From Flintibacter sp. KGMB00164 (GTDB lineage Bacteria; Bacillota; Clostridia; Oscillospirales; Oscillospiraceae): a stretch of DNA of 64,000 nt. The stretch lies in assembly GCF_008727735.1 (NCBI RefSeq), contig NZ_CP044227.1:2830001-2894000 (forward strand). Reading direction: 5' to 3'. The notes under the pieces were generated by a model. That model searched no databases, had not been told where the DNA came from, and saw nothing but the letters and a program-made list of their open reading frames with translations. Each line of letters begins with the position of its first letter. Within the stretch, counting starts at the first letter, position 1. The position numbers and the translations under genes are program-made. Shown here one piece after another: positions 1-64,000 of the stretch.

Positions 1-934
<934 letters not shown>

Positions 935-1117
935 ATGGTATCTAAAGAGCTAAAGCTCTTCAAATCACTTTATTGAAGCTTAAAAACTAGCTTCAAAGAA
1001 ATTTAACGATTGTCCTTCAAGCTAAGCTTGTTTGAACAACCAAATCCAATTTGGTGCTTCGTGTTTGTCACGTTGTTTAATTTACAAGGTACACACCGCT
1101 TAGCAGCGGCAGGAGTT

Positions 1118-1146
1118 ATTTTACCACACCGTTTCGACCTTGTCAA
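1118..1146 (-). promoter_or_regulatory. rRNA promoter, proximal
   Basis: TTGACA (1141-1146) and TAAAAT (1118-1123) are separated by exactly 17 bp. Phased A-tracts, UP-element-like, lie just upstream (1147-1175). The start would give a leader of about 180 nt before 16S. Confidence 0.85.
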
Positions 1147-1240
1147 GAGCTTTTTTAAAGTTTTTTCAAACTTTTTTCAGCTCTTCAGGTCAGCCCGGCA
1201 GGCTTCTCCTTTTTTCGTCGCCCTCACAGGCGACTCGATT

Positions 1241-1269
1241 AGTTTACCATATCTCAGTTCGCTTGTCAA
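1241..1269 (-). promoter_or_regulatory. rRNA promoter, middle
   Basis: TTGACA (1264-1269) and TAAACT (1241-1246) with a 17-bp spacer, preceded by an A-tract. It is the second of three tandem promoters in front of the 16S gene. Confidence 0.8.
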
Positions 1270-1379
1270 GAACTTTTTTCGCGCCGTCAGGTGGTTTCTG
1301 TTCTCTCATTCAAGCTCGCTTTTGATTTGGAAAACCTCGCTCAGCTAAGGGATTTGTCCCCCGCGTCGAGCGCTTGCTT

Positions 1380-1408
1380 ATAATATCAGACTGACCCCGG
1401 ATTGTCAA
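1380..1408 (-). promoter_or_regulatory. rRNA promoter, distal
   Basis: TTGACA (1403-1408) and TATTAT (1380-1385) with a 17-bp spacer. Long A-tracts lie immediately upstream (1409-1440). It begins only about 75 bp past the gerAB stop, with no obvious terminator between them. Confidence 0.8.
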
Positions 1409-1482
1409 CTGTTTTTTTCAATTTTTTTCATCTTTTTTCCTGGATGAAAAATAGCAACAAGATGTTCCCTTTTTCCTGGTTT

Positions 1483-2586
1483 TCACCCACAAGATGTGCC
1501 TTTATTTCCACTTCTTTTTGACAATGCAGCTGCGCCTGCTCCAAACACAGGAAGGGCGGCACCTAAAATCAGGTTCCCTACCAATACAATACCCCGTCCG
1601 GCAGCCTCCGCTCCCACCCCATCGGGAAAGGCGGCCATACTAATAATTATCGCAGGGAGAACGGCGGCTGTTACCACCGTTTTCTGCTCCGCTTTCTTCC
1701 ATACCGTTCGGGCCATTTCCCAAAGGGCAAACAGGATCACTCCAAGCAGAGCCAGATCGCCAAAGATCCATAGCGCGGACACAATGCTCTCCACCCGCTG
1801 GAAGGCTCCCTCCACCCCCACGCTCTTGGCCAGGGCAAAGAAGGGGCTGTGGAGGCGCTGGGCCAGAGATTCGCCCAGATTGCCCACCACCACCAGCTGC
1901 TCCAGCGACAACAGCAGGCAGCCTACGCCGCTCCAAACGAGCCAGTCCCGCCTGGAATGTTTGGCGGGTTCTGTGTTTCCTAATAGGAAGGCAGCAAACA
2001 TGCCCCACCCTAACACGCCGCAGGCAGGCAAAACACCGCTGGCTACCGGCAGGGCGTCCTGCCACCACAGAGGGAGCAGATGCTCCGGCCGCACCTGAAA
2101 CAGCGCCAGGCCCAGCACCACGGCCGCAGCCGTCAGCACCACGGCCAGCAGCACCTGTCCAGCCCGGGCAAAGGCGGCCAGCTTTCCCCGGGCCATCCAC
2201 AGCGCCAGCAGGGCGGCCACTGGCAGGTAAAACCACAAAGAGCCGTCCCGCTCCCCCGAGGCCAGCAGACGCTGGGCACACAGCCGCAGGCGGAGGGCCA
2301 GGAGGAATTCCCCCCATACCATATATAAAAGTAAAATCCCCCGGCCAACGACAGGACCAAACCCGGCGCGGATGATCTGAGGCAGCCCATCCCGCCGCCA
2401 GGCCGCATGGGAGAGCACCCAGCCCACCGCCGCCAGCACTGGAAAGGCCAGCAGCGTGGTAAGCCAGGCTGCCTTGCCCGCCCAGGGCAGGGTGACGGCC
2501 GGGAGCAGCTCCGCCGCTGGAGCAAGCAGAGAGGCCCACAGCAGGGCGCACAGCTGGGTTTGGGAGATGGTTTGGCGGTGTTGCAT
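1483..2586 (-). CDS. gerAB: Spore germination permease-like protein, GerAB family
   Basis: B subunit of a GerA-type nutrient germinant receptor, an amino-acid-permease-like membrane protein of the spore inner membrane that is thought to bind the germinant. The 367-residue protein is almost entirely hydrophobic with about ten predicted membrane segments, the normal size and pattern for the family. I chose the start at 2586 because AAGGAG lies 7 nt upstream; an upstream in-frame start at 2607 lacks a ribosome site. It is the last gene of the set gerAA-gerAC-gerAB but is separated from gerAC by about 640 bp that holds a long palindromic repeat, so read-through may be reduced. The family call is firm; the germinant cannot be told. 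Confidence 0.88.
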   Translation of the reverse strand: MQHRQTISQTQLCALLWASLLAPAAELLPAVTLPWAGKAAWLTTLLAFPVLAAVGWVLSHAAWRRDGLPQIIRAGFGPVVGRGILLLYMVWGEFLLALRLRLCAQRLLASGERDGSLWFYLPVAALLALWMARGKLAAFARAGQVLLAVVLTAAAVVLGLALFQVRPEHLLPLWWQDALPVASGVLPACGVLGWGMFAAFLLGNTEPAKHSRRDWLVWSGVGCLLLSLEQLVVVGNLGESLAQRLHSPFFALAKSVGVEGAFQRVESIVSALWIFGDLALLGVILFALWEMARTVWKKAEQKTVVTAAVLPAIIISMAAFPDGVGAEAAGRGIVLVGNLILGAALPVFGAGAAALSKRSGNKGTSCG

Positions 2587-2624
2587 GGTGGTTCTCCTTA
2601 TATACAAGCTTCTTATTTTCAGAA

Positions 2625-3215
2625 AACGGGGGGGGCGTTACTTTCTGTACGGACAGAAAGTAACCAAAGAACCGCCGGGGCCGCCTTCGATGAGCGCCTT
2701 CGCGCAGCGGGCGCTCATAGGCGGCTTGCCCCGGACCCCCAGCTACGGGGGACGCCTGCCTGAGGGATTGATTATGGCATCCCGGCGGGCAAAGACAAGA
2801 TCTGTGATTCTTCTTGCCTCGGGGGCACTGGCCCCTACTGGGCGGAAATTTAAAAGTGTCTGCGCTGTACGGGCACCGCCTACTCCGGTATAACCGTGGC
2901 AGCTAGGCAATCGATGACGGCTGCACTAAACAGGTAGGGAAGCAGGAGGCGGTGTACGGATAGAACTACTTGCTCACAAAATTTCGATGGCAGGAAGGCC
3001 CTGTGGCCTGAGAATAGAAGGAAAACAGAACTTGATTTTGCCAGCCGGAAATTACGCACAAACCAAAGTGGCCCACTCTCGTAAATGGGGGACCGGGGGA
3101 AAGGTGACTATGAGCGCCCGCTGCGTGAAGGCGCTCATAGGAACCGTCCCCCGGCGATTCTTTCGTGCCTTTCTGATCGTTCAGAAAGGCACATCGTCTC
3201 CTCCACAGGGCGGCC
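2625..3215 (-). repeat. Composite palindromic repeat, copy A
   Basis: Full two-arm copy in reverse orientation relative to copies B, F and G. The ends are hairpins: TTACTTTCTG/CAGAAAGTAA near 2638-2664 and GTGCCTTTCTG/CAGAAAGGCAC near 3165-3192. Inner hallmarks are the TGAGCGCC/GGCGCTCA hairpins, the CACCGCCTACTC block and the AAACAGGTAGG...GGAGGCGGTGT block. It lies between gerAC and gerAB. Confidence 0.85.
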
Positions 3216-3222
3216 CCCTCTC

Positions 3223-4346
3223 TCACGACTCCTCCATAAATAACAATCTGGTAAGTGAAGTCTCCACCGACACCTGCACCGGCAGTGACGGAAACATCTC
3301 CGGCCACTGCTCCAACAGCTTTTCTCCTCGGGCAGGGTCAGCCATAGCCAGCCGCTGTCCCAGGCCTACACAGTCCGCGCCCCAGCTCTGGAGCCGCTCC
3401 AGGGCCTGGGTGAGGCGCCGCTGCTGACGGCTGTCCACCGCCTGCTTCACCTGCTCCAGATCCTCCTGGCTGAGTTCGCCCTCCACCTCGGCCACCTCGG
3501 CCGTTACCCGGCAGTTCAGGTCCACAGCGGTGAACTGCCCATTCTCCATCTTGGGCGTACACACCAGGGCGGAGCCGGTGACCCGCACTACCACCCGCCC
3601 CTGGGATAGGGGGACCTCCAGCACATCGGAGGGTGCCTGGTTGACCAGCAGCTCCAGCCCCTTGGCACTCTCCCCTCTAGATAGCCCACCAGCACCCCGC
3701 CCTTTAACACCGCATACCCGGCCTCCAGCAGGGCGGTCTGGCCCTCCTGGTCGGTCTCCTGGACGCGGAGGGCGGGCAGATAGGCGCTGCCCCGCTCCAG
3801 CAGGTCAGAGAACACCTCCCCCGCCGTGCGGCTGGCTCCTGCCGCGCCCATCTCGCTGTCCGTTTGAAGGGTGGACAGGCGGTTTTCTACGCCGCTCTCA
3901 CCTCCGGCCTGTACTGCCTGGGCGGCAGTTCCGCCCCGCACCACCCACAGCTGCACGCCCAGTCCCAGCTGGGCGTCCTGGGCAAAGTAGTCCAACACCG
4001 GCCACACGCTCCGCTTGATCAGCCCCTCCCCCAGCAGCAGCTGGTCCACATAGCCGTAAAACACATAGCTGTCGCTAAGGCCCTGCATAGCCAGGCAGGC
4101 GGCGCTGAGGGACTCCCGCTGGGCAGAGAGGACCAGAGAGGGCTGGCTCTCTCCCTGTAGACCATAGGCCCGCTTCCCGGTGGATACGGTGACCTCCACT
4201 TGGTAGTCCCCCTCCCCTGCGTCCACACCCATGGTACGCAGCAGGGCCATGTCCCCCATCTCCCGGGCGTAGGGCAGCAGGGTGGCGCTGCACCCACTGA
4301 GCAGCAGCATCCCGGCCAGAGCCAGGGCGGTCAACGTCACTCTCAC
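3223..4346 (-). CDS. gerAC: Spore germination lipoprotein, GerAC family (frameshifted)
   Basis: C subunit of the GerA-type germinant receptor, a lipoprotein on the outer face of the spore inner membrane. The GTG start at 4346 overlaps the gerAA stop (GTGA). The first residues form a lipoprotein signal with lipobox LSGC (Cys about residue 19). The N-terminal reading runs to about 3680 and then leaves frame; the expected sequence (ESAKGLELLVNQ and on to the stop at 3223) continues in the next frame. One extra G in the four-G run at 3672-3675 would restore a 375-residue protein, the usual length. It is either a pseudogene or a one-base sequence error at a homopolymer. Two separate genes are unlikely, because the joined halves make one normal GerAC. 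Confidence 0.85.
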
Positions 4347-5860
4347 CGCTGATTCCTCCGATTTTTGGTATTCTTGGCCCCATCCCGCCACTTCATCCGG
4401 GGCAGAGGCAGACGCAGCAGACTGGGATGGCCCCGGGGCTGTCCCGCTCCGTTGGTAAAGGGAGCCAGGTAGGGCACCCCAAAGGTCTCCAGCCCCGCCA
4501 GATGGTAAATGAGGGCGGCGCATCCCGCCGCCAGGCCAAACAGTCCGCCTATGCTGGCGGCGATGGCCAGCAGAAAGCGCCACAGCCGCAGCGCGGAAGC
4601 AAAGTCCTGGGATGGCATGGTGTACCCCGCCACTCCCGCAATGGCCACGGCGATGAGCACGGCCGGGGAAACGATATGGGCCTCCACTGCCGCGTTGCCC
4701 ACCACCAGTCCGCCCAGAATAGACACCGTGGCCCCGATGGGGCTGGGCAGGCGCAATCCCGCCTCCTGGAGGACCTCAAAGGCCAGCAGCATGATAAGCA
4801 CCTCAAAGACGGTGGAGAAGGGCACCTCCTGTTTGGCGGCGGCAATGGACAGAGCCAGCTTCACCGGGATGGCCTCCGGGTGAAAGGTGACCAGAGCGAT
4901 ATACAGCCCCGGCACCAGCACCGTAATGACGGCGCAGAACCACCGGATTAGGTTCAGGGCGGAGGCTGTCATCCAGTGAAATGCCCGGTCCTGGCCGGTT
5001 TTGAAGAACTGGTCGATGGTGCCCGGCAGCATCCAGGCAAAGGGCAGCCCGTCGGCCATCACCCCTACCCGCCCCTCCAGCAGTCCCTGGCAGAAGCGGT
5101 CGGGCCGCTGGGTGTAGGGCATCATGGGGAAGGGGGTGTTCAGGTGGTCGGTGAGGTACTCCTCAATGTTGCCCGCCGCCTCCACCCCGTCGATGTCGAT
5201 ATCCCGCAAGCGGCGCTTGACCTGGGCCACCGTGTCCGGGTCGGCGATGCCGTCCAGATAGAGGATATCCACCTGGGTGCGGGACTGCCGCCCCACGATC
5301 TCCTCCTCGATCTTCAGCTGGGTGGCCTTCATGTGGCGGCGGACCATGGAGGTGTTGGTGCGGATGGACTCCACAAAGGACTCCCGCACCCCCTTGAGGG
5401 CAGGCTCGTTGGAGGGCTCCCCCACTCCCCGCTTCTCCTCCGTGACCACCGGGAAGGTGAGGGCCTGTCTTTTCCCGGGAAAGAAAATCACACAGCTGCC
5501 CGCCACCAGGTCGTCGGCCACCTCATCCAGCGTCTCCCGCACCAGGGCGGCTAGGTTATAGAGAGCGCCGTAGCGCAGGCGCTTGAACACCTCGTCCATG
5601 GGTACCCGGCTCAGGGCCTCGTCCTGGGCCAGGGGGCGCAGGATATAGTCGCTCAGGCGCTCGTTGCGGGTCATACCCAGCAGGTAGCACACCGTCACTA
5701 CCCGCTCCCGGTCCCCGTGGAGGTAGATCTCCCGCTTCATAAAGTCGGCGCAGCCTTGAAACACCGCCTCCAAATTCTCCAGGGTGAGAGGGCGGTCGTA
5801 CCGGGGCTCCCGCCGCGGGTGGGGACCGGTGTCCGGGGCTTTGGGCTGAAACGTGGCCAT
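4343..5860 (-). CDS. gerAA: Spore germination protein, GerAA family
   Basis: A subunit of the germinant receptor. The 505-residue protein has the family layout: a soluble N-terminal domain to about residue 270, then several membrane segments around residues 290-480 containing the conserved stretches PSPIGATVSILGG and GNAAVEA. The start at 5860 has a strong ribosome site (AAAGGAGGGG, 4 nt before ATG); a longer reading frame to 5950 has none. It overlaps gerAC by 4 bp, so A and C are translationally coupled. The order A-C-B differs from the classical A-B-C order. Upstream lies a triple-hairpin element belonging to the ferredoxin gene. No clear sigma-G promoter could be assigned. Confidence 0.92.
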   Translation of the reverse strand: MATFQPKAPDTGPHPRREPRYDRPLTLENLEAVFQGCADFMKREIYLHGDRERVVTVCYLLGMTRNERLSDYILRPLAQDEALSRVPMDEVFKRLRYGALYNLAALVRETLDEVADDLVAGSCVIFFPGKRQALTFPVVTEEKRGVGEPSNEPALKGVRESFVESIRTNTSMVRRHMKATQLKIEEEIVGRQSRTQVDILYLDGIADPDTVAQVKRRLRDIDIDGVEAAGNIEEYLTDHLNTPFPMMPYTQRPDRFCQGLLEGRVGVMADGLPFAWMLPGTIDQFFKTGQDRAFHWMTASALNLIRWFCAVITVLVPGLYIALVTFHPEAIPVKLALSIAAAKQEVPFSTVFEVLIMLLAFEVLQEAGLRLPSPIGATVSILGGLVVGNAAVEAHIVSPAVLIAVAIAGVAGYTMPSQDFASALRLWRFLLAIAASIGGLFGLAAGCAALIYHLAGLETFGVPYLAPFTNGAGQPRGHPSLLRLPLPRMKWRDGAKNTKNRRNQR

Positions 5861-5910
5861 GGAACCCCTCCTTTCCCGGCTAGTGTTTGCCTGAAGGGGA
5901 ATAATTATAC

Positions 5911-6028
5911 AAAAAAGGTGGGAGCGACCGGATTGGTCACTCCCACGCATCTTTTTCTTACGGGCGCAGAGGCGAAACGAAGTTTCGCAGAAAGCTTTTT
6001 TGCCTACTTTTTTCTCGAAAAAAGTAGG
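5911..6028 (-). repeat. 3'-end triple-hairpin element T1
   Basis: It starts directly at the ferredoxin stop codon and runs in the same direction. Hairpin 1 (CCTACTTTTTT/AAAAAAGTAGG) is followed by a GCGAAACTTCGTTTCGC hairpin and CTCTGCGCCCG. Hairpin 3 (GTGGGAGTGAC/GTCGCTCCCAC) ends in a U run, so the element should also terminate transcription. Confidence 0.85.
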
Positions 6029-6742
6029 TTAGGTCTCGTCCAAAATCGTTCCGTTGGTGCCGATGGTCACTACCTGCCAGGGGATCATCTTGCCGCTGGC
6101 CTGGAGTGCCTTCTTCACCGCCAGCTCGATGCCGCCGCAGCAGGGCACCTCCATGCGCACCACGGTGACGCTCTTCACCTCGTTGCGCATTAGGATCTCG
6201 GTGAGCTTCTCGCTGTAATCCACGCTGTCCAGCTTGGGGCAGCCCACCAGGGTCACATGGCCCCGGATAAAGCGCTGGTGAAAGTTGGCGTAGGCGTAGG
6301 CGGTACAGTCGGCGGCCACCAGCAGGCGGCAGCCCTGGAAGTAGGGTGCCATGGGGTTGACCAGCTTGATCTGCACCGGCCACTGACTGAGCTGGCTCAC
6401 CGGCTCTCCCTGGGCCACTGGAGCCGCAGCAGGAGCGGCGGCGGGGTGCAGGGTCTTGGCCATCTCCCCGGGGCAGCCGCAGGCCAGAGGCTCCTGGGCC
6501 TTTTTCGCCGCCTGAGCGGCCTTCACCGCCGCCTCGTCGTAGGCGGGAGCCTCCCGCATCTCAAAGGTGATGGCTCCGGTGGGGCAGGCGGGCAGACAGT
6601 CGCCCAGGCCGTCGCAGTAGTCCTCCCGGGTCAGCTTGGCCACCCCGTCCACCATCTGGATGGCACCCTCGTGGCAGGCGGCGGCACAGGCCCCGCAGCC
6701 GTTACATTTACTCTCGTCAATGTGAATGATCTTACGGATCAT
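6029..6742 (-). CDS. Ferredoxin-like 4Fe-4S protein with C-terminal Cys-rich domain
   Basis: Probable cytoplasmic electron carrier or redox sensor; the exact role is unknown. The N-terminal 60 residues are a double ferredoxin fold. The first cluster is complete (Cys13, 16, 19, 23). The second has Cys43, 49 and 53 but Leu where the second ligand should be, so it may hold a 3Fe cluster or use another ligand. A linker rich in Ala and Pro (residues 90-110) follows, then a domain with CGCPG, DCTAY, GCPKLD and VPCCGG, which suggests further metal or thiol chemistry. The product is 237 residues. The start at 6742 follows a GAGGAGGAAG ribosome site. It is transcribed alone and ends in element T1. Confidence 0.85.
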   Translation of the reverse strand: MIRKIIHIDESKCNGCGACAAACHEGAIQMVDGVAKLTREDYCDGLGDCLPACPTGAITFEMREAPAYDEAAVKAAQAAKKAQEPLACGCPGEMAKTLHPAAAPAAAPVAQGEPVSQLSQWPVQIKLVNPMAPYFQGCRLLVAADCTAYAYANFHQRFIRGHVTLVGCPKLDSVDYSEKLTEILMRNEVKSVTVVRMEVPCCGGIELAVKKALQASGKMIPWQVVTIGTNGTILDET

Positions 6743-6783
6743 AAAACTTCCTCCTCAACGTTTGCTTTTCTCAGGATGACCCT

Positions 6784-6826
6784 ATTCTACTCCCCCGCAG
6801 GGCAAAAGTCTGTTGTAGCTACAACA
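6784..6826 (-). promoter_or_regulatory. Ferredoxin promoter region with perfect palindrome
   Basis: TAGAAT (-10 candidate) lies at 6784-6789. No good -35 box is present; instead a perfect 16-bp palindrome, TGTTGTAGCTACAACA, occupies 6811-6826, the position expected for an activator or redox regulator site. The regulator is unknown. Confidence 0.4.
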
Positions 6827-6852
6827 AACCGAAAAATTTCTCTGGGCATAGC

Positions 6853-7005
6853 AAAACCCGGACGCCGCTCCAAAGCGTCCGGGTCTTACCATTGAAAAAG
6901 AGGATTAAAATGAAACGAACTGTCTCTTGCAAGTGTTATCCTAGCAAAGAGTTGTTACAAAAACAGCCCCAAAGTATTACATAAGTTTTAAATCTCCATG
7001 GACAA
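6853..7005 (-). ncRNA. Candidate small RNA, unit 1 of a tandem pair
   Basis: A short transcription unit is suggested by an intrinsic terminator at its end: stem 6856-6865 with 6875-6884, then a U run. Its body shares with unit 2, in order, the motifs GATTTAAA, TTGTAACAACT, GCTAG, CGCAAG or TTGCAAG, and ATCCTC before the terminator. A weak TTGTCC box lies near 7000. No protein of more than about 20 codons fits. The function is unknown. Confidence 0.4.
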
Positions 7006-7029
7006 TTTGTGACTTTTCCAAACAAGCTG

Positions 7030-7200
7030 AAAAAGCACCGAACAGCCGGCGCATCCACGCCGGCTGTTCGGTTGAATTGGAGGATAGAATGAAAAGAAAA
7101 TGCTCTTGCCTTGCGAGTATCATTCTATCTGCTTATTGTGAACAAAGCTAGCTAAAGTTGTTACAAAAGCTTTAAATCCGCGGGCAAAACCCGGTTTTTC
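7030..7200 (-). ncRNA. Candidate small RNA, unit 2 of a tandem pair
   Basis: Paralogue of the unit just downstream, with the same order of short motifs. It ends in a very strong intrinsic terminator: a perfect 15-bp stem (7037-7051 with 7058-7072) followed by GCTTTTT. A 10-bp inverted repeat, GATAGAATGA/TCATTCTATC, lies inside it. It starts directly behind tadA, so it could also be the tadA 3' untranslated region. Confidence 0.4.
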
Positions 7201-7206
7201 CTCCAC

Positions 7207-7665
7207 TCAGTTTTCCTCGTTCTCCCGCAGGTCCAGGAAAAAGTCCTGGAGAATCTTCTGGCACTGGGGCTCCAGAGGTCCCCGATAAATCCGGGGATGG
7301 TGGTTAAAGCGCTCCTCAAACAGGTTGAGCACCGACGAGCAGCACCCCGCCTTTTCATCCCGGGCGCCGTAGCGCACTGTCTCAATGCGGGAGTTGATGA
7401 TGCCTCCGGCGCACATGGGGCAGGGCTCCAGGGTGACGTACAGGGTGCACCCGTGCAGCCGCCAGCTGCCCAGACGGGCGCAGGCATCCCGGATGGCCTC
7501 CAGCTCGGCGTGGGCGGTGGCATCGCCGTGTTCCTCCCGGCGGTTGCGCCCCTCTCCCACGATTTTTCCGTCCTTAACGATGACGCATCCCACTGGCACG
7601 TCTCCGTGCTCGGCTGCCTGAGCGGCCAGCTCCAGGGCGCGGGCCATATAGTCCTTGTGGTCCAT
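7207..7665 (-). CDS. tadA: tRNA-specific adenosine deaminase
   Basis: Converts adenosine 34 of tRNA-Arg(ACG) to inosine, allowing one tRNA to read three codons. The 152-residue protein has the cytidine/deoxycytidylate deaminase zinc site: HAE (His52, Glu54) and PCPMC (Cys82, Cys85). Length and motifs are normal for TadA. It lies 5 bp behind the XRE regulator gene and is probably cotranscribed with it from the promoter near 8129-8157. The region after its stop holds the small-RNA candidates. Confidence 0.95.
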   Translation of the reverse strand: MDHKDYMARALELAAQAAEHGDVPVGCVIVKDGKIVGEGRNRREEHGDATAHAELEAIRDACARLGSWRLHGCTLYVTLEPCPMCAGGIINSRIETVRYGARDEKAGCCSSVLNLFEERFNHHPRIYRGPLEPQCQKILQDFFLDLRENEEN

Positions 7666-7670
7666 GGTAT

Positions 7671-8009
7671 TTAGCCCTCCCGGCGGTTATTTTGCTCCCC
7701 CATCAGGCGGATGGTCTGGGAAATGAGTTCCCGCTGCTCCCGGGAGAGGGAGCGGTAGGTCTCAATCAGGCCTCGCTCCGTCCGGCTCAGGGCAATGGGC
7801 GGCTTGGGATCTTCCGTCAGTCCATAGAGATAGTCCGTGGTGATCTCCAGTTCTTTTGCAATTTTCTTCACCATTTCGTGAGGAAATTGCCGTTTTCCTG
7901 TCATATAACCGCTCAATGTAGTCTTTGGGATTTGAAGTGCCGCGGCCAGTTCCTTTTGGTGGATATCCCGGTCCCCCAAATATTCCCGCAGGCGCTCATG
8001 GATACTCAT
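7671..8009 (-). CDS. XRE-family transcriptional regulator
   Basis: Small DNA-binding protein of 112 residues. Residues 1-65 form a Cro/CI-type helix-turn-helix (IHQKELAAALQIPKTTLSGY), followed by the typical ITTDYLYGLT stretch and a short helical tail probably used for dimerisation. The start at 8009 is chosen because TGAGG lies 8 nt upstream; upstream ATG and GTG codons (8015, 8018) overlap that site. It heads an operon with tadA. Two inverted half-sites in its leader (CTCAAATTGAA at 8065-8075, TTCAATATGAG at 8115-8125) suggest autoregulation. The target genes are unknown. Confidence 0.85.
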   Translation of the reverse strand: MSIHERLREYLGDRDIHQKELAAALQIPKTTLSGYMTGKRQFPHEMVKKIAKELEITTDYLYGLTEDPKPPIALSRTERGLIETYRSLSREQRELISQTIRLMGEQNNRREG

Positions 8010-8128
8010 ATCCATCACCTCAGAACTATTTTCTTCATTCTGAGGATTTTTGTTTGAAATATGCTCAAATTGAAATTTTATTTTTAGTTTTCGACCGCTT
8101 TTGACAAAATAATCTTCAATATGAGTAT

Positions 8129-8157
8129 ATTATAGCGCCATACTTCCTTTTTCGCAA
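8129..8157 (-). promoter_or_regulatory. Promoter of the XRE-tadA operon
   Basis: TTGCGA (8152-8157) and TATAAT (8129-8134) with a 17-bp spacer, about 120 bp before the start codon. The long leader contains the inverted half-sites described with the regulator gene. Confidence 0.65.
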
Positions 8158-8180
8158 GCGAAGGTACTCAAATAGAGCTT

Positions 8181-8846
8181 GTGCCTTTCTGAACGATCAG
8201 AAAGGCACGAAAGAATCGCCGGGGGACGGCTCCGATGAGCGCCTTCGCGCAGCGGGCGCTCATAGTCGCCTCTCCCCGGACCCCAATTTACGGGAGCGTG
8301 TCCCTTTGGTTGCTTCGGAAGTTCCGGCGGCCTAAATTTTGACCGTGCATTCCTCTTTACTCGGCCCACGGGGGCCTGCTGCCATCAAAATTTGTAGGTG
8401 CTTGTATTCTACCGTACACCGCCTCCTGCTTCCCTACCTGTTGGGTGCGGCGGTGGTCGGGAGGACCATAGGCTCTCACTTTGCAGCGAGGGCAGCTGTA
8501 CCTTGACAAGGGAATAGGGAATTTAGCGCAAAGCACTGACGCCCCCATCCATTGCCCAGCTGCCACGGCTATGCCAGAGTAGGCGGTGTCATTTCAACCG
8601 CACATCTTCTAAATTTCCACTTTGCAGGCCCCAGTGGGCCGAGGCAAGAAGAACGCAAGGTCTTGTGTTCGGAGCCGCAGGACGCAAGTGCCTATCTTCC
8701 AGGAGGGTGTCCCTCGTAATGGGGGTCTGGGGGGCAGATGACTGTGAGCGCCCGCTCCGCGTAGGCGCTCACCGGAATCAACCCCCAGCGCATTTTTGGT
8801 TCCTTTTTGGGCAAACAAAAAGGAACCCGCCCCGCAGGGCGGAACC
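8181..8846 (+). repeat. Composite palindromic repeat, copy B
   Basis: Full copy in forward orientation. The left end hairpin is GTGCCTTTCTG/CAGAAAGGCAC and the right end is GGTTCCTTTTTG/CAAAAAGGAACC plus a CGCCCCGCAGGGCGG hairpin. The middle holds CTACCTGTTGGGTGCGGCGG and, after extra sequence, AGCTGCCACGGCTATGCCAG. It is about 70 bp longer than other copies because of an insertion around 8465-8560. Confidence 0.85.
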
Positions 8847-8862
8847 GTCCAAAACAAAAAAT

Positions 8863-8888
8863 AAGCGCCGTCCAAATGGACGGCGCTT
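8863..8888 (-). terminator. Terminator of gapA
   Basis: An 11-bp stem (AAGCGCCGTCC with GGACGGCGCTT) and a U run on the minus strand, 26 bp behind the gapA stop. Confidence 0.9.
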
Positions 8889-8913
8889 ATAATGCAGTTT
8901 GTTAGATCACAAA

Positions 8914-9923
<1,010 letters not shown>

Positions 9924-9986
9924 GTTGAATTTCTCCTTTTCTATCCTAAATTGACCCCCCATGGGGTTATTCCTGTGGTCAGGGTT

Positions 9987-9992
9987 ATTATA
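9987..9992 (-). promoter_or_regulatory. gapA -10 box
   Basis: A perfect TATAAT on the minus strand, 64 bp before the gapA start. No convincing -35 box was found. Confidence 0.5.
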
Positions 9993-10070
9993 TCCCGATT
10001 TAACCCGTTTTGGTAGTGTCTTTTTTCATATATTTTAGAGAATTTTTCCGGTAAAATTAGCAATAGAGCA

Positions 10071-10098
10071 GGGATAAGCGCTGGCTTATCCCTTTTTT
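10071..10098 (+). terminator. Orphan plus-strand terminator upstream of gapA
   Basis: GGGATAAGC/GCTTATCCC stem with a GCTG loop and a TTTTTT tail. No gene precedes it on the plus strand, so it may end a short RNA. The rest of 9993-10340 holds nothing else I can identify. Confidence 0.55.
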
Positions 10099-10359
10099 CT
10101 TGGCCTAAGAAGGCTTTAGTCCCGCCCTGTGCTCCTTAAGGCCGCTCCAGAGCTTCATGCCGCCGCTGTTTTGGCCTCCGATTTTTTCCATTTTGCGCCA
10201 ATTTTCCTCTTCTTTCCCTTGTTGTCTCATCCACTTTTTGATATACTGATTTTTACAATCAAGAAGTGGTTGATTTCCGTATATCCTTTAAGAGAGAAAG
10301 CCCGGCGCAGCGCCGGTTTCTGTTCTGCCGCAGTTTGATTCTACGGCCAGGAGGTTATT

Positions 10360-11421
10360 ATGTCCCAGTCCAATTCCACTGCCCTGGAGCGGCTGCCTGA
10401 GGGGGCTATCCAGCTCTGCCAGGGCCGTATCCATGCTTTTAACCGGGCCGCCGGAGCCCAGTTCCCTGAGCTGGCCGTGGGAGACCAGCCCCCCGCCTTT
10501 TTGGCTCCCGCCTTGGGAGACCAGACCGCGGGTGTCTTTCTCCACCAGGGGGTGGAGTATGTCTTCAGCCGCACCCCCCAGGACTGCTGCCAGCTGCTGC
10601 TGGTCCACCCCTCCTCCCAGTCCGCCCTGACCGACCGCCAGCTGGACGGCTTTGTGCGCCAGATGCGCACCTTTATGCAGGAGATGCTCCTGCCGGTCCA
10701 GCTGCTCTCCGACGATCTCTCCCGGGCGGGAGGCGATCCATCAGGCCGGGATGCCGCCTTTCAGAAGACCTTCTGCCGGATGCACCGGCTGCTGTCCAAC
10801 CTGGACTATCTGCGTTCCCTGGGCTCGTCCCAGGCCTTTTTCCAACCCATCACCATGGACCTGGTGGGGCTGTGCGGCCGTCTCAGCGATGAGGCCGCCT
10901 CCCTGCTGGAGGGCGCCGGGGTGACCCTCACCTTCCGCTGCAACAGCAGTTCCCTGCTGATTCCCGGCGACCCGGACCTGCTGTCCAAGCTGATTCTCAC
11001 CCTGCTGTCCAACGCGGCCAAGGCCGCTCCCCAGGGCTCGGTCTTCCTCACCCTAGCCCAGCGCCGGGACCGGGCCATCCTCTCGGTCACCGACAGCGGC
11101 CAGGATTTTGCCCAGGAGGATCTGGACACCCTCTTCCCCTCTCCCCTGCCCGACGACCGCATCCCGGACCCCCAGGAGGGCGCAGGCATGGGGCTGGCCA
11201 TCGCCCGGCACATCGTGGCCCTCCACAAGGGCACCATGCTGTTGGAGCGCCGGGAGAGCGGCGCACTGCTGTCGGTGGTCTCTCTGCCCACCGGACCGCT
11301 GGACACCCGGCTGCAGGTCCAGTCCCCCCGCATCGAGGACACCGGCGGGCTCTCCCCCGTGTTGGTGGAGCTGTCTGACGTGCTTCCCCAGTCTATGTTC
11401 CGCACGGAAGATTACGATTAA
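10360..11421 (+). CDS. Soluble histidine-kinase-like protein (HATPase domain)
   Basis: A 353-residue protein with no membrane segment or signal peptide. The N-terminal third shows no domain I recognise. A helical stretch around residues 100-160 (with MHRLLSNLDYLRSL) resembles a dimerisation/phosphoacceptor region. Residues 200-310 are a GHKL ATPase domain: N box LTLLSNAAKAA, G1 VTDSGQDF, G2 GAGMGLAIARHI. Whether the His in MHRLL is phosphorylated is uncertain. No response regulator gene is next to it, so it is an orphan. The start has GGAGG 8 nt upstream. It shares a bidirectional terminator with the convergent DUF1846 gene. A two-component kinase role is inference from the domain. Confidence 0.8.
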   Translation: MSQSNSTALERLPEGAIQLCQGRIHAFNRAAGAQFPELAVGDQPPAFLAPALGDQTAGVFLHQGVEYVFSRTPQDCCQLLLVHPSSQSALTDRQLDGFVRQMRTFMQEMLLPVQLLSDDLSRAGGDPSGRDAAFQKTFCRMHRLLSNLDYLRSLGSSQAFFQPITMDLVGLCGRLSDEAASLLEGAGVTLTFRCNSSSLLIPGDPDLLSKLILTLLSNAAKAAPQGSVFLTLAQRRDRAILSVTDSGQDFAQEDLDTLFPSPLPDDRIPDPQEGAGMGLAIARHIVALHKGTMLLERRESGALLSVVSLPTGPLDTRLQVQSPRIEDTGGLSPVLVELSDVLPQSMFRTEDYD

Positions 11422-11458
11422 AAAACCGCGCCTTTCCATTGGGAAAGGCGCGGTTTTT
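11421..11458. terminator. Bidirectional terminator between convergent genes
   Basis: AAAACCGCGCCTTTCC pairs with GGAAAGGCGCGGTTTT and has U runs on both strands. It serves both the kinase-like gene and the DUF1846 gene. Confidence 0.92.
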
Positions 11459-11464
11459 CTAATC

Positions 11465-12952
11465 TTACCGGTGGTAGAGCTTGTTGCTCTGATACTGGGG
11501 CTCGCAGGTGAGCTGCAGACCCAGCTTCTTATAAGTCATCTCGTCGGGGGGAGAGAGCATGACGGAGCAGTGGGCCTGGCAGCCCTTCAGCTGAGCCAGG
11601 GACCGCAGGGCCTGGGCGGCCTTGGGGTCGGCGTTGGCGGAAGAGGCCAGGGCGATGAGCACCTCGTCGGAGTGGAGCCGGGGGTTGTTGGAGCCCAGGA
11701 ACTTGACCTTGACGGTCTGGATAGGCTCAATGGCACTCTGGGCGATCAGGTGCACCCCGTGGCCGCCCACGCCGGAGAGAGCCTTCAGCGCGTTGAGCAG
11801 GGCGGCGGCGGAGCAGCCCATCAGCTCGGAGGTCTTGCCGGTGACCATCTGGCCGTCGGGCAGCTCGATGGCCATGGCAGGCTCACCGGTCTCCTCGGCC
11901 AACTGATTGGCCTGAGCCACCACACTGCGCTCCGCGGTGGTCACTCCCGCCTGCTGCATCAGCAGCTCCAGCTTGTACACCGCGTGATCCACGTCCTTGC
12001 CCTGGCGGCGCTCACACAGGGCGTCGTAGTAGCGGCGCACGATCTCCTGCCGGGCGGCATCCTGACAGGCCTCGTCATCATAGATGCAGTTGCCCGCCAT
12101 GTTCACGCCCATGTCGGTGGGAGACTTGTAGGGGCAGGTGCCGGTGATCTTCTCAAACATGGCCGACAGGACGGGGAACACCTCCACGTCCCGGTTGTAG
12201 TTGACGGTGGTCTCCCCGTAAGCCTGGAGGTGGAAGGGGTCGATCATGTTCACGTCGTCCAGGTCGGCGGTGGCTGCCTCGTAGGCCAGGTTCACCGGGT
12301 GCTTGAGGGGCAGGTTCCAGATGGGGAAGGTCTCAAACTTGGCGTAGCCGGCGGTGACGCCCCGCTTGTGCTCGTGGTAGAGCTGGCTGAGGCAAGTGGC
12401 CATCTTGCCGCTGCCCGGGCCGGGAGCAGTGATCACCACCAGGGGGCGGGTGGTCTCCACATAGTCGTTCTTGCCAAAGCCATCGTCGGAGACGATCTGG
12501 GCAATGTTGTGGGGATAGCCGGCGATGGGATAGTGGCGGTACACCCGCACGCCCAGGCTCTCCAGCCGCTTCTGGAACAGGTCGGCCGCCTGCTGGCCGG
12601 CGTACTGGGTCACAACCACGCTGCCCACGTACAGATCCATGCCCCGGAAGGCGTCAATGAGACGCAGCACGTCGCTGTCGTAGGTGATGCCCAGGTCGCC
12701 CCGGACCTTGTTCTTTTCAATGTCAGCGGCGTTAATGACCAGAATGATCTCCGCCTTGTCCTTCATCTGGGCCAGCATGCGGATCTTACTGTCCGGCTCA
12801 AAGCCAGGCAGCACCCGGCTGGCGTGAAAGTCGTCAAACAGCTTGCCGCCAAACTCCAGGTACAGCTTGCCCCCGAACTGGGCAATGCGCTCCTGGATGT
12901 GCTGGGACTGCATGGTAAGATATTTTTGGTTGTCAAAGCCCTGTCTGGTCAT
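11465..12952 (-). CDS. DUF1846 (UPF0371) domain protein
   Basis: A 495-residue cytoplasmic protein of the DUF1846 family, common in Firmicutes, with no settled biochemical role. Recognisable family stretches include GFDNQKYL at the start, FGGKLYLEFGGKLFDDFHASRVLPGFEPD (residues 26-54) and a nucleotide-binding-like APGPGSGKMATCLSQ near residue 180. Length is normal and there is no membrane segment. The start at 12952 has GAGGTGACGG directly upstream. It is transcribed alone. The gap 12953-13283 to the next gene holds only a GC-rich hairpin and no gene I can support. Confidence 0.9.
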   Translation of the reverse strand: MTRQGFDNQKYLTMQSQHIQERIAQFGGKLYLEFGGKLFDDFHASRVLPGFEPDSKIRMLAQMKDKAEIILVINAADIEKNKVRGDLGITYDSDVLRLIDAFRGMDLYVGSVVVTQYAGQQAADLFQKRLESLGVRVYRHYPIAGYPHNIAQIVSDDGFGKNDYVETTRPLVVITAPGPGSGKMATCLSQLYHEHKRGVTAGYAKFETFPIWNLPLKHPVNLAYEAATADLDDVNMIDPFHLQAYGETTVNYNRDVEVFPVLSAMFEKITGTCPYKSPTDMGVNMAGNCIYDDEACQDAARQEIVRRYYDALCERRQGKDVDHAVYKLELLMQQAGVTTAERSVVAQANQLAEETGEPAMAIELPDGQMVTGKTSELMGCSAAALLNALKALSGVGGHGVHLIAQSAIEPIQTVKVKFLGSNNPRLHSDEVLIALASSANADPKAAQALRSLAQLKGCQAHCSVMLSPPDEMTYKKLGLQLTCEPQYQSNKLYHR

Positions 12953-13225
12953 ACCGTCACCTCGTCATAGTTTACCCCCGGCGGGCAAGGCGGCCTTTCG
13001 GCGCGGACAGATCTCAAGTCTGCTTGTTCCACCGAGGGTTGATTCCAAATCATTTCAAAAATATTCAGCCTTTATTTTATGCTTTTCGGCATGGCCGCGT
13101 CAAGTGGTTTGCCCGAAAGAGTTGACCAGACCGAGGGGTAAGTTTTTGTGAAAAAAGCGGGTAGTATTCCCGGTTATTTTATGATAAAATGTAAAAACTA
13201 TCCCCTTTTTTACGAAAGCTTTACG

Positions 13226-13254
13226 TTACCCCCGGGGCGTCCCGGGGGCTTTTT
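13226..13254 (+). terminator. GC-rich hairpin with U run before the exporter gene
   Basis: CCCCCGGG/CCCGGGGG stem followed by CTTTTT, ending about 30 bp before the start codon of the TauE/SafE gene. It could be an attenuator in the leader, since no gene precedes it on this strand. Confidence 0.5.
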
Positions 13255-13283
13255 CCGGGAAATTTGCCCTTGGAGGTGCCCTT

Positions 13284-14060
13284 ATGCTTTCTGAACAATT
13301 GCTGCATACCCTGCTGATCGTCTGCCCCCTGGTCTTTTTGGGCGGACTGGTGGACGCGGTGGCCGGCGGCGGCGGACTGATCACACTGCCCGCCTATCTG
13401 CTGGCCGGCCTGCCCCCCCATGCCGCCTCTGCCACCAATAAGTGCGGCAACGTGTGGGGCACCCTACTGGCCACCTACCGATTCCTCAAGCGGGGTGAGG
13501 TCCATCTCTCCAGCGCGGTGTGCGGCGGCGTGGGCGCTCTGATCGGAGCCTGGGCCGGCGCCAAGCTCAACATGATCATGCCGGAGCGTTACCTCTATTA
13601 TCTGATGTTGATCATCGTGCCGGTGATGGCTGTTTTCCTGCTGTTCAAGCGGGAGTTCGGCACCGAGGACCACTCCCATGAGCTCTCTCCCCGGCGGCTG
13701 CTGATCCTGTCTCTGGGAATCGGGCTGGTCATGGGCTGTTACGACGGCTTCTTCGGCCCCGGCGCAGGCACCTTCCTGATGCTGGCCTTTACCGGGCTGT
13801 GTAAATTTGATCTGCTCACCGCCTCGGGTAATACGAAAGTGGCTAATTCCGCTTCCAATGTGGCCTCGCTGGTCACCTTTGCCCTGGCCGGACAGGTGGT
13901 CTGGTCCGTGGGCATCCCCGCTGCCATCTGCGGCATCGCAGGAGGCTATGTGGGTTCCGGTCTGGCGCTGAAGAATGGAGCGAAGGTCATCCGGCCCATG
14001 TTCTTTGTGGTGCTGGCCCTGCTCACCATCCGCCTGATTTATGATCTGCTTGTCGCATGA
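13284..14060 (+). CDS. TauE/SafE (TSUP) family membrane transporter
   Basis: Predicted exporter of organic or inorganic sulfur anions; the family includes sulfite and sulfoacetate exporters, but the substrate here is unknown. The 258-residue protein has about eight membrane segments and the two family half-motifs: GGLVDAVAGGGGLITLP (residues 20-36) and GCYDGFFGPGAGTFLM (residues 152-167). GGAGG lies 8 nt before the ATG. The gene stands alone and its stop codon runs directly into triple-hairpin element T2. Confidence 0.9.
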   Translation: MLSEQLLHTLLIVCPLVFLGGLVDAVAGGGGLITLPAYLLAGLPPHAASATNKCGNVWGTLLATYRFLKRGEVHLSSAVCGGVGALIGAWAGAKLNMIMPERYLYYLMLIIVPVMAVFLLFKREFGTEDHSHELSPRRLLILSLGIGLVMGCYDGFFGPGAGTFLMLAFTGLCKFDLLTASGNTKVANSASNVASLVTFALAGQVVWSVGIPAAICGIAGGYVGSGLALKNGAKVIRPMFFVVLALLTIRLIYDLLVA

Positions 14061-14180
14061 CCTACTTTTCTTGAAAGAAAAGTAGGCAAAAGAACTTTCC
14101 GCAAAGCTTCGCTTTGCCTCTGCGCCCGAACCAAAAAGATACGTGGGAGTGACATCATCCGTCGCTCCCACGTTTTGTTT
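14061..14180 (+). repeat. 3'-end triple-hairpin element T2
   Basis: Starts at the first base after the exporter stop codon: CCTACTTTTCTTG/AAAGAAAAGTAGG, then CGCAAAGCTTCGCTTTGC, then GTGGGAGTGAC/GTCGCTCCCAC and a T-rich tail. It has the same order and direction as every other copy. Confidence 0.88.
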
Positions 14181-14185
14181 TTGTA

Positions 14186-14515
14186 TTCTGCCCAGCCACC
14201 CTGGTTCTTCCAGAGTAGGCGGTGTGCGTACAGCGCAGGTATTCGCAAATTTCAGACCCGGGTAGGGCCTAAGGCCCGAGGCAAGAAGGACCAGATGGTC
14301 TTGTTATCGGAGACGCCGGACGCAAGTTCCAAGTTCTCAAGAGGGCGTCCCCCGTAAAATGGGGGCTTGGGGGCAAGCCGCCTATGAGCGCCCGCTGCGC
14401 GAAGGCGCTCATCGAAGGCGGCCCCCAACGCATCTCAAGGTGAATTGCCCCAAAGGGGCAAGAGAGGGTGGCCTGGGCCATTGGTTACTTTCTGGGCGAA
14501 CAGAAAGTAACACAC
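14186..14515 (+). repeat. Composite repeat, copy C (single right arm)
   Basis: Only the right half of the forward element is present, from the AGAGTAGGCGGTGT block through GGCGTCCCCCGTA and the TGAGCGCC/GGCGCTCA hairpin to a TTACTTTCTG/CAGAAAGTAA end hairpin. About 45 bp of extra sequence lies before the end hairpin. Confidence 0.75.
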
Positions 14516-14540
14516 GCCCCCCGGCGCACCGTGTGCGCCT

Positions 14541-15740
14541 TTATGCTTTCAGCCCCAGCAGCACCTGGGACACGCTCTTAGCAAACAGCCGCGCCCCGGC
14601 CAAGGCCTCGGTAAGTGTATTTCCGTGTCCCCCTACCTCTACCAGCAAAGAGCCGGTGGACAGGTTCTGGTTATACCGGCTGTTGCGCAGCACAATGGGC
14701 CGGGCCAGGGTGACATAGTCAGAAATCAGCTCCTGCTGATATCGAATCGCCAGAGCCAGGTTGTCGATCCAGTAAGGGTGGGACGCTCCGCCGCCGTCGG
14801 TACCCACCACCAGCATCACCTGAGCCACTTTTTCCCCATTTTCCTGGCTGACCAATTTATAGATGGAGCCATCGTTTCCCACCAGAGCATCCCGGTGGAC
14901 ATCCAGAATGATTTTAATGGAGGGGTACTTGGCCAGCCAGTCCTTCACCGCCGCGCCCGAGCGGTCATAGGCCCCGTTATAGGCGGGGTAGTCGTACAAA
15001 TTGGTGTCGTGGATGACCTCAAACCCATTTTCCCGGAAAATTTTGGCCATCTCCTCCCCCACCCGCACCATGTTGCGGGTACAGTCGGTGGTGCGATAGG
15101 AATCGCTCTCTTGGTAGGTGAGGCCGTCGCTCTGGGAGTAGGCCTCGCTGCCGTGGGTATGTAAAATCAGAATCTGAGGGCCTTCTCCCAGTGTAAAATG
15201 GACCATTCCCGCAGAAAATACCGATTCATCCAGGCTCTTGCCTGTGCGGTTATAGAGGTACACCCCATTTTGGCTGAGGTACTGCCCTCCCTCCTTTCCT
15301 ACACCGGTCATCTCCAGGATTCCGTCCTGAGACACCGGCGGCTGAAGGGGCGTATCCACCTGGTCATCGTCGTCCGGAGCCTCCTCCGGTTCTGTGGAGG
15401 GCTCCGACGAATCCGACGAATTTTGCTGTTCCTGCTGCTGGCCCTGAATTTGGCCTTCCACCTCGTCCTGTCCCGCCGAGAGCAGGGCGGACTGCCCCAC
15501 CAGCAGTCGGTTCCAGCCTGTGAGACTTCCCTGCACAGTCTCTTCGGGCAGAGAGCCCAGCTGGCTCTCCAGCAGAGCAACCGCCACCGCCGGGCGGTCC
15601 GCCCAGGTGCGCAGCACCTCTGTTACGCCCGACAGGTCGGCGGTCATCGTCACCCCCCACACTGCCACCGCCGCCAGACCAAGCCCCACGCCGCGGCGCA
15701 TTGCCCGCTGCCAGTGGTTTTTTCTTCCTCGGTTTGCCAT
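14541..15740 (-). CDS. spoIIP: Stage II sporulation protein P
   Basis: Forespore-septum cell wall hydrolase (amidase and endopeptidase) that works with SpoIID and SpoIIM during engulfment. Of 399 residues, the first 45 include a membrane anchor (GLGLAAVAVWGVTMTA). Residues 90-140 are a Gln/Ser/Glu/Asp-rich linker. The catalytic domain begins near residue 170 with ILHTHGSEAY, then DVHRDA and LLVEVGGHGNTLTEA, carrying the zinc-ligand His and Glu residues of the amidase fold. The start at 15740 has GGGGTGG upstream; 15773 lacks a site. A sigma-E-like -10 lies 32 bp upstream. It is a single-gene unit. Confidence 0.93.
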   Translation of the reverse strand: MANRGRKNHWQRAMRRGVGLGLAAVAVWGVTMTADLSGVTEVLRTWADRPAVAVALLESQLGSLPEETVQGSLTGWNRLLVGQSALLSAGQDEVEGQIQGQQQEQQNSSDSSEPSTEPEEAPDDDDQVDTPLQPPVSQDGILEMTGVGKEGGQYLSQNGVYLYNRTGKSLDESVFSAGMVHFTLGEGPQILILHTHGSEAYSQSDGLTYQESDSYRTTDCTRNMVRVGEEMAKIFRENGFEVIHDTNLYDYPAYNGAYDRSGAAVKDWLAKYPSIKIILDVHRDALVGNDGSIYKLVSQENGEKVAQVMLVVGTDGGGASHPYWIDNLALAIRYQQELISDYVTLARPIVLRNSRYNQNLSTGSLLVEVGGHGNTLTEALAGARLFAKSVSQVLLGLKA

Positions 15741-15767
15741 GGTACCACCCCTTATCCTGCGTGTCAC

Positions 15768-15800
15768 TTCCACTGTATGTAAGAGGCGGCGGGGTTATGT
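15768..15800 (-). promoter_or_regulatory. Possible sigma-E promoter of spoIIP
   Basis: CATACAGT (15772-15779) is close to the sigma-E -10 consensus. ACATAA about 14 bp upstream is a weak -35 match. The call rests on the known sigma-E control of spoIIP in Bacillus. Confidence 0.35.
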
Positions 15801-15825
15801 CTACATGGGTATGTTATTCTTAGCG

Positions 15826-16021
15826 GGTTCCGCCCTGCGGGGCGAACCCCAGAGGCGAAGCGAAGCTCCGTATAAAGCTTTTTTGCTTCCTTTTTTCACG
15901 AAAAAAGGAAGTGGGAGCGACGGAATCCGTCACTCCCACTGGAAATCTATTTACGGGCGCAGAGGCAAAGCGAAGCTTTGCAGGAAGTTCTTTTGCCTAC
16001 TTTTCTTTCAAGAAAAGTAGG
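15826..16021 (-). repeat. 3'-end triple-hairpin element T3 with a partial second copy
   Basis: A complete element (15910-16021) starts at the thiolase stop codon. Behind it, in the same direction, a variant of hairpins 1 and 2 (CTTCCTTTTTTC/GAAAAAAGGAAG, then AGCTTCGCTTCGCC) repeats, ending in the GGTTCGCCCCGCAGGGCGG hairpin typical of the composite repeat. Confidence 0.8.
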
Positions 16022-17281
16022 TCAGCACTTCTCGAAGATGGTGGCAACGCCCTGGCCGCCGCCGATGCACAGAGTAGCCAGACCCTTCTTGGCCTCGTCG
16101 CGCTTCTGCATCTCGTGCAGCAGGGTGACGATGATACGGGCGCCGGAAGCGCCGACGGGGTGACCCAGAGCGATGGCACCGCCGTTGACGTTGACCTTGC
16201 TCATATCAAAGTGCAGCTCACGAGCCACAGCGATGGACTGAGCAGCAAAGGCCTCGTTGGCCTCGATCAGGTCCATATCCTCGATCTTCAGGCCGGCCTT
16301 CTCCATAGCCTGACGGGAAGCGGGCACAGGACCCACGCCCATGATCTTGGGATCCACGCCGCCCTGGCCCCAGGAGACCAGCTTGGCCATGGGCTTCAGA
16401 CCATACTTCTCCACGGCCTCGCCGGAAGCCAGCACGATGGCGGCAGCGCCGTCGTTGATGCCGGAGGCGTTGGCAGCGGTGACACGCTGGACGTGCTTCT
16501 TGGTGTCGGCCTCATGGACCTGGGTGACCTCAAAGGTGTGGACGATCTCGTCCTCCACGCCCTCGGGACCCACGGGGAAGGCGCCGCGCAGCTTGGAGAT
16601 ACCCTCGGCGGTCACACCGGCGCGGGGGAACTCGTCCACCTTGAACTCCACCATTTCCTTCTTCTTCTTGATCATGATGGGCACGATCTCGTCGTCGAAG
16701 CGGCCGGCCTTCTGAGCAGCCTCAGCCTTATTCTGAGAGGAAGCGGCGAACTCGTCCAGCTCCTCGCGGGTGATGCCCCACACGTCGCAGATGTTCTCGG
16801 CGGTGGTGCCCATGTGATAGTTGTTATAAGCGTCCCACAGGCCGTCCTTGATCATGGTGTCCACGACCTTCTTGTCGCCCATGCGGGCGCCCCAGCGCTC
16901 GTCAGGCAGAGCAAAGGGAGCAGCGGACATGTTCTCGGTGCCGCCGGCCAGGACCACATCAGCGTCGCCGGCCAGGATGCTGCGGGCGCCCTCGATGACG
17001 CTCTTCATACCGGAGCCGCACACCATACCCACGGTGTAAGCGGGAACCTGGAAGGGGATACCGGCCTTCACAGCGGCCTGGCGGGCAGGGTTCTGGCCCA
17101 GACCAGCGGTGAGGATGCAGCCGAACATAACCTCGTCTACCTGCTCGGGCTTCACGCCGGCGCGGTTGAGGGCTTCCTTCATGACCACAGCGCCCATCTC
17201 AGCGGCGGGCACATCCTTCAGGCTTCCGCCAAAGGAACCGATGGCGGTGCGGCAGCAGTTGACAACATAGACTTCTTTCAT
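16022..17281 (-). CDS. thlA: Acetyl-CoA acetyltransferase (thiolase)
   Basis: Condenses two acetyl-CoA to acetoacetyl-CoA, the first step of the clostridial butyrate route, or works in reverse in degradation. Motifs: MVCGSGMKS with the acyl-Cys88, [19 protein letters not shown] (base His) and CIGGGQG with the second Cys near the C terminus. The protein has 419 residues, about 27 more than usual; the extra part ([20 protein letters not shown] and neighbours) sits just before NASGINDGA. The start at 17281 has GGAGG 9 nt upstream. It has its own promoter and ends in element T3. No other butyrate gene is nearby, so the pathway assignment is inference. Confidence 0.93.
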
Positions 17282-17346
17282 CGCTCTGTTACCTCCAAAA
17301 ATGTGTTGTGGCGTCATAAGGCGCCCTTCGTTCCGCTCTTGACTGC

Positions 17347-17375
17347 ATTATATCGAAGGAATCTGGAAAAATCAA
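17347..17375 (-). promoter_or_regulatory. Thiolase promoter
   Basis: TTGATT (17370-17375) and TATAAT (17347-17352) with a 17-bp spacer, 66 bp before the thiolase start. Confidence 0.75.
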
Positions 17376-17525
17376 TACAATTTTTTGTGCTTTCTGGCCT
17401 CCTTTCTGTCTGAGAGTGACAAATTCACGCTATTTTAAGCGAAGTTGAGAACTTTTCCTCCGGTAATTCGTTAAATTTTTGACAAAATAATTTTTTGCCT
17501 GTTTTTTCTCTTTCTCAAAAAAATC

Positions 17526-17565
17526 ACCGGCCTTCTCCCACAGCGGGAGAAGGCCGGTATTTTTT
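17526..17565 (-). terminator. Terminator of the GntR-ABC operon
   Basis: ACCGGCCTTCTCCC with GGGAGAAGGCCGGT. The minus strand has a U-rich stretch beyond the hairpin (complement of 17512-17523), and a U run on the plus strand suggests a bidirectional role. Confidence 0.85.
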
Positions 17566-17569
17566 GCTT

Positions 17570-19495
17570 TTACTCGTGGAGAATGGGGAATACAGTCGTG
17601 TTCCATCCGGCGTACTGCGTCAGCCAGGCCAGGGTGTTTTCCGCGTTGGGAGTAAGGGTAATGCGCAGATCGGTGCTGTAACTGCTCCCAGCCTCAGAGA
17701 CACTGTTTCTCGAGGGCACCTCAAAGACAAAGACCAGGTCGGTAACGTAGGTATTTTCCTGGCGCTGCTGGTCGTCAAAGAGGTAACGCACCCCGATGGT
17801 GCCCGCGTCAAAGTCGGCGCGCACGGCCTTCCAAAGTTCCTGCAGCTGGGCGTTGGAGGCCCCCTCCAGGTAGAAGGGCTCGTTGGTATCCGTCTCCGTC
17901 TGTCCGCTCTGGGTACCAGCCCGGTCCAGATAGGCCTCCACCAGACGATACTTCTCAAAGCGGTCAAAGTCGTACATATCCTCCACCGCGTCCCGGTCCT
18001 GAGCAATCTGATTCAGAGCCCAGGTCACGGTACCCTCTGTGTTCAGGTCCTCCGTGTGGATGGGGATGTCGTAGTAACAGCGGCGCACAGTACGGCCGTC
18101 GGTCAGGGTGTAGGTCACATCCAGGCGGGTGTACTCCTCCCCAGCCTGATAGTGGGAGCTGCTGGTGTCCACCGTGTCCCGGTGGTCCAGAACGGCCTGA
18201 TGCAGAGCGACGATCTTTTCGATCTGTCCGGGGTCGGTGATCTGGTAGCGGGTGGAGTCTCCGCTGTCGTAGGGATAGTTGATGCGGCAATCTACATCCA
18301 CGGAGACCACTTCATCCGCCTGGGGCACCCAGGCAGTAATGCCCATTACATCGGTAAGACAGGCCACACACAGCACCGCCATGACCACAAAGCTGACTGC
18401 CGCACCCTTCCAGTATTTCAGCACCCGGAAGGACTTGCACAGCAGCATCCGGGCCACAAAGTAGCCCACCACAGCCCATACCACCACGCATACCGCCAGG
18501 GAGAGCCGGTTTCTCCATCCGAAGAAGGCAATGGTGTAGACACCGAAGCACAGTCCGGAGCAGAAGGCCACACCATACAGAAAGACGGGCCGCACCAGGC
18601 GCACGGAGACCACATCCCCCGCCGACTCCACCTGCCGCTTCCGGTACACCAGCAGGGCCAGCACCGCCAGCACCACACCGGCGGCGGCGTAGGCGGCTAC
18701 GGTACCGGGGCTCAGCAGGTACCACTCCCCCGTGGTGGCGGTCATTCCATTCACCGTCTCCTGTACCGGATCCCACTCCACGGCCTCGGTAAGGGGCCAG
18801 ATTGGGGTAAGAATCTGGGCCAAAGCGCTTCCCCGGCCGCTGTGCATGGAGAACCCGAAGAAGAAATCGCTCAAAACTCCGTTGATCAGCATATTGAGGA
18901 CATAGGCCAGCATGTTTAAAATCCCATAGAAGGCAGGCAGTGCCAGGATATGGCCGGTAAACATGGCGCAAAACGACGCAAAGGAGAAGAAGAACAGGCA
19001 TACTCCGCTCTGTACCAGCAGCCAGATACCCAGGCTGGTCAGGGAGGTTCCCCAGCATTTCTGAGCCACCAGGGGCAGCTCAACGGCCAGGGTGATGCCC
19101 GCCACCACCAGGTTGGGCAGCAGGGCAAAGGACAGTCCCGCCAGATACTGGGTGCCGAACAGGGTCTCCCGGCGCAGAGGCAGGGCATGCATCATGCAGG
19201 CGGAGCGGTTGTTGTAGAGGTAACCGAACACCGCCATGGCGCACAGCACCCCGTAGCCGCAGGCCACAAACACCCCAAATTGCAGGGTATTGGGGATGTC
19301 TCGGGCATACTCTACCAGGCGGTTAGCCAGCTCCACCGAGGACACGGAGGCACCTCTCATAGAGAAGTAGTTGTTCAGCAGGTTAAAGGGGAGCAGAAAC
19401 AGCCACATCAGGCCGTAGGCCACCCACAGAGGCCAGAACCGCAGCATGGTCTTGCGGTAGAGGGTGGAATTAAAGAACGATGTCCCGGACCGCAT
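17570..19495 (-). CDS. ABC transporter permease of a GntR-controlled operon
   Basis: Membrane subunit of an ABC system of the YtrC/YtrD or bacitracin-stress type; the substrate is unknown. The 641-residue protein has membrane segments at about 20-45, 95-120, 140-165, 170-225 and 255-400. A soluble, probably extracellular, domain of about 240 residues closes the protein, with no family I recognise. The start at 19495 is preferred (MRSGTSFFNST); it overlaps the ATPase gene by 26 bp, which points to coupled translation. It is the last gene of gntR-ATPase-permease and is followed by a strong terminator. Confidence 0.82.
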   Translation of the reverse strand: MRSGTSFFNSTLYRKTMLRFWPLWVAYGLMWLFLLPFNLLNNYFSMRGASVSSVELANRLVEYARDIPNTLQFGVFVACGYGVLCAMAVFGYLYNNRSACMMHALPLRRETLFGTQYLAGLSFALLPNLVVAGITLAVELPLVAQKCWGTSLTSLGIWLLVQSGVCLFFFSFASFCAMFTGHILALPAFYGILNMLAYVLNMLINGVLSDFFFGFSMHSGRGSALAQILTPIWPLTEAVEWDPVQETVNGMTATTGEWYLLSPGTVAAYAAAGVVLAVLALLVYRKRQVESAGDVVSVRLVRPVFLYGVAFCSGLCFGVYTIAFFGWRNRLSLAVCVVVWAVVGYFVARMLLCKSFRVLKYWKGAAVSFVVMAVLCVACLTDVMGITAWVPQADEVVSVDVDCRINYPYDSGDSTRYQITDPGQIEKIVALHQAVLDHRDTVDTSSSHYQAGEEYTRLDVTYTLTDGRTVRRCYYDIPIHTEDLNTEGTVTWALNQIAQDRDAVEDMYDFDRFEKYRLVEAYLDRAGTQSGQTETDTNEPFYLEGASNAQLQELWKAVRADFDAGTIGVRYLFDDQQRQENTYVTDLVFVFEVPSRNSVSEAGSSYSTDLRITLTPNAENTLAWLTQYAGWNTTVFPILHE

Positions 19496-20372
19496 AGTCC
19501 TCACCTCCCAACTCATAAATAAAGATCTCTTCCAGACTCAGAGGCAGCATTTCCATCAAAATGGGGTTCAGAGCCGCCATGCGCTCCTTGATCTGGGCGG
19601 GATCGCCCCGGACGATGAGGGTATACACCCGGCCGATCTGGCTGGTGTGCAGCACGTTCAGCCCCTCGGGCAGCGGAGGCAGGCCGGGCTCCTGGAAGGC
19701 CAGCTGCAGCTTGATGATGTTGTCCTGGAGGTCGGTGAGAGAGCGCTCCAGCAGCACCTTGCCGTGGGACAGGATGCCTACATGGTCGCACACGTCCTCC
19801 AGCTCCCGCAGGTTGTGGGAGGAAACCAGCACGGTGGTGCCCCGCTGGGCCACGTCGCCCATGAGCAAAGACCACACCTGCCGCCGCATCACCGGGTCCA
19901 GGCCGTCCACCGGCTCATCCAGCACCAGCACCTTGGGCTGGCAGCACAGAGCCAGCCAGAAGGCGGACTGCTTCTGCATGCCCTTGGACAGGCGGCGGAT
20001 GGGCTGGTTCTCGTCCACCTCCGGGAAAGCCTCCCGCAGGGCGTCGTAGCGCTTGTCGTCAAACTGGGGGTAGAGACCTCGGTAAAACTTCATCATGTCC
20101 CGGGTGGAGGCAGAGTTGAAGTAGTAGAGCTCATCCGGGATGGCCGCCATCTCCGCCTTAATGGCCGGGTTTTCATACACATTCTGGCCGTGGACCAGGA
20201 TAGAGCCGGAATCCGGCCGATAGATGCCCATAATATGGCGCAAAATGGTGGATTTGCCCGCGCCGTTAGGCCCCACCAGGCCGTAGATGGAGCCCTCCTC
20301 CACCTTCATGGTCAGGCCGTCCAGTGCCCGGAAGCCGTCAAAGCTTTTGACCACGTCGTTGATCTGGATCAT
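19470..20372 (-). CDS. ABC transporter ATP-binding protein
   Basis: ATPase subunit for the downstream permease. It has 300 residues with Walker A GPNGAGKST (near residue 37), signature LSKGMQKQS, Walker B VLVLDEPVDGLD and the switch His in VLVSSHNL, all intact. The start at 20372 overlaps the gntR stop (ATGA), so the two are coupled. The C-terminal 80 residues follow the EF-Tu-like pattern seen in YtrB-type ATPases. By analogy with Bacillus YtrA operons it may respond to cell-wall antibiotics; this is inference. Confidence 0.92.
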   Translation of the reverse strand: MIQINDVVKSFDGFRALDGLTMKVEEGSIYGLVGPNGAGKSTILRHIMGIYRPDSGSILVHGQNVYENPAIKAEMAAIPDELYYFNSASTRDMMKFYRGLYPQFDDKRYDALREAFPEVDENQPIRRLSKGMQKQSAFWLALCCQPKVLVLDEPVDGLDPVMRRQVWSLLMGDVAQRGTTVLVSSHNLRELEDVCDHVGILSHGKVLLERSLTDLQDNIIKLQLAFQEPGLPPLPEGLNVLHTSQIGRVYTLIVRGDPAQIKERMAALNPILMEMLPLSLEEIFIYELGGEDYAVRDIVL

Positions 20373-20740
20373 TGGGCCGCTCCCCCTTTCAGATTTGCAA
20401 TACGGGTGCACAATGCGTCCCTTGTCAGCCCCAGGTACAGCAGCTCCGCCGCCGTCTGGTCAAAGGTATGCAGCAGCCGCTCCTGCCGTCCCCGGTCCAC
20501 ACCGGTATGCTCCGCCACAAAGGACCCTTTCCCCGGCACCGAGTACAGGTATCCCTCCGCCTCCAGAGCCTCATAGGCCCGCTGAATGGTGTTGGGGTTG
20601 ATGGCCAGGGTGCTGGCCATCGCGCGCACGGAGGGGAGCTTCTCCCCCTGGACCAGAGCCCCCGTCACCACAAGGCGGCGCAGGCCGTCCCGCACCTGTT
20701 CATAGATGGGGCGGGCGTCCCGATAATCTAAGCTTAACAT
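20369..20740 (-). CDS. GntR-family regulator, YtrA type
   Basis: Short repressor of 123 residues. Residues 8-75 are the winged helix of GntR (IYEQVRDGLRRLV, LPSVRAMASTLAINPNTIQRAYEALEAEGY). The short C-terminal helical part lacks a ligand domain, as in the YtrA subfamily. It is the first gene of its own operon with an ABC ATPase and permease. A perfect palindrome lies over the -10 box, as expected for autorepression. The start has GGAGG 7 nt upstream. Confidence 0.92.
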   Translation of the reverse strand: MLSLDYRDARPIYEQVRDGLRRLVVTGALVQGEKLPSVRAMASTLAINPNTIQRAYEALEAEGYLYSVPGKGSFVAEHTGVDRGRQERLLHTFDQTAAELLYLGLTRDALCTRIANLKGGAAQ

Positions 20741-20790
20741 TACGCCCTCCTTTCCGTCTGCCCGTGGGCAAACTGTATGGTCTGTATTAG

Positions 20791-20826
20791 TACACTAAGT
20801 GTATGTGTGAGGCCGGGGAAAGTCAA
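20791..20826 (-). promoter_or_regulatory. Promoter and operator of the gntR-ABC operon
   Basis: TTGACT (20821-20826) and TACACT (20798-20803) with a 17-bp spacer. The perfect palindrome TACACTAAGTGTA at 20791-20803 covers the -10 box, the likely GntR binding site. Confidence 0.7.
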
Positions 20827-20862
20827 TTAAGAAGGGTTTAAGATTTTCTTATGATCCGGAGT

Positions 20863-21453
20863 GGTTCCGCCCTGCGGGGCGGGTTCCTTTCTGGATCACC
20901 AGAAAGGAACCAAAGAGTGACTGGGGGTGTGTCTCCGAGGAACGCCTCGCCGCAGGCGGGCGTTCCAAGTCGCCCCACCCCCAGCCCCCCGTTTTACGGG
21001 GGACGCCCTCCTGAAAGATAGCACTTGCGTCCGGCGGCTCCGAAAACAAGACCTTGCGTCCTTCTTGCCTCGGCCCACTGGGGCCTACTGGGTAGAAATT
21101 TAAAGTATCTGCGCTGTACGGACACCGCCTGCCCTGGCATAACCGTGGCAGCTAGGCAGTTGTTGGGCGCCTTTATACGACCACCGCCGCACCAAACAGG
21201 TAGGCAGGCACCAGGCGGTGTACGATAGAAGCAGGCGTTCACAAATTTTGATGGAAAAAGGCCCCTGTGGGCCGAGAGTAGAAAGGCGCACGATCAAAAT
21301 TTAGGCCGCCGGAAAGTTTGTAACAACCAAAGGGACATGCCCCCGTAGACAGGGGGACCGGGGGAAAGGTGACTGTGAGCGCCCGCTCCGCGAAGGCGCT
21401 CACCGGAGCCGTCCCCCGGCGATCTTTGGTTCTTTCCATCGCTGGAAAGAACA
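20863..21453 (-). repeat. Composite palindromic repeat, copy D
   Basis: Full copy in reverse orientation. It begins with the GGTTCCGCCCTGCGGGGCGG hairpin and GGTTCCTTTCTG/CAGAAAGGAACC, and ends at GGTTCTTTCC/GGAAAGAAC. It fills most of the gap between the gntR operon and proC. Confidence 0.87.
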
Positions 21454-21585
21454 TCCCCCGTCTCCCCAAGCGGCCTAAGGCCGCTCTCCCCCCTTCATTT
21501 CTTTCAACTTTCTTCATCTCCCCCTTCCCCCGAAAAAAAGAACGTGTTATCATAGGGTCACCAGACAAAAGGAGGTATTTTCCCT

Positions 21586-22389
21586 ATGTTCTCTTCCATT
21601 GGTCTTATCGGCGCGGGCACCATGGGCTCCGCCGTTCTCCAGGCAGCTGCCAAGGGCGCTCCCGATGCAGCGCTCTATTGCTCCAACCGCACTCCCGCCA
21701 AGGCTCAGGCCCTGGCTCAGGAAGTGGGCGGCCAGGCAGTGGATAACGCCGCCGTGGCCCGCACCTGTTCTCTCATCTTCCTGGGGGTAAAGCCCCAGAT
21801 GATGGCAGGCGTTCTGGCCGACCTGGCCCCGGTTCTTGCTGCCCGCACCGACCGTTTCGTGCTGGCCTCCATGGCCGCCGGTCTGGACGGACAGGCCATC
21901 CAGGACCTGGCCGGTGGCAAGTACCCGGTCATCTGCCTGATGCCCAACACCCCCGTGGCCGTGGGCGCGGGCGTGGTTCAGTACTACGGCGTAGACACCA
22001 CCCAGGAGGAGCTGGACGCCTTCCAGGCACTCATGGCTCCCGCCGGACTGGTGGACCCCATCGAGCCCCACCTCCTCCCCGCTGCCAGCGGCGTGTCCGG
22101 CTGCGGTCCCGCCTTCTGCGCTCTGTTCATTGAGGCCCTGGCCGACGGCGGAGTGGCCTGCGGCCTGCCCCGTGCCAAAGCCCTGGCCTATGCCGCCCAG
22201 ATGGTGGAGGGCACCGCCAAGCTGATGATGGAGAAGGGCCTGCACCCCGGACAGCTCAAGGACGGGGTCTGTTCCCCCGGCGGCACCACCATTCAGGGTG
22301 TGCGTGTGCTGGAGGAGCGCGGCTTCCGCGCCGCCGCCATGGATGCGGTGATCGCCACCTTTGAAAAAAACAAGGAGCTGGCCAAATAA
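21586..22389 (+). CDS. proC: Pyrroline-5-carboxylate reductase
   Basis: Last step of proline synthesis: reduces 1-pyrroline-5-carboxylate to proline with NAD(P)H in the cytoplasm. The 267-residue protein has the Rossmann motif IGLIGAGTMGSA (residues 5-16) and the family signature SGVSGCGPAF through LFIEALADGGVACGL, plus CSPGGTTI near residue 225. Length is normal. AAAGGAGG lies 11 nt before ATG. It leads proC-proB-proA, an order that puts the reductase first. The intergenic distances are 32 and 109 bp. Confidence 0.95.
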   Translation: MFSSIGLIGAGTMGSAVLQAAAKGAPDAALYCSNRTPAKAQALAQEVGGQAVDNAAVARTCSLIFLGVKPQMMAGVLADLAPVLAARTDRFVLASMAAGLDGQAIQDLAGGKYPVICLMPNTPVAVGAGVVQYYGVDTTQEELDAFQALMAPAGLVDPIEPHLLPAASGVSGCGPAFCALFIEALADGGVACGLPRAKALAYAAQMVEGTAKLMMEKGLHPGQLKDGVCSPGGTTIQGVRVLEERGFRAAAMDAVIATFEKNKELAK

Positions 22390-22421
22390 GTTCCTATTCC
22401 TGATATGAGGGGGTTTATTCC

Positions 22422-23192
22422 ATGAGAATCGTTGTAAAAGTCGGCACCTCCACCCTGGCGCACGCCACCGGGCGGCTGAACATCCGCCACGTGGAGGAGC
22501 TGGTCAAGGTGCTCTCCGATTTGAAAAATGCCGGCCATCAGGTCATCCTGGTCTCTTCCGGCGCCATCGGCATGGGCGTGGGCAAGCTGAACCTGCCCGG
22601 CAAGCCCTCCGACATGCCCACCAAGCAGGCTGCCGCCGCTGTGGGCCAGTGTGAGCTGATGTACACCTACGATAAGCTGTTCCTCCAGTATAACCACACC
22701 GTGGCCCAGGTGCTGCTCACCGGCGAGGATGTGGACCACCCCGAGCGCCGGGAGAACTTCGAGAACACCATGGAGCGCCTGCTGGAGCTGGGCGCCCTGC
22801 CCGTCATCAACGAGAACGACACCATCGCCACGGCTGAGATCAAGGTGGGCGACAACGATACCTTGGGCGCCATCGTGGCCTGCTGCACCAAGGCCGACCT
22901 GCTGGTGCTTCTCAGCGACATCGAGGGCCTGTACACCGCTGACCCCCGCAAGGACCCCGACGCCAAGCTCATCCCCACGGTGGAGGAAGTCACTCCGGAG
23001 ATCGAGGCCCTGGCCGGCGGCGTAGGCTCCAGCCTGGGCACCGGCGGCATGGCGACGAAACTCCGGGCCGCCAAGATGGTTACCGCCCAGGGCTGTGACA
23101 TGGTCATCACCAACGGCGAGCACCCCGAGCGGCTCTACGACATTGCCGAGGGCAAGGACGTGGGCACCCGCTTTGTGGCTCATAAGGCCTGA
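22422..23192 (+). CDS. proB: Glutamate 5-kinase
   Basis: First and feedback-controlled step of proline synthesis: phosphorylates L-glutamate to glutamyl 5-phosphate. The 256-residue protein is an amino-acid-kinase fold only; the C-terminal PUA domain of the E. coli enzyme is absent, as in many Firmicutes. Motifs seen: VVKVGTSTL at the start, LVSSGAIGMG (residues 43-52), NENDT and SDIEGLYTADPR, and GTGGMATKL. GAGGG lies 11 nt upstream of the ATG. It sits between proC and proA. Confidence 0.95.
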   Translation: MRIVVKVGTSTLAHATGRLNIRHVEELVKVLSDLKNAGHQVILVSSGAIGMGVGKLNLPGKPSDMPTKQAAAAVGQCELMYTYDKLFLQYNHTVAQVLLTGEDVDHPERRENFENTMERLLELGALPVINENDTIATAEIKVGDNDTLGAIVACCTKADLLVLLSDIEGLYTADPRKDPDAKLIPTVEEVTPEIEALAGGVGSSLGTGGMATKLRAAKMVTAQGCDMVITNGEHPERLYDIAEGKDVGTRFVAHKA

Positions 23193-23301
23193 TTTTCAAT
23201 ACGTTTCGTATTGCAATTTCTATTATCTACATTTTATCATCACTCTTCGGGATAAAATCCGGCTGTTTCGGTCCGGAGAGTGAGTCTAAGGAGGTCGTAC
23301 G

Positions 23302-24558
23302 ATGACGACATTGGAACTGCTGGAAAAGGCCCGTGCTTCCAAGGGGGCTATGTCTCTGGCGGACACCGAAACCAAAAACAACGCTCTGCTGGCCATGGCT
23401 GACGCGCTGATGGAGCATCAGCAGGCCATTCTCACCGCCAACCAGGCCGACCTGGAGGCCGCCCGCGGCACCGTGTCTGAGGTCATGCTGGACCGACTGG
23501 CCCTCAGCCCGGAGCGCATCGCAGGCATGGCTCAGGGCATCCGGGATGTGGCTGCTCTCCCCGACCCGGTGGGCGCTGTTCTCCAGCGGGTGGAGCGCCC
23601 CAGCGGCATCGTGGTGGAAAAGACGGCGGTACCCATGGGTGTCATCGCCATCATCTACGAGAGCCGCCCCAACGTCACCTCTGACGCCGCCGCTCTGGCC
23701 TTGAAGGCGGGTTCCGCCTGTGTGCTCCGGGGCGGCAAAGAGGCTCACCGCTCCGCCGCCGCCATTGTGGAGGCCCTGAAGGAGGGGCTCCAGCGGGCGG
23801 GTCTGCCTGCCGACGCCCTCCAGCTGGTGGAGGACACCACCCGCGCCTCCGCCAATGAGCTGATGACGGCCAGCGGCTATGTGGACCTGCTCATCCCCCG
23901 CGGCGGCGCGGGCCTCATCCGTGCGTGTGTGGACAACGCCACCGTACCGGTCATCGAGACGGGCACCGGCATCTGCCACGTCTATGTGGACGGCCAGGCC
24001 GACCAGGCCATGGCCCTGGACATTCTGGAGAACGCCAAGTGCTCCCGCCCCAGCGTGTGCAACGCCTGCGAGGTGTGCCTGGTGGACGAGACCATCGCCG
24101 GGGAATTTCTCCCCAAGCTGCAAAAGCGTCTGACCCAGGACCGCACGGAGCGCGGCCTGCACCCGGTGGAGCTGCGCCTGGACGAGGCCGCCCAGGCCAT
24201 CATCTCCGGTACGCCCGCCGGGGAAAAGGACTTTGATACCGAATTCCTGGACTACATCCTGGGCGTCAAGGTGGTAAAGGGCGTGGACGAGGCCATCGCC
24301 CACATTGCCGCTCACTCCACCGGCCACTCCGAGGCCATTGTCACCGCCAACGAAAAGGCCGCCCGAGCTTTCCTCAACCAGGTGGACTCTGCCGCCGTCT
24401 ACTGGAATGCCTCCACCCGCTTTACCGACGGAGGCGAGTTTGGACTGGGCTGCGAGATGGGCATCTCTACCCAGAAGCTCCATGCCCGGGGACCCATGGG
24501 TCTCCAGGAGCTGTGTACCTACAAGTACATCATCCGGGGCACCGGCCAGACCCGCTGA
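23302..24558 (+). CDS. proA: Gamma-glutamyl phosphate reductase
   Basis: Second step of proline synthesis: reduces glutamyl phosphate to glutamate semialdehyde with NADPH. The 418-residue protein is full length. The catalytic Cys lies in the [14 protein letters not shown] stretch (about residue 252), preceded by [12 protein letters not shown]; the NADPH-binding region includes [15 protein letters not shown] lies 11 nt before ATG. A 109-bp gap after proB contains no evident terminator, so the three proline genes probably form one unit. Confidence 0.96.
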
Positions 24559-24594
24559 TTGTTTGGAGAGTCGGCTCTTTCCGCCATTTTCCGG

Positions 24595-24624
24595 GTGACA
24601 AAATCTCCTGTTTGGAGGTATAAT
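24595..24624 (+). promoter_or_regulatory. Promoter of the first HD-hydrolase gene
   Basis: GTGACA (24595-24600) and TATAAT (24619-24624) with an 18-bp spacer. The -10 box is perfect. Confidence 0.65.
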
Positions 24625-24627
24625 GAA

Positions 24628-24654
24628 GGTGGGAAAAGGGGACCTTTTCCCACC
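24628..24654 (+). promoter_or_regulatory. Perfect hairpin at the 5' end of the leader
   Basis: GGTGGGAAAAGG and CCTTTTCCCACC form a 12-bp stem with a 3-nt loop exactly where the transcript should start. No U run follows, so it may protect the 5' end rather than terminate. Confidence 0.5.
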
Positions 24655-24736
24655 CAGTTCTCCGCGCTCCGGTGCGGAGCCCAGCTGGAACTTGATGTAC
24701 CATCCACCCTTGTGATTTTGGAAAGGACTGATTCCA

Positions 24737-25261
24737 ATGAACCACTACATGAAGGAGTTCTGCCAGACCACCGGGGAACTGTTAGGCTCTGAGCAGGTAC
24801 GGATGATGGGCCGCTGGTGCCATCATAACCGCATCACCACCCTGGACCACTCCCTGTTTGTGGCTTACTGGTCGTTCCGCGCCGCCCGGGCTCTGGGCCT
24901 GGACGAGACCGCTGCCGCCAGAGGCGGACTCCTGCACGATTTGTACCTCTACGACTCCCGTGACAAGTCGGCCCACCCGGGCTGGCAGTGCTTTGACCAT
25001 CCCCGGGCCGCCGCCCGCAATGCCCAGGAGCTCACCGACCTGAGCGACAAGGAGCGGAATATTATCCTCTCCCATATGTGGCCCTTGGGCGGAGCGCTGC
25101 CCCGGTCTATGGAGGCCTGGCTGGTGGATGTGGTGGATACCCTGTGCGCCGGTTTGGAGCTCAGCGGCATCTATGACCCCAGCCGCCTGCGCCGCCGCCT
25201 GGGCGTGGAGCCCATCACCGAAGCCAGTGAGGAGCCTTCTCCCGCCCCCGCTTTCTTGTAA
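24737..25261 (+). CDS. HD-domain hydrolase
   Basis: Putative metal-dependent phosphohydrolase of 174 residues; the substrate is unknown. The HD core is visible: His38 in TLDHSLF, His67-Asp68 in GGLLHDLYLYD, and a later His/Asp pair in ILSHMW and VDVVDTL. This is the pattern of small clostridial HD proteins that often act on nucleotides. It has its own promoter and a roughly 105-nt structured leader. The last codons (PAFL and stop) match the 5' arm of the second type of element hairpin 1, so the C terminus may be repeat-derived. Element T4 follows the stop directly. Confidence 0.85.
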   Translation: MNHYMKEFCQTTGELLGSEQVRMMGRWCHHNRITTLDHSLFVAYWSFRAARALGLDETAAARGGLLHDLYLYDSRDKSAHPGWQCFDHPRAAARNAQELTDLSDKERNIILSHMWPLGGALPRSMEAWLVDVVDTLCAGLELSGIYDPSRLRRRLGVEPITEASEEPSPAPAFL

Positions 25262-25378
25262 CCTACTTTTTTCGAGAAAAAAGTAGGCAAAAAAGCTTTG
25301 TGCGAAACTTTGTTTCGCCTCTGCGCCCGTAAAGAACTCTCTGGGTAGGAGCGACATTTCCGTCGCTCCTACTTTTTT
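25262..25378 (+). repeat. 3'-end triple-hairpin element T4
   Basis: Begins at the base after the HD-hydrolase stop: CCTACTTTTTT/AAAAAAGTAGG, GCGAAACTTTGTTTCGC, then GTAGGAGCGAC/GTCGCTCCTAC and a T run. Hairpin 3 has a compensating change (GTAGG with CCTAC), which supports selection on pairing. Confidence 0.88.
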
Positions 25379-25390
25379 ATGTTTTGTGTA

Positions 25391-25711
25391 GAAATCGGCC
25401 TCCTACTTGAATGCACGACAACATCTGCACAAAACAGGAAGGGACGCAGGAGGCGGTGTGTGATCGAAGCAGCGACTTGCAAATTTTGATGGCAGCAGGC
25501 CCCAGTGGGCCGAGAGGAGAGGGCTGCACGGTCAAAACTTAGGCCGCCGGGGATTACAAAACAACCGAAGGGGCACACCCCCGTAATGGGGGTCTGGGGG
25601 CAATGACTGTGAGCACCGCCGCAGGCAAGGTGCTCACCGGAAGCGGCCCCCAGCGGGTCTTTGGTTCCTTTCTGACCGCTCAGAAAGGAACCCGCCCCGC
25701 AGGGCGGAACC
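25391..25711 (-). repeat. Composite repeat, copy E (single arm)
   Basis: Only one arm, equal to the left arm of the forward element in reverse orientation, from the AAACAGGAAGG and GGAGGCGGTGT blocks through the TGAGCACC/GGTGCTCA hairpin to GGTTCCTTTCTG/CAGAAAGGAACC and CGCCCCGCAGGGCGG. It lies between elements T4 and T5. Confidence 0.8.
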
Positions 25712-25719
25712 CTCTCAAT

Positions 25720-25834
25720 AAAAAAGTGGGAGCGACCTGAGCAGTCACTCCCACAAAAAGTCTCACATCCGGGCGAGGAAGGGAAACGAAGTTTCCCGCC
25801 AAGTTCTTTGCCAAGCTTTCTTACAAGAAAGCGG
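25720..25834 (-). repeat. 3'-end triple-hairpin element T5
   Basis: Runs in the direction of the TPR gene. Hairpin 1 is of the second type (CCGCTTTCTTG/AAGAAAGC) and contains the last codons and the stop codon of that gene. GGGAAACTTCGTTTCCC and GTGGGAGTGAC/GTCGCTCCCAC follow, with a U run. Confidence 0.85.
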
Positions 25835-26597
25835 AGGGGAGTTTACACAGCAGTTCCTCCGCCTGAGTGCGGACATGCAGCTTGTTGGCATTGTCCAGCA
25901 CAAATTCCAGATGCATCTGCGCCTGCTGCCATTTCTCCCGCTGGTAGCAGTAAACCGCCAGCGCCATATGGGCCCCCACCTTCTCCCGCAGGGACTCCGC
26001 CCGCTCCAGATCCTGCTGGAGCAGAGGCTCCAGCTGCGGGGGCGCCGCCTGCATCAGCGCAAAGGAGCGCCGCTGGTTCATGACCCGGTCCACCAACGCC
26101 CGCTGTTTGGCCCGCATCTTGGGCTTCAGAGCAGTGAGCTTTTCCGCCACCCACTCCTGCCGGGGATCACCGGAGGGCAGGGCCGCGCTCCAGATCAGCA
26201 ATGCGCTTGCATTCTTTACCAGTTTGCGGTGCTCTGCCACGTGCTCCAGTACCTGGATCGCCTCCTGGTGCCGGCCCAGCAGAGACAAAGCATAGCCCTG
26301 ATAAACGTGAAAGATCATATTGGAGGGGTTCTGGCGGCACACCGTGCTGCACAGCTCCAGCAGAGGATCCGGGTCGCAGTGGTTATCCATATACTTCACG
26401 GCCCGCCAAAGGAGCAGGCGGGAATACCAGTTGATGGCCGCTCCGCCCAGCAGCATCCACGTCCAAGTCAGCAGCAGGGCGGAGATACGCTCCTCCAGAG
26501 AGGCCTCTGCGGGCAGAGTGGACAGCAGCCACAAAAACGGGGGCACGCACCAGATCCAAAAGGCCAGGCTGGCGTGATTTAAAATAAAATTGCGCAT
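25821..26597 (-). CDS. Membrane protein with TPR-like repeats
   Basis: Function unknown. The 258-residue protein has two N-terminal membrane segments (about residues 10-28 and 40-62) followed by a helical cytoplasmic domain with TPR-like repeats (for example VYQGYALSLLGRHQEAIQVLEH and ALAVYCYQREKWQQAQMHLEF), probably for protein contacts. The start at 26597 has TTGGAGG 8 nt upstream; 26648 has none. It lies behind pth. The C-terminal SAFL and the stop are encoded inside hairpin 1 of element T5. Confidence 0.75.
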   Translation of the reverse strand: MRNFILNHASLAFWIWCVPPFLWLLSTLPAEASLEERISALLLTWTWMLLGGAAINWYSRLLLWRAVKYMDNHCDPDPLLELCSTVCRQNPSNMIFHVYQGYALSLLGRHQEAIQVLEHVAEHRKLVKNASALLIWSAALPSGDPRQEWVAEKLTALKPKMRAKQRALVDRVMNQRRSFALMQAAPPQLEPLLQQDLERAESLREKVGAHMALAVYCYQREKWQQAQMHLEFVLDNANKLHVRTQAEELLCKLPSAFL

Positions 26598-26692
26598 GCC
26601 GGAATCCTCCAAAAGAAAATGAAATGATGTGAGGCAACCATACCACACATCATTTAAATAAACCCATATAAATCTTTAAGAAATGGAAAATT

Positions 26693-27286
26693 TTATCCGT
26701 TGAACTTATTCATGGCGCGGTCAGGACCCTCTTTGATATAGCACTCCACCGCGTCGGCGCAGCGCTCCACGGCGGCGGCAATGGCCTTGCGGTCCTCACC
26801 CTGGAACTTGCCCAGCACCCAGTCGGCCAGGTCATAGTCGGGATGGGGCTTTTTACCCACGCCCACCCGGATCCGGGGGAACTGGTCGGTACCCAGGTGC
26901 TGAATGATGCTCTTGAGCCCGTTGTGTCCTCCGGCGGAGCCGCTCTTGCGGATGCGCAGCTTTCCCACGTCCAGGGCGGTGTCGTCGGAGATCACTATAA
27001 TATGCTCCGGGGGGATTTTATAGAAGTCGGCGGCAGGGCGCACCGCCTCGCCGGACAGGTTCATATAGGTCACCGGCTTCATCACCAGCACCTTTTCCCC
27101 GGAAATGGTGAATACATTGGTCAGGGCCTTGAATTTCAGCTTCTGGATGGGCAGGCGGTACCGCTCGCCCAGCTGGTCGGCCACCATAAAGCCCACATTG
27201 TGGCGGGTATTCTCGTACTGGTCCCCGGGGTTGCCCAGGCACACCAGCATCCAGGATGCTCCGCCGGAACTGCGATGGAAAAACAT
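26693..27286 (-). CDS. pth: Peptidyl-tRNA hydrolase
   Basis: Recycles tRNA by cleaving the ester bond of peptidyl-tRNA released from stalled ribosomes. The 197-residue protein has the family motifs LVCLGNPGDQYENTRHNVGF with the catalytic His (about 29), MKPVTYMNLSGEAV, ISDDTALDVGKLRIRKSGSAGGHNGLKSI and IRVGVGKKP. The start at 27286 gives a slightly long N terminus; a start at 27250 in front of LVCLGNPG is possible. It follows prs by 69 bp, separated by a strong hairpin. Confidence 0.95.
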   Translation of the reverse strand: MFFHRSSGGASWMLVCLGNPGDQYENTRHNVGFMVADQLGERYRLPIQKLKFKALTNVFTISGEKVLVMKPVTYMNLSGEAVRPAADFYKIPPEHIIVISDDTALDVGKLRIRKSGSAGGHNGLKSIIQHLGTDQFPRIRVGVGKKPHPDYDLADWVLGKFQGEDRKAIAAAVERCADAVECYIKEGPDRAMNKFNG

Positions 27287-27313
27287 GCTATCCCTCACTT
27301 GCTGCGTAAAATG

Positions 27314-27343
27314 CACTGGGGCGGGCAAATGCCCGCCCCAGTG
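27314..27343 (-). terminator. Hairpin between prs and pth
   Basis: CACTGGGGCGGGCA pairs with TGCCCGCCCCAGTG over 14 bp. Only a weak U stretch follows on the minus strand, so partial termination or RNA processing between the genes is more likely than a full stop. Confidence 0.5.
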
Positions 27344-27355
27344 GGATACGGAAAA

Positions 27356-28339
27356 TCAGGTAAACAGGCGGGAAACGGAAGTCTCCTCGTAGATGTGGCT
27401 GATGGCCTCGGCAAACATGTGAGCCACAGAGATATAGCGGATCTTGTCGCACTTCATGCCGGGCTTGGGGGGAATGGTGTCCAGGAAGACCACCTCGTCC
27501 ATGACGCTGTCGGTGATGCGCTGGACAGCGGGACCGGAGAGCAGGCCGTGGGTAGCCACAGCAGTAACGTCCTTAGCGCCGCCGATGTCCACCAGAGCCT
27601 TGGCAGCGTGGCACAGGCTTCCGCCGGTGTCCACCATGTCGTCCAGCAGGATGACGTGCTTGTCCTTTACGTCGCCGATGATGTTCATGACCTCAGAGGA
27701 GTTGGCCTTCTGACGGCGCTTATCCACGATGGCCAGAGGCATGTTCAGCTTCTGAGCGAAGGCGCGGGCGCGAGCCACGCTGCCCACGTCAGGAGAAACC
27801 ACCATGGTGTCGTCCTGGACAGCGGCGAACTTGCGGAAGCACTCGCTGACAAACAGAGGAGAGCCCAGCAGGTTGTCCACCGGGATGTCGAAGAAGCCCT
27901 GGATCTGGTTGGCGTGCAGGTCCATGGTCAGCACCCGGTCGGCGCCGGCGCGGGTGATCAGGTTGGCCACCAGCTTGGCAGAGATGGGATCGCGGGGCTT
28001 GGTCTTGCGGTCCTGACGGGCATAGCCAAAGTAGGGGATGACGGCGGTGATGCGGCCGGCGGAGGCGCGGCGCAGCGCGTCGATCATAATGAGCAGTTCC
28101 ATCAGGGCGTCGTTTACGGTGTGCATCTTTCCGTCCTTCTCAAAGGGGCAGGTGGACTGCACCACAAAGACGTCAGACCCGCGGACGGTCTCGTAGATGG
28201 AGGCAAAGTTTTCGCCGTCGGCGAAGGAGCCTACCTCAGAATTGCCCAGGGGTACCCCGAGTTCCTGGCAGATGGCCTTGGCCAGGTTGGGGTTCGAGTT
28301 GCCCGTGAAAATCTTGATGCTCTTCCCGTGTGTGATCAT
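27356..28339 (-). CDS. prs: Ribose-phosphate pyrophosphokinase
   Basis: Makes PRPP from ribose 5-phosphate and ATP, feeding purine, pyrimidine, His and Trp synthesis. The 327-residue protein has DLHANQIQGFFDIPVDNL (about residues 130-147), VVSPDVGSVARARAFA and the PRPP loop LLDDMVDTGGSL. The start at 28339 has GGAAGGAAG 7 nt upstream; a longer open frame to 28672 has no such site and is leader. The message has a leader of about 275 nt from the TATAAT at 28620. pth follows in the same unit. Confidence 0.95.
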   Translation of the reverse strand: MITHGKSIKIFTGNSNPNLAKAICQELGVPLGNSEVGSFADGENFASIYETVRGSDVFVVQSTCPFEKDGKMHTVNDALMELLIMIDALRRASAGRITAVIPYFGYARQDRKTKPRDPISAKLVANLITRAGADRVLTMDLHANQIQGFFDIPVDNLLGSPLFVSECFRKFAAVQDDTMVVSPDVGSVARARAFAQKLNMPLAIVDKRRQKANSSEVMNIIGDVKDKHVILLDDMVDTGGSLCHAAKALVDIGGAKDVTAVATHGLLSGPAVQRITDSVMDEVVFLDTIPPKPGMKCDKIRYISVAHMFAEAISHIYEETSVSRLFT

Positions 28340-28625
28340 AATCAACTTCCTTCCGTTTTTCGTGGAGCGGCTCGAAGGCCTTGCTCCGTGTTCCTGTACC
28401 TTCTCCTGTAAATGACTGCATGAAAAAGATTCTGGACGGCTGAAAAAACGCGGGCCGGCCGCCGTTCCAGGTTCTCGGCGGAGAACCGGTGCCGACAGCC
28501 TTAACTTGAACCGGCGCCGGCATTGCGCCGGAGCCGAAAATGCTATTGATCCGCGCAGGCCCGGCAGGTAAAACGCCCACCAGCCTTTGACCAGGTAAAA
28601 GGTCGGGATTGGCAAAGCCATTATA
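28340..28625 (-). promoter_or_regulatory. prs promoter and long structured leader
   Basis: An extended -10 (TGCTATAAT, TATAAT at 28620-28625) precedes about 275 nt of GC-rich leader with strong hairpins (for example around 28510-28535). No riboswitch class could be matched by eye. Confidence 0.5.
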
Positions 28626-28854
28626 GCATACCTGAACGGAAAATTTGACCCCCTCCAGGGGATTTTTTTCAAAAACTTTCGTTTTCTTCACTTTCCTCCA
28701 AAAAGGTAGGAAAAAGGAGTGGGAACAGCAGGGCAAACTGTGCACAGCGACGAGGGTTTTTGTATAAAGCGCATTCTTTTAACAATATCCTTTCTATTAG
28801 TTTGCCCATTTTTCAAGGGGAAAAACCTCCTTTTGTGGTGGTAAACATTTACGT

Positions 28855-28971
28855 AAAAAATGGGAGCGACGAAATACGTCACTCCCATGAAAAATCTTTC
28901 CTGCGGGCGCAGAGGCGAAGCCGAGCTTCACACAAAGTTCTTTTGCCTGCTTTTCTTTCAAGAAAAGTAGG
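28855..28971 (-). repeat. 3'-end triple-hairpin element T6
   Basis: Starts at the stop of the second HD-hydrolase gene: CCTACTTTTCTTG/AAAGAAAAGCAGG, a GTGAAGCTCGGCTTCGCC variant of hairpin 2, ATGGGAGTGAC/GTCGCTCCCAT and a U run. The first pair of hairpin 3 is again compensated (A-T instead of G-C). Confidence 0.86.
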
Positions 28972-29556
28972 TTAGGGTTCTCCTTCCAGGAAGTAGCTGG
29001 CCTCCATGTCGGCGGTGGCCAAGGCGAAGGCCAGGGGATACTTCTGAAACGCCTGGCCCACTGTTCTGGAATCCTCCGGCCCAGAGAAACCCATATGCCA
29101 GCGGATGGCCATGGCCTCCTCCCGGGTCAGGCGGATATAGCCGTTGGCAATGTACACGCTCTTCTCCCCGTGACCATAGGGCAGCGGATCGTCAAAGGTA
29201 TAGGTGGGCACTTTCTCCCACTGGCCGGTGGCGTCGTTCTTCACGTTCCGGAACCCCTTCTTATAGCACCCGATCTTGCACAGATCGTGGAGCAGTGCCA
29301 CCACGGCCACCGTCTCCTCACTGTACTCCAGGCCGTAGAGTTCCTGCACCCGCTCCCGCTGGAGGTAATCCACCAGGCAGTGGTACACGTTCAGGCTGTG
29401 CTCGCACAGCCCGCCCTCACAGGACAGATGATACCGCGCTGAGGCAGGTGCGGTGAAAAAGTCGCTTTTGTGCTCCAAAAAATTCAGCAGCGCGTCGGCG
29501 CCGGGACGGGTGATCTTCTCCTTGAACAGCTCAATAAATTCCTCTTTTCCGGACAT
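28972..29556 (-). CDS. HD-domain hydrolase, YhaM-like
   Basis: A 194-residue HD-superfamily protein. The metal ligands are seen in HLSCEGGLCEHSLNVYH (His about 43-53), LLHDLCKIG (His-Asp about 89-90) and IRWHMGF, a pattern like the HD domain of the YhaM exonuclease, but without its OB domain. The substrate is unknown. The start at 29556 has AGGAGG 5 nt upstream. It follows the small sigma-like gene by 80 bp and may be separately transcribed. It ends in element T6. Confidence 0.85.
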   Translation of the reverse strand: MSGKEEFIELFKEKITRPGADALLNFLEHKSDFFTAPASARYHLSCEGGLCEHSLNVYHCLVDYLQRERVQELYGLEYSEETVAVVALLHDLCKIGCYKKGFRNVKNDATGQWEKVPTYTFDDPLPYGHGEKSVYIANGYIRLTREEAMAIRWHMGFSGPEDSRTVGQAFQKYPLAFALATADMEASYFLEGEP

Positions 29557-29636
29557 AGGCTCCTCCTGTGACCCGCTTGCGGGTGGTTTTTTCCTATTCT
29601 ACCACACCGCCGCTTCAAACGGAAGCGCCAGTCCCC

Positions 29637-29954
29637 CTAATCCATATTTCTCAGATATGCCTCCGCCCCATAGCGCAGGCAGCGCTGCAGCCGCCGCTCG
29701 CCCCGCTTGATGGTGCGGGAGATGGTGGACCGGTCCACTCCCAGCCTCTCCCCGATCTCCCGCATGTTATACCCCTGGGCATAATACATCAGCAGCGTCT
29801 GCCGCTGGCGCTCGGTCACATCCTCCTGAAGCGCCCGGATGAGGTTTCGTTTGAGCCGGCTGATCTCCTTGCTGTTGTCAGAGGCCATCTGCATGCTGTA
29901 CAGAGCCATGTCGGCAGCGTACAGCTTTCCTCTCCTATAACGTGTATTTGGCAT
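29637..29954 (-). CDS. Small sigma-70 region-4-like DNA-binding protein
   Basis: A 105-residue protein with a C-terminal helix-turn-helix: TLLMYYAQGYNMREIGERLG and VDRSTISRTIKRGERRL (residues 56-92), the pattern of sigma-70 region 4. Region 2 is missing, so it cannot act as a complete sigma factor. Similar short proteins are frequent in clostridial mobile elements, where they regulate late genes; that link is inference. The start at 29954 has GAGGGGG 10 nt upstream and overlaps the preceding gene by 20 bp. Confidence 0.7.
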   Translation of the reverse strand: MPNTRYRRGKLYAADMALYSMQMASDNSKEISRLKRNLIRALQEDVTERQRQTLLMYYAQGYNMREIGERLGVDRSTISRTIKRGERRLQRCLRYGAEAYLRNMD

Positions 29955-30168
29955 TTCGGCGGTACCCCCTCTCATAGTAACGCTCCGTGAGCACAGCCAG
30001 TTCTCTGGCCTCCCGCAGCATGGTGGACAGCATGTGGATGCGGTGCTCCAACACCAGCCGCTGTTTTTCATTTCGGGTCCGCTCCAGCACCGCCTCCAGC
30101 TGACAGATGCGCAGATCCAGCATCCGGGCATGCTCCCGGTACTCCACAGACAGTTCCAACAGGGTCAT
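29935..30168 (-). CDS. Small coiled-coil protein
   Basis: Unrecognised protein of 77 residues, nearly all helical with heptad spacing (LELSVEYREHARMLDLRICQ and LRICQLEAVLERTRNEKQ). Rich in Leu, Arg and Glu; no membrane segment. Its ATG overlaps the stop of the preceding zinc-ribbon gene (ATGA) and its end overlaps the sigma-like gene, so the three are translated as a unit. The function is unknown; a structural or adaptor role with the sigma-like protein is a guess. Confidence 0.65.
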   Translation of the reverse strand: MTLLELSVEYREHARMLDLRICQLEAVLERTRNEKQRLVLEHRIHMLSTMLREARELAVLTERYYERGYRRNAKYTL

Positions 30169-30380
30169 GACTCTCTCGCTTCCTCCTCTTCTTCCCGCGC
30201 GGCACACTCCGCGCAGATGCTCCGTCCCTCCCGCCAGACCATCCGGTCCCAGCGGTACTGCTCCCCGCCGCAGCAGGGACAGTAGGCCGCCGGAGGCGCC
30301 TGCTGCACATCCCGCAGCGGCAGAAGCAGGGAATTTCTTTGGCTCTGGGCCGTGTAGGAACACTCCTTTCTCCCTTTCAA
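30165..30380 (-). CDS. Small zinc-ribbon protein
   Basis: Up to 71 residues with two Cys pairs, CPCC and CAEC (YCPCCGGEQYRW and SICAECAARE), typical of a zinc ribbon. The tail is acidic. The start is unclear: TTG at 30380 has no ribosome site, GTG at 30308 is an alternative giving about 47 residues that still contain both Cys pairs. It is first in the three-gene set next to the tRNA cluster, divergent from it. The role is unknown. Confidence 0.5.
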   Translation of the reverse strand: MKGRKECSYTAQSQRNSLLLPLRDVQQAPPAAYCPCCGGEQYRWDRMVWREGRSICAECAAREEEEEARES

Positions 30381-30408
30381 AAAATTTTTTCAATTTTCAA
30401 AATTGGGC

Positions 30409-30437
30409 TTGACAAAGTGTACGTTCTTTGGTAAAAT
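30409..30437 (+). promoter_or_regulatory. Promoter of the tRNA-Thr/tRNA-Tyr unit
   Basis: TTGACA (30409-30414) and TAAAAT (30432-30437) with a 17-bp spacer, the same boxes as the proximal rRNA promoter. Confidence 0.85.
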
Positions 30438-30468
30438 GACACCTGCTGTTGGACAGCACTCTTGATGC

Positions 30469-30544
30469 GCTGGTGTAGCTCAGCCGGTAGAGCAGCTGAT
30501 TTGTAATCAGCAGGTCGGGGGTTCGAATCCGTCCACCAGCTCCA
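30469..30544 (+). tRNA. tRNA-Thr (TGT)
   Basis: The acceptor GCTGGTG pairs with CACCAGC. The anticodon loop TTTGTAA carries TGT. The T arm has GGTTCGAATCC, and CCA is encoded. All arms fold normally. Confidence 0.97.
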
Positions 30545-30557
30545 CAATTTCATATCT

Positions 30558-30641
30558 GGAGGAGTTCCCGAGTGGCCAAAGGGGGCAGACTGTAAATCTG
30601 TTGCGTTAGCTTCGGTGGTTCGAATCCACCCTCCTCCACCA
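30558..30641 (+). tRNA. tRNA-Tyr (GTA)
   Basis: The acceptor GGAGGAG pairs with CTCCTCC. The anticodon loop CTGTAAA carries GTA. A long variable arm, as in bacterial tRNA-Tyr, precedes the GGTTCGAATCC arm, and CCA is encoded. Confidence 0.97.
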
Positions 30642-30642
30642 G

Positions 30643-30681
30643 CTCGTCGCAAGCGTCACATCGCTTGCGACGAGTTTTTTT
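30643..30681 (+). terminator. Terminator of the tRNA unit
   Basis: A 13-bp stem (CTCGTCGCAAGCG with CGCTTGCGACGAG) and a run of seven T, directly behind tRNA-Tyr. Confidence 0.95.
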
Positions 30682-30885
30682 ATTTCATTACAAAACTCAT
30701 CGCGCGCTCATTCTGCTGCTCCTCGCTTCCAACCGCGACCCGCTGCGCTGGGCTCGCGGTTGGGGAAGCCGCCCTACGGGCGGCTTTTGCGTTCAGGATC
30801 TTTTCTTCTTCCCTCTTTCCTATTCCCTCTGGTTCCGCATTCAGAATTTCGGACTATCAATACGGTGTCGCTTCCCGCTTATATA

Positions 30886-30940
30886 GAACATACGTTCTAA
30901 TCCGTAGACATAATATACTCCCTTTGTCCGCTTCTGTCAA
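30886..30940 (-). promoter_or_regulatory. SOS-type promoter with LexA box, no gene downstream
   Basis: TTGACA (30935-30940) and TATATT (30912-30917) with a 17-bp spacer. GAACATACGTTC at 30886-30897 matches the Firmicute LexA box GAAC-N4-GTTC and lies about +8 to +19. The minus strand beyond it (to 30675) has no gene but two strong hairpins (around 30764-30785 and 30728-30762). Confidence 0.6.
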
Positions 30941-31020
30941 GTTTGTTTTTCCCGTTTTTACCAAGAAAAAAGCCATAAATTGTCCTGACAACGGGACATT
31001 TTAGGGAAAAAGTACAAAAA

Positions 31021-31053
31021 AACAGCGCGCCATATTTGAAATGGCGCGCTGTT
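31021..31053 (-). terminator. Terminator of the small P-loop gene
   Basis: AACAGCGCGCCAT with ATGGCGCGCTGTT, and a U run on the minus strand, 18 bp behind the stop. Confidence 0.93.
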
Positions 31054-31070
31054 TCTTTTAAAAATTATGC

Positions 31071-31481
31071 TTAGAAATACTGCTTGATGCCCTCGGGAGC
31101 CAGGTCGGGCTCGTCGCTGATGGTGATGGTGAACTTGATGTTGTGCTTCTCACCGAAGTTGTTCAGCCAAGCCAGGAACTCCTCGGTCTCGGCATAGTTC
31201 TCGATGGGAACGATCTTGGTCAGGCTGTCGATAAAGACATGGGTAATGTCATAGTTACCGGCATACAGGCCGCTGACGAAGCCCTTCAGGGCGGTGTAAT
31301 TGGCAATATCATACTGGCTGGCCTCTACCAGGCGGATCTGATAGTGAATGTCGAAGGTGAGCTTGTTGCCCTTCTCGATGCACACCACGTTGCCGTGCTC
31401 GCTGCCAACGGCCTCGTTGATCATGTCGATCATCTGCTTGGTCTTGCCGGTGCCCTTCTTACCCATGATAACTCGAATCAT
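31071..31481 (-). CDS. Small P-loop ATPase-like protein
   Basis: A 136-residue protein with a perfect Walker A at the N terminus (MGKKGTGKT, about residues 6-14) and a hydrophobic strand plus acidic residue typical of Walker B (THVFIDSL, about residue 86). There is no nuclease, helicase or kinase signature that I recognise. Size and layout resemble small clostridial ATP-binding proteins of unknown role. The start at 31481 has AAGGAG 8 nt upstream. It is a single-gene unit with its own terminator. The base composition is less GC-rich than that of its neighbours. Confidence 0.75.
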   Translation of the reverse strand: MIRVIMGKKGTGKTKQMIDMINEAVGSEHGNVVCIEKGNKLTFDIHYQIRLVEASQYDIANYTALKGFVSGLYAGNYDITHVFIDSLTKIVPIENYAETEEFLAWLNNFGEKHNIKFTITISDEPDLAPEGIKQYF

Positions 31482-31614
31482 GTGAATCACTCCTTAATGG
31501 ATGTTACGTGGGAAGCAGGTCCCTTACGTTACTATAACTTTAACATAAGAGGGGCCGGTTTTCAACCGCAAAGTTATGAATTTTTTTGGTAGAGCGGCGG
31601 TCAGCGCAGAGCAT

Positions 31615-31657
31615 AAATCCCGGCCTTTTCCGGAAAATCTGGAAAAGGCCGGGATTT
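31615..31657 (-). terminator. Terminator of pgi
   Basis: AATCCCGGCCTTTTCC pairs with GGAAAAGGCCGGGATT, followed by a short U stretch on the minus strand. Confidence 0.88.
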
Positions 31658-31682
31658 GTTTCATTTCGTCGGATTTAGCCGC

Positions 31683-33008
31683 TTACAGCCGTTCCTCCAG
31701 AGCCTTCTTCTGCTCCTCGTAGCCAGGCTTGCCCAGCAGAGCATACATGTTGACCTTGTAGGCCTCCACGCCGGGCTGGTTGAAGGGGTTGACCTCCAGC
31801 AGGTAGCCGGACAGGCCGCAGACATACTCGAAGAAGTAGATGAGGTAGCCGGCGGTCTTGGCGGACAGAGCGGGCATCTCAATGCGCACATTGGGCACGC
31901 CGCCGTCCACGTGGGCCAGGATGACCGCCCGCATGGCCTGCTCGGCCACGAAGGCCATGGACTTGCCGGACAGGAAGTTCAGGCCGTCCACGTTCTCGGG
32001 ATCGTTGGGGATGATGAACTCGCCCTTGGGGGCAAACTGCACCACGGTCTCAAACATGAGCCGCTCGCCCTCCTGGATATACTGGCCCATGGAGTGCAGG
32101 TCGGCGGTAAACTCCACGCTGGCGGGGAACAGGCCCTTGCCCTCCTTGCCCTCGCTCTCGCCGTAGAGCTGCTTCCACCACTCGGAGAAGAACCGGAAGC
32201 AGGGCTCATAGCAGGCCAGCAGCTCCACCTTCTTACCGCCCTGGTACAGGGCGTGGCGGGCAGCGGCATACTGCCAGGCGGGGTTCTCAGCGCCGCCCAC
32301 GGACAGGTCGTTCATGGCCTGGGCCGCGCCGCCCATGAGCTCGTCAATGTCGATACCGGCCACGGCGATGGGCAGCAGACCCACAGCGGTGAGCACGGAG
32401 AAACGGCCGCCCACGTCGTCGGGCACCACGAACTCCTCGTAGCCCTCAGCGTCGGCCAGACCCTTCAGCGCGCCGCGGGCCTTATCGGTGGTGGCATAGA
32501 TGCGCTCCCGGGCGCCCTCCTTGCCGTACTTCTCCTCCAGCAGAGCCTTGAAGATACGGAAGGCCACAGCGGGCTCGGTGGTGGTACCGGACTTGGAGAT
32601 GACGTTCACGGAGAAGTCCCGGTCGCCGATGAGGGCGATGGTCTCCAGCAGAGCGTCGGTGGACAGGCCGTTGCCGGCAAACAGGATGTCGGGGGTGTCC
32701 TTCTTCTTCAGATTATAGTTGGGAGAGGCCAGCAGGTCGATGACAGCACGGGCGCCCAGATAGGAGCCGCCGATGCCGATGACCACCAGCACCTGGGACT
32801 GCTGCTGAATCTTCTTGGCAGCGGCCTGGATGCGGGCGAACTCCTCCTTGTCGTAGTCCCGGGGCAGATACACCCAGCCGGTGAAGTCGCCGCCGGGGCC
32901 GTCATGGTTGGCCAGCATAGAGGCGGCCTTCTCCAGACCAGCCATGCGCTGGGTCAGGTAATCCTGGGGAATGAACCCCTCCAGTTTTGTCAAATCTAAG
33001 TGAAGCAT
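31683..33008 (-). CDS. pgi: Glucose-6-phosphate isomerase
   Basis: Interconverts glucose 6-phosphate and fructose 6-phosphate. The 441-residue protein is the compact Firmicute form. Motifs: [12 protein letters not shown] (about residues 70-81), [30 protein letters not shown], the catalytic Glu in the [12 protein letters not shown] region and [12 protein letters not shown] near the C terminus. The start at 33008 has AAGGAGG 9 nt upstream; 33065 has none. It is transcribed alone. Confidence 0.96.
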
Positions 33009-33150
33009 ACTTGCAGGTCCTCCTTGAGAAGTGAAGTATAGGATGCTGGAATCAGTATAGCACAAAACGCCCCGTTTTCCACCTGGAAAAAATCAATGGA
33101 AATAAGGAAATTTTTCTCCCTCCTGCACAGAAAAAAATGCAAAATAACTC

Positions 33151-33179
33151 TTGACAAATGGCGGCATACAGGATAAAAT
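33151..33179 (+). promoter_or_regulatory. Promoter of tRNA-Val
   Basis: TTGACA (33151-33156) and TAAAAT (33174-33179) with a 17-bp spacer, identical boxes to the other stable-RNA promoters here. Confidence 0.87.
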
Positions 33180-33193
33180 AGTCCATGCTGTTC

Positions 33194-33269
33194 GGACGAT
33201 TAGCTCAGCTGGTAGAGCATCCGCTTGACGTGCGGGAGGTCACAGGTTCAAGTCCTGTATCGTCCACCA
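33194..33269 (+). tRNA. tRNA-Val (GAC)
   Basis: The acceptor GGACGAT pairs with ATCGTCC. The anticodon loop TTGACGT carries GAC. The T arm contains GGTTCAAGTCC, and CCA is encoded. Confidence 0.96.
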
Positions 33270-33272
33270 GAT

Positions 33273-33306
33273 AAGCACGGAAACAACTTGTTTCCGTGCT
33301 TTTTTG
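33273..33306 (+). terminator. Terminator of tRNA-Val
   Basis: AAGCACGGAAAC with GTTTCCGTGCTT and a T run. Confidence 0.93.
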
Positions 33307-33343
33307 TTTTTCTTAGGATCTGCTTAAAAACCCCCGCTCTGCC

Positions 33344-33372
33344 TTGCAATCCCCCTCTGCCCCGGGTAAAAT
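33344..33372 (+). promoter_or_regulatory. Promoter of the acyltransferase gene
   Basis: TTGCAA (33344-33349) and TAAAAT (33367-33372) with a 17-bp spacer. Confidence 0.65.
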
Positions 33373-33436
33373 AGGGACGAATATCCAGCGGCTGTACCGG
33401 CACGGTCCACTCTGCTGGCAACGGGAGGAACCCACC

Positions 33437-34507
33437 ATGGATCATTGCTCCGACCTCACCAGGACGCCCGGCGCTCCAAACCAGGTCCGCATCCCCTATC
33501 TGGACGCCCTGCGCTGTCTGGCCATTCTTCTTGTCATCGCGCTGCACGTAACTGCCCCCATCATGGTCAGCCCCACCCTGTCTCAAACCAATACCTGGCT
33601 TGCCTGCATGGTGCTGGACCCGCTGGTGCGGGTGGGTGTGCCTTTATTTTTGATGATCAGCGGCTGCCTGATGCTGGACGATCCCCGCTCCAGAGAGATC
33701 ACACCCTTTTACAAAAAACAGCTGCCTAAGCTGCTGATCCCTCTGGTGGTTTGGAATGGGATCTACTTTGCCGTGGCGGTCCTCACCGGCTCTCAGCCCC
33801 TCAGCCTGTCGGTCTTTCTGCAGCTTCTCCTGGGCCAGGGCGTGAAGTACCACATGTGGTACATCTACATGCTCCTTGGCATCTACCTGATCTGCCCCTT
33901 CCTGCGGCGGCTGATCGAGACCTGCACCCCCCGGCAGATTCTGCTTCTGTTCGGCATCATTCTGTTCTCCTCCACCCTCCGTCCCGCCCTCAATCAGATC
34001 CTCCCCTTCCAGGTGGTGCTGTTCGGCCCTATGCTGGAGGGACTGGTGGGGTATGTCCTGTTGGGCTGGCTGCTGGGGCGGCAGGAGCTGAGCCGCCAGA
34101 CCCGGCTTTTGATCTATCTGGGCGGCGCGGCAGGATATGTCGTGCATTTAGTGGGGAATCTGCTTTACGCCTGCCCGGAACAGAGCTATCTCCCCTTTGA
34201 AAGCGGCTATGCCTTCCCCCACTATCTCATTGCCGCCGCCCTGTTCGTATGGGTGCGCACCTTCTTTTCCCGCCGCGCCCAGGTGCTGCGCCCGGTCCAA
34301 AAGCCCCTGCGCCTGTGCGCCCAAGTGGTCTTTGGTGTGTACTGGGTCCACCCTCTGGTGCTGGACGTCATCACCCATCTGCAGCCTGACGCTCTGCCCC
34401 TGGCTGCCGCTCTGGTTTTGCAGGGCGTGCTGACCACCCTGCTCTCCTTCCTGTTTGCCGCCTGCGTGTCCAGGATCCCCCTGCTGCGCCGCCTGCTCCA
34501 GGGATGA
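33437..34507 (+). CDS. Membrane acyltransferase (Acyltransferase_3 family)
   Basis: Predicted O-acyltransferase of the OafA/WecH type that modifies surface polysaccharide or other wall components. The 356-residue protein has about ten membrane segments. The family start pattern is present: RIPYLDALRCLAILLVIALHV with the conserved His near residue 40, and the second conserved region near LMISGCLML. The start at 33437 has GGGAGG 7 nt upstream; an upstream start at 33344 overlaps the promoter. The gene stands alone with its own promoter and terminator. The acyl acceptor cannot be told. Confidence 0.88.
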   Translation: MDHCSDLTRTPGAPNQVRIPYLDALRCLAILLVIALHVTAPIMVSPTLSQTNTWLACMVLDPLVRVGVPLFLMISGCLMLDDPRSREITPFYKKQLPKLLIPLVVWNGIYFAVAVLTGSQPLSLSVFLQLLLGQGVKYHMWYIYMLLGIYLICPFLRRLIETCTPRQILLLFGIILFSSTLRPALNQILPFQVVLFGPMLEGLVGYVLLGWLLGRQELSRQTRLLIYLGGAAGYVVHLVGNLLYACPEQSYLPFESGYAFPHYLIAAALFVWVRTFFSRRAQVLRPVQKPLRLCAQVVFGVYWVHPLVLDVITHLQPDALPLAAALVLQGVLTTLLSFLFAACVSRIPLLRRLLQG

Positions 34508-34529
34508 CCGCACAACTTTTTCATACGCA

Positions 34530-34560
34530 AAAAAAGCATCCGCCGCATGGATGCTTTTTT
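34530..34560 (+). terminator. Terminator of the acyltransferase gene
   Basis: AAAAAAGCATCC with GGATGCTTTTTT. Confidence 0.92.
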
Positions 34561-34584
34561 GCTGCGCCTGCAGCGAAATTTCCC

Positions 34585-34614
34585 TTGTAACACCCCCTTT
34601 CTCTGGGGTAAAAT
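34585..34614 (+). promoter_or_regulatory. mfd promoter
   Basis: TTGTAA (34585-34590) and TAAAAT (34609-34614) with an 18-bp spacer. The block resembles the acyltransferase promoter, including the C-rich spacer and TAAAATAGGG. The leader is about 155 nt. Confidence 0.6.
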
Positions 34615-34773
34615 AGGGGTATCCCTTCAAAAAACCCCGCTTCGGCAGACGTTTGAGGTTCGTCTCCCCGGGCGAAAAATCGTACCACCCCCCGTCTCTG
34701 TCTGGAAACGGGGGCATTGGCGCGTCTATAACTTCCATATTATGGAATATAAGGTCACTAGGAGTGATTTGCT

Positions 34774-37700
34774 TTGAATATATTACGTTCTGTTTTACAA
34801 GACCTGCCGGAATTTCAGCAGCTGCTGGCCGCGTTGGACGGGGGACAGTCCCCGGCGGCGGTGTCCGGCCTGGGCGCGGTGCACCGGGCTCACTTTGCCG
34901 CCGCCCTGGGCGCGGCCTCGGAGCGGCCGGTGGTAGTGGTGTGCGCCGATGAAGGGGAGTGCGAGCGCATGGCCCGGGACCTGGCCTTCTTCACCGGCCA
35001 GAGTGTGCCGGTGCTCACCGCCCGGCAGTTTACCTTCCACAACGCCGCCACCGTCTCCCACCAGTGGGAACACCGCCGCTTGAAGCTGCTGTGGGCCCTC
35101 TCCCAGGGGGAGCTGCCCTGCCTGGTGGCCTCGGTGGAGGCCCTCCAGCAGCGCACCTTGCCTCCCGATGTCCTCAAACAGGCCACCCTGGAGCTGGCCA
35201 CCGGCCAGCAGATTGATCTCAACGACCTGGCCGCCCGTCTCACTGCCGCCGGCTATACCCGCTGCCAGCAGGTGGAGGGACCCGGCCAGTTTGCCCTGCG
35301 GGGCGGCATCCTGGACGTGTTCTCCCCCGCCATGGACGCCCCGGTCCGGGCCGAGTTCTGGGGTGACGAGGTGGACGCCATGGGTTCCTTCGACCCGGCC
35401 ACCCAGCGGCGCACGGAGAATCTGGACCGGGCCGTCCTGTTGCCCGGCGCGGAGACGCTGCCCCAGCTGGCCCCCGGCGGGCTGGGCGGCCTGCTGGCTC
35501 TGCTGGACAAACGCATCGCCAAGGCGGAGAAGGACGGCCACAAGGAGCTGAAAGCCACCCTGGAGGCCGACCGGGAGGCCCTGGAGCAGGGCCGCTCTCT
35601 CCCCGCGGTGGACCGCTACCTCCCCCTCATCTACCCCACCCTGGCCACCGCGGCCGACTATCTGCCGTTGGACGCCTGCGTCCTCTTCTCGGAGAGCAGC
35701 CGGGTAGCCGAGCGGGCCAAGACCTACCAGTGGCAGATGGAGGAGGACGTAAAGACTCTGCTGGAGCGTGGCGAGCTGGACGGCAGCTGCGGCGACCTGT
35801 CCCGCTCCTTTGCCCAGCTCAATCAGGTGCTGGAGAACTGGCCGGTGGCCTATCTGGACTCCTTCACTCTCTCCACCTACCCCACGCCTCCCCGGTGTGT
35901 CCTGTCCCTGATGGCCAAGCAGCTCCCCTCCTTCGGAGCCAGCCTGGAAACGGCGGTGCAGGATTTAAGCCACTACCAGTCCGCTGGCTTTGGGGTGCTG
36001 GTGCTGGTGTCCTCGGAGCAGCGGGCGCTGAACCTCCAGACCCTCCTGCGGGAGCAGAAGGTGACCTCCGGAGTGGAGTTCTCCCCCAAGACCCTGCCCA
36101 AACCGGGACAGATCATGCTCACCGTGGGCGGCCTGTCCGGCGGCATGGAATATCCCGACCTGAAGCTGGCCGTCATCACCGAGGGCCAGGCAGCCCCCCA
36201 GAAGCGGCCCCGGCAGAAAAAAGAGACCACCAACCGCCAGAAGCTCAAGTCCTACGCCGACCTCTCCCCCGGCGACCTGGTGGTCCACGAGCACCACGGC
36301 GTGGGCCGCTACGTGGGCATGGTGAAGATGCCCGCCGACGGCATTGAAAAGGACTATGTGAAGATCGCCTACGCCGGCTCCGACGTGCTCTACGTCCCCG
36401 CCACCCAGCTGGACCTCATCTCCAAGTATATCGGCGGCGGCGAGGACGCCCAGGAGACGAAAAAACTCTCCAAGCTGGGAGGCACTGACTGGGAACGGGC
36501 CAAGACCCGGGCAAAAAAGGCGGTGCAGGACCTGGCCAAGGGGCTCATCGAGCTCTACGCCCAGCGCCAGCGCCAGCCCGGCTACGCCTTCTCCCCCGAC
36601 TCCCCCTGGCAGCGGGAGTTTGAGGAGCAGTTTGAGTACACCGAGACGGAAGACCAGCTGCGGTGTATCCAGGAAATCAAAAAGGATATGGAGTCTCCCG
36701 TACCCATGGACCGGCTGCTGTGCGGCGACGTGGGCTACGGCAAGACCGAGGTGGCCTTCCGGGCCATGATGAAGTGCGTGCTGGACGGCAAGCAGGCGGC
36801 GGTGCTGGTGCCCACCACCGTGCTGGCCCGGCAGCACTACCTCAACGCCCTGCGCCGCTTCCAGAAGTACCCGGTAAACATCGACGTGGTTTCCCGCTTC
36901 CGCACCCCCACTCAGATGAAGGAGACGCTACGCAAGGTGGAAAACGGCGGGGTGGATATTTTGATCGGCACCCACCGTCTCTTTAACAAGGACGTAAAGT
37001 TTAAGGACCTGGGCCTGCTGGTGGTGGACGAGGAGCAGCGCTTCGGCGTGCAGCACAAGGAGAAGCTGAAGGAGACCTTCCGCCAGGTGGACGTCCTCAC
37101 CCTCTCCGCCACCCCCATTCCCCGCACCCTGAACATGGCTATGTCGGGCATCCGGGACATGTCCACCCTGGAGGAGCCCCCCGCCGACCGCCTGCCGGTG
37201 CAGACCTACGTGCTGGAGCACAACTGGCCGGTGGTGGCCGACGCCATGCGCCGGGAGCTGGAGCGGGGCGGCCAGGTGTACTATCTCCACAACCGGGTGG
37301 AGACCATCGACCGCACCGCCGCGCGCATCCAGCAGATGCTGGGCGAGACGGCGGCGGTGGGCGTGGCCCACGGCAAGATGAGCCAGGAGGCCATTGACGA
37401 CGTGATGAGCCGCATGACCGACGGGGAGCTCAACGTGCTGGTGTGCACCACCATCATTGAGACGGGCATTGACCTGCCCAACGCCAACACCCTCATCATC
37501 GAGGACGCTGACCACCTGGGACTGGCCCAGCTCCACCAGCTCCGTGGCCGGGTGGGCCGCTCCAACCGTCGGGCCTATGCCTACCTCACCTACCGCCGGG
37601 GCAAAGTGCTCACCGAGGTGGCTGCCAAACGCCTGGCCGCCATCCGGGAGTTTGCCGAGTTCGGCTCCGGCTTCAAGATCGCCATGCGGGACTTGGAGAT

Positions 37701-38268
37701 CCGGGGCGCGGGCAACGTGCTGGGTCCGGAGCAGAGCGGCTTTATGCTCTCCGTGGGCTACGATATGTATCTGAAGCTGCTGGAGGAGGCAGTCTTGACC
37801 GAGCAGGGACAGACGCCGCCCAAGCGCACTGAGTGCTCCGCCGACCTGAGCATTGCCGCCTCCATCCCCGACCGGTACGTCCCCTCCCCCGAGCAGCGCA
37901 TGGACCTCTACCGCCGCATTGCCGCCATCCGGGACGAGAGCGAGGCCGACGATCTGGTGGATGAGCTCATCGACCGCTACGGCGAGCCGCCCCGCACGGT
38001 GAACAACCTTATCTCGGTGGCCCTCCTCCGCGCCGCCGCCTCCCAGACCGGAGTCACCGACATCGCCCAGAAGAAGGGCCAGCTGGTCTTTACTCTGGAC
38101 CAGTTCAATCTGGAGCAATTCTCCGCCCTGTGCGCCGACCCCAAATTCAAGGACCGGCTGCTCCTCATCCCCGGAGACGTACCCCGCTTTACCCTGCGCC
38201 TGCGCAGCGGCGATGAGCCTCTGCGCACCGCCCAGGCTCTCATCTCCGCCTTTTCTGCTCTGGGCTGA
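34774..38268 (+). CDS. mfd: Transcription-repair coupling factor
   Basis: Releases RNA polymerase stalled at DNA lesions and recruits UvrA. The 1164-residue protein is complete: UvrB-like N-terminal part (residues 1-350), RNA-polymerase-interacting domain starting at LSPGDLVVHEHHGVGRYVGM (about 497), then superfamily 2 helicase motifs: Walker A GDVGYGKTE (about 650), DEEQRFG (about 751), SATPIPRTL and the QLRGRVGRSNR region, and a C-terminal UvrA-gating domain. The start is TTG at 34774 with AGGAG 9 nt upstream. It has its own promoter. Next to it lies the foldase gene, 96 bp on. Confidence 0.97.
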   Translation: MNILRSVLQDLPEFQQLLAALDGGQSPAAVSGLGAVHRAHFAAALGAASERPVVVVCADEGECERMARDLAFFTGQSVPVLTARQFTFHNAATVSHQWEHRRLKLLWALSQGELPCLVASVEALQQRTLPPDVLKQATLELATGQQIDLNDLAARLTAAGYTRCQQVEGPGQFALRGGILDVFSPAMDAPVRAEFWGDEVDAMGSFDPATQRRTENLDRAVLLPGAETLPQLAPGGLGGLLALLDKRIAKAEKDGHKELKATLEADREALEQGRSLPAVDRYLPLIYPTLATAADYLPLDACVLFSESSRVAERAKTYQWQMEEDVKTLLERGELDGSCGDLSRSFAQLNQVLENWPVAYLDSFTLSTYPTPPRCVLSLMAKQLPSFGASLETAVQDLSHYQSAGFGVLVLVSSEQRALNLQTLLREQKVTSGVEFSPKTLPKPGQIMLTVGGLSGGMEYPDLKLAVITEGQAAPQKRPRQKKETTNRQKLKSYADLSPGDLVVHEHHGVGRYVGMVKMPADGIEKDYVKIAYAGSDVLYVPATQLDLISKYIGGGEDAQETKKLSKLGGTDWERAKTRAKKAVQDLAKGLIELYAQRQRQPGYAFSPDSPWQREFEEQFEYTETEDQLRCIQEIKKDMESPVPMDRLLCGDVGYGKTEVAFRAMMKCVLDGKQAAVLVPTTVLARQHYLNALRRFQKYPVNIDVVSRFRTPTQMKETLRKVENGGVDILIGTHRLFNKDVKFKDLGLLVVDEEQRFGVQHKEKLKETFRQVDVLTLSATPIPRTLNMAMSGIRDMSTLEEPPADRLPVQTYVLEHNWPVVADAMRRELERGGQVYYLHNRVETIDRTAARIQQMLGETAAVGVAHGKMSQEAIDDVMSRMTDGELNVLVCTTIIETGIDLPNANTLIIEDADHLGLAQLHQLRGRVGRSNRRAYAYLTYRRGKVLTEVAAKRLAAIREFAEFGSGFKIAMRDLEIRGAGNVLGPEQSGFMLSVGYDMYLKLLEEAVLTEQGQTPPKRTECSADLSIAASIPDRYVPSPEQRMDLYRRIAAIRDESEADDLVDELIDRYGEPPRTVNNLISVALLRAAASQTGVTDIAQKKGQLVFTLDQFNLEQFSALCADPKFKDRLLLIPGDVPRFTLRLRSGDEPLRTAQALISAFSALG

Positions 38269-38276
38269 GACTTTGC

Positions 38277-38305
38277 TTGCCCTAATGCCCGGTTTGTGCT
38301 ATGAT
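38277..38305 (+). promoter_or_regulatory. Promoter of the foldase gene
   Basis: TTGCCC (38277-38282) and TATGAT (38300-38305) with a 17-bp spacer and an extended -10 TG. Confidence 0.65.
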
Positions 38306-38364
38306 GGTCTGACCCAAGCTTAATTTAGTCTGAAATTATCGTGAAATAAGAAAGGATCTGTACC

Positions 38365-39660
38365 ATGCCTACCTTGAAACGTCTGGGAGCCCTCTCCCTG
38401 TCTCTTGTTCTGGCCCTCACCGCCTTCACCGGCTGCGGTGCAAAGGGCGGCAGCTCCAGCAGCTCCAGCGACGGCAGCTCCTCCCAGGTCCAGGCCATGG
38501 ACCTCTCCTCCGTCACCGACCCCTTCCTGTCCACCGCCGGTCTTTCCGGCGACACCGTGGTGGCCACGGTGGGTGACACGGAGATCACCGCCGACAGCCT
38601 GCTCTACTGGCTGGCCGCCACCGTGGACGGCACCGCTCAGTACTACGCCATGATGGGCATGAGCGCCTCTGACCTGCCCTGGGACACCGAGATGGAGGAC
38701 GGCTCCACCATGGCAGAGGGCTTTTTGAACAACGCCCTGCAGACCGCCGCTCTGTACGCTCTGGTCCCTGTCATCGCCCAGCAGGAGGGACTGTCTGTCT
38801 CTGACGAGTCCGCTCAGACCATCCAGCAGGCCATAGACAGCTTTGCCCAGCAGGCCGGGGGCGATGCCATGGTGGATCACATGCTCTGGTCCAGCGCCCT
38901 CACCCGGGACCTGTACACCCGCATGATGCAGGCCGGCGACCTGAACACCCAGCTGATGAACCGCTACTACGGCGATGGCGCTCCCGACGCCCCCAAGGAT
39001 GAGGACATCCTTACCTACGTCTCCGACAACCTGCAGATCGCCTACAAGGCCAAGCACATTCTGCTCAAGACCGTGGACACCAGCAAGCCCATCAAGGACG
39101 CGGACGGCAAGGCCACCGGCGAGTACGAGCCGCTGGACGACGCCACCGTGGCCCAGAAGAAGGCCACTGCCGAGGACATTCTCGCCCAGCTCCAGGCCGC
39201 CAGCGACAAGGAGGCCCTGTTTGATGAGCTGATGAAGGAGTACAGCGAGGACACCGACTCCTCCGGCAACGTGAACAGCCCCGAGGGCTACGAGGCCAAG
39301 TCCGGCCAGATGGTAGCCGCCTTTGAGGAGGCCGCCCTGGCCCTCCAGCCCGGCGAGATCAGCGGCATTGTGGAGAGCACCTACGGCTATCACATCATTC
39401 TCCGCCTGCCCATCCAGGCCGCCGACTACCGGGATCAGTACGTCTCCTATCTCATGAGCCAGCGGCAGCAGGGCTGGCTGGAGCAGTTCCCTGTGGAGAC
39501 CAACGACGAGTACAAGAAGATCGATCCCGCCGCCTTCTACACCCAGCTCACCGCCCTGCGCACCGCGGTGCAGGCGGAGGTGACTGCCGCACAGGAGAAG
39601 AGCTCCGGGGATTCCAGCAGCTCCAGCGGTAGTTCCAGCGACAGCTCCAGTGCCTCTTAA
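38365..39660 (+). CDS. PrsA-like peptidyl-prolyl isomerase lipoprotein
   Basis: Extracytoplasmic foldase anchored to the outer face of the membrane, helping secreted proteins to fold. The 431-residue protein has a lipoprotein signal with lipobox TGC (Cys24), a Ser-rich linker, a SurA-like helical N domain (residues 60-220) and a parvulin PPIase domain (about 225-350) with AKHILLKT, FDELMKEYSEDTDS and MVAAFEEAALALQPGEISGIVESTYGYHII. The tail is Ser-rich. GAAAGGAT lies 8-15 nt upstream of the ATG. A truncated triple-hairpin element (T7) follows the stop. Confidence 0.92.
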   Translation: MPTLKRLGALSLSLVLALTAFTGCGAKGGSSSSSSDGSSSQVQAMDLSSVTDPFLSTAGLSGDTVVATVGDTEITADSLLYWLAATVDGTAQYYAMMGMSASDLPWDTEMEDGSTMAEGFLNNALQTAALYALVPVIAQQEGLSVSDESAQTIQQAIDSFAQQAGGDAMVDHMLWSSALTRDLYTRMMQAGDLNTQLMNRYYGDGAPDAPKDEDILTYVSDNLQIAYKAKHILLKTVDTSKPIKDADGKATGEYEPLDDATVAQKKATAEDILAQLQAASDKEALFDELMKEYSEDTDSSGNVNSPEGYEAKSGQMVAAFEEAALALQPGEISGIVESTYGYHIILRLPIQAADYRDQYVSYLMSQRQQGWLEQFPVETNDEYKKIDPAAFYTQLTALRTAVQAEVTAAQEKSSGDSSSSSGSSSDSSSAS

Positions 39661-39680
39661 TCCTTCCTGAATATTTCTCT

Positions 39681-39717
39681 TGTGGGAGTGACGAAACACG
39701 TCGCTCCCACTTTTTTA
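39681..39717 (+). repeat. 3'-end element T7 (hairpin 3 only)
   Basis: Only the terminator hairpin of the family is present (GTGGGAGTGAC/GTCGCTCCCAC and a TTTTTT tail), about 20 bp behind the foldase stop; hairpins 1 and 2 are missing. Confidence 0.8.
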
Positions 39718-39725
39718 TTTGGAGA

Positions 39726-40303
39726 GTTCCGCCCTGCGGGGCGGGTTCCTTTTTGTTTGCCCAAAAAGGAACCAAAAATGCCCTGGGGGTATGTCTCCGG
39801 CGAACGCCTCGCCAAAGGCGGGCGTTCACAGTCGCCATTCCCCCAGCCCCCCAATTGCGAGAGTGGGCCACTTTGGTTGATGCATAATTTCCGGCGGCCT
39901 AAGTTTTGACTGTGCATCCCTCTCTTCTCAGGCCTTAGGCCCTTTTGCCATCAAAATTTGCGGGCTGTTGCTTCTATCGCACGCCGCCTGGTGCCTGCCT
40001 TCCTGTTGGGTGCGGCGGTGGCTGGGCGGACCAGCTGCCACGGCTCTGCCAAGGTAGGCGGTGTCTGTACAGCGCGGACGCGTTCAAATTTCCACCTCGC
40101 AGGCCCCAGTGGGCCGAGGCAAGAAGGACGCAAGGTCTTGTCTTCGGAGCCGCCGGACACAAGTACCAAGGAAACAAGAGGGCGTCCCCCGTAACCGGGG
40201 GTCCAGGGGGGCGACGCCTATGAGCGCCCGCTGCGCGAAGGCGCTCATCGAAGGAGTCCCCATGGCGCATCTTTGGTTCCTTTCTGTGCGAGCAGAAAGG
40301 AAC
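39726..40303 (+). repeat. Composite palindromic repeat, copy F
   Basis: Full forward copy. It begins with TTCCGCCCTGCGGGGCGG and GGTTCCTTTTTG/CAAAAAGGAACC, and ends with GGTTCCTTTCTG/CAGAAAGGAAC. The middle contains CCTGTTGGGTGCGGCGGTGG and AGCTGCCACGGCTCTGCCA. It follows element T7 directly. Confidence 0.88.
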
Positions 40304-40430
40304 AATCGTCCCCTTCCCACAGGGCAAACCTCCTTCTAAAACAGGAATAAATTTCCTTCTCTCCTTGATTCCCTAAAATATGGACAGGCCATGGTCTATA
40401 CTGGCAGAACAAGGAAGGAGCGAGACAACC

Positions 40431-43070
40431 ATGAACAACTGGCACAGTATACCCACAGACCGTCTATTAGAGGAATTGGACGCCCGGCCCCAGGGCCTTA
40501 CCACCAAGCAGGCCAAGGACCGCCTGGACCGCTACGGACCCAACCAGCTCCCCGCCCCCAAGCAGGCCAGCCTTCTGGCCCGGGTGCTGGCCCAAGTCAC
40601 CGACCCCATGATCGTGGTGCTGCTGGCGGCGGCGGGGCTATCTCTGGCGGTGAGCGGCGGAAAGGACTGGCTGGACGGGGCCATTATTCTGGTCATTGTG
40701 GTGGTCAACAGCGTGCTGTCCATCTCCCAGGAGGACCGGGCCCAGCAGGCCCTGGAGGAACTGCAGAAGCTCTCCTCCCCCATGGCCCAGGCTCTGCGGG
40801 ACGGCCGCCAAACCCGGGTCCAGGCCAGCGATCTGGTCCCCGGGGACATCATCTACTTAGAGGCCGGGGATCTGGTCCCCGCCGACGCCCGGCTCCTGTC
40901 CTCCAGCCGCCTGCAAACCGACGAGAGCGCCATGACCGGCGAGTCCGCCCCGGTGGAAAAGGACCCGGACCTTATCCTTGCCTCTGACGCCCCTCTGGGC
41001 GACTGGGTCAACATGGTCCTCTCCGGCACCCTGGTCACCGCCGGCAGAGGCACGGCGGTGGTCTGCGCCACCGGCGCAGACAGCCAGATGGGCCATATTG
41101 CCGGGATGCTCTCCGACCAGGAGGAGGGCACCACCCCCCTCCAGGCCCGGATGGCGGAAATTTCTCAAAAGTTGTCCTTTCTGTGCCTGTGCGTGTGCGC
41201 GGTGATGTTTGGGGTGGGGCTCCTCCAGGGAAAAAAGATGCTGGATATGTTCCTCACCGCCGTCTCCCTGGCGGTGGCTGCCATCCCGGAGGGCCTGCCC
41301 GCCATTGTTACCATTGTGCTGGCTCTGGGGGTAGGCCGCATGGCCAGGCGGGGCGCTATCGTGAAAAAGCTGCCCGCCGTGGAGACTTTGGGCTGCGCCG
41401 GGGTCATCTGCTCGGACAAGACGGGCACCCTCACCCAAAACCGCATGACGGTCCAGCAGCTGTGGCTGCTCCCCGGCGGACACCGGCGGGAGGCCCTTAC
41501 CGGGGGCGCGCTGTGCTCCGACGCCCGGCTGGAGTGGCGGGCGGGTGCTCCCGTAGCCTCCGGCGACCCCACCGAGGGAGCTCTGCTGGTGGCGGCGGCC
41601 CAGGAGGGGCTGGACCAGCACAAGCTGGAGGAGGCGCTGCCCCGGACCGACGAACTGCCCTTTGACTCCACCCGCAAGCGCATGTCCACCATCCACGCCC
41701 TGCCTGAGGGCGGCTACCGGGTGTATGTGAAGGGCGCTCCCGACGTACTGCTGCCCCGGTGTACCCAGGGTCCGAAGGGCCCCCTCTCCCCCGACGACCG
41801 GGGACGCATTACCGCCGCCAATGAGGAGATGGCCCGCAAGGCCCTGCGAGTGCTGGCGGTGGCCTATCGGGACCTGTCCTTCCTCCCCGCCCAGCTTACT
41901 TCCCAGCTGTTGGAGGACAACCTCACCTTTTTGGGCCTCTTCGGCCTGATGGACCCGCCCCGGCCGGAGGCCAAGCTGGCGGTGGCGCGCTGCCACCAGG
42001 CGGGAGTTCGGCCCGTGATGATCACCGGCGACCACCGGGCGACCGCCTCCGCCGTGGCCCGGGAACTGGACATCCTCCGCCCTGGGGAACTGACCCTCAC
42101 CGGCCCGGAGCTGGACTTTATGCCCCAGGAGGTGCTGGAGGAGGATATCCACCGCTTTTCCGTCTTCGCCCGGGTGTCCCCGGAGCACAAGATGCGCATC
42201 GTTCAGGCCTGGCAGAAACGGGGGCTGGTGGTGGCCATGACAGGAGACGGCGTCAATGACGCCCCCGCCCTGAAGGCCGCCGACATCGGCTGCGCCATGG
42301 GCCGCTCCGGCACCGACGTGGCCAAGGGAGCCGCCCACATGATCCTCACCGACGACAACTTTTCCACCATCGTGGCCGCCATCGAGGAAGGCCGGGGCAT
42401 CTACTCCAACATCCGCAAAGCCATCCACTATCTGCTCTCCTGCAACATCGGTGAGATCTTCACCATCTTTACCGCTACCCTGCTGGACTTCGGCACCATG
42501 CCCCTGGCCCCGGTACAGCTTCTCTGGCTCAATCTGGTCACCGACTCTCTTCCCGCCCTGGCGCTGGGGGTGGAGCCGGTGGAGCCAGGCGTCATGGACC
42601 AGCCGCCCCGGGACGCACGGGCCGGGCTGTTTGACGGGAAATTCACCCTGCGCCTGCTGTGGCAGGGGCTGATGGTGGGCGTTCTCACCCTGGCGGCCTA
42701 CTTTTTTGGCTTTACCCGCCTGGCTGCGCCGGGCAGCGAAGGCCCTGTGGCCAACACCATGGCCTTTGCCACCCTCACCCTCTGCCAGCTTTTCCACGCC
42801 TTCAACGTGCGCAGCGAGGACCGCTCCCTGTTTGCCATGGGTCCCCTGTCCAACCCCGCCATGAACCGGGCCTTTCTGGCCGGTCTGGCCCTCCAGCTGG
42901 CGGTTTTGCTGGTGCCGCCTCTCCAGAGCGTCTTTTCCACCGTCTCCCTGGACCTGTACCAGTGGCTCACGGTGCTCCTCCTCTCCGCGGCTCCCATTCC
43001 CATCTGTGAGATCAGCAAGGCTATCACCGGCAAAAAAACCAGCGCCAGGCAGACCGCCGCAGCGCCCTGA
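40431..43070 (+). CDS. P-type calcium-transporting ATPase
   Basis: Cation pump of the P2 type, most likely exporting calcium. The 879-residue protein has the N-terminal cation ATPase domain, the actuator motif TGES (near residue 165), PEGLPAIVTIVLALG in M4 (calcium-type), the phosphorylation motif SDKTGTLTQ with Asp329, KGAPD in the nucleotide domain, TGDGVNDAPAL (about 604) and six C-terminal membrane segments with NLVTDSLPALALG. All catalytic residues are intact. The start at 40431 has AAGGAG about 10 nt upstream. It is a single-gene unit with a strong terminator; calcium as the ion is inferred from M4 and M6. Confidence 0.94.
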   Translation: MNNWHSIPTDRLLEELDARPQGLTTKQAKDRLDRYGPNQLPAPKQASLLARVLAQVTDPMIVVLLAAAGLSLAVSGGKDWLDGAIILVIVVVNSVLSISQEDRAQQALEELQKLSSPMAQALRDGRQTRVQASDLVPGDIIYLEAGDLVPADARLLSSSRLQTDESAMTGESAPVEKDPDLILASDAPLGDWVNMVLSGTLVTAGRGTAVVCATGADSQMGHIAGMLSDQEEGTTPLQARMAEISQKLSFLCLCVCAVMFGVGLLQGKKMLDMFLTAVSLAVAAIPEGLPAIVTIVLALGVGRMARRGAIVKKLPAVETLGCAGVICSDKTGTLTQNRMTVQQLWLLPGGHRREALTGGALCSDARLEWRAGAPVASGDPTEGALLVAAAQEGLDQHKLEEALPRTDELPFDSTRKRMSTIHALPEGGYRVYVKGAPDVLLPRCTQGPKGPLSPDDRGRITAANEEMARKALRVLAVAYRDLSFLPAQLTSQLLEDNLTFLGLFGLMDPPRPEAKLAVARCHQAGVRPVMITGDHRATASAVARELDILRPGELTLTGPELDFMPQEVLEEDIHRFSVFARVSPEHKMRIVQAWQKRGLVVAMTGDGVNDAPALKAADIGCAMGRSGTDVAKGAAHMILTDDNFSTIVAAIEEGRGIYSNIRKAIHYLLSCNIGEIFTIFTATLLDFGTMPLAPVQLLWLNLVTDSLPALALGVEPVEPGVMDQPPRDARAGLFDGKFTLRLLWQGLMVGVLTLAAYFFGFTRLAAPGSEGPVANTMAFATLTLCQLFHAFNVRSEDRSLFAMGPLSNPAMNRAFLAGLALQLAVLLVPPLQSVFSTVSLDLYQWLTVLLLSAAPIPICEISKAITGKKTSARQTAAAP

Positions 43071-43077
43071 GAACTGC

Positions 43078-43116
43078 AAAAACGGCCGCCACCCTAAAGG
43101 GTGGCGGCCGTTTTTT
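43078..43116. terminator. Terminator between convergent genes
   Basis: AAACGGCCGCCACCC with GGGTGGCGGCCGTTT; T runs on both strands serve the ATPase gene and the nucleoside permease operon. Confidence 0.92.
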
Positions 43117-43137
43117 ACAGTTTGGATGGGAAGCGCC

Positions 43138-44136
43138 TTACCGCTCCTCCCGGAAGTAATTGAGGCCCAGCGCCTGAGGCTGGCCGGAGCCCTCCCGCTT
43201 GCGCACGGAGGTGACCACCAGCACCACAGCGGTGATGATAAAGGGCAGAGCCTGGTAGAGCTGGGTGGGCACTGCGGCCAGCCAGCCCAACCCTTCGGGG
43301 AAGGCGGCGGCCAGGCTGGAGCCCGACACCCGCAGGGTGTTGAAGAAACCGAAGACAAAGGTGCCCAGGATGGCCAGGGCGGGGTTCCAGTTGGCAAAGA
43401 TGACCAGGGCCACCGCGATCCAGCCGTAGCCGTTGATCCAGCAGCTGCTGTTGAAGGAGCCGGACATGTTCAGGGCCATATAGTACCCGCCGATGCCCAT
43501 CACACCGCAGCCCAGGCAGATGTGGATATACTTATACCGCTTTACATTGACGCCCACCGAGTCAGCAGCGCCGGGGTTCTCGCCCACCGCCCGCAGCCGC
43601 AGGCCGGGGTTGGTGCGGTTGAGATACCACCACATCACCAGGGCGATAACCACGCCCAGATAGACCAGGACGTTGTGGTTGAACAGTCCCTCACCCAGCA
43701 CCGGGATCTGAGACAGGCCGGGGATGGGCAGGTTGGCAAAGCCGTCTTTGATGTTGGCGTAGTCGTTCATGACCGGCCAGCTGATGGCCTTGACGCCGTT
43801 GCCCACAAAGAAATACACGCCCAGGCCGAAGGTGGTCAGGGTCAGGCCGGTGATGTTCTGGTTGGCCTGGAGGGAGACGGTGAGGGCGGCAAACAGCAGG
43901 CCGCACAGCGCCCCCATCAGGAAGGCCATCAGGATGCCCACGCCCAGACTGTTGGCGTAGCAGCCCACGATATAGCCGAAGATGGCGCCCACCGCCATGA
44001 TGCCTTCCACGCCCAGGTTCAGGCTGCCCGACTTTTCCACCATGATCTCTCCGGCAGTGCCGTAGAGCAGAGGGATATTATAGACCACAATGTTGTGGAT
44101 GAAGGTGGTCACCACCCCCATTTTATCCATTTCCAT
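43138..44136 (-). CDS. ABC transporter permease, nucleoside/BMP type (second permease)
   Basis: Membrane subunit of a BMP-type importer such as NupQ of Bacillus, for nucleosides or purine bases. The 332-residue protein has about eight to ten membrane segments and the family pattern EIMVEKSGSLNLGVEGIMAVGA (about residues 30-51) and LRLRAVGENPGAADSVGVNV, the coupling region. It overlaps the preceding permease gene by 14 bp. It is the last gene of the bmp operon, followed by a terminator. Confidence 0.92.
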   Translation of the reverse strand: MEMDKMGVVTTFIHNIVVYNIPLLYGTAGEIMVEKSGSLNLGVEGIMAVGAIFGYIVGCYANSLGVGILMAFLMGALCGLLFAALTVSLQANQNITGLTLTTFGLGVYFFVGNGVKAISWPVMNDYANIKDGFANLPIPGLSQIPVLGEGLFNHNVLVYLGVVIALVMWWYLNRTNPGLRLRAVGENPGAADSVGVNVKRYKYIHICLGCGVMGIGGYYMALNMSGSFNSSCWINGYGWIAVALVIFANWNPALAILGTFVFGFFNTLRVSGSSLAAAFPEGLGWLAAVPTQLYQALPFIITAVVLVVTSVRKREGSGQPQALGLNYFREER

Positions 44137-45238
44137 TCTCGCCGCCCCCTTTCTTGGTTCGAACGATCTTGAAGCGGATCAGGAAATCCGCGGCCAGCAC
44201 CAAAAACAGAATGGCGCCCTGGAGCATATCCGCAAAGCTGGAATCCACCTGGGCAAAGGTGGCTGCCGCCACCGTAGAGCCGTGCTGAAGCATGGAGATG
44301 AGGGCCGACACCAGAAAGATCGCTGCAGTGTTCAGCTGAGACAGCCAGGCCACGATGACGCCGGTCCAGCCCACATCGTCGGTAAACGAGGAGGACAGGA
44401 TACCCACGGTGCCCACCTTGAAGGCGGCGGCCAGACCGATGAGACAGGCGGACAGGAACACGGTGCGCAGCACGATGCGGTTGACCTTCATGCCCGCATA
44501 CCGGGCGGTGCCCACGCTGTCGCCCACCACGGCGATCTCATAGCCCTGCTTGGAGTATTTGAGGTAGCCATAGACCAGCACGCCGATGATCAGGGTAAAG
44601 ATGACGCACACGTTGAGCTGGAATTTCCCGATGGGGATGGTGGGGAAGGAGACCTCCTTGCTGAAGTTGGCAAACACCGGACGGGCCGAGGAGGTATCCA
44701 GGAAGAAGTTCCAGGAGGCCTGGGTCTCCCCCAGGAACACCAGGAAGTACAGGGCCACATAGTTGAGCATCAGGGTCATCAGGGTCTCGTTGGTGCCGAA
44801 CTTCACCTTCAGCGCCGCCACCAGAGCGCCGTACAGCCCGGCGGCCAGCATGCCTGCCAGGCACATAAGCAGCAGGGTCACACCCTCCGGCAGCACGCTG
44901 CCCAGCTTCAGCGCCACCGCGCCGGCGGCCACCGCGCCCAGGATGAACTGGCCCTCGCCGCCGATGTTCCAAAAGCGCATTTTAAAGGACAGAGACAGGG
45001 CCACCGAGGTGAGCACCAGGGGGACAAAGACCTTGAGATAGTTTTCAAAGGTCTTATAGGCGATCTTGTTGCCGATCATGCCCATGGTGAACATACGCTG
45101 GTAATAGGCGATGGGGTTGACTCCGATGGCCAGCAGCAGCAGGCCGCCCACCACCAGCGCCAGCAGAACCGCCCCGAGATAGAGCGACAGCTTTTTCCAC
45201 ATCGGACAGCTGTCCCGCTTTACGATATGAAATCCCAT
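44123..45238 (-). CDS. ABC transporter permease, nucleoside/BMP type (first permease)
   Basis: Partner of the following permease (NupP-like). It has 371 residues with about nine membrane segments. The family pattern FWNIGGEGQFILGAVAAGAVAL (about residues 89-110) and the coupling motif GYEIAVVGDSVGTARYAGM are clear. The start at 45238 follows GGAGTGAC and lies directly behind the ATPase stop. The operon order bmp-ATPase-permease-permease is the usual one for this family. Confidence 0.92.
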   Translation of the reverse strand: MGFHIVKRDSCPMWKKLSLYLGAVLLALVVGGLLLLAIGVNPIAYYQRMFTMGMIGNKIAYKTFENYLKVFVPLVLTSVALSLSFKMRFWNIGGEGQFILGAVAAGAVALKLGSVLPEGVTLLLMCLAGMLAAGLYGALVAALKVKFGTNETLMTLMLNYVALYFLVFLGETQASWNFFLDTSSARPVFANFSKEVSFPTIPIGKFQLNVCVIFTLIIGVLVYGYLKYSKQGYEIAVVGDSVGTARYAGMKVNRIVLRTVFLSACLIGLAAAFKVGTVGILSSSFTDDVGWTGVIVAWLSQLNTAAIFLVSALISMLQHGSTVAAATFAQVDSSFADMLQGAILFLVLAADFLIRFKIVRTKKGGGENGNG

Positions 45239-45239
45239 G

Positions 45240-46838
45240 TCACTCCTCCTCCCTCTTGCTCTGCTCCAGCTGCTCCTGGGAAATGTTGGTGTCCTTGGCG
45301 ATGCCGGCAGGCTTGTCCTCATACTTGTTGGTCAGATCCAGCGCGCCGGTCATCATCAGGCCCAGCTCCTCCTTGCTGGTCTTGTGGGCGTGGACCACGC
45401 CCATCACCTTTCCGTGGCACAGGACCATGATCTTGTCGCACAGGGCCAGCATCACGTCCAGGTCCTCGCCCACAAAGAGGATGCCCACGCCGTCCTTTTT
45501 CTGCTGGTTGAGGATGTTATAGATGGCGTAGGAGGAGTTGATATCCAGGCCGCGCACCGGGTAGGCAGTGACGATGACGTTGGGACCGGCCTTGATCTCC
45601 CGGCCCAGCAGCACCTTCTGCACGTTGCCGCCGGACAGGCGGCGCACCGGCGTCTCGGTAGAGGGCGTCACCACGCCCAGCTGCTCAATGACCTGCTCCG
45701 CCGCCGCCCGGCCCGCCTTCCGGTCCACCAGGGGACCCTTGGTCTCGGAGTAGTTTTTCAGGATCATATTGTCCGTAATGGACATGGAGGGCGCCAGGCC
45801 CATGCCCAACCGGTCCTCCGGGATGAAGGACATGGAGATGCCCTTTTCCAAAATAGCCTTGGGGGAAAGGCCCACAATGTTGTCTCCCTTGTGGATCATC
45901 AGGCCCGACCGCACCGGCCGCAGGCCGGCAATGGCCTCGCACAGTTCCTTCTGGCCGCAGCCCGCAATGCCGGCCACGCCCAAAATCTCGCCGCCGCGGA
46001 TATAGAAGCTCACCTTGTCGATGGCCACCGCGCCCTCGTCGTTGTCGATGGTGAGGTCCCGGATCTCCAGCAGAGGCCGGGTCTTTTCCACCACAGGGCG
46101 CTCGATATTCAGGTCCACCTTCCGGCCCACCATCCACTCGGTGAGCTCCTGCTCGTTGGTCTGGGCCGTCTCTACGGTGGTGATGTACTCGCCCTTGCGC
46201 AGGATGGCCACCCGGTCGGAAATGTCCATCACCTCATTGAGCTTGTGGGTGATGATGATGATGGAGTGTCCCTGCTCCTTCATGCGGCGCAGCACCGCAA
46301 AGAGCTTTTGGATCTCCTGCACCGTCAAAACGGCGGTGGGCTCGTCCAAAATGATGACCTTGGCGCCGTAATACAGCACCTTGATGATCTCCAGGGTCTG
46401 CTTTTCCGACACGGCCATGTTCTTGACCTGCTTTTTGGGGTCGATGTCAAACCCAAACTTTTTGGCCATGGCCTCGATCTGGGCATAGCGGTCCTTTTTC
46501 AGCAAAAAGCCCGCCTTCTCCTTGCCCATCCAGATGTTGTCCGCGGCAGAGAACACCTCCACCAGCTTGAAGTGCTGGTGGACCATGCCGATCCCCAGGC
46601 GCTTGGCCTCCTGGGGGGAGTGGATGGACACGGACTTGCCCTCCACGAAGATCTCGCCTCCGTCGGGCTGGTAAATGCCGGAGAGCATATTCATCAGCGT
46701 AGTCTTGCCCGAGCCGTTCTCTCCCAACAGCGCCAGGATCTCGCCCCGGCGCAGGGTCAGGTTCACGTCCTTGTTGGCCACCACGCTTCCGAAGGTCTTG
46801 GTAATCCCCCGCATTTCAATGGCGTATTCCTCCGCCAT
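45240..46838 (-). CDS. ABC transporter ATP-binding protein, double NBD (nucleoside/BMP type)
   Basis: NupO-like ATPase with two fused nucleotide-binding domains, 532 residues. NBD1: GENGSGKTT (about 45), the loop VSEKQTLEIIK at the signature position, VIILDEPTAVLT. NBD2: GIAGCGQKE in place of Walker A, LSGGNVQKV, and VIVTAYPVRGLD, where the Walker B acidic residues are replaced. NBD2 is therefore probably catalytically weak, which is common in this family. The start at 46838 has GAGGGAG 9 nt upstream. A strong hairpin separates it from bmp. Confidence 0.92.
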   Translation of the reverse strand: MAEEYAIEMRGITKTFGSVVANKDVNLTLRRGEILALLGENGSGKTTLMNMLSGIYQPDGGEIFVEGKSVSIHSPQEAKRLGIGMVHQHFKLVEVFSAADNIWMGKEKAGFLLKKDRYAQIEAMAKKFGFDIDPKKQVKNMAVSEKQTLEIIKVLYYGAKVIILDEPTAVLTVQEIQKLFAVLRRMKEQGHSIIIITHKLNEVMDISDRVAILRKGEYITTVETAQTNEQELTEWMVGRKVDLNIERPVVEKTRPLLEIRDLTIDNDEGAVAIDKVSFYIRGGEILGVAGIAGCGQKELCEAIAGLRPVRSGLMIHKGDNIVGLSPKAILEKGISMSFIPEDRLGMGLAPSMSITDNMILKNYSETKGPLVDRKAGRAAAEQVIEQLGVVTPSTETPVRRLSGGNVQKVLLGREIKAGPNVIVTAYPVRGLDINSSYAIYNILNQQKKDGVGILFVGEDLDVMLALCDKIMVLCHGKVMGVVHAHKTSKEELGLMMTGALDLTNKYEDKPAGIAKDTNISQEQLEQSKREEE

Positions 46839-46946
46839 GGAATCACACTCCCTCTTTTGTATCTGCAAATCGTTGTCGGTTTTGTTTCAGGCTTGGTTTT
46901 TCCAGTTCAAACCGGACCTTGTTCCGGCCCAAACTGCAAAAATCAA

Positions 46947-46976
46947 AACCGGGCCGGCCGGTTGGCCGGCCCGGTT
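46947..46976 (-). terminator. Intercistronic hairpin between bmp and the ATPase gene
   Basis: AACCGGGCCGGCC with GGCCGGCCCGGTT and a weak U-rich tail (TTTTGATTTTT). It probably lowers the ABC genes relative to the binding protein rather than ending the operon. Confidence 0.6.
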
Positions 46977-47007
46977 GTTCGGGTCTTCAGACAGCTGCGC
47001 GGGCGGA

Positions 47008-48276
47008 TCAGGCCACCACAACGCCCTTCACCAGGTAGTTCATGCTGCCGGTGATGACGCTGTCCTCCACGGAGGGACCGCCGGCGGGCACGATCTCGGT
47101 GTTGGCGGCTACGACCACCTGGTCGTCCTTCACCTCATCCCGGTCGCTGGTGACCAGGGGAGCGTCCACCTTCTCGATGGTAGCCTTGCCGTCGGTGACG
47201 GTGATGTTCAGCTTCACGCCGGAGAACACATCCCACTCGCCGGAGGCGATCAGGGCCTTGACCTGGTCAATGGCGTCCTGAGTACCGGCAGCGCAGTTCT
47301 CGCTCAGGGGGGACACGTCAACCATGCCCTCATTCAGGCCGCCGTAGTAAGCGGGGCCGCCCATCTTCTCCACGAACTGGTCAGCGGACTCGCACTCCAT
47401 GGCGGTCTGGATGGCCAGCTTGTAGTACACATCCCAGTTCCACACGGGAGCGGTGAGGTGGGCAGCGGGGGCGTCGGCGGTCATGTCGGAGTTGTAGCCG
47501 CAGCCGAACTGGCCGGCCTTCTCCGCGGCCAGCTGGGGCTGAGCGGAGTCACAGTGCTGGGCGATCACACCGCAGCCGTAGCTCTTGATGAGCTCCTCGG
47601 CAAAGGCGTACTCGTTGACCTCGTCGGTCCAGGTGCCCAGCTCCTTGACATAGACGGTGGCGTTGGGGTTGACGGCCTGCACGCCCAGGGTGAAGCCGTT
47701 GATACCGGAGCAGGTCTCGGCGTACTCGGTATCATAGGCGGAGACATAGCCGATGTTGTTGTTGCCGGTCTCCAGGCTCTTGAGACCAGCGGCGATGCCG
47801 GCCAGGTAGCGGGCCTGATAGATACGGCCGAAGTAGTTATTGTAGTTGGTGTCGTTGCTCTTAAAGCCGGTGGCGTGGGAGAAGATCACGTCGGGATACT
47901 CCTGAGCCTTCACTTCCATCTCGTTGAGGTAACCGAAGGAGATGCCGAAGATGATGCTGCAGCCCTCACCCACCAGGGTGTCCACGGCGGCGCCCACCTG
48001 GGTGTCGTCCTCGGGAACCTGGTCCACGATGACCAGCTGGGTCTCGGGATCCATACCCAGCTCCTTCATGGCCTTGGTGATGCCGGTGTGATGGGCATAG
48101 GTGTAGCCGGCGGTGTCGCTCTTCTTGTTGATATAGATGGCGCCTACCTTAAAGTCGGAATTGCTGGTCTGGGAGCCGCTCTGGCTGCCGGAACCGCTGC
48201 CGGAGCCGCTGCTGCCGCAGGCAGCCAGGCCCAGGACCATGGCAAGAGCCAGTACAAGTGCGAGAATCTTCTTCAT
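47008..48276 (-). CDS. BMP-family substrate-binding lipoprotein
   Basis: Solute-binding lipoprotein of the basic membrane protein family, which captures nucleosides or purines for the ABC genes downstream. Of 422 residues, the first 20 are a signal with lipobox LAAC, followed by a Gly/Ser linker. The binding domain shows FKVGAIYINKKSDTAGYTYAHHTG, GCSIIFGISFGY, and FGRIYQARYLAGIAAG, all typical. The ligand is not readable; the neighbouring xpt points to a purine. The start at 48276 has GGAGG 8 nt upstream. Confidence 0.92.
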   Translation of the reverse strand: MKKILALVLALAMVLGLAACGSSGSGSGSGSQSGSQTSNSDFKVGAIYINKKSDTAGYTYAHHTGITKAMKELGMDPETQLVIVDQVPEDDTQVGAAVDTLVGEGCSIIFGISFGYLNEMEVKAQEYPDVIFSHATGFKSNDTNYNNYFGRIYQARYLAGIAAGLKSLETGNNNIGYVSAYDTEYAETCSGINGFTLGVQAVNPNATVYVKELGTWTDEVNEYAFAEELIKSYGCGVIAQHCDSAQPQLAAEKAGQFGCGYNSDMTADAPAAHLTAPVWNWDVYYKLAIQTAMECESADQFVEKMGGPAYYGGLNEGMVDVSPLSENCAAGTQDAIDQVKALIASGEWDVFSGVKLNITVTDGKATIEKVDAPLVTSDRDEVKDDQVVVAANTEIVPAGGPSVEDSVITGSMNYLVKGVVVA

Positions 48277-48368
48277 GTGCAAAGTTCCTCCTTGTTTTCT
48301 CATTCGTTTCCTATTCCTCTTTTTTATTAAAACCGGTTTTCCCGGTTTTAACCACGGTAAGGGGACGC

Positions 48369-48944
48369 TCAGTCCACGAACTCCACGCCGGTCTCCTCGT
48401 TCATACTCTTGACTCTTGCCAAAGATTCCACCCGCAGGCCCTCGGCGCGCAGGCGGTCACCGCCGGGCTGGAAGGCCTTCTCGATGACGATGCCGGCGCC
48501 CACCAGCTCCGCTCCGGCATCCTTCACCAGCTTGGCCAGCCCCTCCAGGGCGGCGCCGTTGGCCAGGAAGTCATCGATGAGCAGCACCTTGTCGCCCGGG
48601 CCCAAAAACTCCTTGGCCACAATGATGTTGTACACACGGCCGTGGGTAAAAGACTCCACCTGGGAGGTGTACACCTCACCGGCGATGTTCTTGGTCTGGT
48701 TCTTTTTGGCAAAAATCACCGGACAGTGGAAAAACTGCGCCGTGATACAGGCGATCCCAATGCCCGAAGCCTCAATCGTCAGGATCTTGTTCACGTCGCA
48801 GTCTGCAAATCTGCGCTTAAATTCTTTGCCGATCTCCGCGAAGAGATCGACATCCATCTGGTGATTCAGAAAACTGTCCACCTTCAGCACGTCGGTGCCC
48901 TTGACCTTCCCATCTTTGCGAATCCGTTCCTTCAAAAGCTCCAT
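48369..48944 (-). CDS. xpt: Xanthine phosphoribosyltransferase
   Basis: Salvages xanthine to XMP with PRPP. The 191-residue protein is normal length, with the type I PRPP motif VLLIDDFLANGAAL (about residues 125-138) and the xpt start pattern LLKERIRKDGKVKGTDVLKVDSFLNHQMD. The ATG at 48944 follows AAAGGGTGG at 11 nt. It precedes the bmp importer by 92 bp with no strong terminator, so uptake and salvage may be coexpressed. No guanine riboswitch is visible in the leader, unlike xpt in Bacillus. Confidence 0.95.
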   Translation of the reverse strand: MELLKERIRKDGKVKGTDVLKVDSFLNHQMDVDLFAEIGKEFKRRFADCDVNKILTIEASGIGIACITAQFFHCPVIFAKKNQTKNIAGEVYTSQVESFTHGRVYNIIVAKEFLGPGDKVLLIDDFLANGAALEGLAKLVKDAGAELVGAGIVIEKAFQPGGDRLRAEGLRVESLARVKSMNEETGVEFVD

Positions 48945-49002
48945 AGGCCGGCCGCCACCCTTTCTATCTGTAAAATATAAACAAATAATGCACGGAAACA
49001 AC

Positions 49003-49078
49003 GGCGTGGCCCGACAGTGCGGGCCACGATCCGATAGAAATACATTTTTATTGTACAAAATAATTGCCCATTGTGCAA
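49003..49078 (-). promoter_or_regulatory. xpt promoter and leader hairpin
   Basis: TTGCAC (49073-49078) and TACAAT (49050-49055) with a 17-bp spacer. The leader contains CGTGGCCCG/CGGGCCACG (49005-49028) without a U run. No purine riboswitch core was found. Confidence 0.65.
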
Positions 49079-49126
49079 TCCCTTTTCTAAATTTTTTGTG
49101 ACCGGACTGTGAAAGCAATAAAAAAA

Positions 49127-49153
49127 GCCTCTCCCAACTGGGAGAGGCTTGAA
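49127..49153 (-). terminator. Terminator of rpsF-ssb-rpsR
   Basis: AAGCCTCTCCCA with TGGGAGAGGCTT and a long U run on the minus strand. Confidence 0.93.
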
Positions 49154-49162
49154 GCAATGCAA

Positions 49163-49408
49163 TTAGTCGGTGACGTAGGGCAGCAGGGCGACCTGACGGG
49201 CGCGCTTGATGGCCTCGGTCAGCTGACGCTGATGCATGGCGCAGGTGCCGGTGGTGCGGCGGGGCAGGATCTTTCCGCGCTCGGAAGTATAGCGGCGCAG
49301 CTTGGCAGCGTCCTTGTAGTCGATGCACTCGACCTTGTCCACGCAGAAGGCACAGACCTTGCGGCGCTTGCGGCCGCGGGGAGCCCGGTTTTCACGTTCC
49401 ATAGCCAT
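49163..49408 (-). CDS. rpsR: 30S ribosomal protein S18
   Basis: Small-subunit protein that binds S6 and the central domain of 16S rRNA. The 81-residue protein has the family core [57 protein letters not shown]. Cys residues at the N terminus (VCAFC) suggest the zinc-binding form. The start at 49408 has AAGGAGG 8 nt upstream. It is last in rpsF-ssb-rpsR, the conserved order. Confidence 0.97.
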
Positions 49409-49447
49409 GAGAGTAACCTCCTTTTACGACCATATACGGTCTAAGAT

Positions 49448-49963
49448 TTAAAACGGCAGCTCGCCGTCGTCGTCAGAGAGTTCGGCAAACTGGTCGCCGC
49501 CCATGGAGGGGGCGCCGTAGCCGGAGGGGGCCGCAGGTGCGGCCGGAGCAGCGGGGGAAGCGTAACCGCCGGAGGCATAGCCGCCGGAGTATCCGCCGCC
49601 GGAGGCGTAGCCGGAGCTCTGATAGCCTCCGTCGCCGTCCCGCTTGGAGTCGCCGAAGTAGACGTTATCCGCCACGATCTCGGCGCTGCGGCGCTTGCCG
49701 CCGTCTTTATCCGTCCAATCCCGGATCTGCAGCCGGCCCTCTACCACGGCCATGCGGCCCTTGGTGAAGTAGCGGCTGACAAACTCGCCGGTCTGGCGCC
49801 AGGCTACCACGTCGATAAAGTCGGTGGAGCGCTCGCCAGTGGACTTGTCCTTAAAATCCCGGTCCACCGCAAGGGTGAAGGAGGCCACAGCGGTCCCAGT
49901 CTGGGTATGGCGCAGCTCCGGGTCACGGGTCAGGCGACCCATGATAATGATTCGATTGAGCAT
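49448..49963 (-). CDS. ssb: Single-stranded DNA-binding protein
   Basis: Coats single-stranded DNA in replication and repair. Of 171 residues, 1-105 are the OB fold (MLNRIIIMGRLTRDPELRHT, FIDVVAWRQTGEFVSRYFTKG), then a Gly/Tyr/Ala-rich linker and the acidic partner-binding tip DDDGELPF. Length is normal. It lies between rpsF (12 bp) and rpsR (39 bp). GGGGGAG lies 5 nt upstream of the ATG. Confidence 0.97.
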   Translation of the reverse strand: MLNRIIIMGRLTRDPELRHTQTGTAVASFTLAVDRDFKDKSTGERSTDFIDVVAWRQTGEFVSRYFTKGRMAVVEGRLQIRDWTDKDGGKRRSAEIVADNVYFGDSKRDGDGGYQSSGYASGGGYSGGYASGGYASPAAPAAPAAPSGYGAPSMGGDQFAELSDDDGELPF

Positions 49964-49975
49964 TTTAGCTCCCCC

Positions 49976-50272
49976 TTACTGGTCCTTGCAGACGATGAGG
50001 GAACGCATCACGCCGTCGGTGATCCGGAAAATACGGTCCAGCTCGGCGGGGATAGCGGCAGCGGCGTTGAAGGTCATCAGGACGTAGTAGCCCTCCATCA
50101 GATCGTTGATGGGATAGGCCAGACGGCGCTTGCCCCACTCGTCGATCTCGGAGACGGTACCGTTAGCCTCCACGACGGCCTTGAACTTCGCAACCAGAGC
50201 AGCGATGGCCTCCTCGCTCAGAGCGGGGTCCAGGATATACATCGCCTCGTAGTTCGCAGTGATCTTTGCCAT
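49976..50272 (-). CDS. rpsF: 30S ribosomal protein S6
   Basis: Small-subunit protein that forms a pair with S18. The 98-residue protein has the family pattern YEAMYILDPALSEEAIAALVAKF and GKRRLAYPINDLMEGYYVLMTF. It heads rpsF-ssb-rpsR. The leader (about 85 nt) contains a CCCGG/CCGGG hairpin that may be the S6:S18-binding autoregulatory site known in other Firmicutes. AAGGAGG lies 10 nt before the start. Confidence 0.97.
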   Translation of the reverse strand: MAKITANYEAMYILDPALSEEAIAALVAKFKAVVEANGTVSEIDEWGKRRLAYPINDLMEGYYVLMTFNAAAAIPAELDRIFRITDGVMRSLIVCKDQ

Positions 50273-50289
50273 GTTTCTTGCACCTCCTT

Positions 50290-50391
50290 ATGGTCTTGTG
50301 GCCCCCGGTCTTCATGCCGGGAGCAAGGATAAGGCCCGCCTTCTCAGGAAGACAGGCCTAATTATTATATCTGATTTTGTCCAGAAGTCAA
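50290..50391 (-). promoter_or_regulatory. rpsF promoter and candidate S6:S18 leader
   Basis: TTGACT (50386-50391) and TATAAT (50364-50369) with a 16-bp spacer. The leader holds GGCGGGCC and CCCGG/CCGGG pairing elements near 50300-50345. Assignment to the rpsF leader family is inference from position. Confidence 0.5.
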
Positions 50392-50411
50392 GGGGTTACC
50401 TCTATAATAAT

Positions 50412-51332
50412 TTAAAATTTTTCCACTTTGAGGTCCTCCCGGGGGAGCTTTTCCCAGGAAAAGAGGGGGACGAGCTGCTGGGCGGTGATGGGCGCGGGCT
50501 CGGGAATGAGACCGGCCAGATGGGCCAGGCGGCCCAAAAGCTCGGGCGCGGTATACCGGCTCTGGAGCTCCCCCAGCTCCTGGTCCCGGTCCCGCTTGGC
50601 CAGCCGCCGCCCGTCGGCGGCCAGCAGCAAAGGCACGTGGCCATACTCCGGCTCCGGCAGCCCCAGCAGCCGCTGGAGATAGATCTGCCGTGGTGTGGAC
50701 GAGAGCAGGTCGCTGCCCCGCACCACCTGGGTTACCCCCATGGCGGCGTCGTCCACTACCACCGCCAGCTGGTAGGCGTACACCCCGTCGGAGCGGCGCA
50801 AAATGAAGTCTCCGCAGTCGGTTTTTAAGTCCTCTTTGTATTCTCCCTGTAAAAGATCGCGGAATGTAATGGATTCCTGACCCACTTTGACCCGCCAGGC
50901 CGGGCGGCGGGTCTGGCTGAGAGCCTCCCGCTCCGCCTCGGTCAGCCGGGAACAGCGGCCGTCGTAGATCGTTTGGCCGTCGCTGCGGTGAGGCGCCGAG
51001 GCGGCCAGGCGCTCAGCCCGGGTGCAGTAGCAGGGATAGATAAGGCCCCGCTCCTCCAGGGCGTGGAAGGCCTCCGCATATACCGCCGTGCGCTCCGACT
51101 GGTACACCGGCTGGTTGTCCCAGGTGAGTCCAAGCCACTCCAGATCCCGCATCACCTGGTCGCACCAGGCCCGGGTACACCGGTCCGGGTCCAGGTCCTC
51201 CAGCCGCAGCACCATCTCGCCCCCCTGGCTCCGGGCGCTGAGCCAGGCCAGCAGCGCCGACCACAGGTTGCCCAGGTGCATCCGTCCGCTGGGGCTGGGG
51301 GCAAAGCGGCCCCGCACTGTTTTCTGTTCCAT
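50412..51332 (-). CDS. gluQ: Glutamyl-Q tRNA(Asp) synthetase
   Basis: Attaches glutamate to queuosine-34 of tRNA-Asp. The 306-residue protein is a truncated class I GluRS fold without the anticodon-binding domain. Motifs: RFAPSPSGRMHLGN (HIGH equivalent, about residues 8-21), the zinc ligands in YPCYCTRAE, and RLAKRDRDQEL (KMSKS equivalent, about 252). The start at 51332 has GGAGG 10 nt upstream; a longer frame to 51494 crosses the divergent promoter. It is a single gene, divergent from the sigma factor. Confidence 0.93.
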   Translation of the reverse strand: MEQKTVRGRFAPSPSGRMHLGNLWSALLAWLSARSQGGEMVLRLEDLDPDRCTRAWCDQVMRDLEWLGLTWDNQPVYQSERTAVYAEAFHALEERGLIYPCYCTRAERLAASAPHRSDGQTIYDGRCSRLTEAEREALSQTRRPAWRVKVGQESITFRDLLQGEYKEDLKTDCGDFILRRSDGVYAYQLAVVVDDAAMGVTQVVRGSDLLSSTPRQIYLQRLLGLPEPEYGHVPLLLAADGRRLAKRDRDQELGELQSRYTAPELLGRLAHLAGLIPEPAPITAQQLVPLFSWEKLPREDLKVEKF

Positions 51333-51396
51333 GGTCCGCCCCTCCTCTCCTTGTTGTGCCAAGGATACCACACCCCGCCGCCTCCCTGCAAGGCTC

Positions 51397-51426
51397 TTGC
51401 CAGAAAGCCCCAAGGGCGGGTATAAT
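51397..51426 (+). promoter_or_regulatory. Promoter of the ECF sigma operon
   Basis: TTGCCA (51397-51402) and TATAAT (51421-51426) with an 18-bp spacer, about 90 bp before the sigma gene. It is of housekeeping type; no ECF autoregulatory promoter was recognised. Confidence 0.55.
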
Positions 51427-51515
51427 GGAGGGCGAAAAAATCCCAGAAATTTTTTCGTCTCCACGCAATAAAATGCCCCCGTTCCCCATTTCATAAATGA
51501 CAGGAGAAATGCGCC

Positions 51516-52094
51516 ATGCTGATGCTATTGGCAGCACTGCAAAGTGAATATGGCGTCCCCGACCCCCAGCAGCTGGAAGAGCTGATGGCGGGCCTGGCCG
51601 CCGGAGACCGGGAATCTCTGGCTCAGCTGTACCATCGCACCCGGGCGGCGGTATACGGCCTGGCCCTGTCCATTCTGGGCAGCGGACACGACGCGGAGGA
51701 CGTGACCCAGGACACCTACGTGACCGCCTGGGAGAAGTGCCACCTCTACCGCCCTCAGGGCACCCCCATGGCCTGGCTGCTCACCATCACCCGGAACCTG
51801 GCCCGCATGAAGCTGCGGGACCGGGGCCGCACCCAGGACCTTGGAGAGGAGCAGTGGCACGCTATCCCCGCCCAGTCCCCCTCGGTGACCCCCGAGGACC
51901 GGGCCGTGCTGGAGGCCGCTCTCAACATCCTCAGCGACCAGGAACGGCAGATCGTGGTGCTCCACGCCGCGGCCGGTCTCAAACACCGGGAGATCGCCAA
52001 GCTGCTGGAGCTGCCTTTGCCCACCGTGCTGTCCAAGTATCGCAGAGCCCTGTCAAAACTCAAGACCAAACTGGAAGGAGATGACGCCCTATGA
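51516..52094 (+). CDS. ECF-type RNA polymerase sigma factor
   Basis: Alternative sigma factor of 192 residues. Region 2 is about residues 30-95 (HRTRAAVYGLALSILGSGHDAEDVTQDTYVTAWEK) and region 4 about 130-185 (LNILSDQERQIVVLHAAAGLKHREIAKLLELPLPTVLSKYRRAL); region 3 is absent, as in ECF factors. The start has AGGAG 9 nt upstream. The stop overlaps the start of the next gene (ATGA), a membrane anti-sigma factor that is very probably its partner. The signal that frees it is unknown. Confidence 0.92.
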   Translation: MLMLLAALQSEYGVPDPQQLEELMAGLAAGDRESLAQLYHRTRAAVYGLALSILGSGHDAEDVTQDTYVTAWEKCHLYRPQGTPMAWLLTITRNLARMKLRDRGRTQDLGEEQWHAIPAQSPSVTPEDRAVLEAALNILSDQERQIVVLHAAAGLKHREIAKLLELPLPTVLSKYRRALSKLKTKLEGDDAL

Positions 52095-53662
52095 CAGACC
52101 ATGAGTTGGAACGCAGGCTGCGCACCGCCCTGGATCACGCCGCCCCCAACGACCTGGAGGGCGTGCTCTCCCGGTGTGAAACGGGGAAAGGAACTGTGAT
52201 CGACATGACAAATGCCGTGGAAACGAAGAAGAAAAAGAAACGCTGGGCTCCCCTGGCGGCGGCCGCCTGTCTGGCCCTGGTGCTGGTTGGCGGCGGCGGA
52301 GGCTACTACTATTACAGCGCCAACAACGCCGTGGCCTCTCTGGTATCCCTGGACGTGAACCCCAGCATCCAGCTGGAGGTTAATAAAAACGAAAAAGTTC
52401 TCTCTGCCACCCCCATGAACGACGACGGAGCGGAGATTTTGGACGGCATGGACCTGAAAGGCACCCAGGCCGACGTGGCTATGTACGCTATCATCGGCTC
52501 CCTCCTGCAGCACGGCTATGTGGATGAGCTGGCCAACTCCATCCTCATCACCGTGGAAGACGACGACCAGGCGCGGGGCGAGAAGCTCCAGCAGGAGCTC
52601 ACCGCCCAGGCCGACGCCGCCCTGGCCAATGCTCAGGTGAACGGCGCGGTGCTGGCTCAGACCCTCCAGAACAGCGAGGAGCTCAGTCAAAAGGCCCAGG
52701 AGTACGGCATTTCCACTGGCAAGGCGGCCCTGATCCAGGCCATCGTGGCGGGCAGCAACAACACCAAGACCTTTGAGGATCTGGTGGGCCTGTCCATCAA
52801 CGAGCTGAACCTCCTCTATACCGCCCAGGCTCCTCTGGAAGGACAGACTTCCGGCAATGAGCAGAACACCGGCACAGCCAACACCGCCCCCATTACCACC
52901 TCCGGCTCCGCCAGCCAGAGCGCCTACATCGGCCTGGAGGCCGCCAAGGAGGCCGCTTTGAAGCACGCTGGGGTCTCCGCCTCTGACGCCACCTTTGTGG
53001 AGGCCGAGTACGACTATGACGATGGACGCATGGTCTATGAGGTGGAATTCCACGTGAAGGGCACCGAATACGACTATGAGATCGACGCCCAGACTGGGGC
53101 GGTGGTGAAGTATAAGAACGAGCAGAACGGCGCCAACACCGGCGCCTCCGGTTCTGCCAATACCTCCTCCTTCATCGGGGAGAGCGCCGCCAAGGCCGCC
53201 GCCCTCAACCACGCCGGGGTCAGCGAGAGCAGCACCAAATACTGCAACGCCTGGCTGGAGTACGACGACGGCCGCGCCGAGTGCTATGAGGTGGAATTTA
53301 TGGCGGGCAACACCCGCTATGAGTACAAGATCGCTCTCACCTCCGCCACCGTGCTGGAGAGCGAGCGGGAGAGCTACGGCGGCTCTGGAAGCTCTGGACA
53401 ATCCACCGGCCAGAGCGGCAGCCAGACCAGCGGCGGCTCCGGCACTTCCTCCACCGACATCGGTGCGGAAAAGGCCAAATCCATCGCCCTCAACCACGCG
53501 GGGGTCAGCGCCAGCCAGACCTCTGAGATGAAGGTGGAGCAGGACTGGGACGACGGCGTTCTGGAGTATGAAGTGGAGTTCAAGGCCGGCGGGGTGGAGT
53601 ATGAGTACACCATCCACGGCGGAACGGGACAGATTTTGAAGTACGAATCCGATCGGGATTAA
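52091..53662 (+). CDS. RsgI-like membrane anti-sigma factor with three PepSY domains
   Basis: Single-pass membrane protein of 523 residues, coupled to the ECF sigma gene. Residues 1-50 are cytoplasmic and basic; a membrane segment lies at about 52-75. Next is a domain with VASLVSLDVNPSIQLEVNKNEKVLSATPMNDDG, the pattern of the RsgI extracellular domain, where the Asn-Pro bond is a known self-cleavage site in relatives. The C-terminal half has three PepSY-like repeats, each with a KxxALNHAGVS helix and an E(Y/F)xxDGxxxYEVEF strand (about 280-345, 365-425, 455-520), joined by Ser/Gly/Gln linkers. It probably senses an envelope signal. A terminator follows. Confidence 0.85.
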   Translation: MTDHELERRLRTALDHAAPNDLEGVLSRCETGKGTVIDMTNAVETKKKKKRWAPLAAAACLALVLVGGGGGYYYYSANNAVASLVSLDVNPSIQLEVNKNEKVLSATPMNDDGAEILDGMDLKGTQADVAMYAIIGSLLQHGYVDELANSILITVEDDDQARGEKLQQELTAQADAALANAQVNGAVLAQTLQNSEELSQKAQEYGISTGKAALIQAIVAGSNNTKTFEDLVGLSINELNLLYTAQAPLEGQTSGNEQNTGTANTAPITTSGSASQSAYIGLEAAKEAALKHAGVSASDATFVEAEYDYDDGRMVYEVEFHVKGTEYDYEIDAQTGAVVKYKNEQNGANTGASGSANTSSFIGESAAKAAALNHAGVSESSTKYCNAWLEYDDGRAECYEVEFMAGNTRYEYKIALTSATVLESERESYGGSGSSGQSTGQSGSQTSGGSGTSSTDIGAEKAKSIALNHAGVSASQTSEMKVEQDWDDGVLEYEVEFKAGGVEYEYTIHGGTGQILKYESDRD

Positions 53663-53668
53663 GAAGAA

Positions 53669-53703
53669 AGCCCTGGCTGTCAACGGCAGCCAGGGCTATT
53701 TGT
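53669..53703 (+). terminator. Terminator of the sigma/anti-sigma operon
   Basis: AGCCCTGGCTG with CAGCCAGGGCT and TATTTGTTT, directly behind the stop. Confidence 0.9.
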
Positions 53704-53713
53704 TTGGGGAAAA

Positions 53714-54309
53714 GTTACGCCCTGCGGGGCGTCCTACTTTGCCCACGGCGGCAAAGTAGGCAAAACGCCGCCGGGGGCCGCCTTCGAGGAACACTTTGCC
53801 TGCGGCAGTGTTCCTAGGCGGCTTGCCCCCGGTCCCCCAATTACGGGGGCGGGTCCCTTTGAGCGTTTGGTCCGTTTCGGCGGCCTAAGTTTTGACCGTG
53901 CATCCCTCTACTCTCGGCCCACAGGGGCCTTTTTCCATCAGAATTTAAAGCTATTTTCTTCTAACGCACACCGCCTGGCGCCTGCCTACCTGTTGGGTGC
54001 GGCGGTGGTCGGGCGAACCAGCTGCCACGGTTTTGCCAGGGTAGGCGGTGTCCGTACAGCGCAGATACTTTTAAATTTCTGACCCGGCAGGGGCCTGTGT
54101 CCCCGAGGCAAGAAGGACCAGCGGTCTTGTCTTTGCCCGCCGGATAGAATTGCCCATTTCCCAGGAGGGCGTCCCCCGTAACCGGGGGTCTGGGGGGCAG
54201 ATGACTGTGAGCGCCCGCTCCGCGAAGGCGCTCACCGGAATCAACCCCCAGTCACTCTTTGGTTCCTTTCTGGTGATCCAGAAAGGAACCCGCCCCGCAG
54301 GGCGGAACC
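53714..54309 (+). repeat. Composite palindromic repeat, copy G
   Basis: Full forward copy. The left end hairpin is a variant (CCTACTTTGCC/GGCAAAGTAGG); the right end is GGTTCCTTTCTG/CAGAAAGGAACC plus CGCCCCGCAGGGCGG. The right end touches the stop codon of the zincin gene. Confidence 0.87.
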
Positions 54310-54310
54310 T

Positions 54311-54679
54311 TTACTCATCTCCCCTGGCCTGCTTTAAAAACTCCGCATCCTTATCATCCAGAGCATGCAGCCCCGCAAAATCCTCCATGTGGTGGGTAAA
54401 CTCATGGGCCACAGTGGCGAAGATCTCATCCTTCCAGGTCTCCTCGTCCTCGTCAGCAAGCAGAGCGGCAAAGGAGCCGTAGTAGAGTACAATATACCGC
54501 CCCAGCATATCATTGCAGTACTCCCCCATGATGTACATCTCCCCTGGGGGAAACGCCGGGTCGGGCAGGGCCTGCTCCTCCAGCTGGATGCCTCCGTCCA
54601 GCTCTTCAAAAAACGCGTCCGGGAACTGCTGGGCGATCTCCTCCAGCCAGTCCCCCATGGTCTCGTAGCTGGGCACCAT
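54311..54679 (-). CDS. Zincin-like metallopeptidase domain protein
   Basis: A 122-residue protein with a zinc metallopeptidase motif HEFTHHMED (about residues 91-99) after a VAHE strand, as in the small Zincin_1 family. No signal peptide, so it is cytoplasmic. Substrate unknown; activity is not certain since many family members are uncharacterised. The start at 54679 has AAAGGAGG 7 nt upstream. It is divergent from the C39 peptidase gene. Confidence 0.82.
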   Translation of the reverse strand: MVPSYETMGDWLEEIAQQFPDAFFEELDGGIQLEEQALPDPAFPPGEMYIMGEYCNDMLGRYIVLYYGSFAALLADEDEETWKDEIFATVAHEFTHHMEDFAGLHALDDKDAEFLKQARGDE

Positions 54680-54843
54680 GGCAAACGCCTCCTTTTCTTC
54701 CTTTTCCTCAGGATATCAAAAACTATGCTCCCATACAAGGGTCAGAAAACCTTCGAAAAAACTTAAGAATTATTCCATATCAATTTAATCTTTCTGCGGT
54801 ATGGTATAGAAGACATCCCTTGGACAGAAAAGAGGTTTTCCCT

Positions 54844-55695
54844 ATGCCATCCCGTTCCCGCGAGGCTGCCGCCTCCACAAAGAAAAAACGTCGCCGTTCC
54901 CCCCTGCCCTGGATTCTTCTGGTCCTGGTGGCAGTGGTGGGAGGCTATCGCCTCTATACCGGCTATTTCCCCTTCCAGCCCCGCCACTCCCTGGACGGCC
55001 AGACCATCAGCAGCGAGACTCTCTCCCAGCTGCGTGAACTGGCCAAGGAGGAGACCCAGGCTAAATACATCCTGAAAAATCTGGACGACTACCCCGCCAA
55101 TCTGCTCTCCCTGCTTGCCCGCAACAGTGAAACTCTGGACTTTGTGGCGGGCTATCCCCAGCACAAGCACGACACCCCCGCCGACACGGTGGGCGAGGTG
55201 ACAAAGGGAGAGTTCCCCCTGCTCATACAGTGGGATATGCGCTGGGGCTACGCCAACTACGGCGATGGTCTGATGGCTCTCAACGGCTGCGGCCCCACCG
55301 CCCTGTCCATGGTGATCTGCGGCCTCACTGGAGACAACACCATCACCCCCTACACCGTGGCCCAGTACGCTGACAGCCAAGGGCTGTATGTGGACGGCGT
55401 GGGCACCAGCTGGGATCTGATGCGCACAGGAGCCGAACACTTCGGTCTCACCGCCAAGGAGCTGCCCCTGGACGAGGGCGTGGTCACCCGCGCTCTGAAA
55501 AACGGCCAGCCCATCATTTGCAGCGTCGGCCCCGGCGACTTTACCACCAGCGGCCACTTTATCGTGTTGGTGGGCATGGAGGACGGCAAAATTCGGGTCA
55601 ACGATCCCAACCGCCACTCCACCAGCTCTCAGCTGTGGGACTACGACACCCTGGCCGGACAGATCAACAATCTGTGGGCCTACTCCCTGGCCTGA
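54844..55695 (+). CDS. Exported C39-like cysteine peptidase
   Basis: A 283-residue protein with a basic N terminus and one membrane segment (about residues 22-40, PWILLVLVAVVGGYRLY), so the domain is probably outside the cell. The C-terminal 160 residues are a Peptidase_C39_2 fold: Gln in IQWDMRWG, catalytic Cys in NGCGPTALSM (about residue 146), His in SGHFIVLVG and Asn-Asp in RVNDPNR. The start is set at 54844 (MPSRSREA), although the ribosome site (AGAGG) is weak. It is followed by the serpin gene at 125 bp, with a separate TATAAT in between. Confidence 0.88.
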   Translation: MPSRSREAAASTKKKRRRSPLPWILLVLVAVVGGYRLYTGYFPFQPRHSLDGQTISSETLSQLRELAKEETQAKYILKNLDDYPANLLSLLARNSETLDFVAGYPQHKHDTPADTVGEVTKGEFPLLIQWDMRWGYANYGDGLMALNGCGPTALSMVICGLTGDNTITPYTVAQYADSQGLYVDGVGTSWDLMRTGAEHFGLTAKELPLDEGVVTRALKNGQPIICSVGPGDFTTSGHFIVLVGMEDGKIRVNDPNRHSTSSQLWDYDTLAGQINNLWAYSLA

Positions 55696-55721
55696 CCCTT
55701 CCCTGCCGGAGCAAAACGGGG

Positions 55722-55727
55722 TATAAT
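55722..55727 (+). promoter_or_regulatory. -10 box of the serpin gene
   Basis: A perfect TATAAT, 94 bp before the serpin start; the -35 is poor. Confidence 0.5.
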
Positions 55728-55820
55728 AGAGATAAGAATCCGTGCTTAGATTTGGAACCCCTCCACCCTGTATTCCGTCTAAATCAGTAGAGAGGAAACA
55801 CCGGAAAGGAGTGTACTGCC

Positions 55821-57203
55821 ATGAAACGAACGGTATCCATCTTGCTGGCCTCTGCCCTACTCTTATCTCTGGCAAGCTGCGGCCCCAAAGGGGAGTCTTC
55901 CGATCCCCAGGGCAGTCAGAGCTCGTCCCAGAGCCAGGCCGAGGCCGTCTTTACCACCCTGAAGGAGCCCACCTACCCCGAATTTCCCCAGTTTCCCCAG
56001 CAGCCCGAGGACGGCCCTGACGCTGACTGGGACGCCTATTATAACGCCTACGACGAGTATTACAGCGCGGTGATGGAGCTGCGCAGCGGCGGCATCCCTG
56101 AGGGCACCCGCTTTGCCCTGAGCGACTTTGCCGCCAAGAGCACTCCCCTGGCTCTGGCAGGCCAGGAGGGGAAAAACGCCGCTTACTCCCCTGCCTCCCT
56201 GTGGGCGGCTCTTGCCATGCTGGTACCCTGCGCCCAGGGCGACAGTCAGGCCCAGCTGCTCTCCGCCCTGGGGGTGGCCGGTCAGCGGGAGCTCACCGAC
56301 CAGGTGGGTCGCCTGTGGAAGGGCCTGTATACCAACGACGGGGTGAGCAGCCTGATTTTGTCCAACTCCGTGTGGCTCAATGATGCTCAGGAGGGGAACT
56401 ACGTCCAGTCCACCCTGGACACGTTGGGCCGGGACTACTTTGCCGGGGTATACACCACCCCCATGGGCACTGCCGGAGCCAATCAGGCCATCACGGACTG
56501 GATTTCCAAGGAGACAGGCGGTCTCATCGGCGGAGATGGGCCGGTGGTGGAGACCACACCGGACACCCTGCTTCTGCTGGCCTCCTCCCTCTACTACAAG
56601 GCAGCCTGGCTGGAGCCCTTTGATGCCTCCCAGACCCAGGCGGGAGACTTCACCACCGCCGCAGGGAATACCGTCTCCGCAGACTTTATGCACGCTTCCA
56701 AAGCGGGTAGTTTTCTGAAACGGGATGGCTATCAGGCTGCTGCTCTGGAAACCCAACTGGGCGAGATGTTCTTCGTCCTGCCAGAGGAGGGCACAGCTCC
56801 CGAGACGCTGCTCAATGACCCCAACTTCCTGTCCAGCCTCAGCTCCGGAGCCGCCGATGTGCAGTACGGTACGGTGGAGTGGTCGGTACCCAAGTTTGAC
56901 CTGTCCGCCGACCTGGACCTGATGAACACCCTGAAATCTCTGGGCATCACCGACCTGCTGGATGGCGACAAAGCGGATCTCAGCGGTCTCACCTCTCTGG
57001 ACGCCTATCTGAACCAGGCCCAGCAGATGACCCGGGTGAGTGTAAACGAAGAAGGCGTGGAGGCCGCCGCCGTTACCATATTGGGCATGGGAGCGGGCGC
57101 GCCGCCTGACGAAACCTGCATCATGGAGCTGAATCGCCCCTTCCTGTTCGTACTGCGCAGCCAGGGTGTGACCCTATTTGTCGGCGTGGTGAATGAGGTG
57201 TAA
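55821..57203 (+). CDS. Serpin lipoprotein
   Basis: Protease inhibitor of the serpin family, 460 residues. A lipoprotein signal with lipobox LASC (Cys20) puts it on the cell surface, followed by a Ser/Gln/Pro linker of about 70 residues. The serpin fold then runs to the end: KNAAYSPASLWAALAML, NSVWLND, LLLASSLYYKAAW, and the hinge NEEGVEAAAVT followed by a reactive loop ILGMGAGAPPDETC and NRPFLFVL. The small-residue hinge suggests it is an inhibitor, not a non-inhibitory member. The target protease cannot be told from the loop; a host or neighbouring protease is possible. Confidence 0.93.
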   Translation: MKRTVSILLASALLLSLASCGPKGESSDPQGSQSSSQSQAEAVFTTLKEPTYPEFPQFPQQPEDGPDADWDAYYNAYDEYYSAVMELRSGGIPEGTRFALSDFAAKSTPLALAGQEGKNAAYSPASLWAALAMLVPCAQGDSQAQLLSALGVAGQRELTDQVGRLWKGLYTNDGVSSLILSNSVWLNDAQEGNYVQSTLDTLGRDYFAGVYTTPMGTAGANQAITDWISKETGGLIGGDGPVVETTPDTLLLLASSLYYKAAWLEPFDASQTQAGDFTTAAGNTVSADFMHASKAGSFLKRDGYQAAALETQLGEMFFVLPEEGTAPETLLNDPNFLSSLSSGAADVQYGTVEWSVPKFDLSADLDLMNTLKSLGITDLLDGDKADLSGLTSLDAYLNQAQQMTRVSVNEEGVEAAAVTILGMGAGAPPDETCIMELNRPFLFVLRSQGVTLFVGVVNEV

Positions 57204-57221
57204 TTCTTTCTCTGATATAGC

Positions 57222-57262
57222 AAGCGTCCCCGCAGGGTGAGTTCCTGCGGGGACGCTTTTTG
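57222..57262 (+). terminator. Terminator of the serpin gene
   Basis: AAGCGTCCCCGCAGG with CCTGCGGGGACGCTT and a T run. Confidence 0.93.
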
Positions 57263-57271
57263 TGTTTGGAG

Positions 57272-57879
57272 GGTTCCGCCCTGCGGGGCGAGGAGAGGCG
57301 ATGTTCCTTTCTGAGCGATCAGAAAGGAACCAAAGAATCGCTGGGGGTTGATTCCGGTGAGCGCCTTCGCGGAGCGGGCGCTCACAGTCATCTGCCCCCC
57401 AGGCCCCCATTACGGGGGACGCCCTCCAGAAAGATTGGTTTTGACCTCCCGGCGGGCAAAGACAAGATCTGTGATTCTTTTTGCCTCGGGCCTTAGGCCC
57501 TTTATGTGCAAAATTTGGTGGAAAGGTGCGTTGAAATAACACCGCCTACTCTGGCAAAACTGTGGCGGTTAGTCAGCTCGACCACCGCCGCACCAAACAG
57601 GTAGGCAAGCACCAGGCGGCGTGCGTTAGTGTGGCAATGCCTTCAAATTTTGATGGTAGCAGGCCCCTGTGGGCCGAGAATAGGACGGAAACCGGTCTTG
57701 ATTTTGCCCGCCGGAAAACACCTAAGGCCCAAAGGGACACGCCCCCGTAAACAGGGGTCCGGGGAAAAGGTGACTGTGAGTGCCCGCTCCGCGAAGGCGC
57801 TCACCGGAGCCATTCCCCGGCGGCGTTTTGGTTCCTTTGCCGCCGTGGGCAAAGGAACCCGCCCCGCAGGGCGGAACCC
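57272..57879 (-). repeat. Composite palindromic repeat, copy H
   Basis: Full copy in reverse orientation, starting with GGTTCCGCCCTGCGGGGCG and ending with CGCCCCGCAGGGCGGAACC. It is followed directly by the end of element T8. Confidence 0.87.
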
Positions 57880-57884
57880 TGAAA

Positions 57885-58001
57885 TAAAAACGTGGGAGCG
57901 ACGAAGAATGTCACTCCCACGAAAAACTCTCTTACGGGCGTAGAGGCGAAACGAAGTTTCGCACAAAGTTCTTTGCCAAGCTTTCTTTTAAGAAAGCGGG
58001 G
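57885..58001 (-). repeat. 3'-end triple-hairpin element T8
   Basis: Starts at the stop of the large permease gene: CCGCTTTCTTA/AAGAAAGC (second type of hairpin 1), GCGAAACTTCGTTTCGC, CTCTACGCCCG, GTGGGAGTGAC/GTCGCTCCCAC and a U run. Confidence 0.87.
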
Positions 58002-58002
58002 G

Positions 58003-61000
58003 TTATTCGACGGTTTTCAGCGACTCCACCATATCCAGCTTTTTGAGCTTCCGGTGGGCCGCCAAGTTCACCACCAGAGAGAACACGGTGGTCAGCAGTA
58101 CCGCCCACAGATAGCTGGTGGGCGCCACGGTGCGGCCGAACATCAAAAGGTCAATTTCCACCGTCAGGATCAGCCACTGGTGGAGGAATTTACCCATCAC
58201 CATGCCCATGGCCACACCAAACACGGTGAGAATCACGTTCTCCCGGTAGATATAGGCAGACAGCTCCCCGTCGTAGAAGCCTAACACCTTCAGAGTAGCC
58301 AGCTCCCGCATGCGCTCGGTGATGTTAATGTTGGTCAGGTTGTAGAGCACCACAAAGGCCAGGGCCGCGGCACACACGATGATCAGCGCCACCGCGTAGT
58401 CCACGCTCTCCAAGCTGGTGCCGAAGGTTTTTCTTGTGTCCTCGATGCGGGTGAGCGAGCTGACGCCGTCCAGGGAGACCAGCTTCTGCTCCAGCTCCTG
58501 GGCACCATCGGCCTGGGTGTCGTAGGAGACCAGCACGGCATTTTCCTCCGGAGTCTGACCGAAGACCTGCTCATAGTAGGCCTGGGACATATAGATGCTG
58601 TGCTGGATGTAGTGCTCGGTGATATCGGCCACCCGCACCTCCACCCGGCTGTCTCCGTCCAGGGTGATGGTATCTCCCACCTCCACGTCCAGCAGCAGGG
58701 AGAGCTTTTCGGTGAGGATGACCCCATCATCGGGAAGGGTAACGGTGTCATTGTCGGTGCGGTGGCGCAGGTTGACAAACCGCTCCAGCACCTCACTGTT
58801 TTCCACCACCTCCAGGGTGGCGTCGGCGGTATAGGCGTCGGTCTCGGCGGTGACGGTCTCGGTGTGTTCCTTCGTCCAGTCCCCTACCAGCTCGCTGCCC
58901 TCCAGCGCCTTTTCCACCTCGGCCCACTCGCCGGGGGTAATATGCTCCACCAGCCCCAGCTGGGCGGAGTAGCGGTAGATCTCCTCATACTGCTTCTCCA
59001 TCACTGCAAAGATGGAGTCCCGCAGGCCAAAGGCCGTGACAATGAGGGCGGCGCAGCCGCCGATGCCGATGACGGTCATCCAGAACCGCTTCTGATACCG
59101 GAAGAGGTTGCGCAGGGTGATCTTATAGTTGAACGACAGCCGCCGCCACAGAGGGGTGATGCGCTCCAGCAGGATGCGCTTGCCCATGGGGGGCGCTTTG
59201 GGCCGCATGAGCTGGGCAGGCACGGCGGCCAGGGTATTGAAGCAGGCACCCAGGGCGGACAGGGTGACCGTCCCCACCGCCGCCAGACAGGCCGTGACCG
59301 AAGTGACCGGCTCAATGCCGTAATGGATGGGACCAAAGGTATAGATGATTTTCCAGGAGGTACAGATGATCCAGGGCAGCAGGGTCAGGCCCACCGCCAG
59401 ACCAACCAGGGAGCCTACCGCACTGGCCAGGAAGCCGTAGCCCACATATTTGATGGCAATGGCGCCCTTGGAGTAGCCCAGAGCCTTCATGCCGCCGATG
59501 GCCACCCGCTGCTCCTCCACCATGCGGGTCATGGTGGTCAAACACACCAGAGCCGCCACCAGGAAGAAAATAAGGGGGAATACGCTGGCCAGGTTGCCCA
59601 TGCGGTCGGCGTCCATGGAGTAGCTGACAAAGCCCATGTTGGTGTCCCGGTCCAGCAGGTACCACTCACAGTCGTCCAGATCGTCCAGATCCCGCTGGGC
59701 CTGCTCCACCTTCTTTTTGGCGTCGGCGATCTCAGCCTCGGCCTCCGCTTTGCCGTCCAGGTATTCCTGGTAGCCGTCGGCGTACTCGGCCTCGCCGTCG
59801 TCCAGCTCTTTCTTGGCGTCAGCCAGTTCAGCCAGTCCGTCGGCACGCTCCTGCTCCAGGGTCTTCTTGCCGTCCTGGAGCTCGATGAGGCCGTCCTCGT
59901 ACTCCTTCTTGCCGTCCTGCCAATCCTTTAAGCCCTGGGCGTAGTCGGCTTCGCCGTCGTCCAGCTTCTTCTTGGCGTCCTCCAGCTCCAGGCGGCCGTC
60001 CTCCAGTTCCGCCCAGCCGTCCTCCAGCTCCTTCTTGGCATCGTCCAGTTCCTTTTTGGCATCCTCCAGCTGGGCTACGCCGTCCTCGTACTCCTCCTCG
60101 CCCTCTTCCAGCTGCTTTTTGGCGCTGTTGAGCTGCCGCCGGGCAGAGGCAAGCTCTGCCTCGCCGTCATAGATTTCCTGCCAGCCATCCTGAATGGCCT
60201 GGTTTCCGGAGAGGAACACAGAGGTGGACACAGGCACCGGTTGGCCGCTGGCGTCGGTGGTATAGAGCTGATTTAACTGGGTTTGGAGCTGCTGGGAGGT
60301 GGTATTGGTAAGGCCCGCCGCCTCCCGCTGGGCTCGTAGAGTATCCAGCTGCTCTTTAAAGGGAATGACCTTCTCCAGCCCAGCCAATTGGCCCTGTGCC
60401 TCAGCCAACCTCTCCCGCTGGGCAGCAATCTGTCCCTCCAGCGCCGCTTTTTGGGCCTCATAGTTCGAGGCGGAAGTATCCAAGTCGTCCAATTGACCCT
60501 GCAATTCCTGGATTTTACCCTGAATTTCGTTAATGGCTCCCTCAAGCTGCACTTTTTCTGCTGCCAAATCATCAGTATCTATGTCGGCATACTCCCCCAA
60601 CTGCTGTTCCAATTGGGCAATGCCGTCTAACAGCTGAATGCCTTTGTTTAAATTCTCGCGGGCGTTATCCAGGGCGTCATTGATGTCGTCCTTGTAGCCG
60701 CCCGCCATGGCGGCCAGTAAATCACTATTATTGGCAAAGCTCAGGTTGGCATCCAGAATTTTTAGCTGCTCCCGGAACTGAGTCAGGCCTTCCTGGAAGG
60801 CAGCCTCCTGCTGCTGCAGCTCCCGGCGGCCGGCGTTGAGCTGGGCTACGCCGGAATTATACTGCCTGACGCCGTCATAATACTCGTCCCAGCCGTCATC
60901 CAGCTCCTTTCGGGCGTCCTCCAGCTCGGCCACGCCGTCCTCATATTCCTTAAGGCCATCCTTGTATTTTTGCTCACCCTCGTAGTAGTCCTGCAAACCG

Positions 61001-62109
61001 TCCAGATATTCCCCGCGGCCCTCCTCATAGTCGGCCCAGCCGTCATCCAGCTCTTTTCGGGCGTCTTTGAGCTCGTTTTCGCCGTCTATAAGCTCCTGGA
61101 GCGCATCAGCAAGCTCCTTTTCCCCGTCTGCAATCTCCTGCTCCGCGTCGGCGATTTCCTGGTTAAAGGTGTTTTCGCCGTCCCGGTACTCCGCCCAGCC
61201 GTCGTCCAGCTCTTTCCGGGCATCGGCCAGTTCCGCTTCCGCGTCGGCCAGCTCCTGGGCCACCTCTGCCTCGGCATCGGCGAGCTCCTGCTTGGCCTTG
61301 TCGATCTCTTCCTGGGCCTCGTCCCGGATGGAGTCGCCCCGCAGCTGGGCCCGCTCTTTGGAAAGAGGTTCCAGCTGGTCGGTGCGCTCCTCTACCAATT
61401 GCTCGTAGGCGTCGCTGTAAGTCATCAGCTCAGAAGCGCCCTCAAACAGGAGGTAGGCGTCGGTATAGGTCTCCATATCAAAGGATTCCATGGGCAGCAG
61501 AATAAAATAGCTCACTTTTCCGGTGCCCAAGGTGGAGGAGCCTCGCTCCACACCGATGTACAGCGGAGAGTTGGCACTTCCAACTATGGTAAATTCTGTC
61601 TGCTTTAAAGCGTCCTTATAATCCCCGGTTCCGGTGTCTAATGTGATCGTATCCCCCACAGAAAGGCCTGTTTCCTGCAAAAATCGGGGTTCTACCAAAC
61701 ATTCTCCGGCCTTTTCCGGGAGTCGGCCCTCCTGCAGGTTGGGGATGTTCAAATTATCTGTAAAGGATAATACCTTCACAGTAGAATCCTTATCCTCAAC
61801 CTTCACCGTCGCGTCGATGGTATAGGCCCCCTGGGCCAGCTCCACCCCCTCCTGACGGCTGAGCACCTCCACGTCCTCCTCCGTCAGCCCCAGGGTGGAC
61901 ACCACCCGCAGGTCCATCAGCCGCTGGGCATCCAGATATTGGTCCACGCTGTTTTTCATGTCGGGCTCGGTGACCCGCAGACCCGCCAGAAAACAGACCG
62001 CCAGGGCAGAGAGGATCATGATGGAGATAAAGCGGCTGCGGGTATTCTTGATCTCCCGCAGAGTATCGGTGAGCAGGCGGTTGGGGGTGCGCTTTCTTCT
62101 GTTTTTCAT
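58003..62109 (-). CDS. FtsX-family ABC exporter permease with giant coiled coil
   Basis: Permease of a MacB/FtsX-type ABC system, 1368 residues. A first membrane segment lies at about 25-45, then an extracellular domain. Residues 256-805 are one long stretch of heptad-like, highly charged sequence with repeated blocks such as ARKELDDGWAEY and AKKELDDGEAEY. Two FtsX domains follow, at about 825-960 (with TTMTRMVEEQRVAIGGMKALGYS) and at the C terminus (NINITERMRELATLKVLGFYDGEL). Such architecture occurs in Firmicute peptide or lipid exporters, but with shorter coils. It pairs with the ATPase gene 77 bp upstream and TetR control is likely. Element T8 follows. Confidence 0.9.
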   Translation of the reverse strand: MKNRRKRTPNRLLTDTLREIKNTRSRFISIMILSALAVCFLAGLRVTEPDMKNSVDQYLDAQRLMDLRVVSTLGLTEEDVEVLSRQEGVELAQGAYTIDATVKVEDKDSTVKVLSFTDNLNIPNLQEGRLPEKAGECLVEPRFLQETGLSVGDTITLDTGTGDYKDALKQTEFTIVGSANSPLYIGVERGSSTLGTGKVSYFILLPMESFDMETYTDAYLLFEGASELMTYSDAYEQLVEERTDQLEPLSKERAQLRGDSIRDEAQEEIDKAKQELADAEAEVAQELADAEAELADARKELDDGWAEYRDGENTFNQEIADAEQEIADGEKELADALQELIDGENELKDARKELDDGWADYEEGRGEYLDGLQDYYEGEQKYKDGLKEYEDGVAELEDARKELDDGWDEYYDGVRQYNSGVAQLNAGRRELQQQEAAFQEGLTQFREQLKILDANLSFANNSDLLAAMAGGYKDDINDALDNARENLNKGIQLLDGIAQLEQQLGEYADIDTDDLAAEKVQLEGAINEIQGKIQELQGQLDDLDTSASNYEAQKAALEGQIAAQRERLAEAQGQLAGLEKVIPFKEQLDTLRAQREAAGLTNTTSQQLQTQLNQLYTTDASGQPVPVSTSVFLSGNQAIQDGWQEIYDGEAELASARRQLNSAKKQLEEGEEEYEDGVAQLEDAKKELDDAKKELEDGWAELEDGRLELEDAKKKLDDGEADYAQGLKDWQDGKKEYEDGLIELQDGKKTLEQERADGLAELADAKKELDDGEAEYADGYQEYLDGKAEAEAEIADAKKKVEQAQRDLDDLDDCEWYLLDRDTNMGFVSYSMDADRMGNLASVFPLIFFLVAALVCLTTMTRMVEEQRVAIGGMKALGYSKGAIAIKYVGYGFLASAVGSLVGLAVGLTLLPWIICTSWKIIYTFGPIHYGIEPVTSVTACLAAVGTVTLSALGACFNTLAAVPAQLMRPKAPPMGKRILLERITPLWRRLSFNYKITLRNLFRYQKRFWMTVIGIGGCAALIVTAFGLRDSIFAVMEKQYEEIYRYSAQLGLVEHITPGEWAEVEKALEGSELVGDWTKEHTETVTAETDAYTADATLEVVENSEVLERFVNLRHRTDNDTVTLPDDGVILTEKLSLLLDVEVGDTITLDGDSRVEVRVADITEHYIQHSIYMSQAYYEQVFGQTPEENAVLVSYDTQADGAQELEQKLVSLDGVSSLTRIEDTRKTFGTSLESVDYAVALIIVCAAALAFVVLYNLTNINITERMRELATLKVLGFYDGELSAYIYRENVILTVFGVAMGMVMGKFLHQWLILTVEIDLLMFGRTVAPTSYLWAVLLTTVFSLVVNLAAHRKLKKLDMVESLKTVE

Positions 62110-62186
62110 GCCGCCGCCCCCTTTCTTTGTCTTAAATGGTCCATATTGTTCTAAAAGTGCTCCTTATTGTGCTGTTTTTGCCCTGT

Positions 62187-62888
62187 TTACCACTCGATTT
62201 CTTCCACGGGCATGGGGTTCTCGTTGCGCACGATCCGGTCCACCCGGCCGTTTTTTACGTGGATTACCTTGTCGGCCATGGGTGCAATGGCGGTGTTGTG
62301 GGTGATGACCACCACCGTCATCCCCTGCTGGCGGCAGGTGTCCTGAAGGAGCTTTAAGATGGCCTTGCCGGTGATGTAGTCCAGAGCGCCGGTAGGTTCG
62401 TCGCACAGCAGCAGCTTGGGGTTTTTGGCCAGCGCACGGGCAATGGCCACCCGCTGCTGCTCGCCGCCGGAGAGCTGGGCGGGGAAGTTATTGAGCCGCT
62501 CCCCCAGTCCCACGTGGCACAGTACCTCCTGGGCCGGAAGAGGTTCCTTGCAGATCTGGGCGGCCAGCTCCACATTTTCCAGGGCAGTGAGGTTTTGAAT
62601 CAGGTTATAGAACTGAAAAACAAAACCGATGTCGTAGCGCCGGTAGGTGGTCAGCTGGCGGGAGTTGCATTTGCTGATCTCCTTGCCGTCCACCAGAATG
62701 GTGCCCTCGTCGCAGGCGTCCATGCCGCCCAAAATATTCAGCACCGTGGTTTTGCCCGCGCCCGAGGGGCCCACGATGATGACAAACTCCCCTTTTTCAA
62801 TGTCAAAGGTGATGTCATCCACCGCCGTGATGGTGACCTCACCCATTTTATACCGCTTGACCACGTGCTCCAGTGAAATATATGCCAT
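62187..62888 (-). CDS. ABC transporter ATP-binding protein, MacB/LolD type
   Basis: ATPase for the coiled-coil permease. The 233-residue protein has Walker [10 protein letters not shown] (about residue 41), Q-loop in [19 protein letters not shown] (LolD/MacB type), signature [15 protein letters not shown], Walker [13 protein letters not shown] and switch VVITHN. All catalytic residues are present. The start at 62888 has AGGAGG 7 nt upstream. It is divergent from the TetR gene, with which it shares a 178-bp control region. Confidence 0.95.
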
Positions 62889-62899
62889 ACCCGTCCTCC

Positions 62900-62975
62900 T
62901 GTTGATTAAGGAACATGTGTTGATTATTTTTACACTTTATATTATAGTGGTTCCAACGGCAGACGCAAGGGACAC
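62900..62975 (-). promoter_or_regulatory. Promoter of the exporter operon with direct repeats
   Basis: TATAAT on the minus strand (62941-62946) with TTGCGT 16 bp upstream. Two direct repeats TGTTGATTA at 62900-62908 and 62918-62926, 18 bp apart, lie between promoter and gene. They may be a TetR operator; this is inference. Confidence 0.5.
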
Positions 62976-63066
62976 ATTTGCCCATTCTTGTCTGAAACCC
63001 AACAATTTTCCACATTCTGTCCGGAAAATGTGGAAAGATTCCGTAAACTTTTCAGGAGGGAGCTAT

Positions 63067-63639
63067 ATGATCCAGGACACCCAGGACCGCCGGGTTCGCC
63101 GCACCCGGATGCGCCTGCAGCAGGCCATGCTGGAGCTGCTGAAAGAGAAGGACGCCCGCTCCATTACCGTGCGTGAACTGACCCAGCGTGCCGACGTGAA
63201 CCGGGGCACCTTCTACGCCCACTACAAGGATGTATTCGATCTGCTGGACCAGATGGAGCAGGACCTGTTTCAGCGTTTGACCCAGCTGTTGTCCTCCTAT
63301 TCCACCCAAGATTTGCAGCGGGGGCTCACCCCCCTGCTCACCGACGTGTTCCGCTTTGTCCGGGACGATCCGGTGCTGCGGCTGGCCTTTTTGGACCAGC
63401 GCACCCAGGACTCCTTTTTCCGGCGGCTGGACCAGCTGATTTATAAAAAGTGCCAGGAGGACTGGCAGGGGCTGTTTCTGCCCGTAGACCAGCAGCTGTG
63501 GAACTGCTGCCTGGACTTTTTGGTGTCGGGCGCGGTGGGACTGGCCCGTGGCTGGATGGTCCGGGGTTTTCAAGAGGAGCCGGAGCAGGTGGCCCAACTG
63601 GCCAACCGGCTGATCCTGAACGGTCTTTCCCTGTCTTAA
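63067..63639 (+). CDS. TetR-family regulator
   Basis: A 190-residue repressor. Residues 8-55 are the TetR helix-turn-helix (ARSITVRELTQRADVNRGTFYAHYKDVFDLLDQM), followed by a helical ligand/dimer domain of the TetR_C type. The start at 63067 has AGGAGGG 6 nt upstream; an upstream reading frame is a shadow of the ATPase gene. It is divergent from the ABC exporter operon and probably controls it. The ligand is unknown. Confidence 0.93.
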   Translation: MIQDTQDRRVRRTRMRLQQAMLELLKEKDARSITVRELTQRADVNRGTFYAHYKDVFDLLDQMEQDLFQRLTQLLSSYSTQDLQRGLTPLLTDVFRFVRDDPVLRLAFLDQRTQDSFFRRLDQLIYKKCQEDWQGLFLPVDQQLWNCCLDFLVSGAVGLARGWMVRGFQEEPEQVAQLANRLILNGLSLS

Positions 63640-63685
63640 GCGGAAATATTTTCCTGAATCGGTGCCGTTTTCCGCCTTTCGCCCC

Positions 63686-63714
63686 TTGTCACTTTTTGGG
63701 GAAAAGAGTAGAAT
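63686..63714 (+). promoter_or_regulatory. Promoter of the SLH-protein gene
   Basis: TTGTCA (63686-63691) and TAGAAT (63709-63714) with a 17-bp spacer. Confidence 0.7.
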
Positions 63715-63771
63715 ATTTTTAGTGTGTGTATGTTATCCCTGCGGGAAACCATTTGTAAGGAGAGACGAGTT

Positions 63772-64000
63772 TTGAAACCTTCCAAAGTATGCGCCGCCAT
63801 GCTGTGCGGCGTCTTTGGGGCGGCGCTTTTCACCACCCCGGCATTGGCTGCCGCGGCCCCCAATGACCTGCGGCACCACTGGGCTCAGACCCAGGTATAC
63901 ACCTTGATGGAACACGGCATCATCGCCGGCTATTCCGACCACACCTTCCGCCCGGACCAGCCGGTCACCCGTCAGGAGGCAGCAGGTCTGGTTTACGGCC
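63772..64000 (+). CDS. S-layer-homology domain protein (truncated by window edge)
   Basis: The first 76 residues of an exported protein. The start is TTG at 63772 with AAGGAG 10 nt upstream. A signal peptide of about 26 residues ends in PALAAAA. Right after it comes an SLH domain: HHWAQTQVYTLMEHGIIAGY, SDHTFRPDQPVTRQEAAGL, the pattern that binds wall polymers. The rest of the protein lies outside the window, so its enzymatic or structural part cannot be told. Confidence 0.88.
   Translation, partial: MKPSKVCAAMLCGVFGAALFTTPALAAAAPNDLRHHWAQTQVYTLMEHGIIAGYSDHTFRPDQPVTRQEAAGLVYG

Follow-up and report, generated by a model that had tools for sequence, protein, structure and literature searches.

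The complete 2.92 Mb chromosome of this Oscillospiraceae strain (G000) carries a family of long intergenic repeats at 33 loci, of which 24 are full palindromes of ~590 bp, each an inverted pair of arms, and nine are single arms of ~300 bp. Their structure is backed by covariation, hairpin alleles are mosaic among the copies, sites come and go between related genomes, and the copies cluster around the replication origin, where those of the core lie at least 2.9 kb apart. Although the letters change fast, fold and spacing are retained. Our preferred reading, to which we give a probability of about one half, is that of a large BIME/REPIN-like, non-autonomous palindromic intergenic family that is maintained by structure-based copying or conversion.

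Copies in the window and in the genome

Eight of the 33 loci (copies A to H, Table 1) fall inside the window, that is, the whole stretch of 64,000 nucleotides analysed here. All eight had been delimited in a first-pass annotation of this DNA, and repeat finding followed by an iterative profile search recovered them at near-identical coordinates. The orientations given there hold (B, F and G one way, A, D and H the opposite, C and E single arms), the 6–7% of the window that the copies were said to cover comes to about 6.8%, and the imperfect palindromy is borne out by the six full window copies, each of which is matched by the profile on either strand along almost all of its length. That the copies encode nothing also applies genome-wide: all 33 loci are intergenic, and none is overlapped by a predicted gene over more than 30 bases. 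The locus list comes from a whole-genome BLAST search with copy G as query and a profile refinement confined to 384 kb; a whole-genome covariance search, in which 150 of 1,450 first-look candidates were scored, recovered the same 33 loci.

In agreement with the first-pass annotation, we found no earlier description in the open-access literature. The match to a known Rfam family that it had allowed for did not appear: apart from rRNA and tRNAs, nothing in the window reached gathering scores, and a search of 53600–58100 with E up to 1 gave three matches, all far under their own gathering scores. Copy G had zero matches, at a sensitivity set for distant similarity, among 72,556 plasmid and 50,697 phage records, and a plasmid or phage origin was rejected on this ground. 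Origin clustering, even spacing and the loop pairing described below go beyond what had been noticed before.

Table 1. Positions in the window of the eight copies and of the mapped parts of copy G
Feature	Position	Strand	Basis and context
Copy A, full palindromic element	2629..3213	-	Profile match on both strands; between two minus-strand genes
Copy B, full element	8175..8845	+	Profile search
Copy C, single arm	14187..14526	-	Profile search, gene calls, covariance search; convergent genes either side
Copy D, full element	20864..21460	-	Profile search, gene calls; divergent genes either side (the only such case of 33)
Copy E, single arm	25383..25710	-	Profile search, gene calls, covariance search; convergent genes either side
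Copy F, full element	39726..40326	+	Profile search
Copy G, full element	53714..54308	+	Profile search, folding; convergent genes either side; genome-search query
Copy H, full element	57273..57877	-	Profile search, gene calls; convergent genes either side
P1 terminal hairpin, copy G left arm (11-bp stem, 6-base loop)	53733..53760	+	Sequence letters
Loop half of the loop/downstream (pseudoknot-type) pairing, copy G left arm	53746..53749	+	Sequence letters; pairing tests
Downstream half of the same pairing, copy G left arm	53767..53770	+	Sequence letters; pairing tests
Outer core, copy G right arm (P1, loop pairing, nested P3/P4 hairpin, P5)	54168..54295	-	Covariance model R1, 130.0 bits

Fold of the arm and gene context

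The arm of about 300 bases would be the unit of the family, standing alone at some loci and doubled into an inverted pair at most. It begins with the terminal hairpin P1 (28 bases by itself), whose loop pairs with a stretch just downstream, and continues with a nested P3/P4 hairpin, a hairpin P5 and an inner block. In an alignment of 78 of the 94 collected arms, selected by length, 770 of 773 P1 stem cells were Watson-Crick and 260 of 284 cells of the loop pairing were paired, single positions of the latter showing as many as four pair types; both counts cover 71 arms, the seven type-f arms being excluded there and kept in the covariation score and in one further pairing test. Outside G000 and its near relative G014, our two main genomes, all 35 distinct loop/partner combinations (63 matches) hold three or four of the four pairs, a result matched by none of 10,000 permutations; this test leaves out 12 G014 stretches, with which the combinations number 41.

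The covariation score was 0.338, against 0.136 in shuffles of the 3' letters and at most 0.091 when the partners were slid by 1–3 columns, so the pairing-preserving stem differences between copies that had been pointed out earlier are real, and both the arms and their covariation are consistent across the alignment. Further pair types, one of five covariation measures, were not above shuffles (184 of 500 as high). Copy G folds better than its shuffles both as RNA (z = -9.5) and as DNA (z = -9.1), with none of 100 shuffles as good in either case.

Such a strong fold would also be expected of structured RNAs or mRNA 3'-end elements acting in termination or RNA stability, the palindrome showing the same fold to transcripts arriving from either side. 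Placement favours convergent gene ends (core candidate sites are occupied in 10 of 16 convergent, 15 of 78 tandem and 1 of 15 divergent gaps), the interior of copy G has a terminator-like GC hairpin plus T run, and 14 terminator-like sites lie over 53500–58200, versus 5.2 in shuffles. An H-type RNA pseudoknot would be compatible in geometry with the 11-bp stem and the short linkers. Against this, single arms between tandem genes (nine of the 22 single arms examined) are sense in four cases and antisense in five, and a sense-strand 3'-UTR role was rejected on these counts. Summed over the helices in arm orientation, G-U cells (36) are fewer than C-A cells (85); only an RNA read outwards would account for the surplus of C-A, most of which is in P5. 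Over 53500–58200 no promoter-like site was found, no Rfam family corresponds to the element, and a function in RNA gives no reason for origin clustering. The earlier suggestion of a structured RNA has strong support as regards structure but not as regards RNA as such, and we consider an RNA element unlikely.

Placement around the origin and turnover between relatives

For 29 of the 33 loci, the distance to dnaA is at most 150 kb (P about 6e-25). The gaps between the 26 core copies range from 2.9 to 14.5 kb, with a mean of 6.5 kb, and are more even than those between random intergenic sites (CV 0.467 versus about 0.86). The minimum gap of 2.86 kb was equalled by none of 20,000 random sets, and by one of 20,000 when divergent gaps were left out; the p-values for spacing depend on gene calls from a home-made hexamer finder, and the evenness survives stricter null pools and a class-stratified null. 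Another hairpin repeat of this core, which served as a control, shows no even spacing (CV p 0.30). It is, however, also origin-enriched (25 of 45), so the enrichment is only partly special to the element. Four parS-like sites lie within the array and have counterparts in G014; in a search for the 16-base TGTTTCACGTGAAACA-like parS consensus that allowed up to two mismatches, the sites found are all outside the elements.

These observations lend credibility to another proposal of the first-pass annotation, still unproven, namely that the copies are chromosome-organisation sites. Structured palindromes every few kilobases around oriC and parS would then serve the host as topological insulators, as gyrase or condensin way-marks or as anchors, with selection acting on location, spacing and fold and not on letters. 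Speaking for it are the concentration near dnaA, the even core spacing, which is robust to the nulls and absent from the control repeat, and the parS-like sites. Speaking against it are the origin enrichment of that same control repeat, the lack of any known binding protein and the variation among genomes described below, and we regard a host-serving role as possible but doubtful.

Twenty of the 29 origin-region sites of G000 are occupied in G014 and nine are not, while five loci occur in G014 only; 17 of the 26 core sites are common to both (a tally made by hand, with the G014 contigs C6, C18 and C22 read to 40, 40 and 20 kb). Only 2 of 30 arms have their closest counterpart at their own site, and identity at orthologous sites (0.603) is close to that at non-orthologous sites (0.593). 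The sites persist, whereas what stands at them is exchanged or replaced in sequence. Six of the nine vacated sites still have a solo P1 hairpin or a remnant. Among the window copies, the sites of B and C are occupied in G014, with different terminal hairpin alleles at B, and a single arm is found at that of H. The E site (2855383), counted among the 20, holds a single arm in G014 next to a local inversion, with the right flank alone in common. At F and G, the other hairpin-repeat family is present instead. By eye, the syntenic interval of copy A is missing the element and keeps a short end remnant, and that of copy D has a solo P1-like hairpin and no element.

None of the 20 gaps in G014 is under 2.8 kb, a test that is not fully independent because 17 of 26 core sites are common. 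This is addressed by the lineage-specific sites, which keep their distance as well (9 of 9, p 0.00025, and 5 of 5, p 0.043) and which, with the G014 gaps, favour organisation sites.

Across the genus, the arm is present in 37 of 64 genomes. Counts per genome vary between zero detected and at least 54 arms, a ceiling set by the number of candidates scored (at least 54 in G010, 48 in G014), and other species have inverted pairs too. Origin clustering as a general property of the genus was rejected on G019, where 20 pieces that together cover 35 of 37 arms were read and only three carry a gene of the G000 origin region. It is weak in G016, with two of seven arms no more than 150 kb from dnaA, and absent for the single arm of G007. 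In G011 it is supported by six of eight loci. Among 63 loci of other assemblies (75 minus 12 taken as G014), 20 are accompanied by genes of the G000 origin region and two by genes of control stretches amounting to 100 kb, which is suggestive of origin placement elsewhere, although gene conservation differs between these regions. The range in copy number and the distributions in G019 and G016 count against organisation sites.

A more specific and rather speculative conception is that of an origin-centred array of structure-recognised sites, in which a folding element recurs every ~3–14 kb over about 160–240 kb around oriC and parS. Letters would be freely exchanged and lost sites replaced at new, equally spaced positions, since a nucleoid or replication factor would read shape and spacing. 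If this were true, the element would be a chromosome organiser defined by its fold and not by its sequence; if the array is functional, chromosome organisation by repeated folded DNA, instead of a protein-binding word, would become directly testable in a gut lineage that has genes for sporulation. The window itself contains spore-germination and SpoIIP genes. If the family is selfish, it is a repeat that keeps its structure while exchanging letters and that settles around the origin at a distance from its own copies. The even spacing calls for explanation under either reading and can be sought in other repeat families.

Mobility and relation to known systems

In the BIME/REPIN-like reading, the element would be non-autonomous DNA recognised through its folded shape and not its sequence, landing at gene 3' ends. 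Modules would pass between copies by gene conversion, or by copying that is guided by structure and proceeds via single-stranded DNA at replication forks, with hairpin alleles swapped as whole cassettes. Folded single-stranded DNA would be the probable substrate, exchange and not fast point mutation would replace the sequences, and origin bias and spacing may be set by where copies can arise or be tolerated. Selfish spread alone leaves the even spacing and the 17 of 26 common core sites unexplained, and the lack of Y1 linkage, of a consistent target duplication and of origin clustering in G019 also weigh against this reading.

Seven Y1_Tnp matches were detected in G000, all of them more than 150 kb from dnaA; in the draft genomes, which may miss a gene, there was none in G010 despite its many arms and one marginal match in G014, and RAYT/IS200 linkage was rejected as a general driver. 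In the 79 of 94 arms with a P1 pattern match, a GTAG tag was found within 14 bases before P1 in only two flanks and CGTC on the arm strand in none, while its complement GACG occurred in 26, so that there may be a tag past the hairpin on the opposite strand. As possible autonomous versions, two wider intervals from arm to arm were considered and rejected, as they hold helix-turn-helix genes and no transposase: a small HTH_3 ORF in L167 (~1.1 kb, one arm scoring only 25 bits), and a small HTH_3 ORF with a DUF6809-like ORF just below cut-off in L083 (~1.6 kb). When occupied and empty sites were compared by eye at seven loci, no target duplication was consistent, with one possible 5-base match at a C6 site of G014. 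The earlier proposal of non-autonomous mobile elements is supported in part: it has in its favour that sister species differ in which sites are occupied, that modules are mosaic, that arms are inverted and that nothing is encoded, and it lacks a clear target duplication and a matching transposase in the Y1 survey.

A conventional MITE family of a DDE transposase, now immobile, would likewise account for inverted arms without coding, empty sites and relatives in other species; clustering would then date from earlier local hopping close to the origin, and near neighbours would have been lost as close copies recombined. The element does combine terminal inverted repeats with an absence of coding, as MITEs do, but its ends are nested hairpins with exchanged alleles instead of a fixed terminal inverted repeat, and neither a consistent target duplication nor a parent transposon was found, the search for the latter being for Y1 transposases. 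We judge this origin quite improbable. Compared with MITEs such as Correia elements, as presented in the cited parts of PMC10969869, it is also short, intergenic and multi-copy, yet has much more internal structure and exchanges its end alleles.

Among proteins' binding sites, parS is palindromic and origin-proximal like the element, which is itself not parS. The ram site bound by RacA in Bacillus subtilis is, in the cited part of PMC6593407, a protein-binding motif, whereas the element is a 600-base fold with variable letters. The CGTC-tagged REPs and RAYT-linked TIR families excerpted from PMC3733652 offer a parallel, as the former are palindromic families without a dedicated transposase, located mostly downstream of genes; they differ from our element in size, in the phyla listed, in structure and in the origin array. 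REPINs and BIMEs, as far as the cited passages of PMC3116915 and PMC8266576 describe them, share several features with it: intergenic, non-coding palindromic units in inverted pairs, mosaic organisation, singlets as likely remnants and hairpins in single-stranded DNA or RNA. Their units measure 20–50 bases versus an arm of ~300 (P1 by itself, with 28 bases, falls in the REP range), and REPINs have a GTAG tag and a linked RAYT, which the element lacks but for the two flanks noted. The loop/downstream pairing, which those passages do not mention, is a feature of the element, and while REP doublets are described there as randomly distributed in extragenic space, its copies are clustered at the origin and evenly spaced.

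An evenly spaced array around the replication origin

Repeat finding and an iterative profile search recovered the eight copies (A to H) that the first-pass annotation had described in the window, with positions and orientations nearly as it had given them. The chromosome of Flintibacter sp. KGMB00164 is complete (2,917,795 bases, the window being 2,830,001-2,894,000), carries a DnaA domain at 259-735 and has a GC skew that, in the stretches sampled, is negative left of the dnaA point and mostly positive to its right. Whole-genome BLAST with copy G, followed by an iterative profile on fetched stretches, gave 33 loci, of which 24 are full palindromes and 9 are single arms. When the whole genome was searched with a covariance model of the outer arm (150 of 1,450 candidates scored), 57 arms were found, none of them outside these loci; 52 are no farther than 150 kb from dnaA, and the remaining 5 belong to four distant loci. 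Twenty-nine of the 33 loci lie at most 150 kb from dnaA (P about 6e-25 if loci were spread uniformly), and all 33 are intergenic, with no overlap of more than 30 bases with a predicted gene.

Within the core (-85 to +78 kb around dnaA), the element occupies 10 of the 16 gaps between convergent genes, 15 of the 78 between tandem genes and 1 of the 15 between divergent genes (convergent against other gaps, Fisher p 0.0004). The 26 core copies are evenly spaced, with a mean of 6.5 kb, a minimum of 2.86 kb and a CV of 0.467. In random intergenic sets the CV is about 0.86 and the minimum averages about 0.74 kb; 8 of 20,000 such sets were as even, and none of 20,000 had as wide a minimum. When divergent gaps were excluded, the counts were 7 and 1 of 20,000, respectively. 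Across gap-size cut-offs of 20 to 200 bases, with divergent gaps in or out, p was <=0.005 for the CV and <=0.00055 for the minimum, and a null stratified by gap class gave 0.0012 and 0.00005.

A second, separate hairpin repeat, with 19 merged loci in the same core, has a CV of 0.758 (p 0.30, gap-class-stratified null). It too is enriched in the origin region, with 25 of its 45 merged loci at most 150 kb from dnaA, though less strongly than the element (Fisher p 0.0027). This repeat is palindromic, with a GTGGGAGCGAC..GTCACTCCCAC hairpin, then a CTACTTTT..AAAAGTAG hairpin, then CAAAAGAAC; its second hairpin and linker resemble P1, the terminal hairpin of the element's arm. It often adjoins the element and takes its place at some sites of the sister species G014. 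The fetched stretches of the Flintibacter genome also hold three perfect parS sites and one with a single mismatch, inside the array, one parS-like site standing 113 bases beyond the single-arm copy at 2,901,056-2,901,331. The sister species has five parS-like counterparts, with a similar cluster on contig C58.

Coordinates of repeats, parS-like sites and neighbouring features
Feature	Sequence	Position	Remark
Second hairpin repeat	window	5907-6029	
Second hairpin repeat	window	14060-14176	
Second hairpin repeat	window	15850-16022	
Second hairpin repeat	window	25717-25838	
Second hairpin repeat	window	28851-28972	
Second hairpin repeat	window	57881-58003	
parS-like sites	stretch L009 (own genome, 2,894,001-2,914,000)	2,898,405-2,898,483	
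parS-like site	stretch L009	2,901,444	
523-aa protein	window	52091-53662	RsgI-like central domain and PepSY stretches; three internal DNA repeats at 52903-53515
Serpin gene	window	55821-57203	between copies G and H; serpins are uncommon in bacteria
1368-aa FtsX-type permease	window	58003-62109	long repetitive stretch at about 59761-61266
Extra DNA at array site	G014, contig C2	60633-62010	locus of ~1.4 kb
Extra DNA at array site	G014, contig C2	56048-57986	~1.9 kb interval, solo P1
Wide interval between facing arms	stretch L083	1501-3121	small HTH_3 (helix-turn-helix) gene
Wide interval between facing arms	stretch L167	6184-7281	small HTH_3 gene

Arm anatomy and a pairing that crosses the terminal hairpin

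Read from the outer end inwards, an arm comprises P0, P1, a linker, four bases complementary to the P1 loop, P3/P4, P5 and an inner block. P0, a GC hairpin at the outer end, is often present, and P1 has an 11-bp stem and a 6-base loop (shorter in the type-f variant), followed by a linker of CAAAGA type and then the loop-complementary segment. P3/P4 is a nested hairpin, P5 is the hairpin CCCCC..TTACGGGGG, and the inner block contains CTCGGCCCA..GGGGCC, AAATTT and ACACCGCCT. One arm of each of the copies at chromosome positions 25188, 35262, 77577 and 2792275 has, at a similar place, a ~52-base hairpin insert (CCCCCTGTCAGGGGG..GGCCCGAAGGGCC), a small repeat within the repeat element.

Counted over 71 of 78 arms, the P1 stem is Watson-Crick in 770 of 773 cells and the loop pairs with its downstream segment in 260 of 284, although these cells are not independent events, as P1 alleles move as cassettes. 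Pair types at the four loop positions are CG/TA, GC/CG/AT, CG/AT/GC/TA and CG/TA/AT/GC; of the 21 non-standard cells, 16 appear to come from one subtype, 8 at one position and 8 at another. Since the loop pairing crosses the P1 stem, it would form a pseudoknot or an alternative hairpin on one strand. When the loop helix alone is scored over the full set of 78 arms, covariation reaches 0.689, compared with 0.196 in shuffles and no more than 0.116 when partners are slid. Two other measures do not exceed the shuffles: the helix has 4 covarying pairs, a count reached in 236 of 500 shuffles, and 12 pair types, reached in 175 of 500.

As an independent test, a collection of species genomes was scanned with a pattern in which stem and linker were fixed and loop and partner free. 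It matched 75 stretches, whose titles are all Oscillospiraceae, a genus placed there, or unassigned Clostridia, Ruminococcaceae, Bacillota or uncultured bacterium; Angelakisella is among the titles. Leaving out the 12 from the sister species, the 63 remaining matches hold 35 distinct loop/partner combinations (41 with that species included), all of which keep three (18) or four (17) of the four pairs. The mean is 3.49 pairs vs 2.18 when permuted, and none of 10,000 permutations of the 35 was as good.

Summed over the helices, G-U cells number 36 and C-A cells 85, the latter mostly in P5, with no G-U excess; for copy G as a whole, the folding z-score is -9.5 as RNA and -9.1 as DNA. Among 22 single arms, 9 lie between tandem genes, 4 sense and 5 antisense. 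The element may move by way of folded single-stranded DNA.

Lasting sites and changing letters in a sister species

In the G014 genome there are 48 arms. Six contigs, collinear with the Flintibacter origin region and with flanks 80-96% identical to it, hold 40 of these. The other 8 lie on seven contigs, in the read pieces of which, at the limits used, no origin-region or control gene of Flintibacter was found. Of 29 origin-region sites, 20 are occupied in G014, one (2855383) being matched by its right flank only. Six of the nine vacant sites (11624, 25188, 43188, 67351, 2832629 and 2850864, the last two judged by eye) keep a lone P1 hairpin, pieces of an arm or the remnant of an end, and two (2869726 and 2883714) have the second hairpin repeat; five loci are found only in G014. 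In the core, 17 of 26 sites are common to both genomes, far more than expected by chance (P 4e-10, on the basis of 109 candidate sites, 21 of them assigned to G014). Spacing in G014 (27 loci) is alike, with 0 of 20 gaps below 2.8 kb vs 5.0-5.4 expected (p 0.0008-0.002), and distance is kept by 9 of 9 Flintibacter-only sites (p 0.00025) and 5 of 5 G014-only sites (p 0.043).

The letters turn over at these lasting sites. Arm identity is 0.603 at shared sites (52 pairs) vs 0.593 at different sites (2,020 pairs), only 2 of 30 G014 arms have their nearest arm at their own site, and outer arms at different sites are up to 98% identical. Terminal alleles at shared sites are mostly unlike, a few being of the same type (e.g. 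77577 and 2895219). What the computation demonstrates is the element family with its crossing pairing, the array at the origin in this clade, the regular spacing and the replacement of letters at sites that last. Conversion may be the route by which copies exchange sequence. We consider a selfish or gene-converting BIME-like family the most likely reading, with a probability of about one half. Next comes an array selected to organise the chromosome, which we regard as rather unlikely.

Relatives and known systems

Within the genus, arms occur in 37 of the 64 genomes, with counts that range from 1 up to 54 or more. Across the order, 15 of the 147 genomes sampled have them, Flintibacter included, in nine genera, the others weakly. 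Inverted pairs also occur in G011, G019, G040 and G046. The complete genome G011 has origin clustering, with 6 of 8 loci at most 150 kb from dnaA (P 9e-6), and G016 has it weakly (2 of 7 arms). None was found in G007, with a single arm, or in G019. Of the 20 G019 pieces, which cover 35 of 37 arms, 17 are free of origin-region genes; 11 such genes lie on contig C8, which carries dnaA, and a single one on each of C15 and one C11 piece. Assembly CALWZP has 12 pattern stretches, 4 of which share a 79,495-base contig; one of the 4, L182, carries dnaA. Intestinimonas assemblies (L143, L175, L161, L202, L197 and L185) have two arms about 85 bases apart with P1 ends facing, the reverse of the Flintibacter orientation. 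The HTH_3 genes in the wide intervals of L083 and L167 may be chance neighbours or cargo. Separately, G007 has 16 equal-scoring DnaA ATPase family matches dispersed over its chromosome, each a 277-aa open frame that may encode an IS helper ATPase.

Searches of an open-access library, by titles and abstract openings, met no account of such elements. The element might serve the host, for which the analogies are E. coli BIME-2, credited in PMC6379681 with properties of strong gyrase sites, and the RacA ram sites, dense near the B. subtilis origin according to PMC6593407. REP doublets are described in PMC8266576 and PMC3116915 as randomly distributed in extragenic space. Compared with REP, REPIN and BIME, the element differs in size, in the GTAG tag, in RAYT linkage and in its non-random spread, whereas it agrees in inverted pairing, gene-end placement and mosaic build. 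In a test for a CGTC tag, the complement GACG was present in 26 of 79 arm flanks, so a tag on the other strand is possible. The element works like a large BIME or REPIN, yet we do not class it as one.
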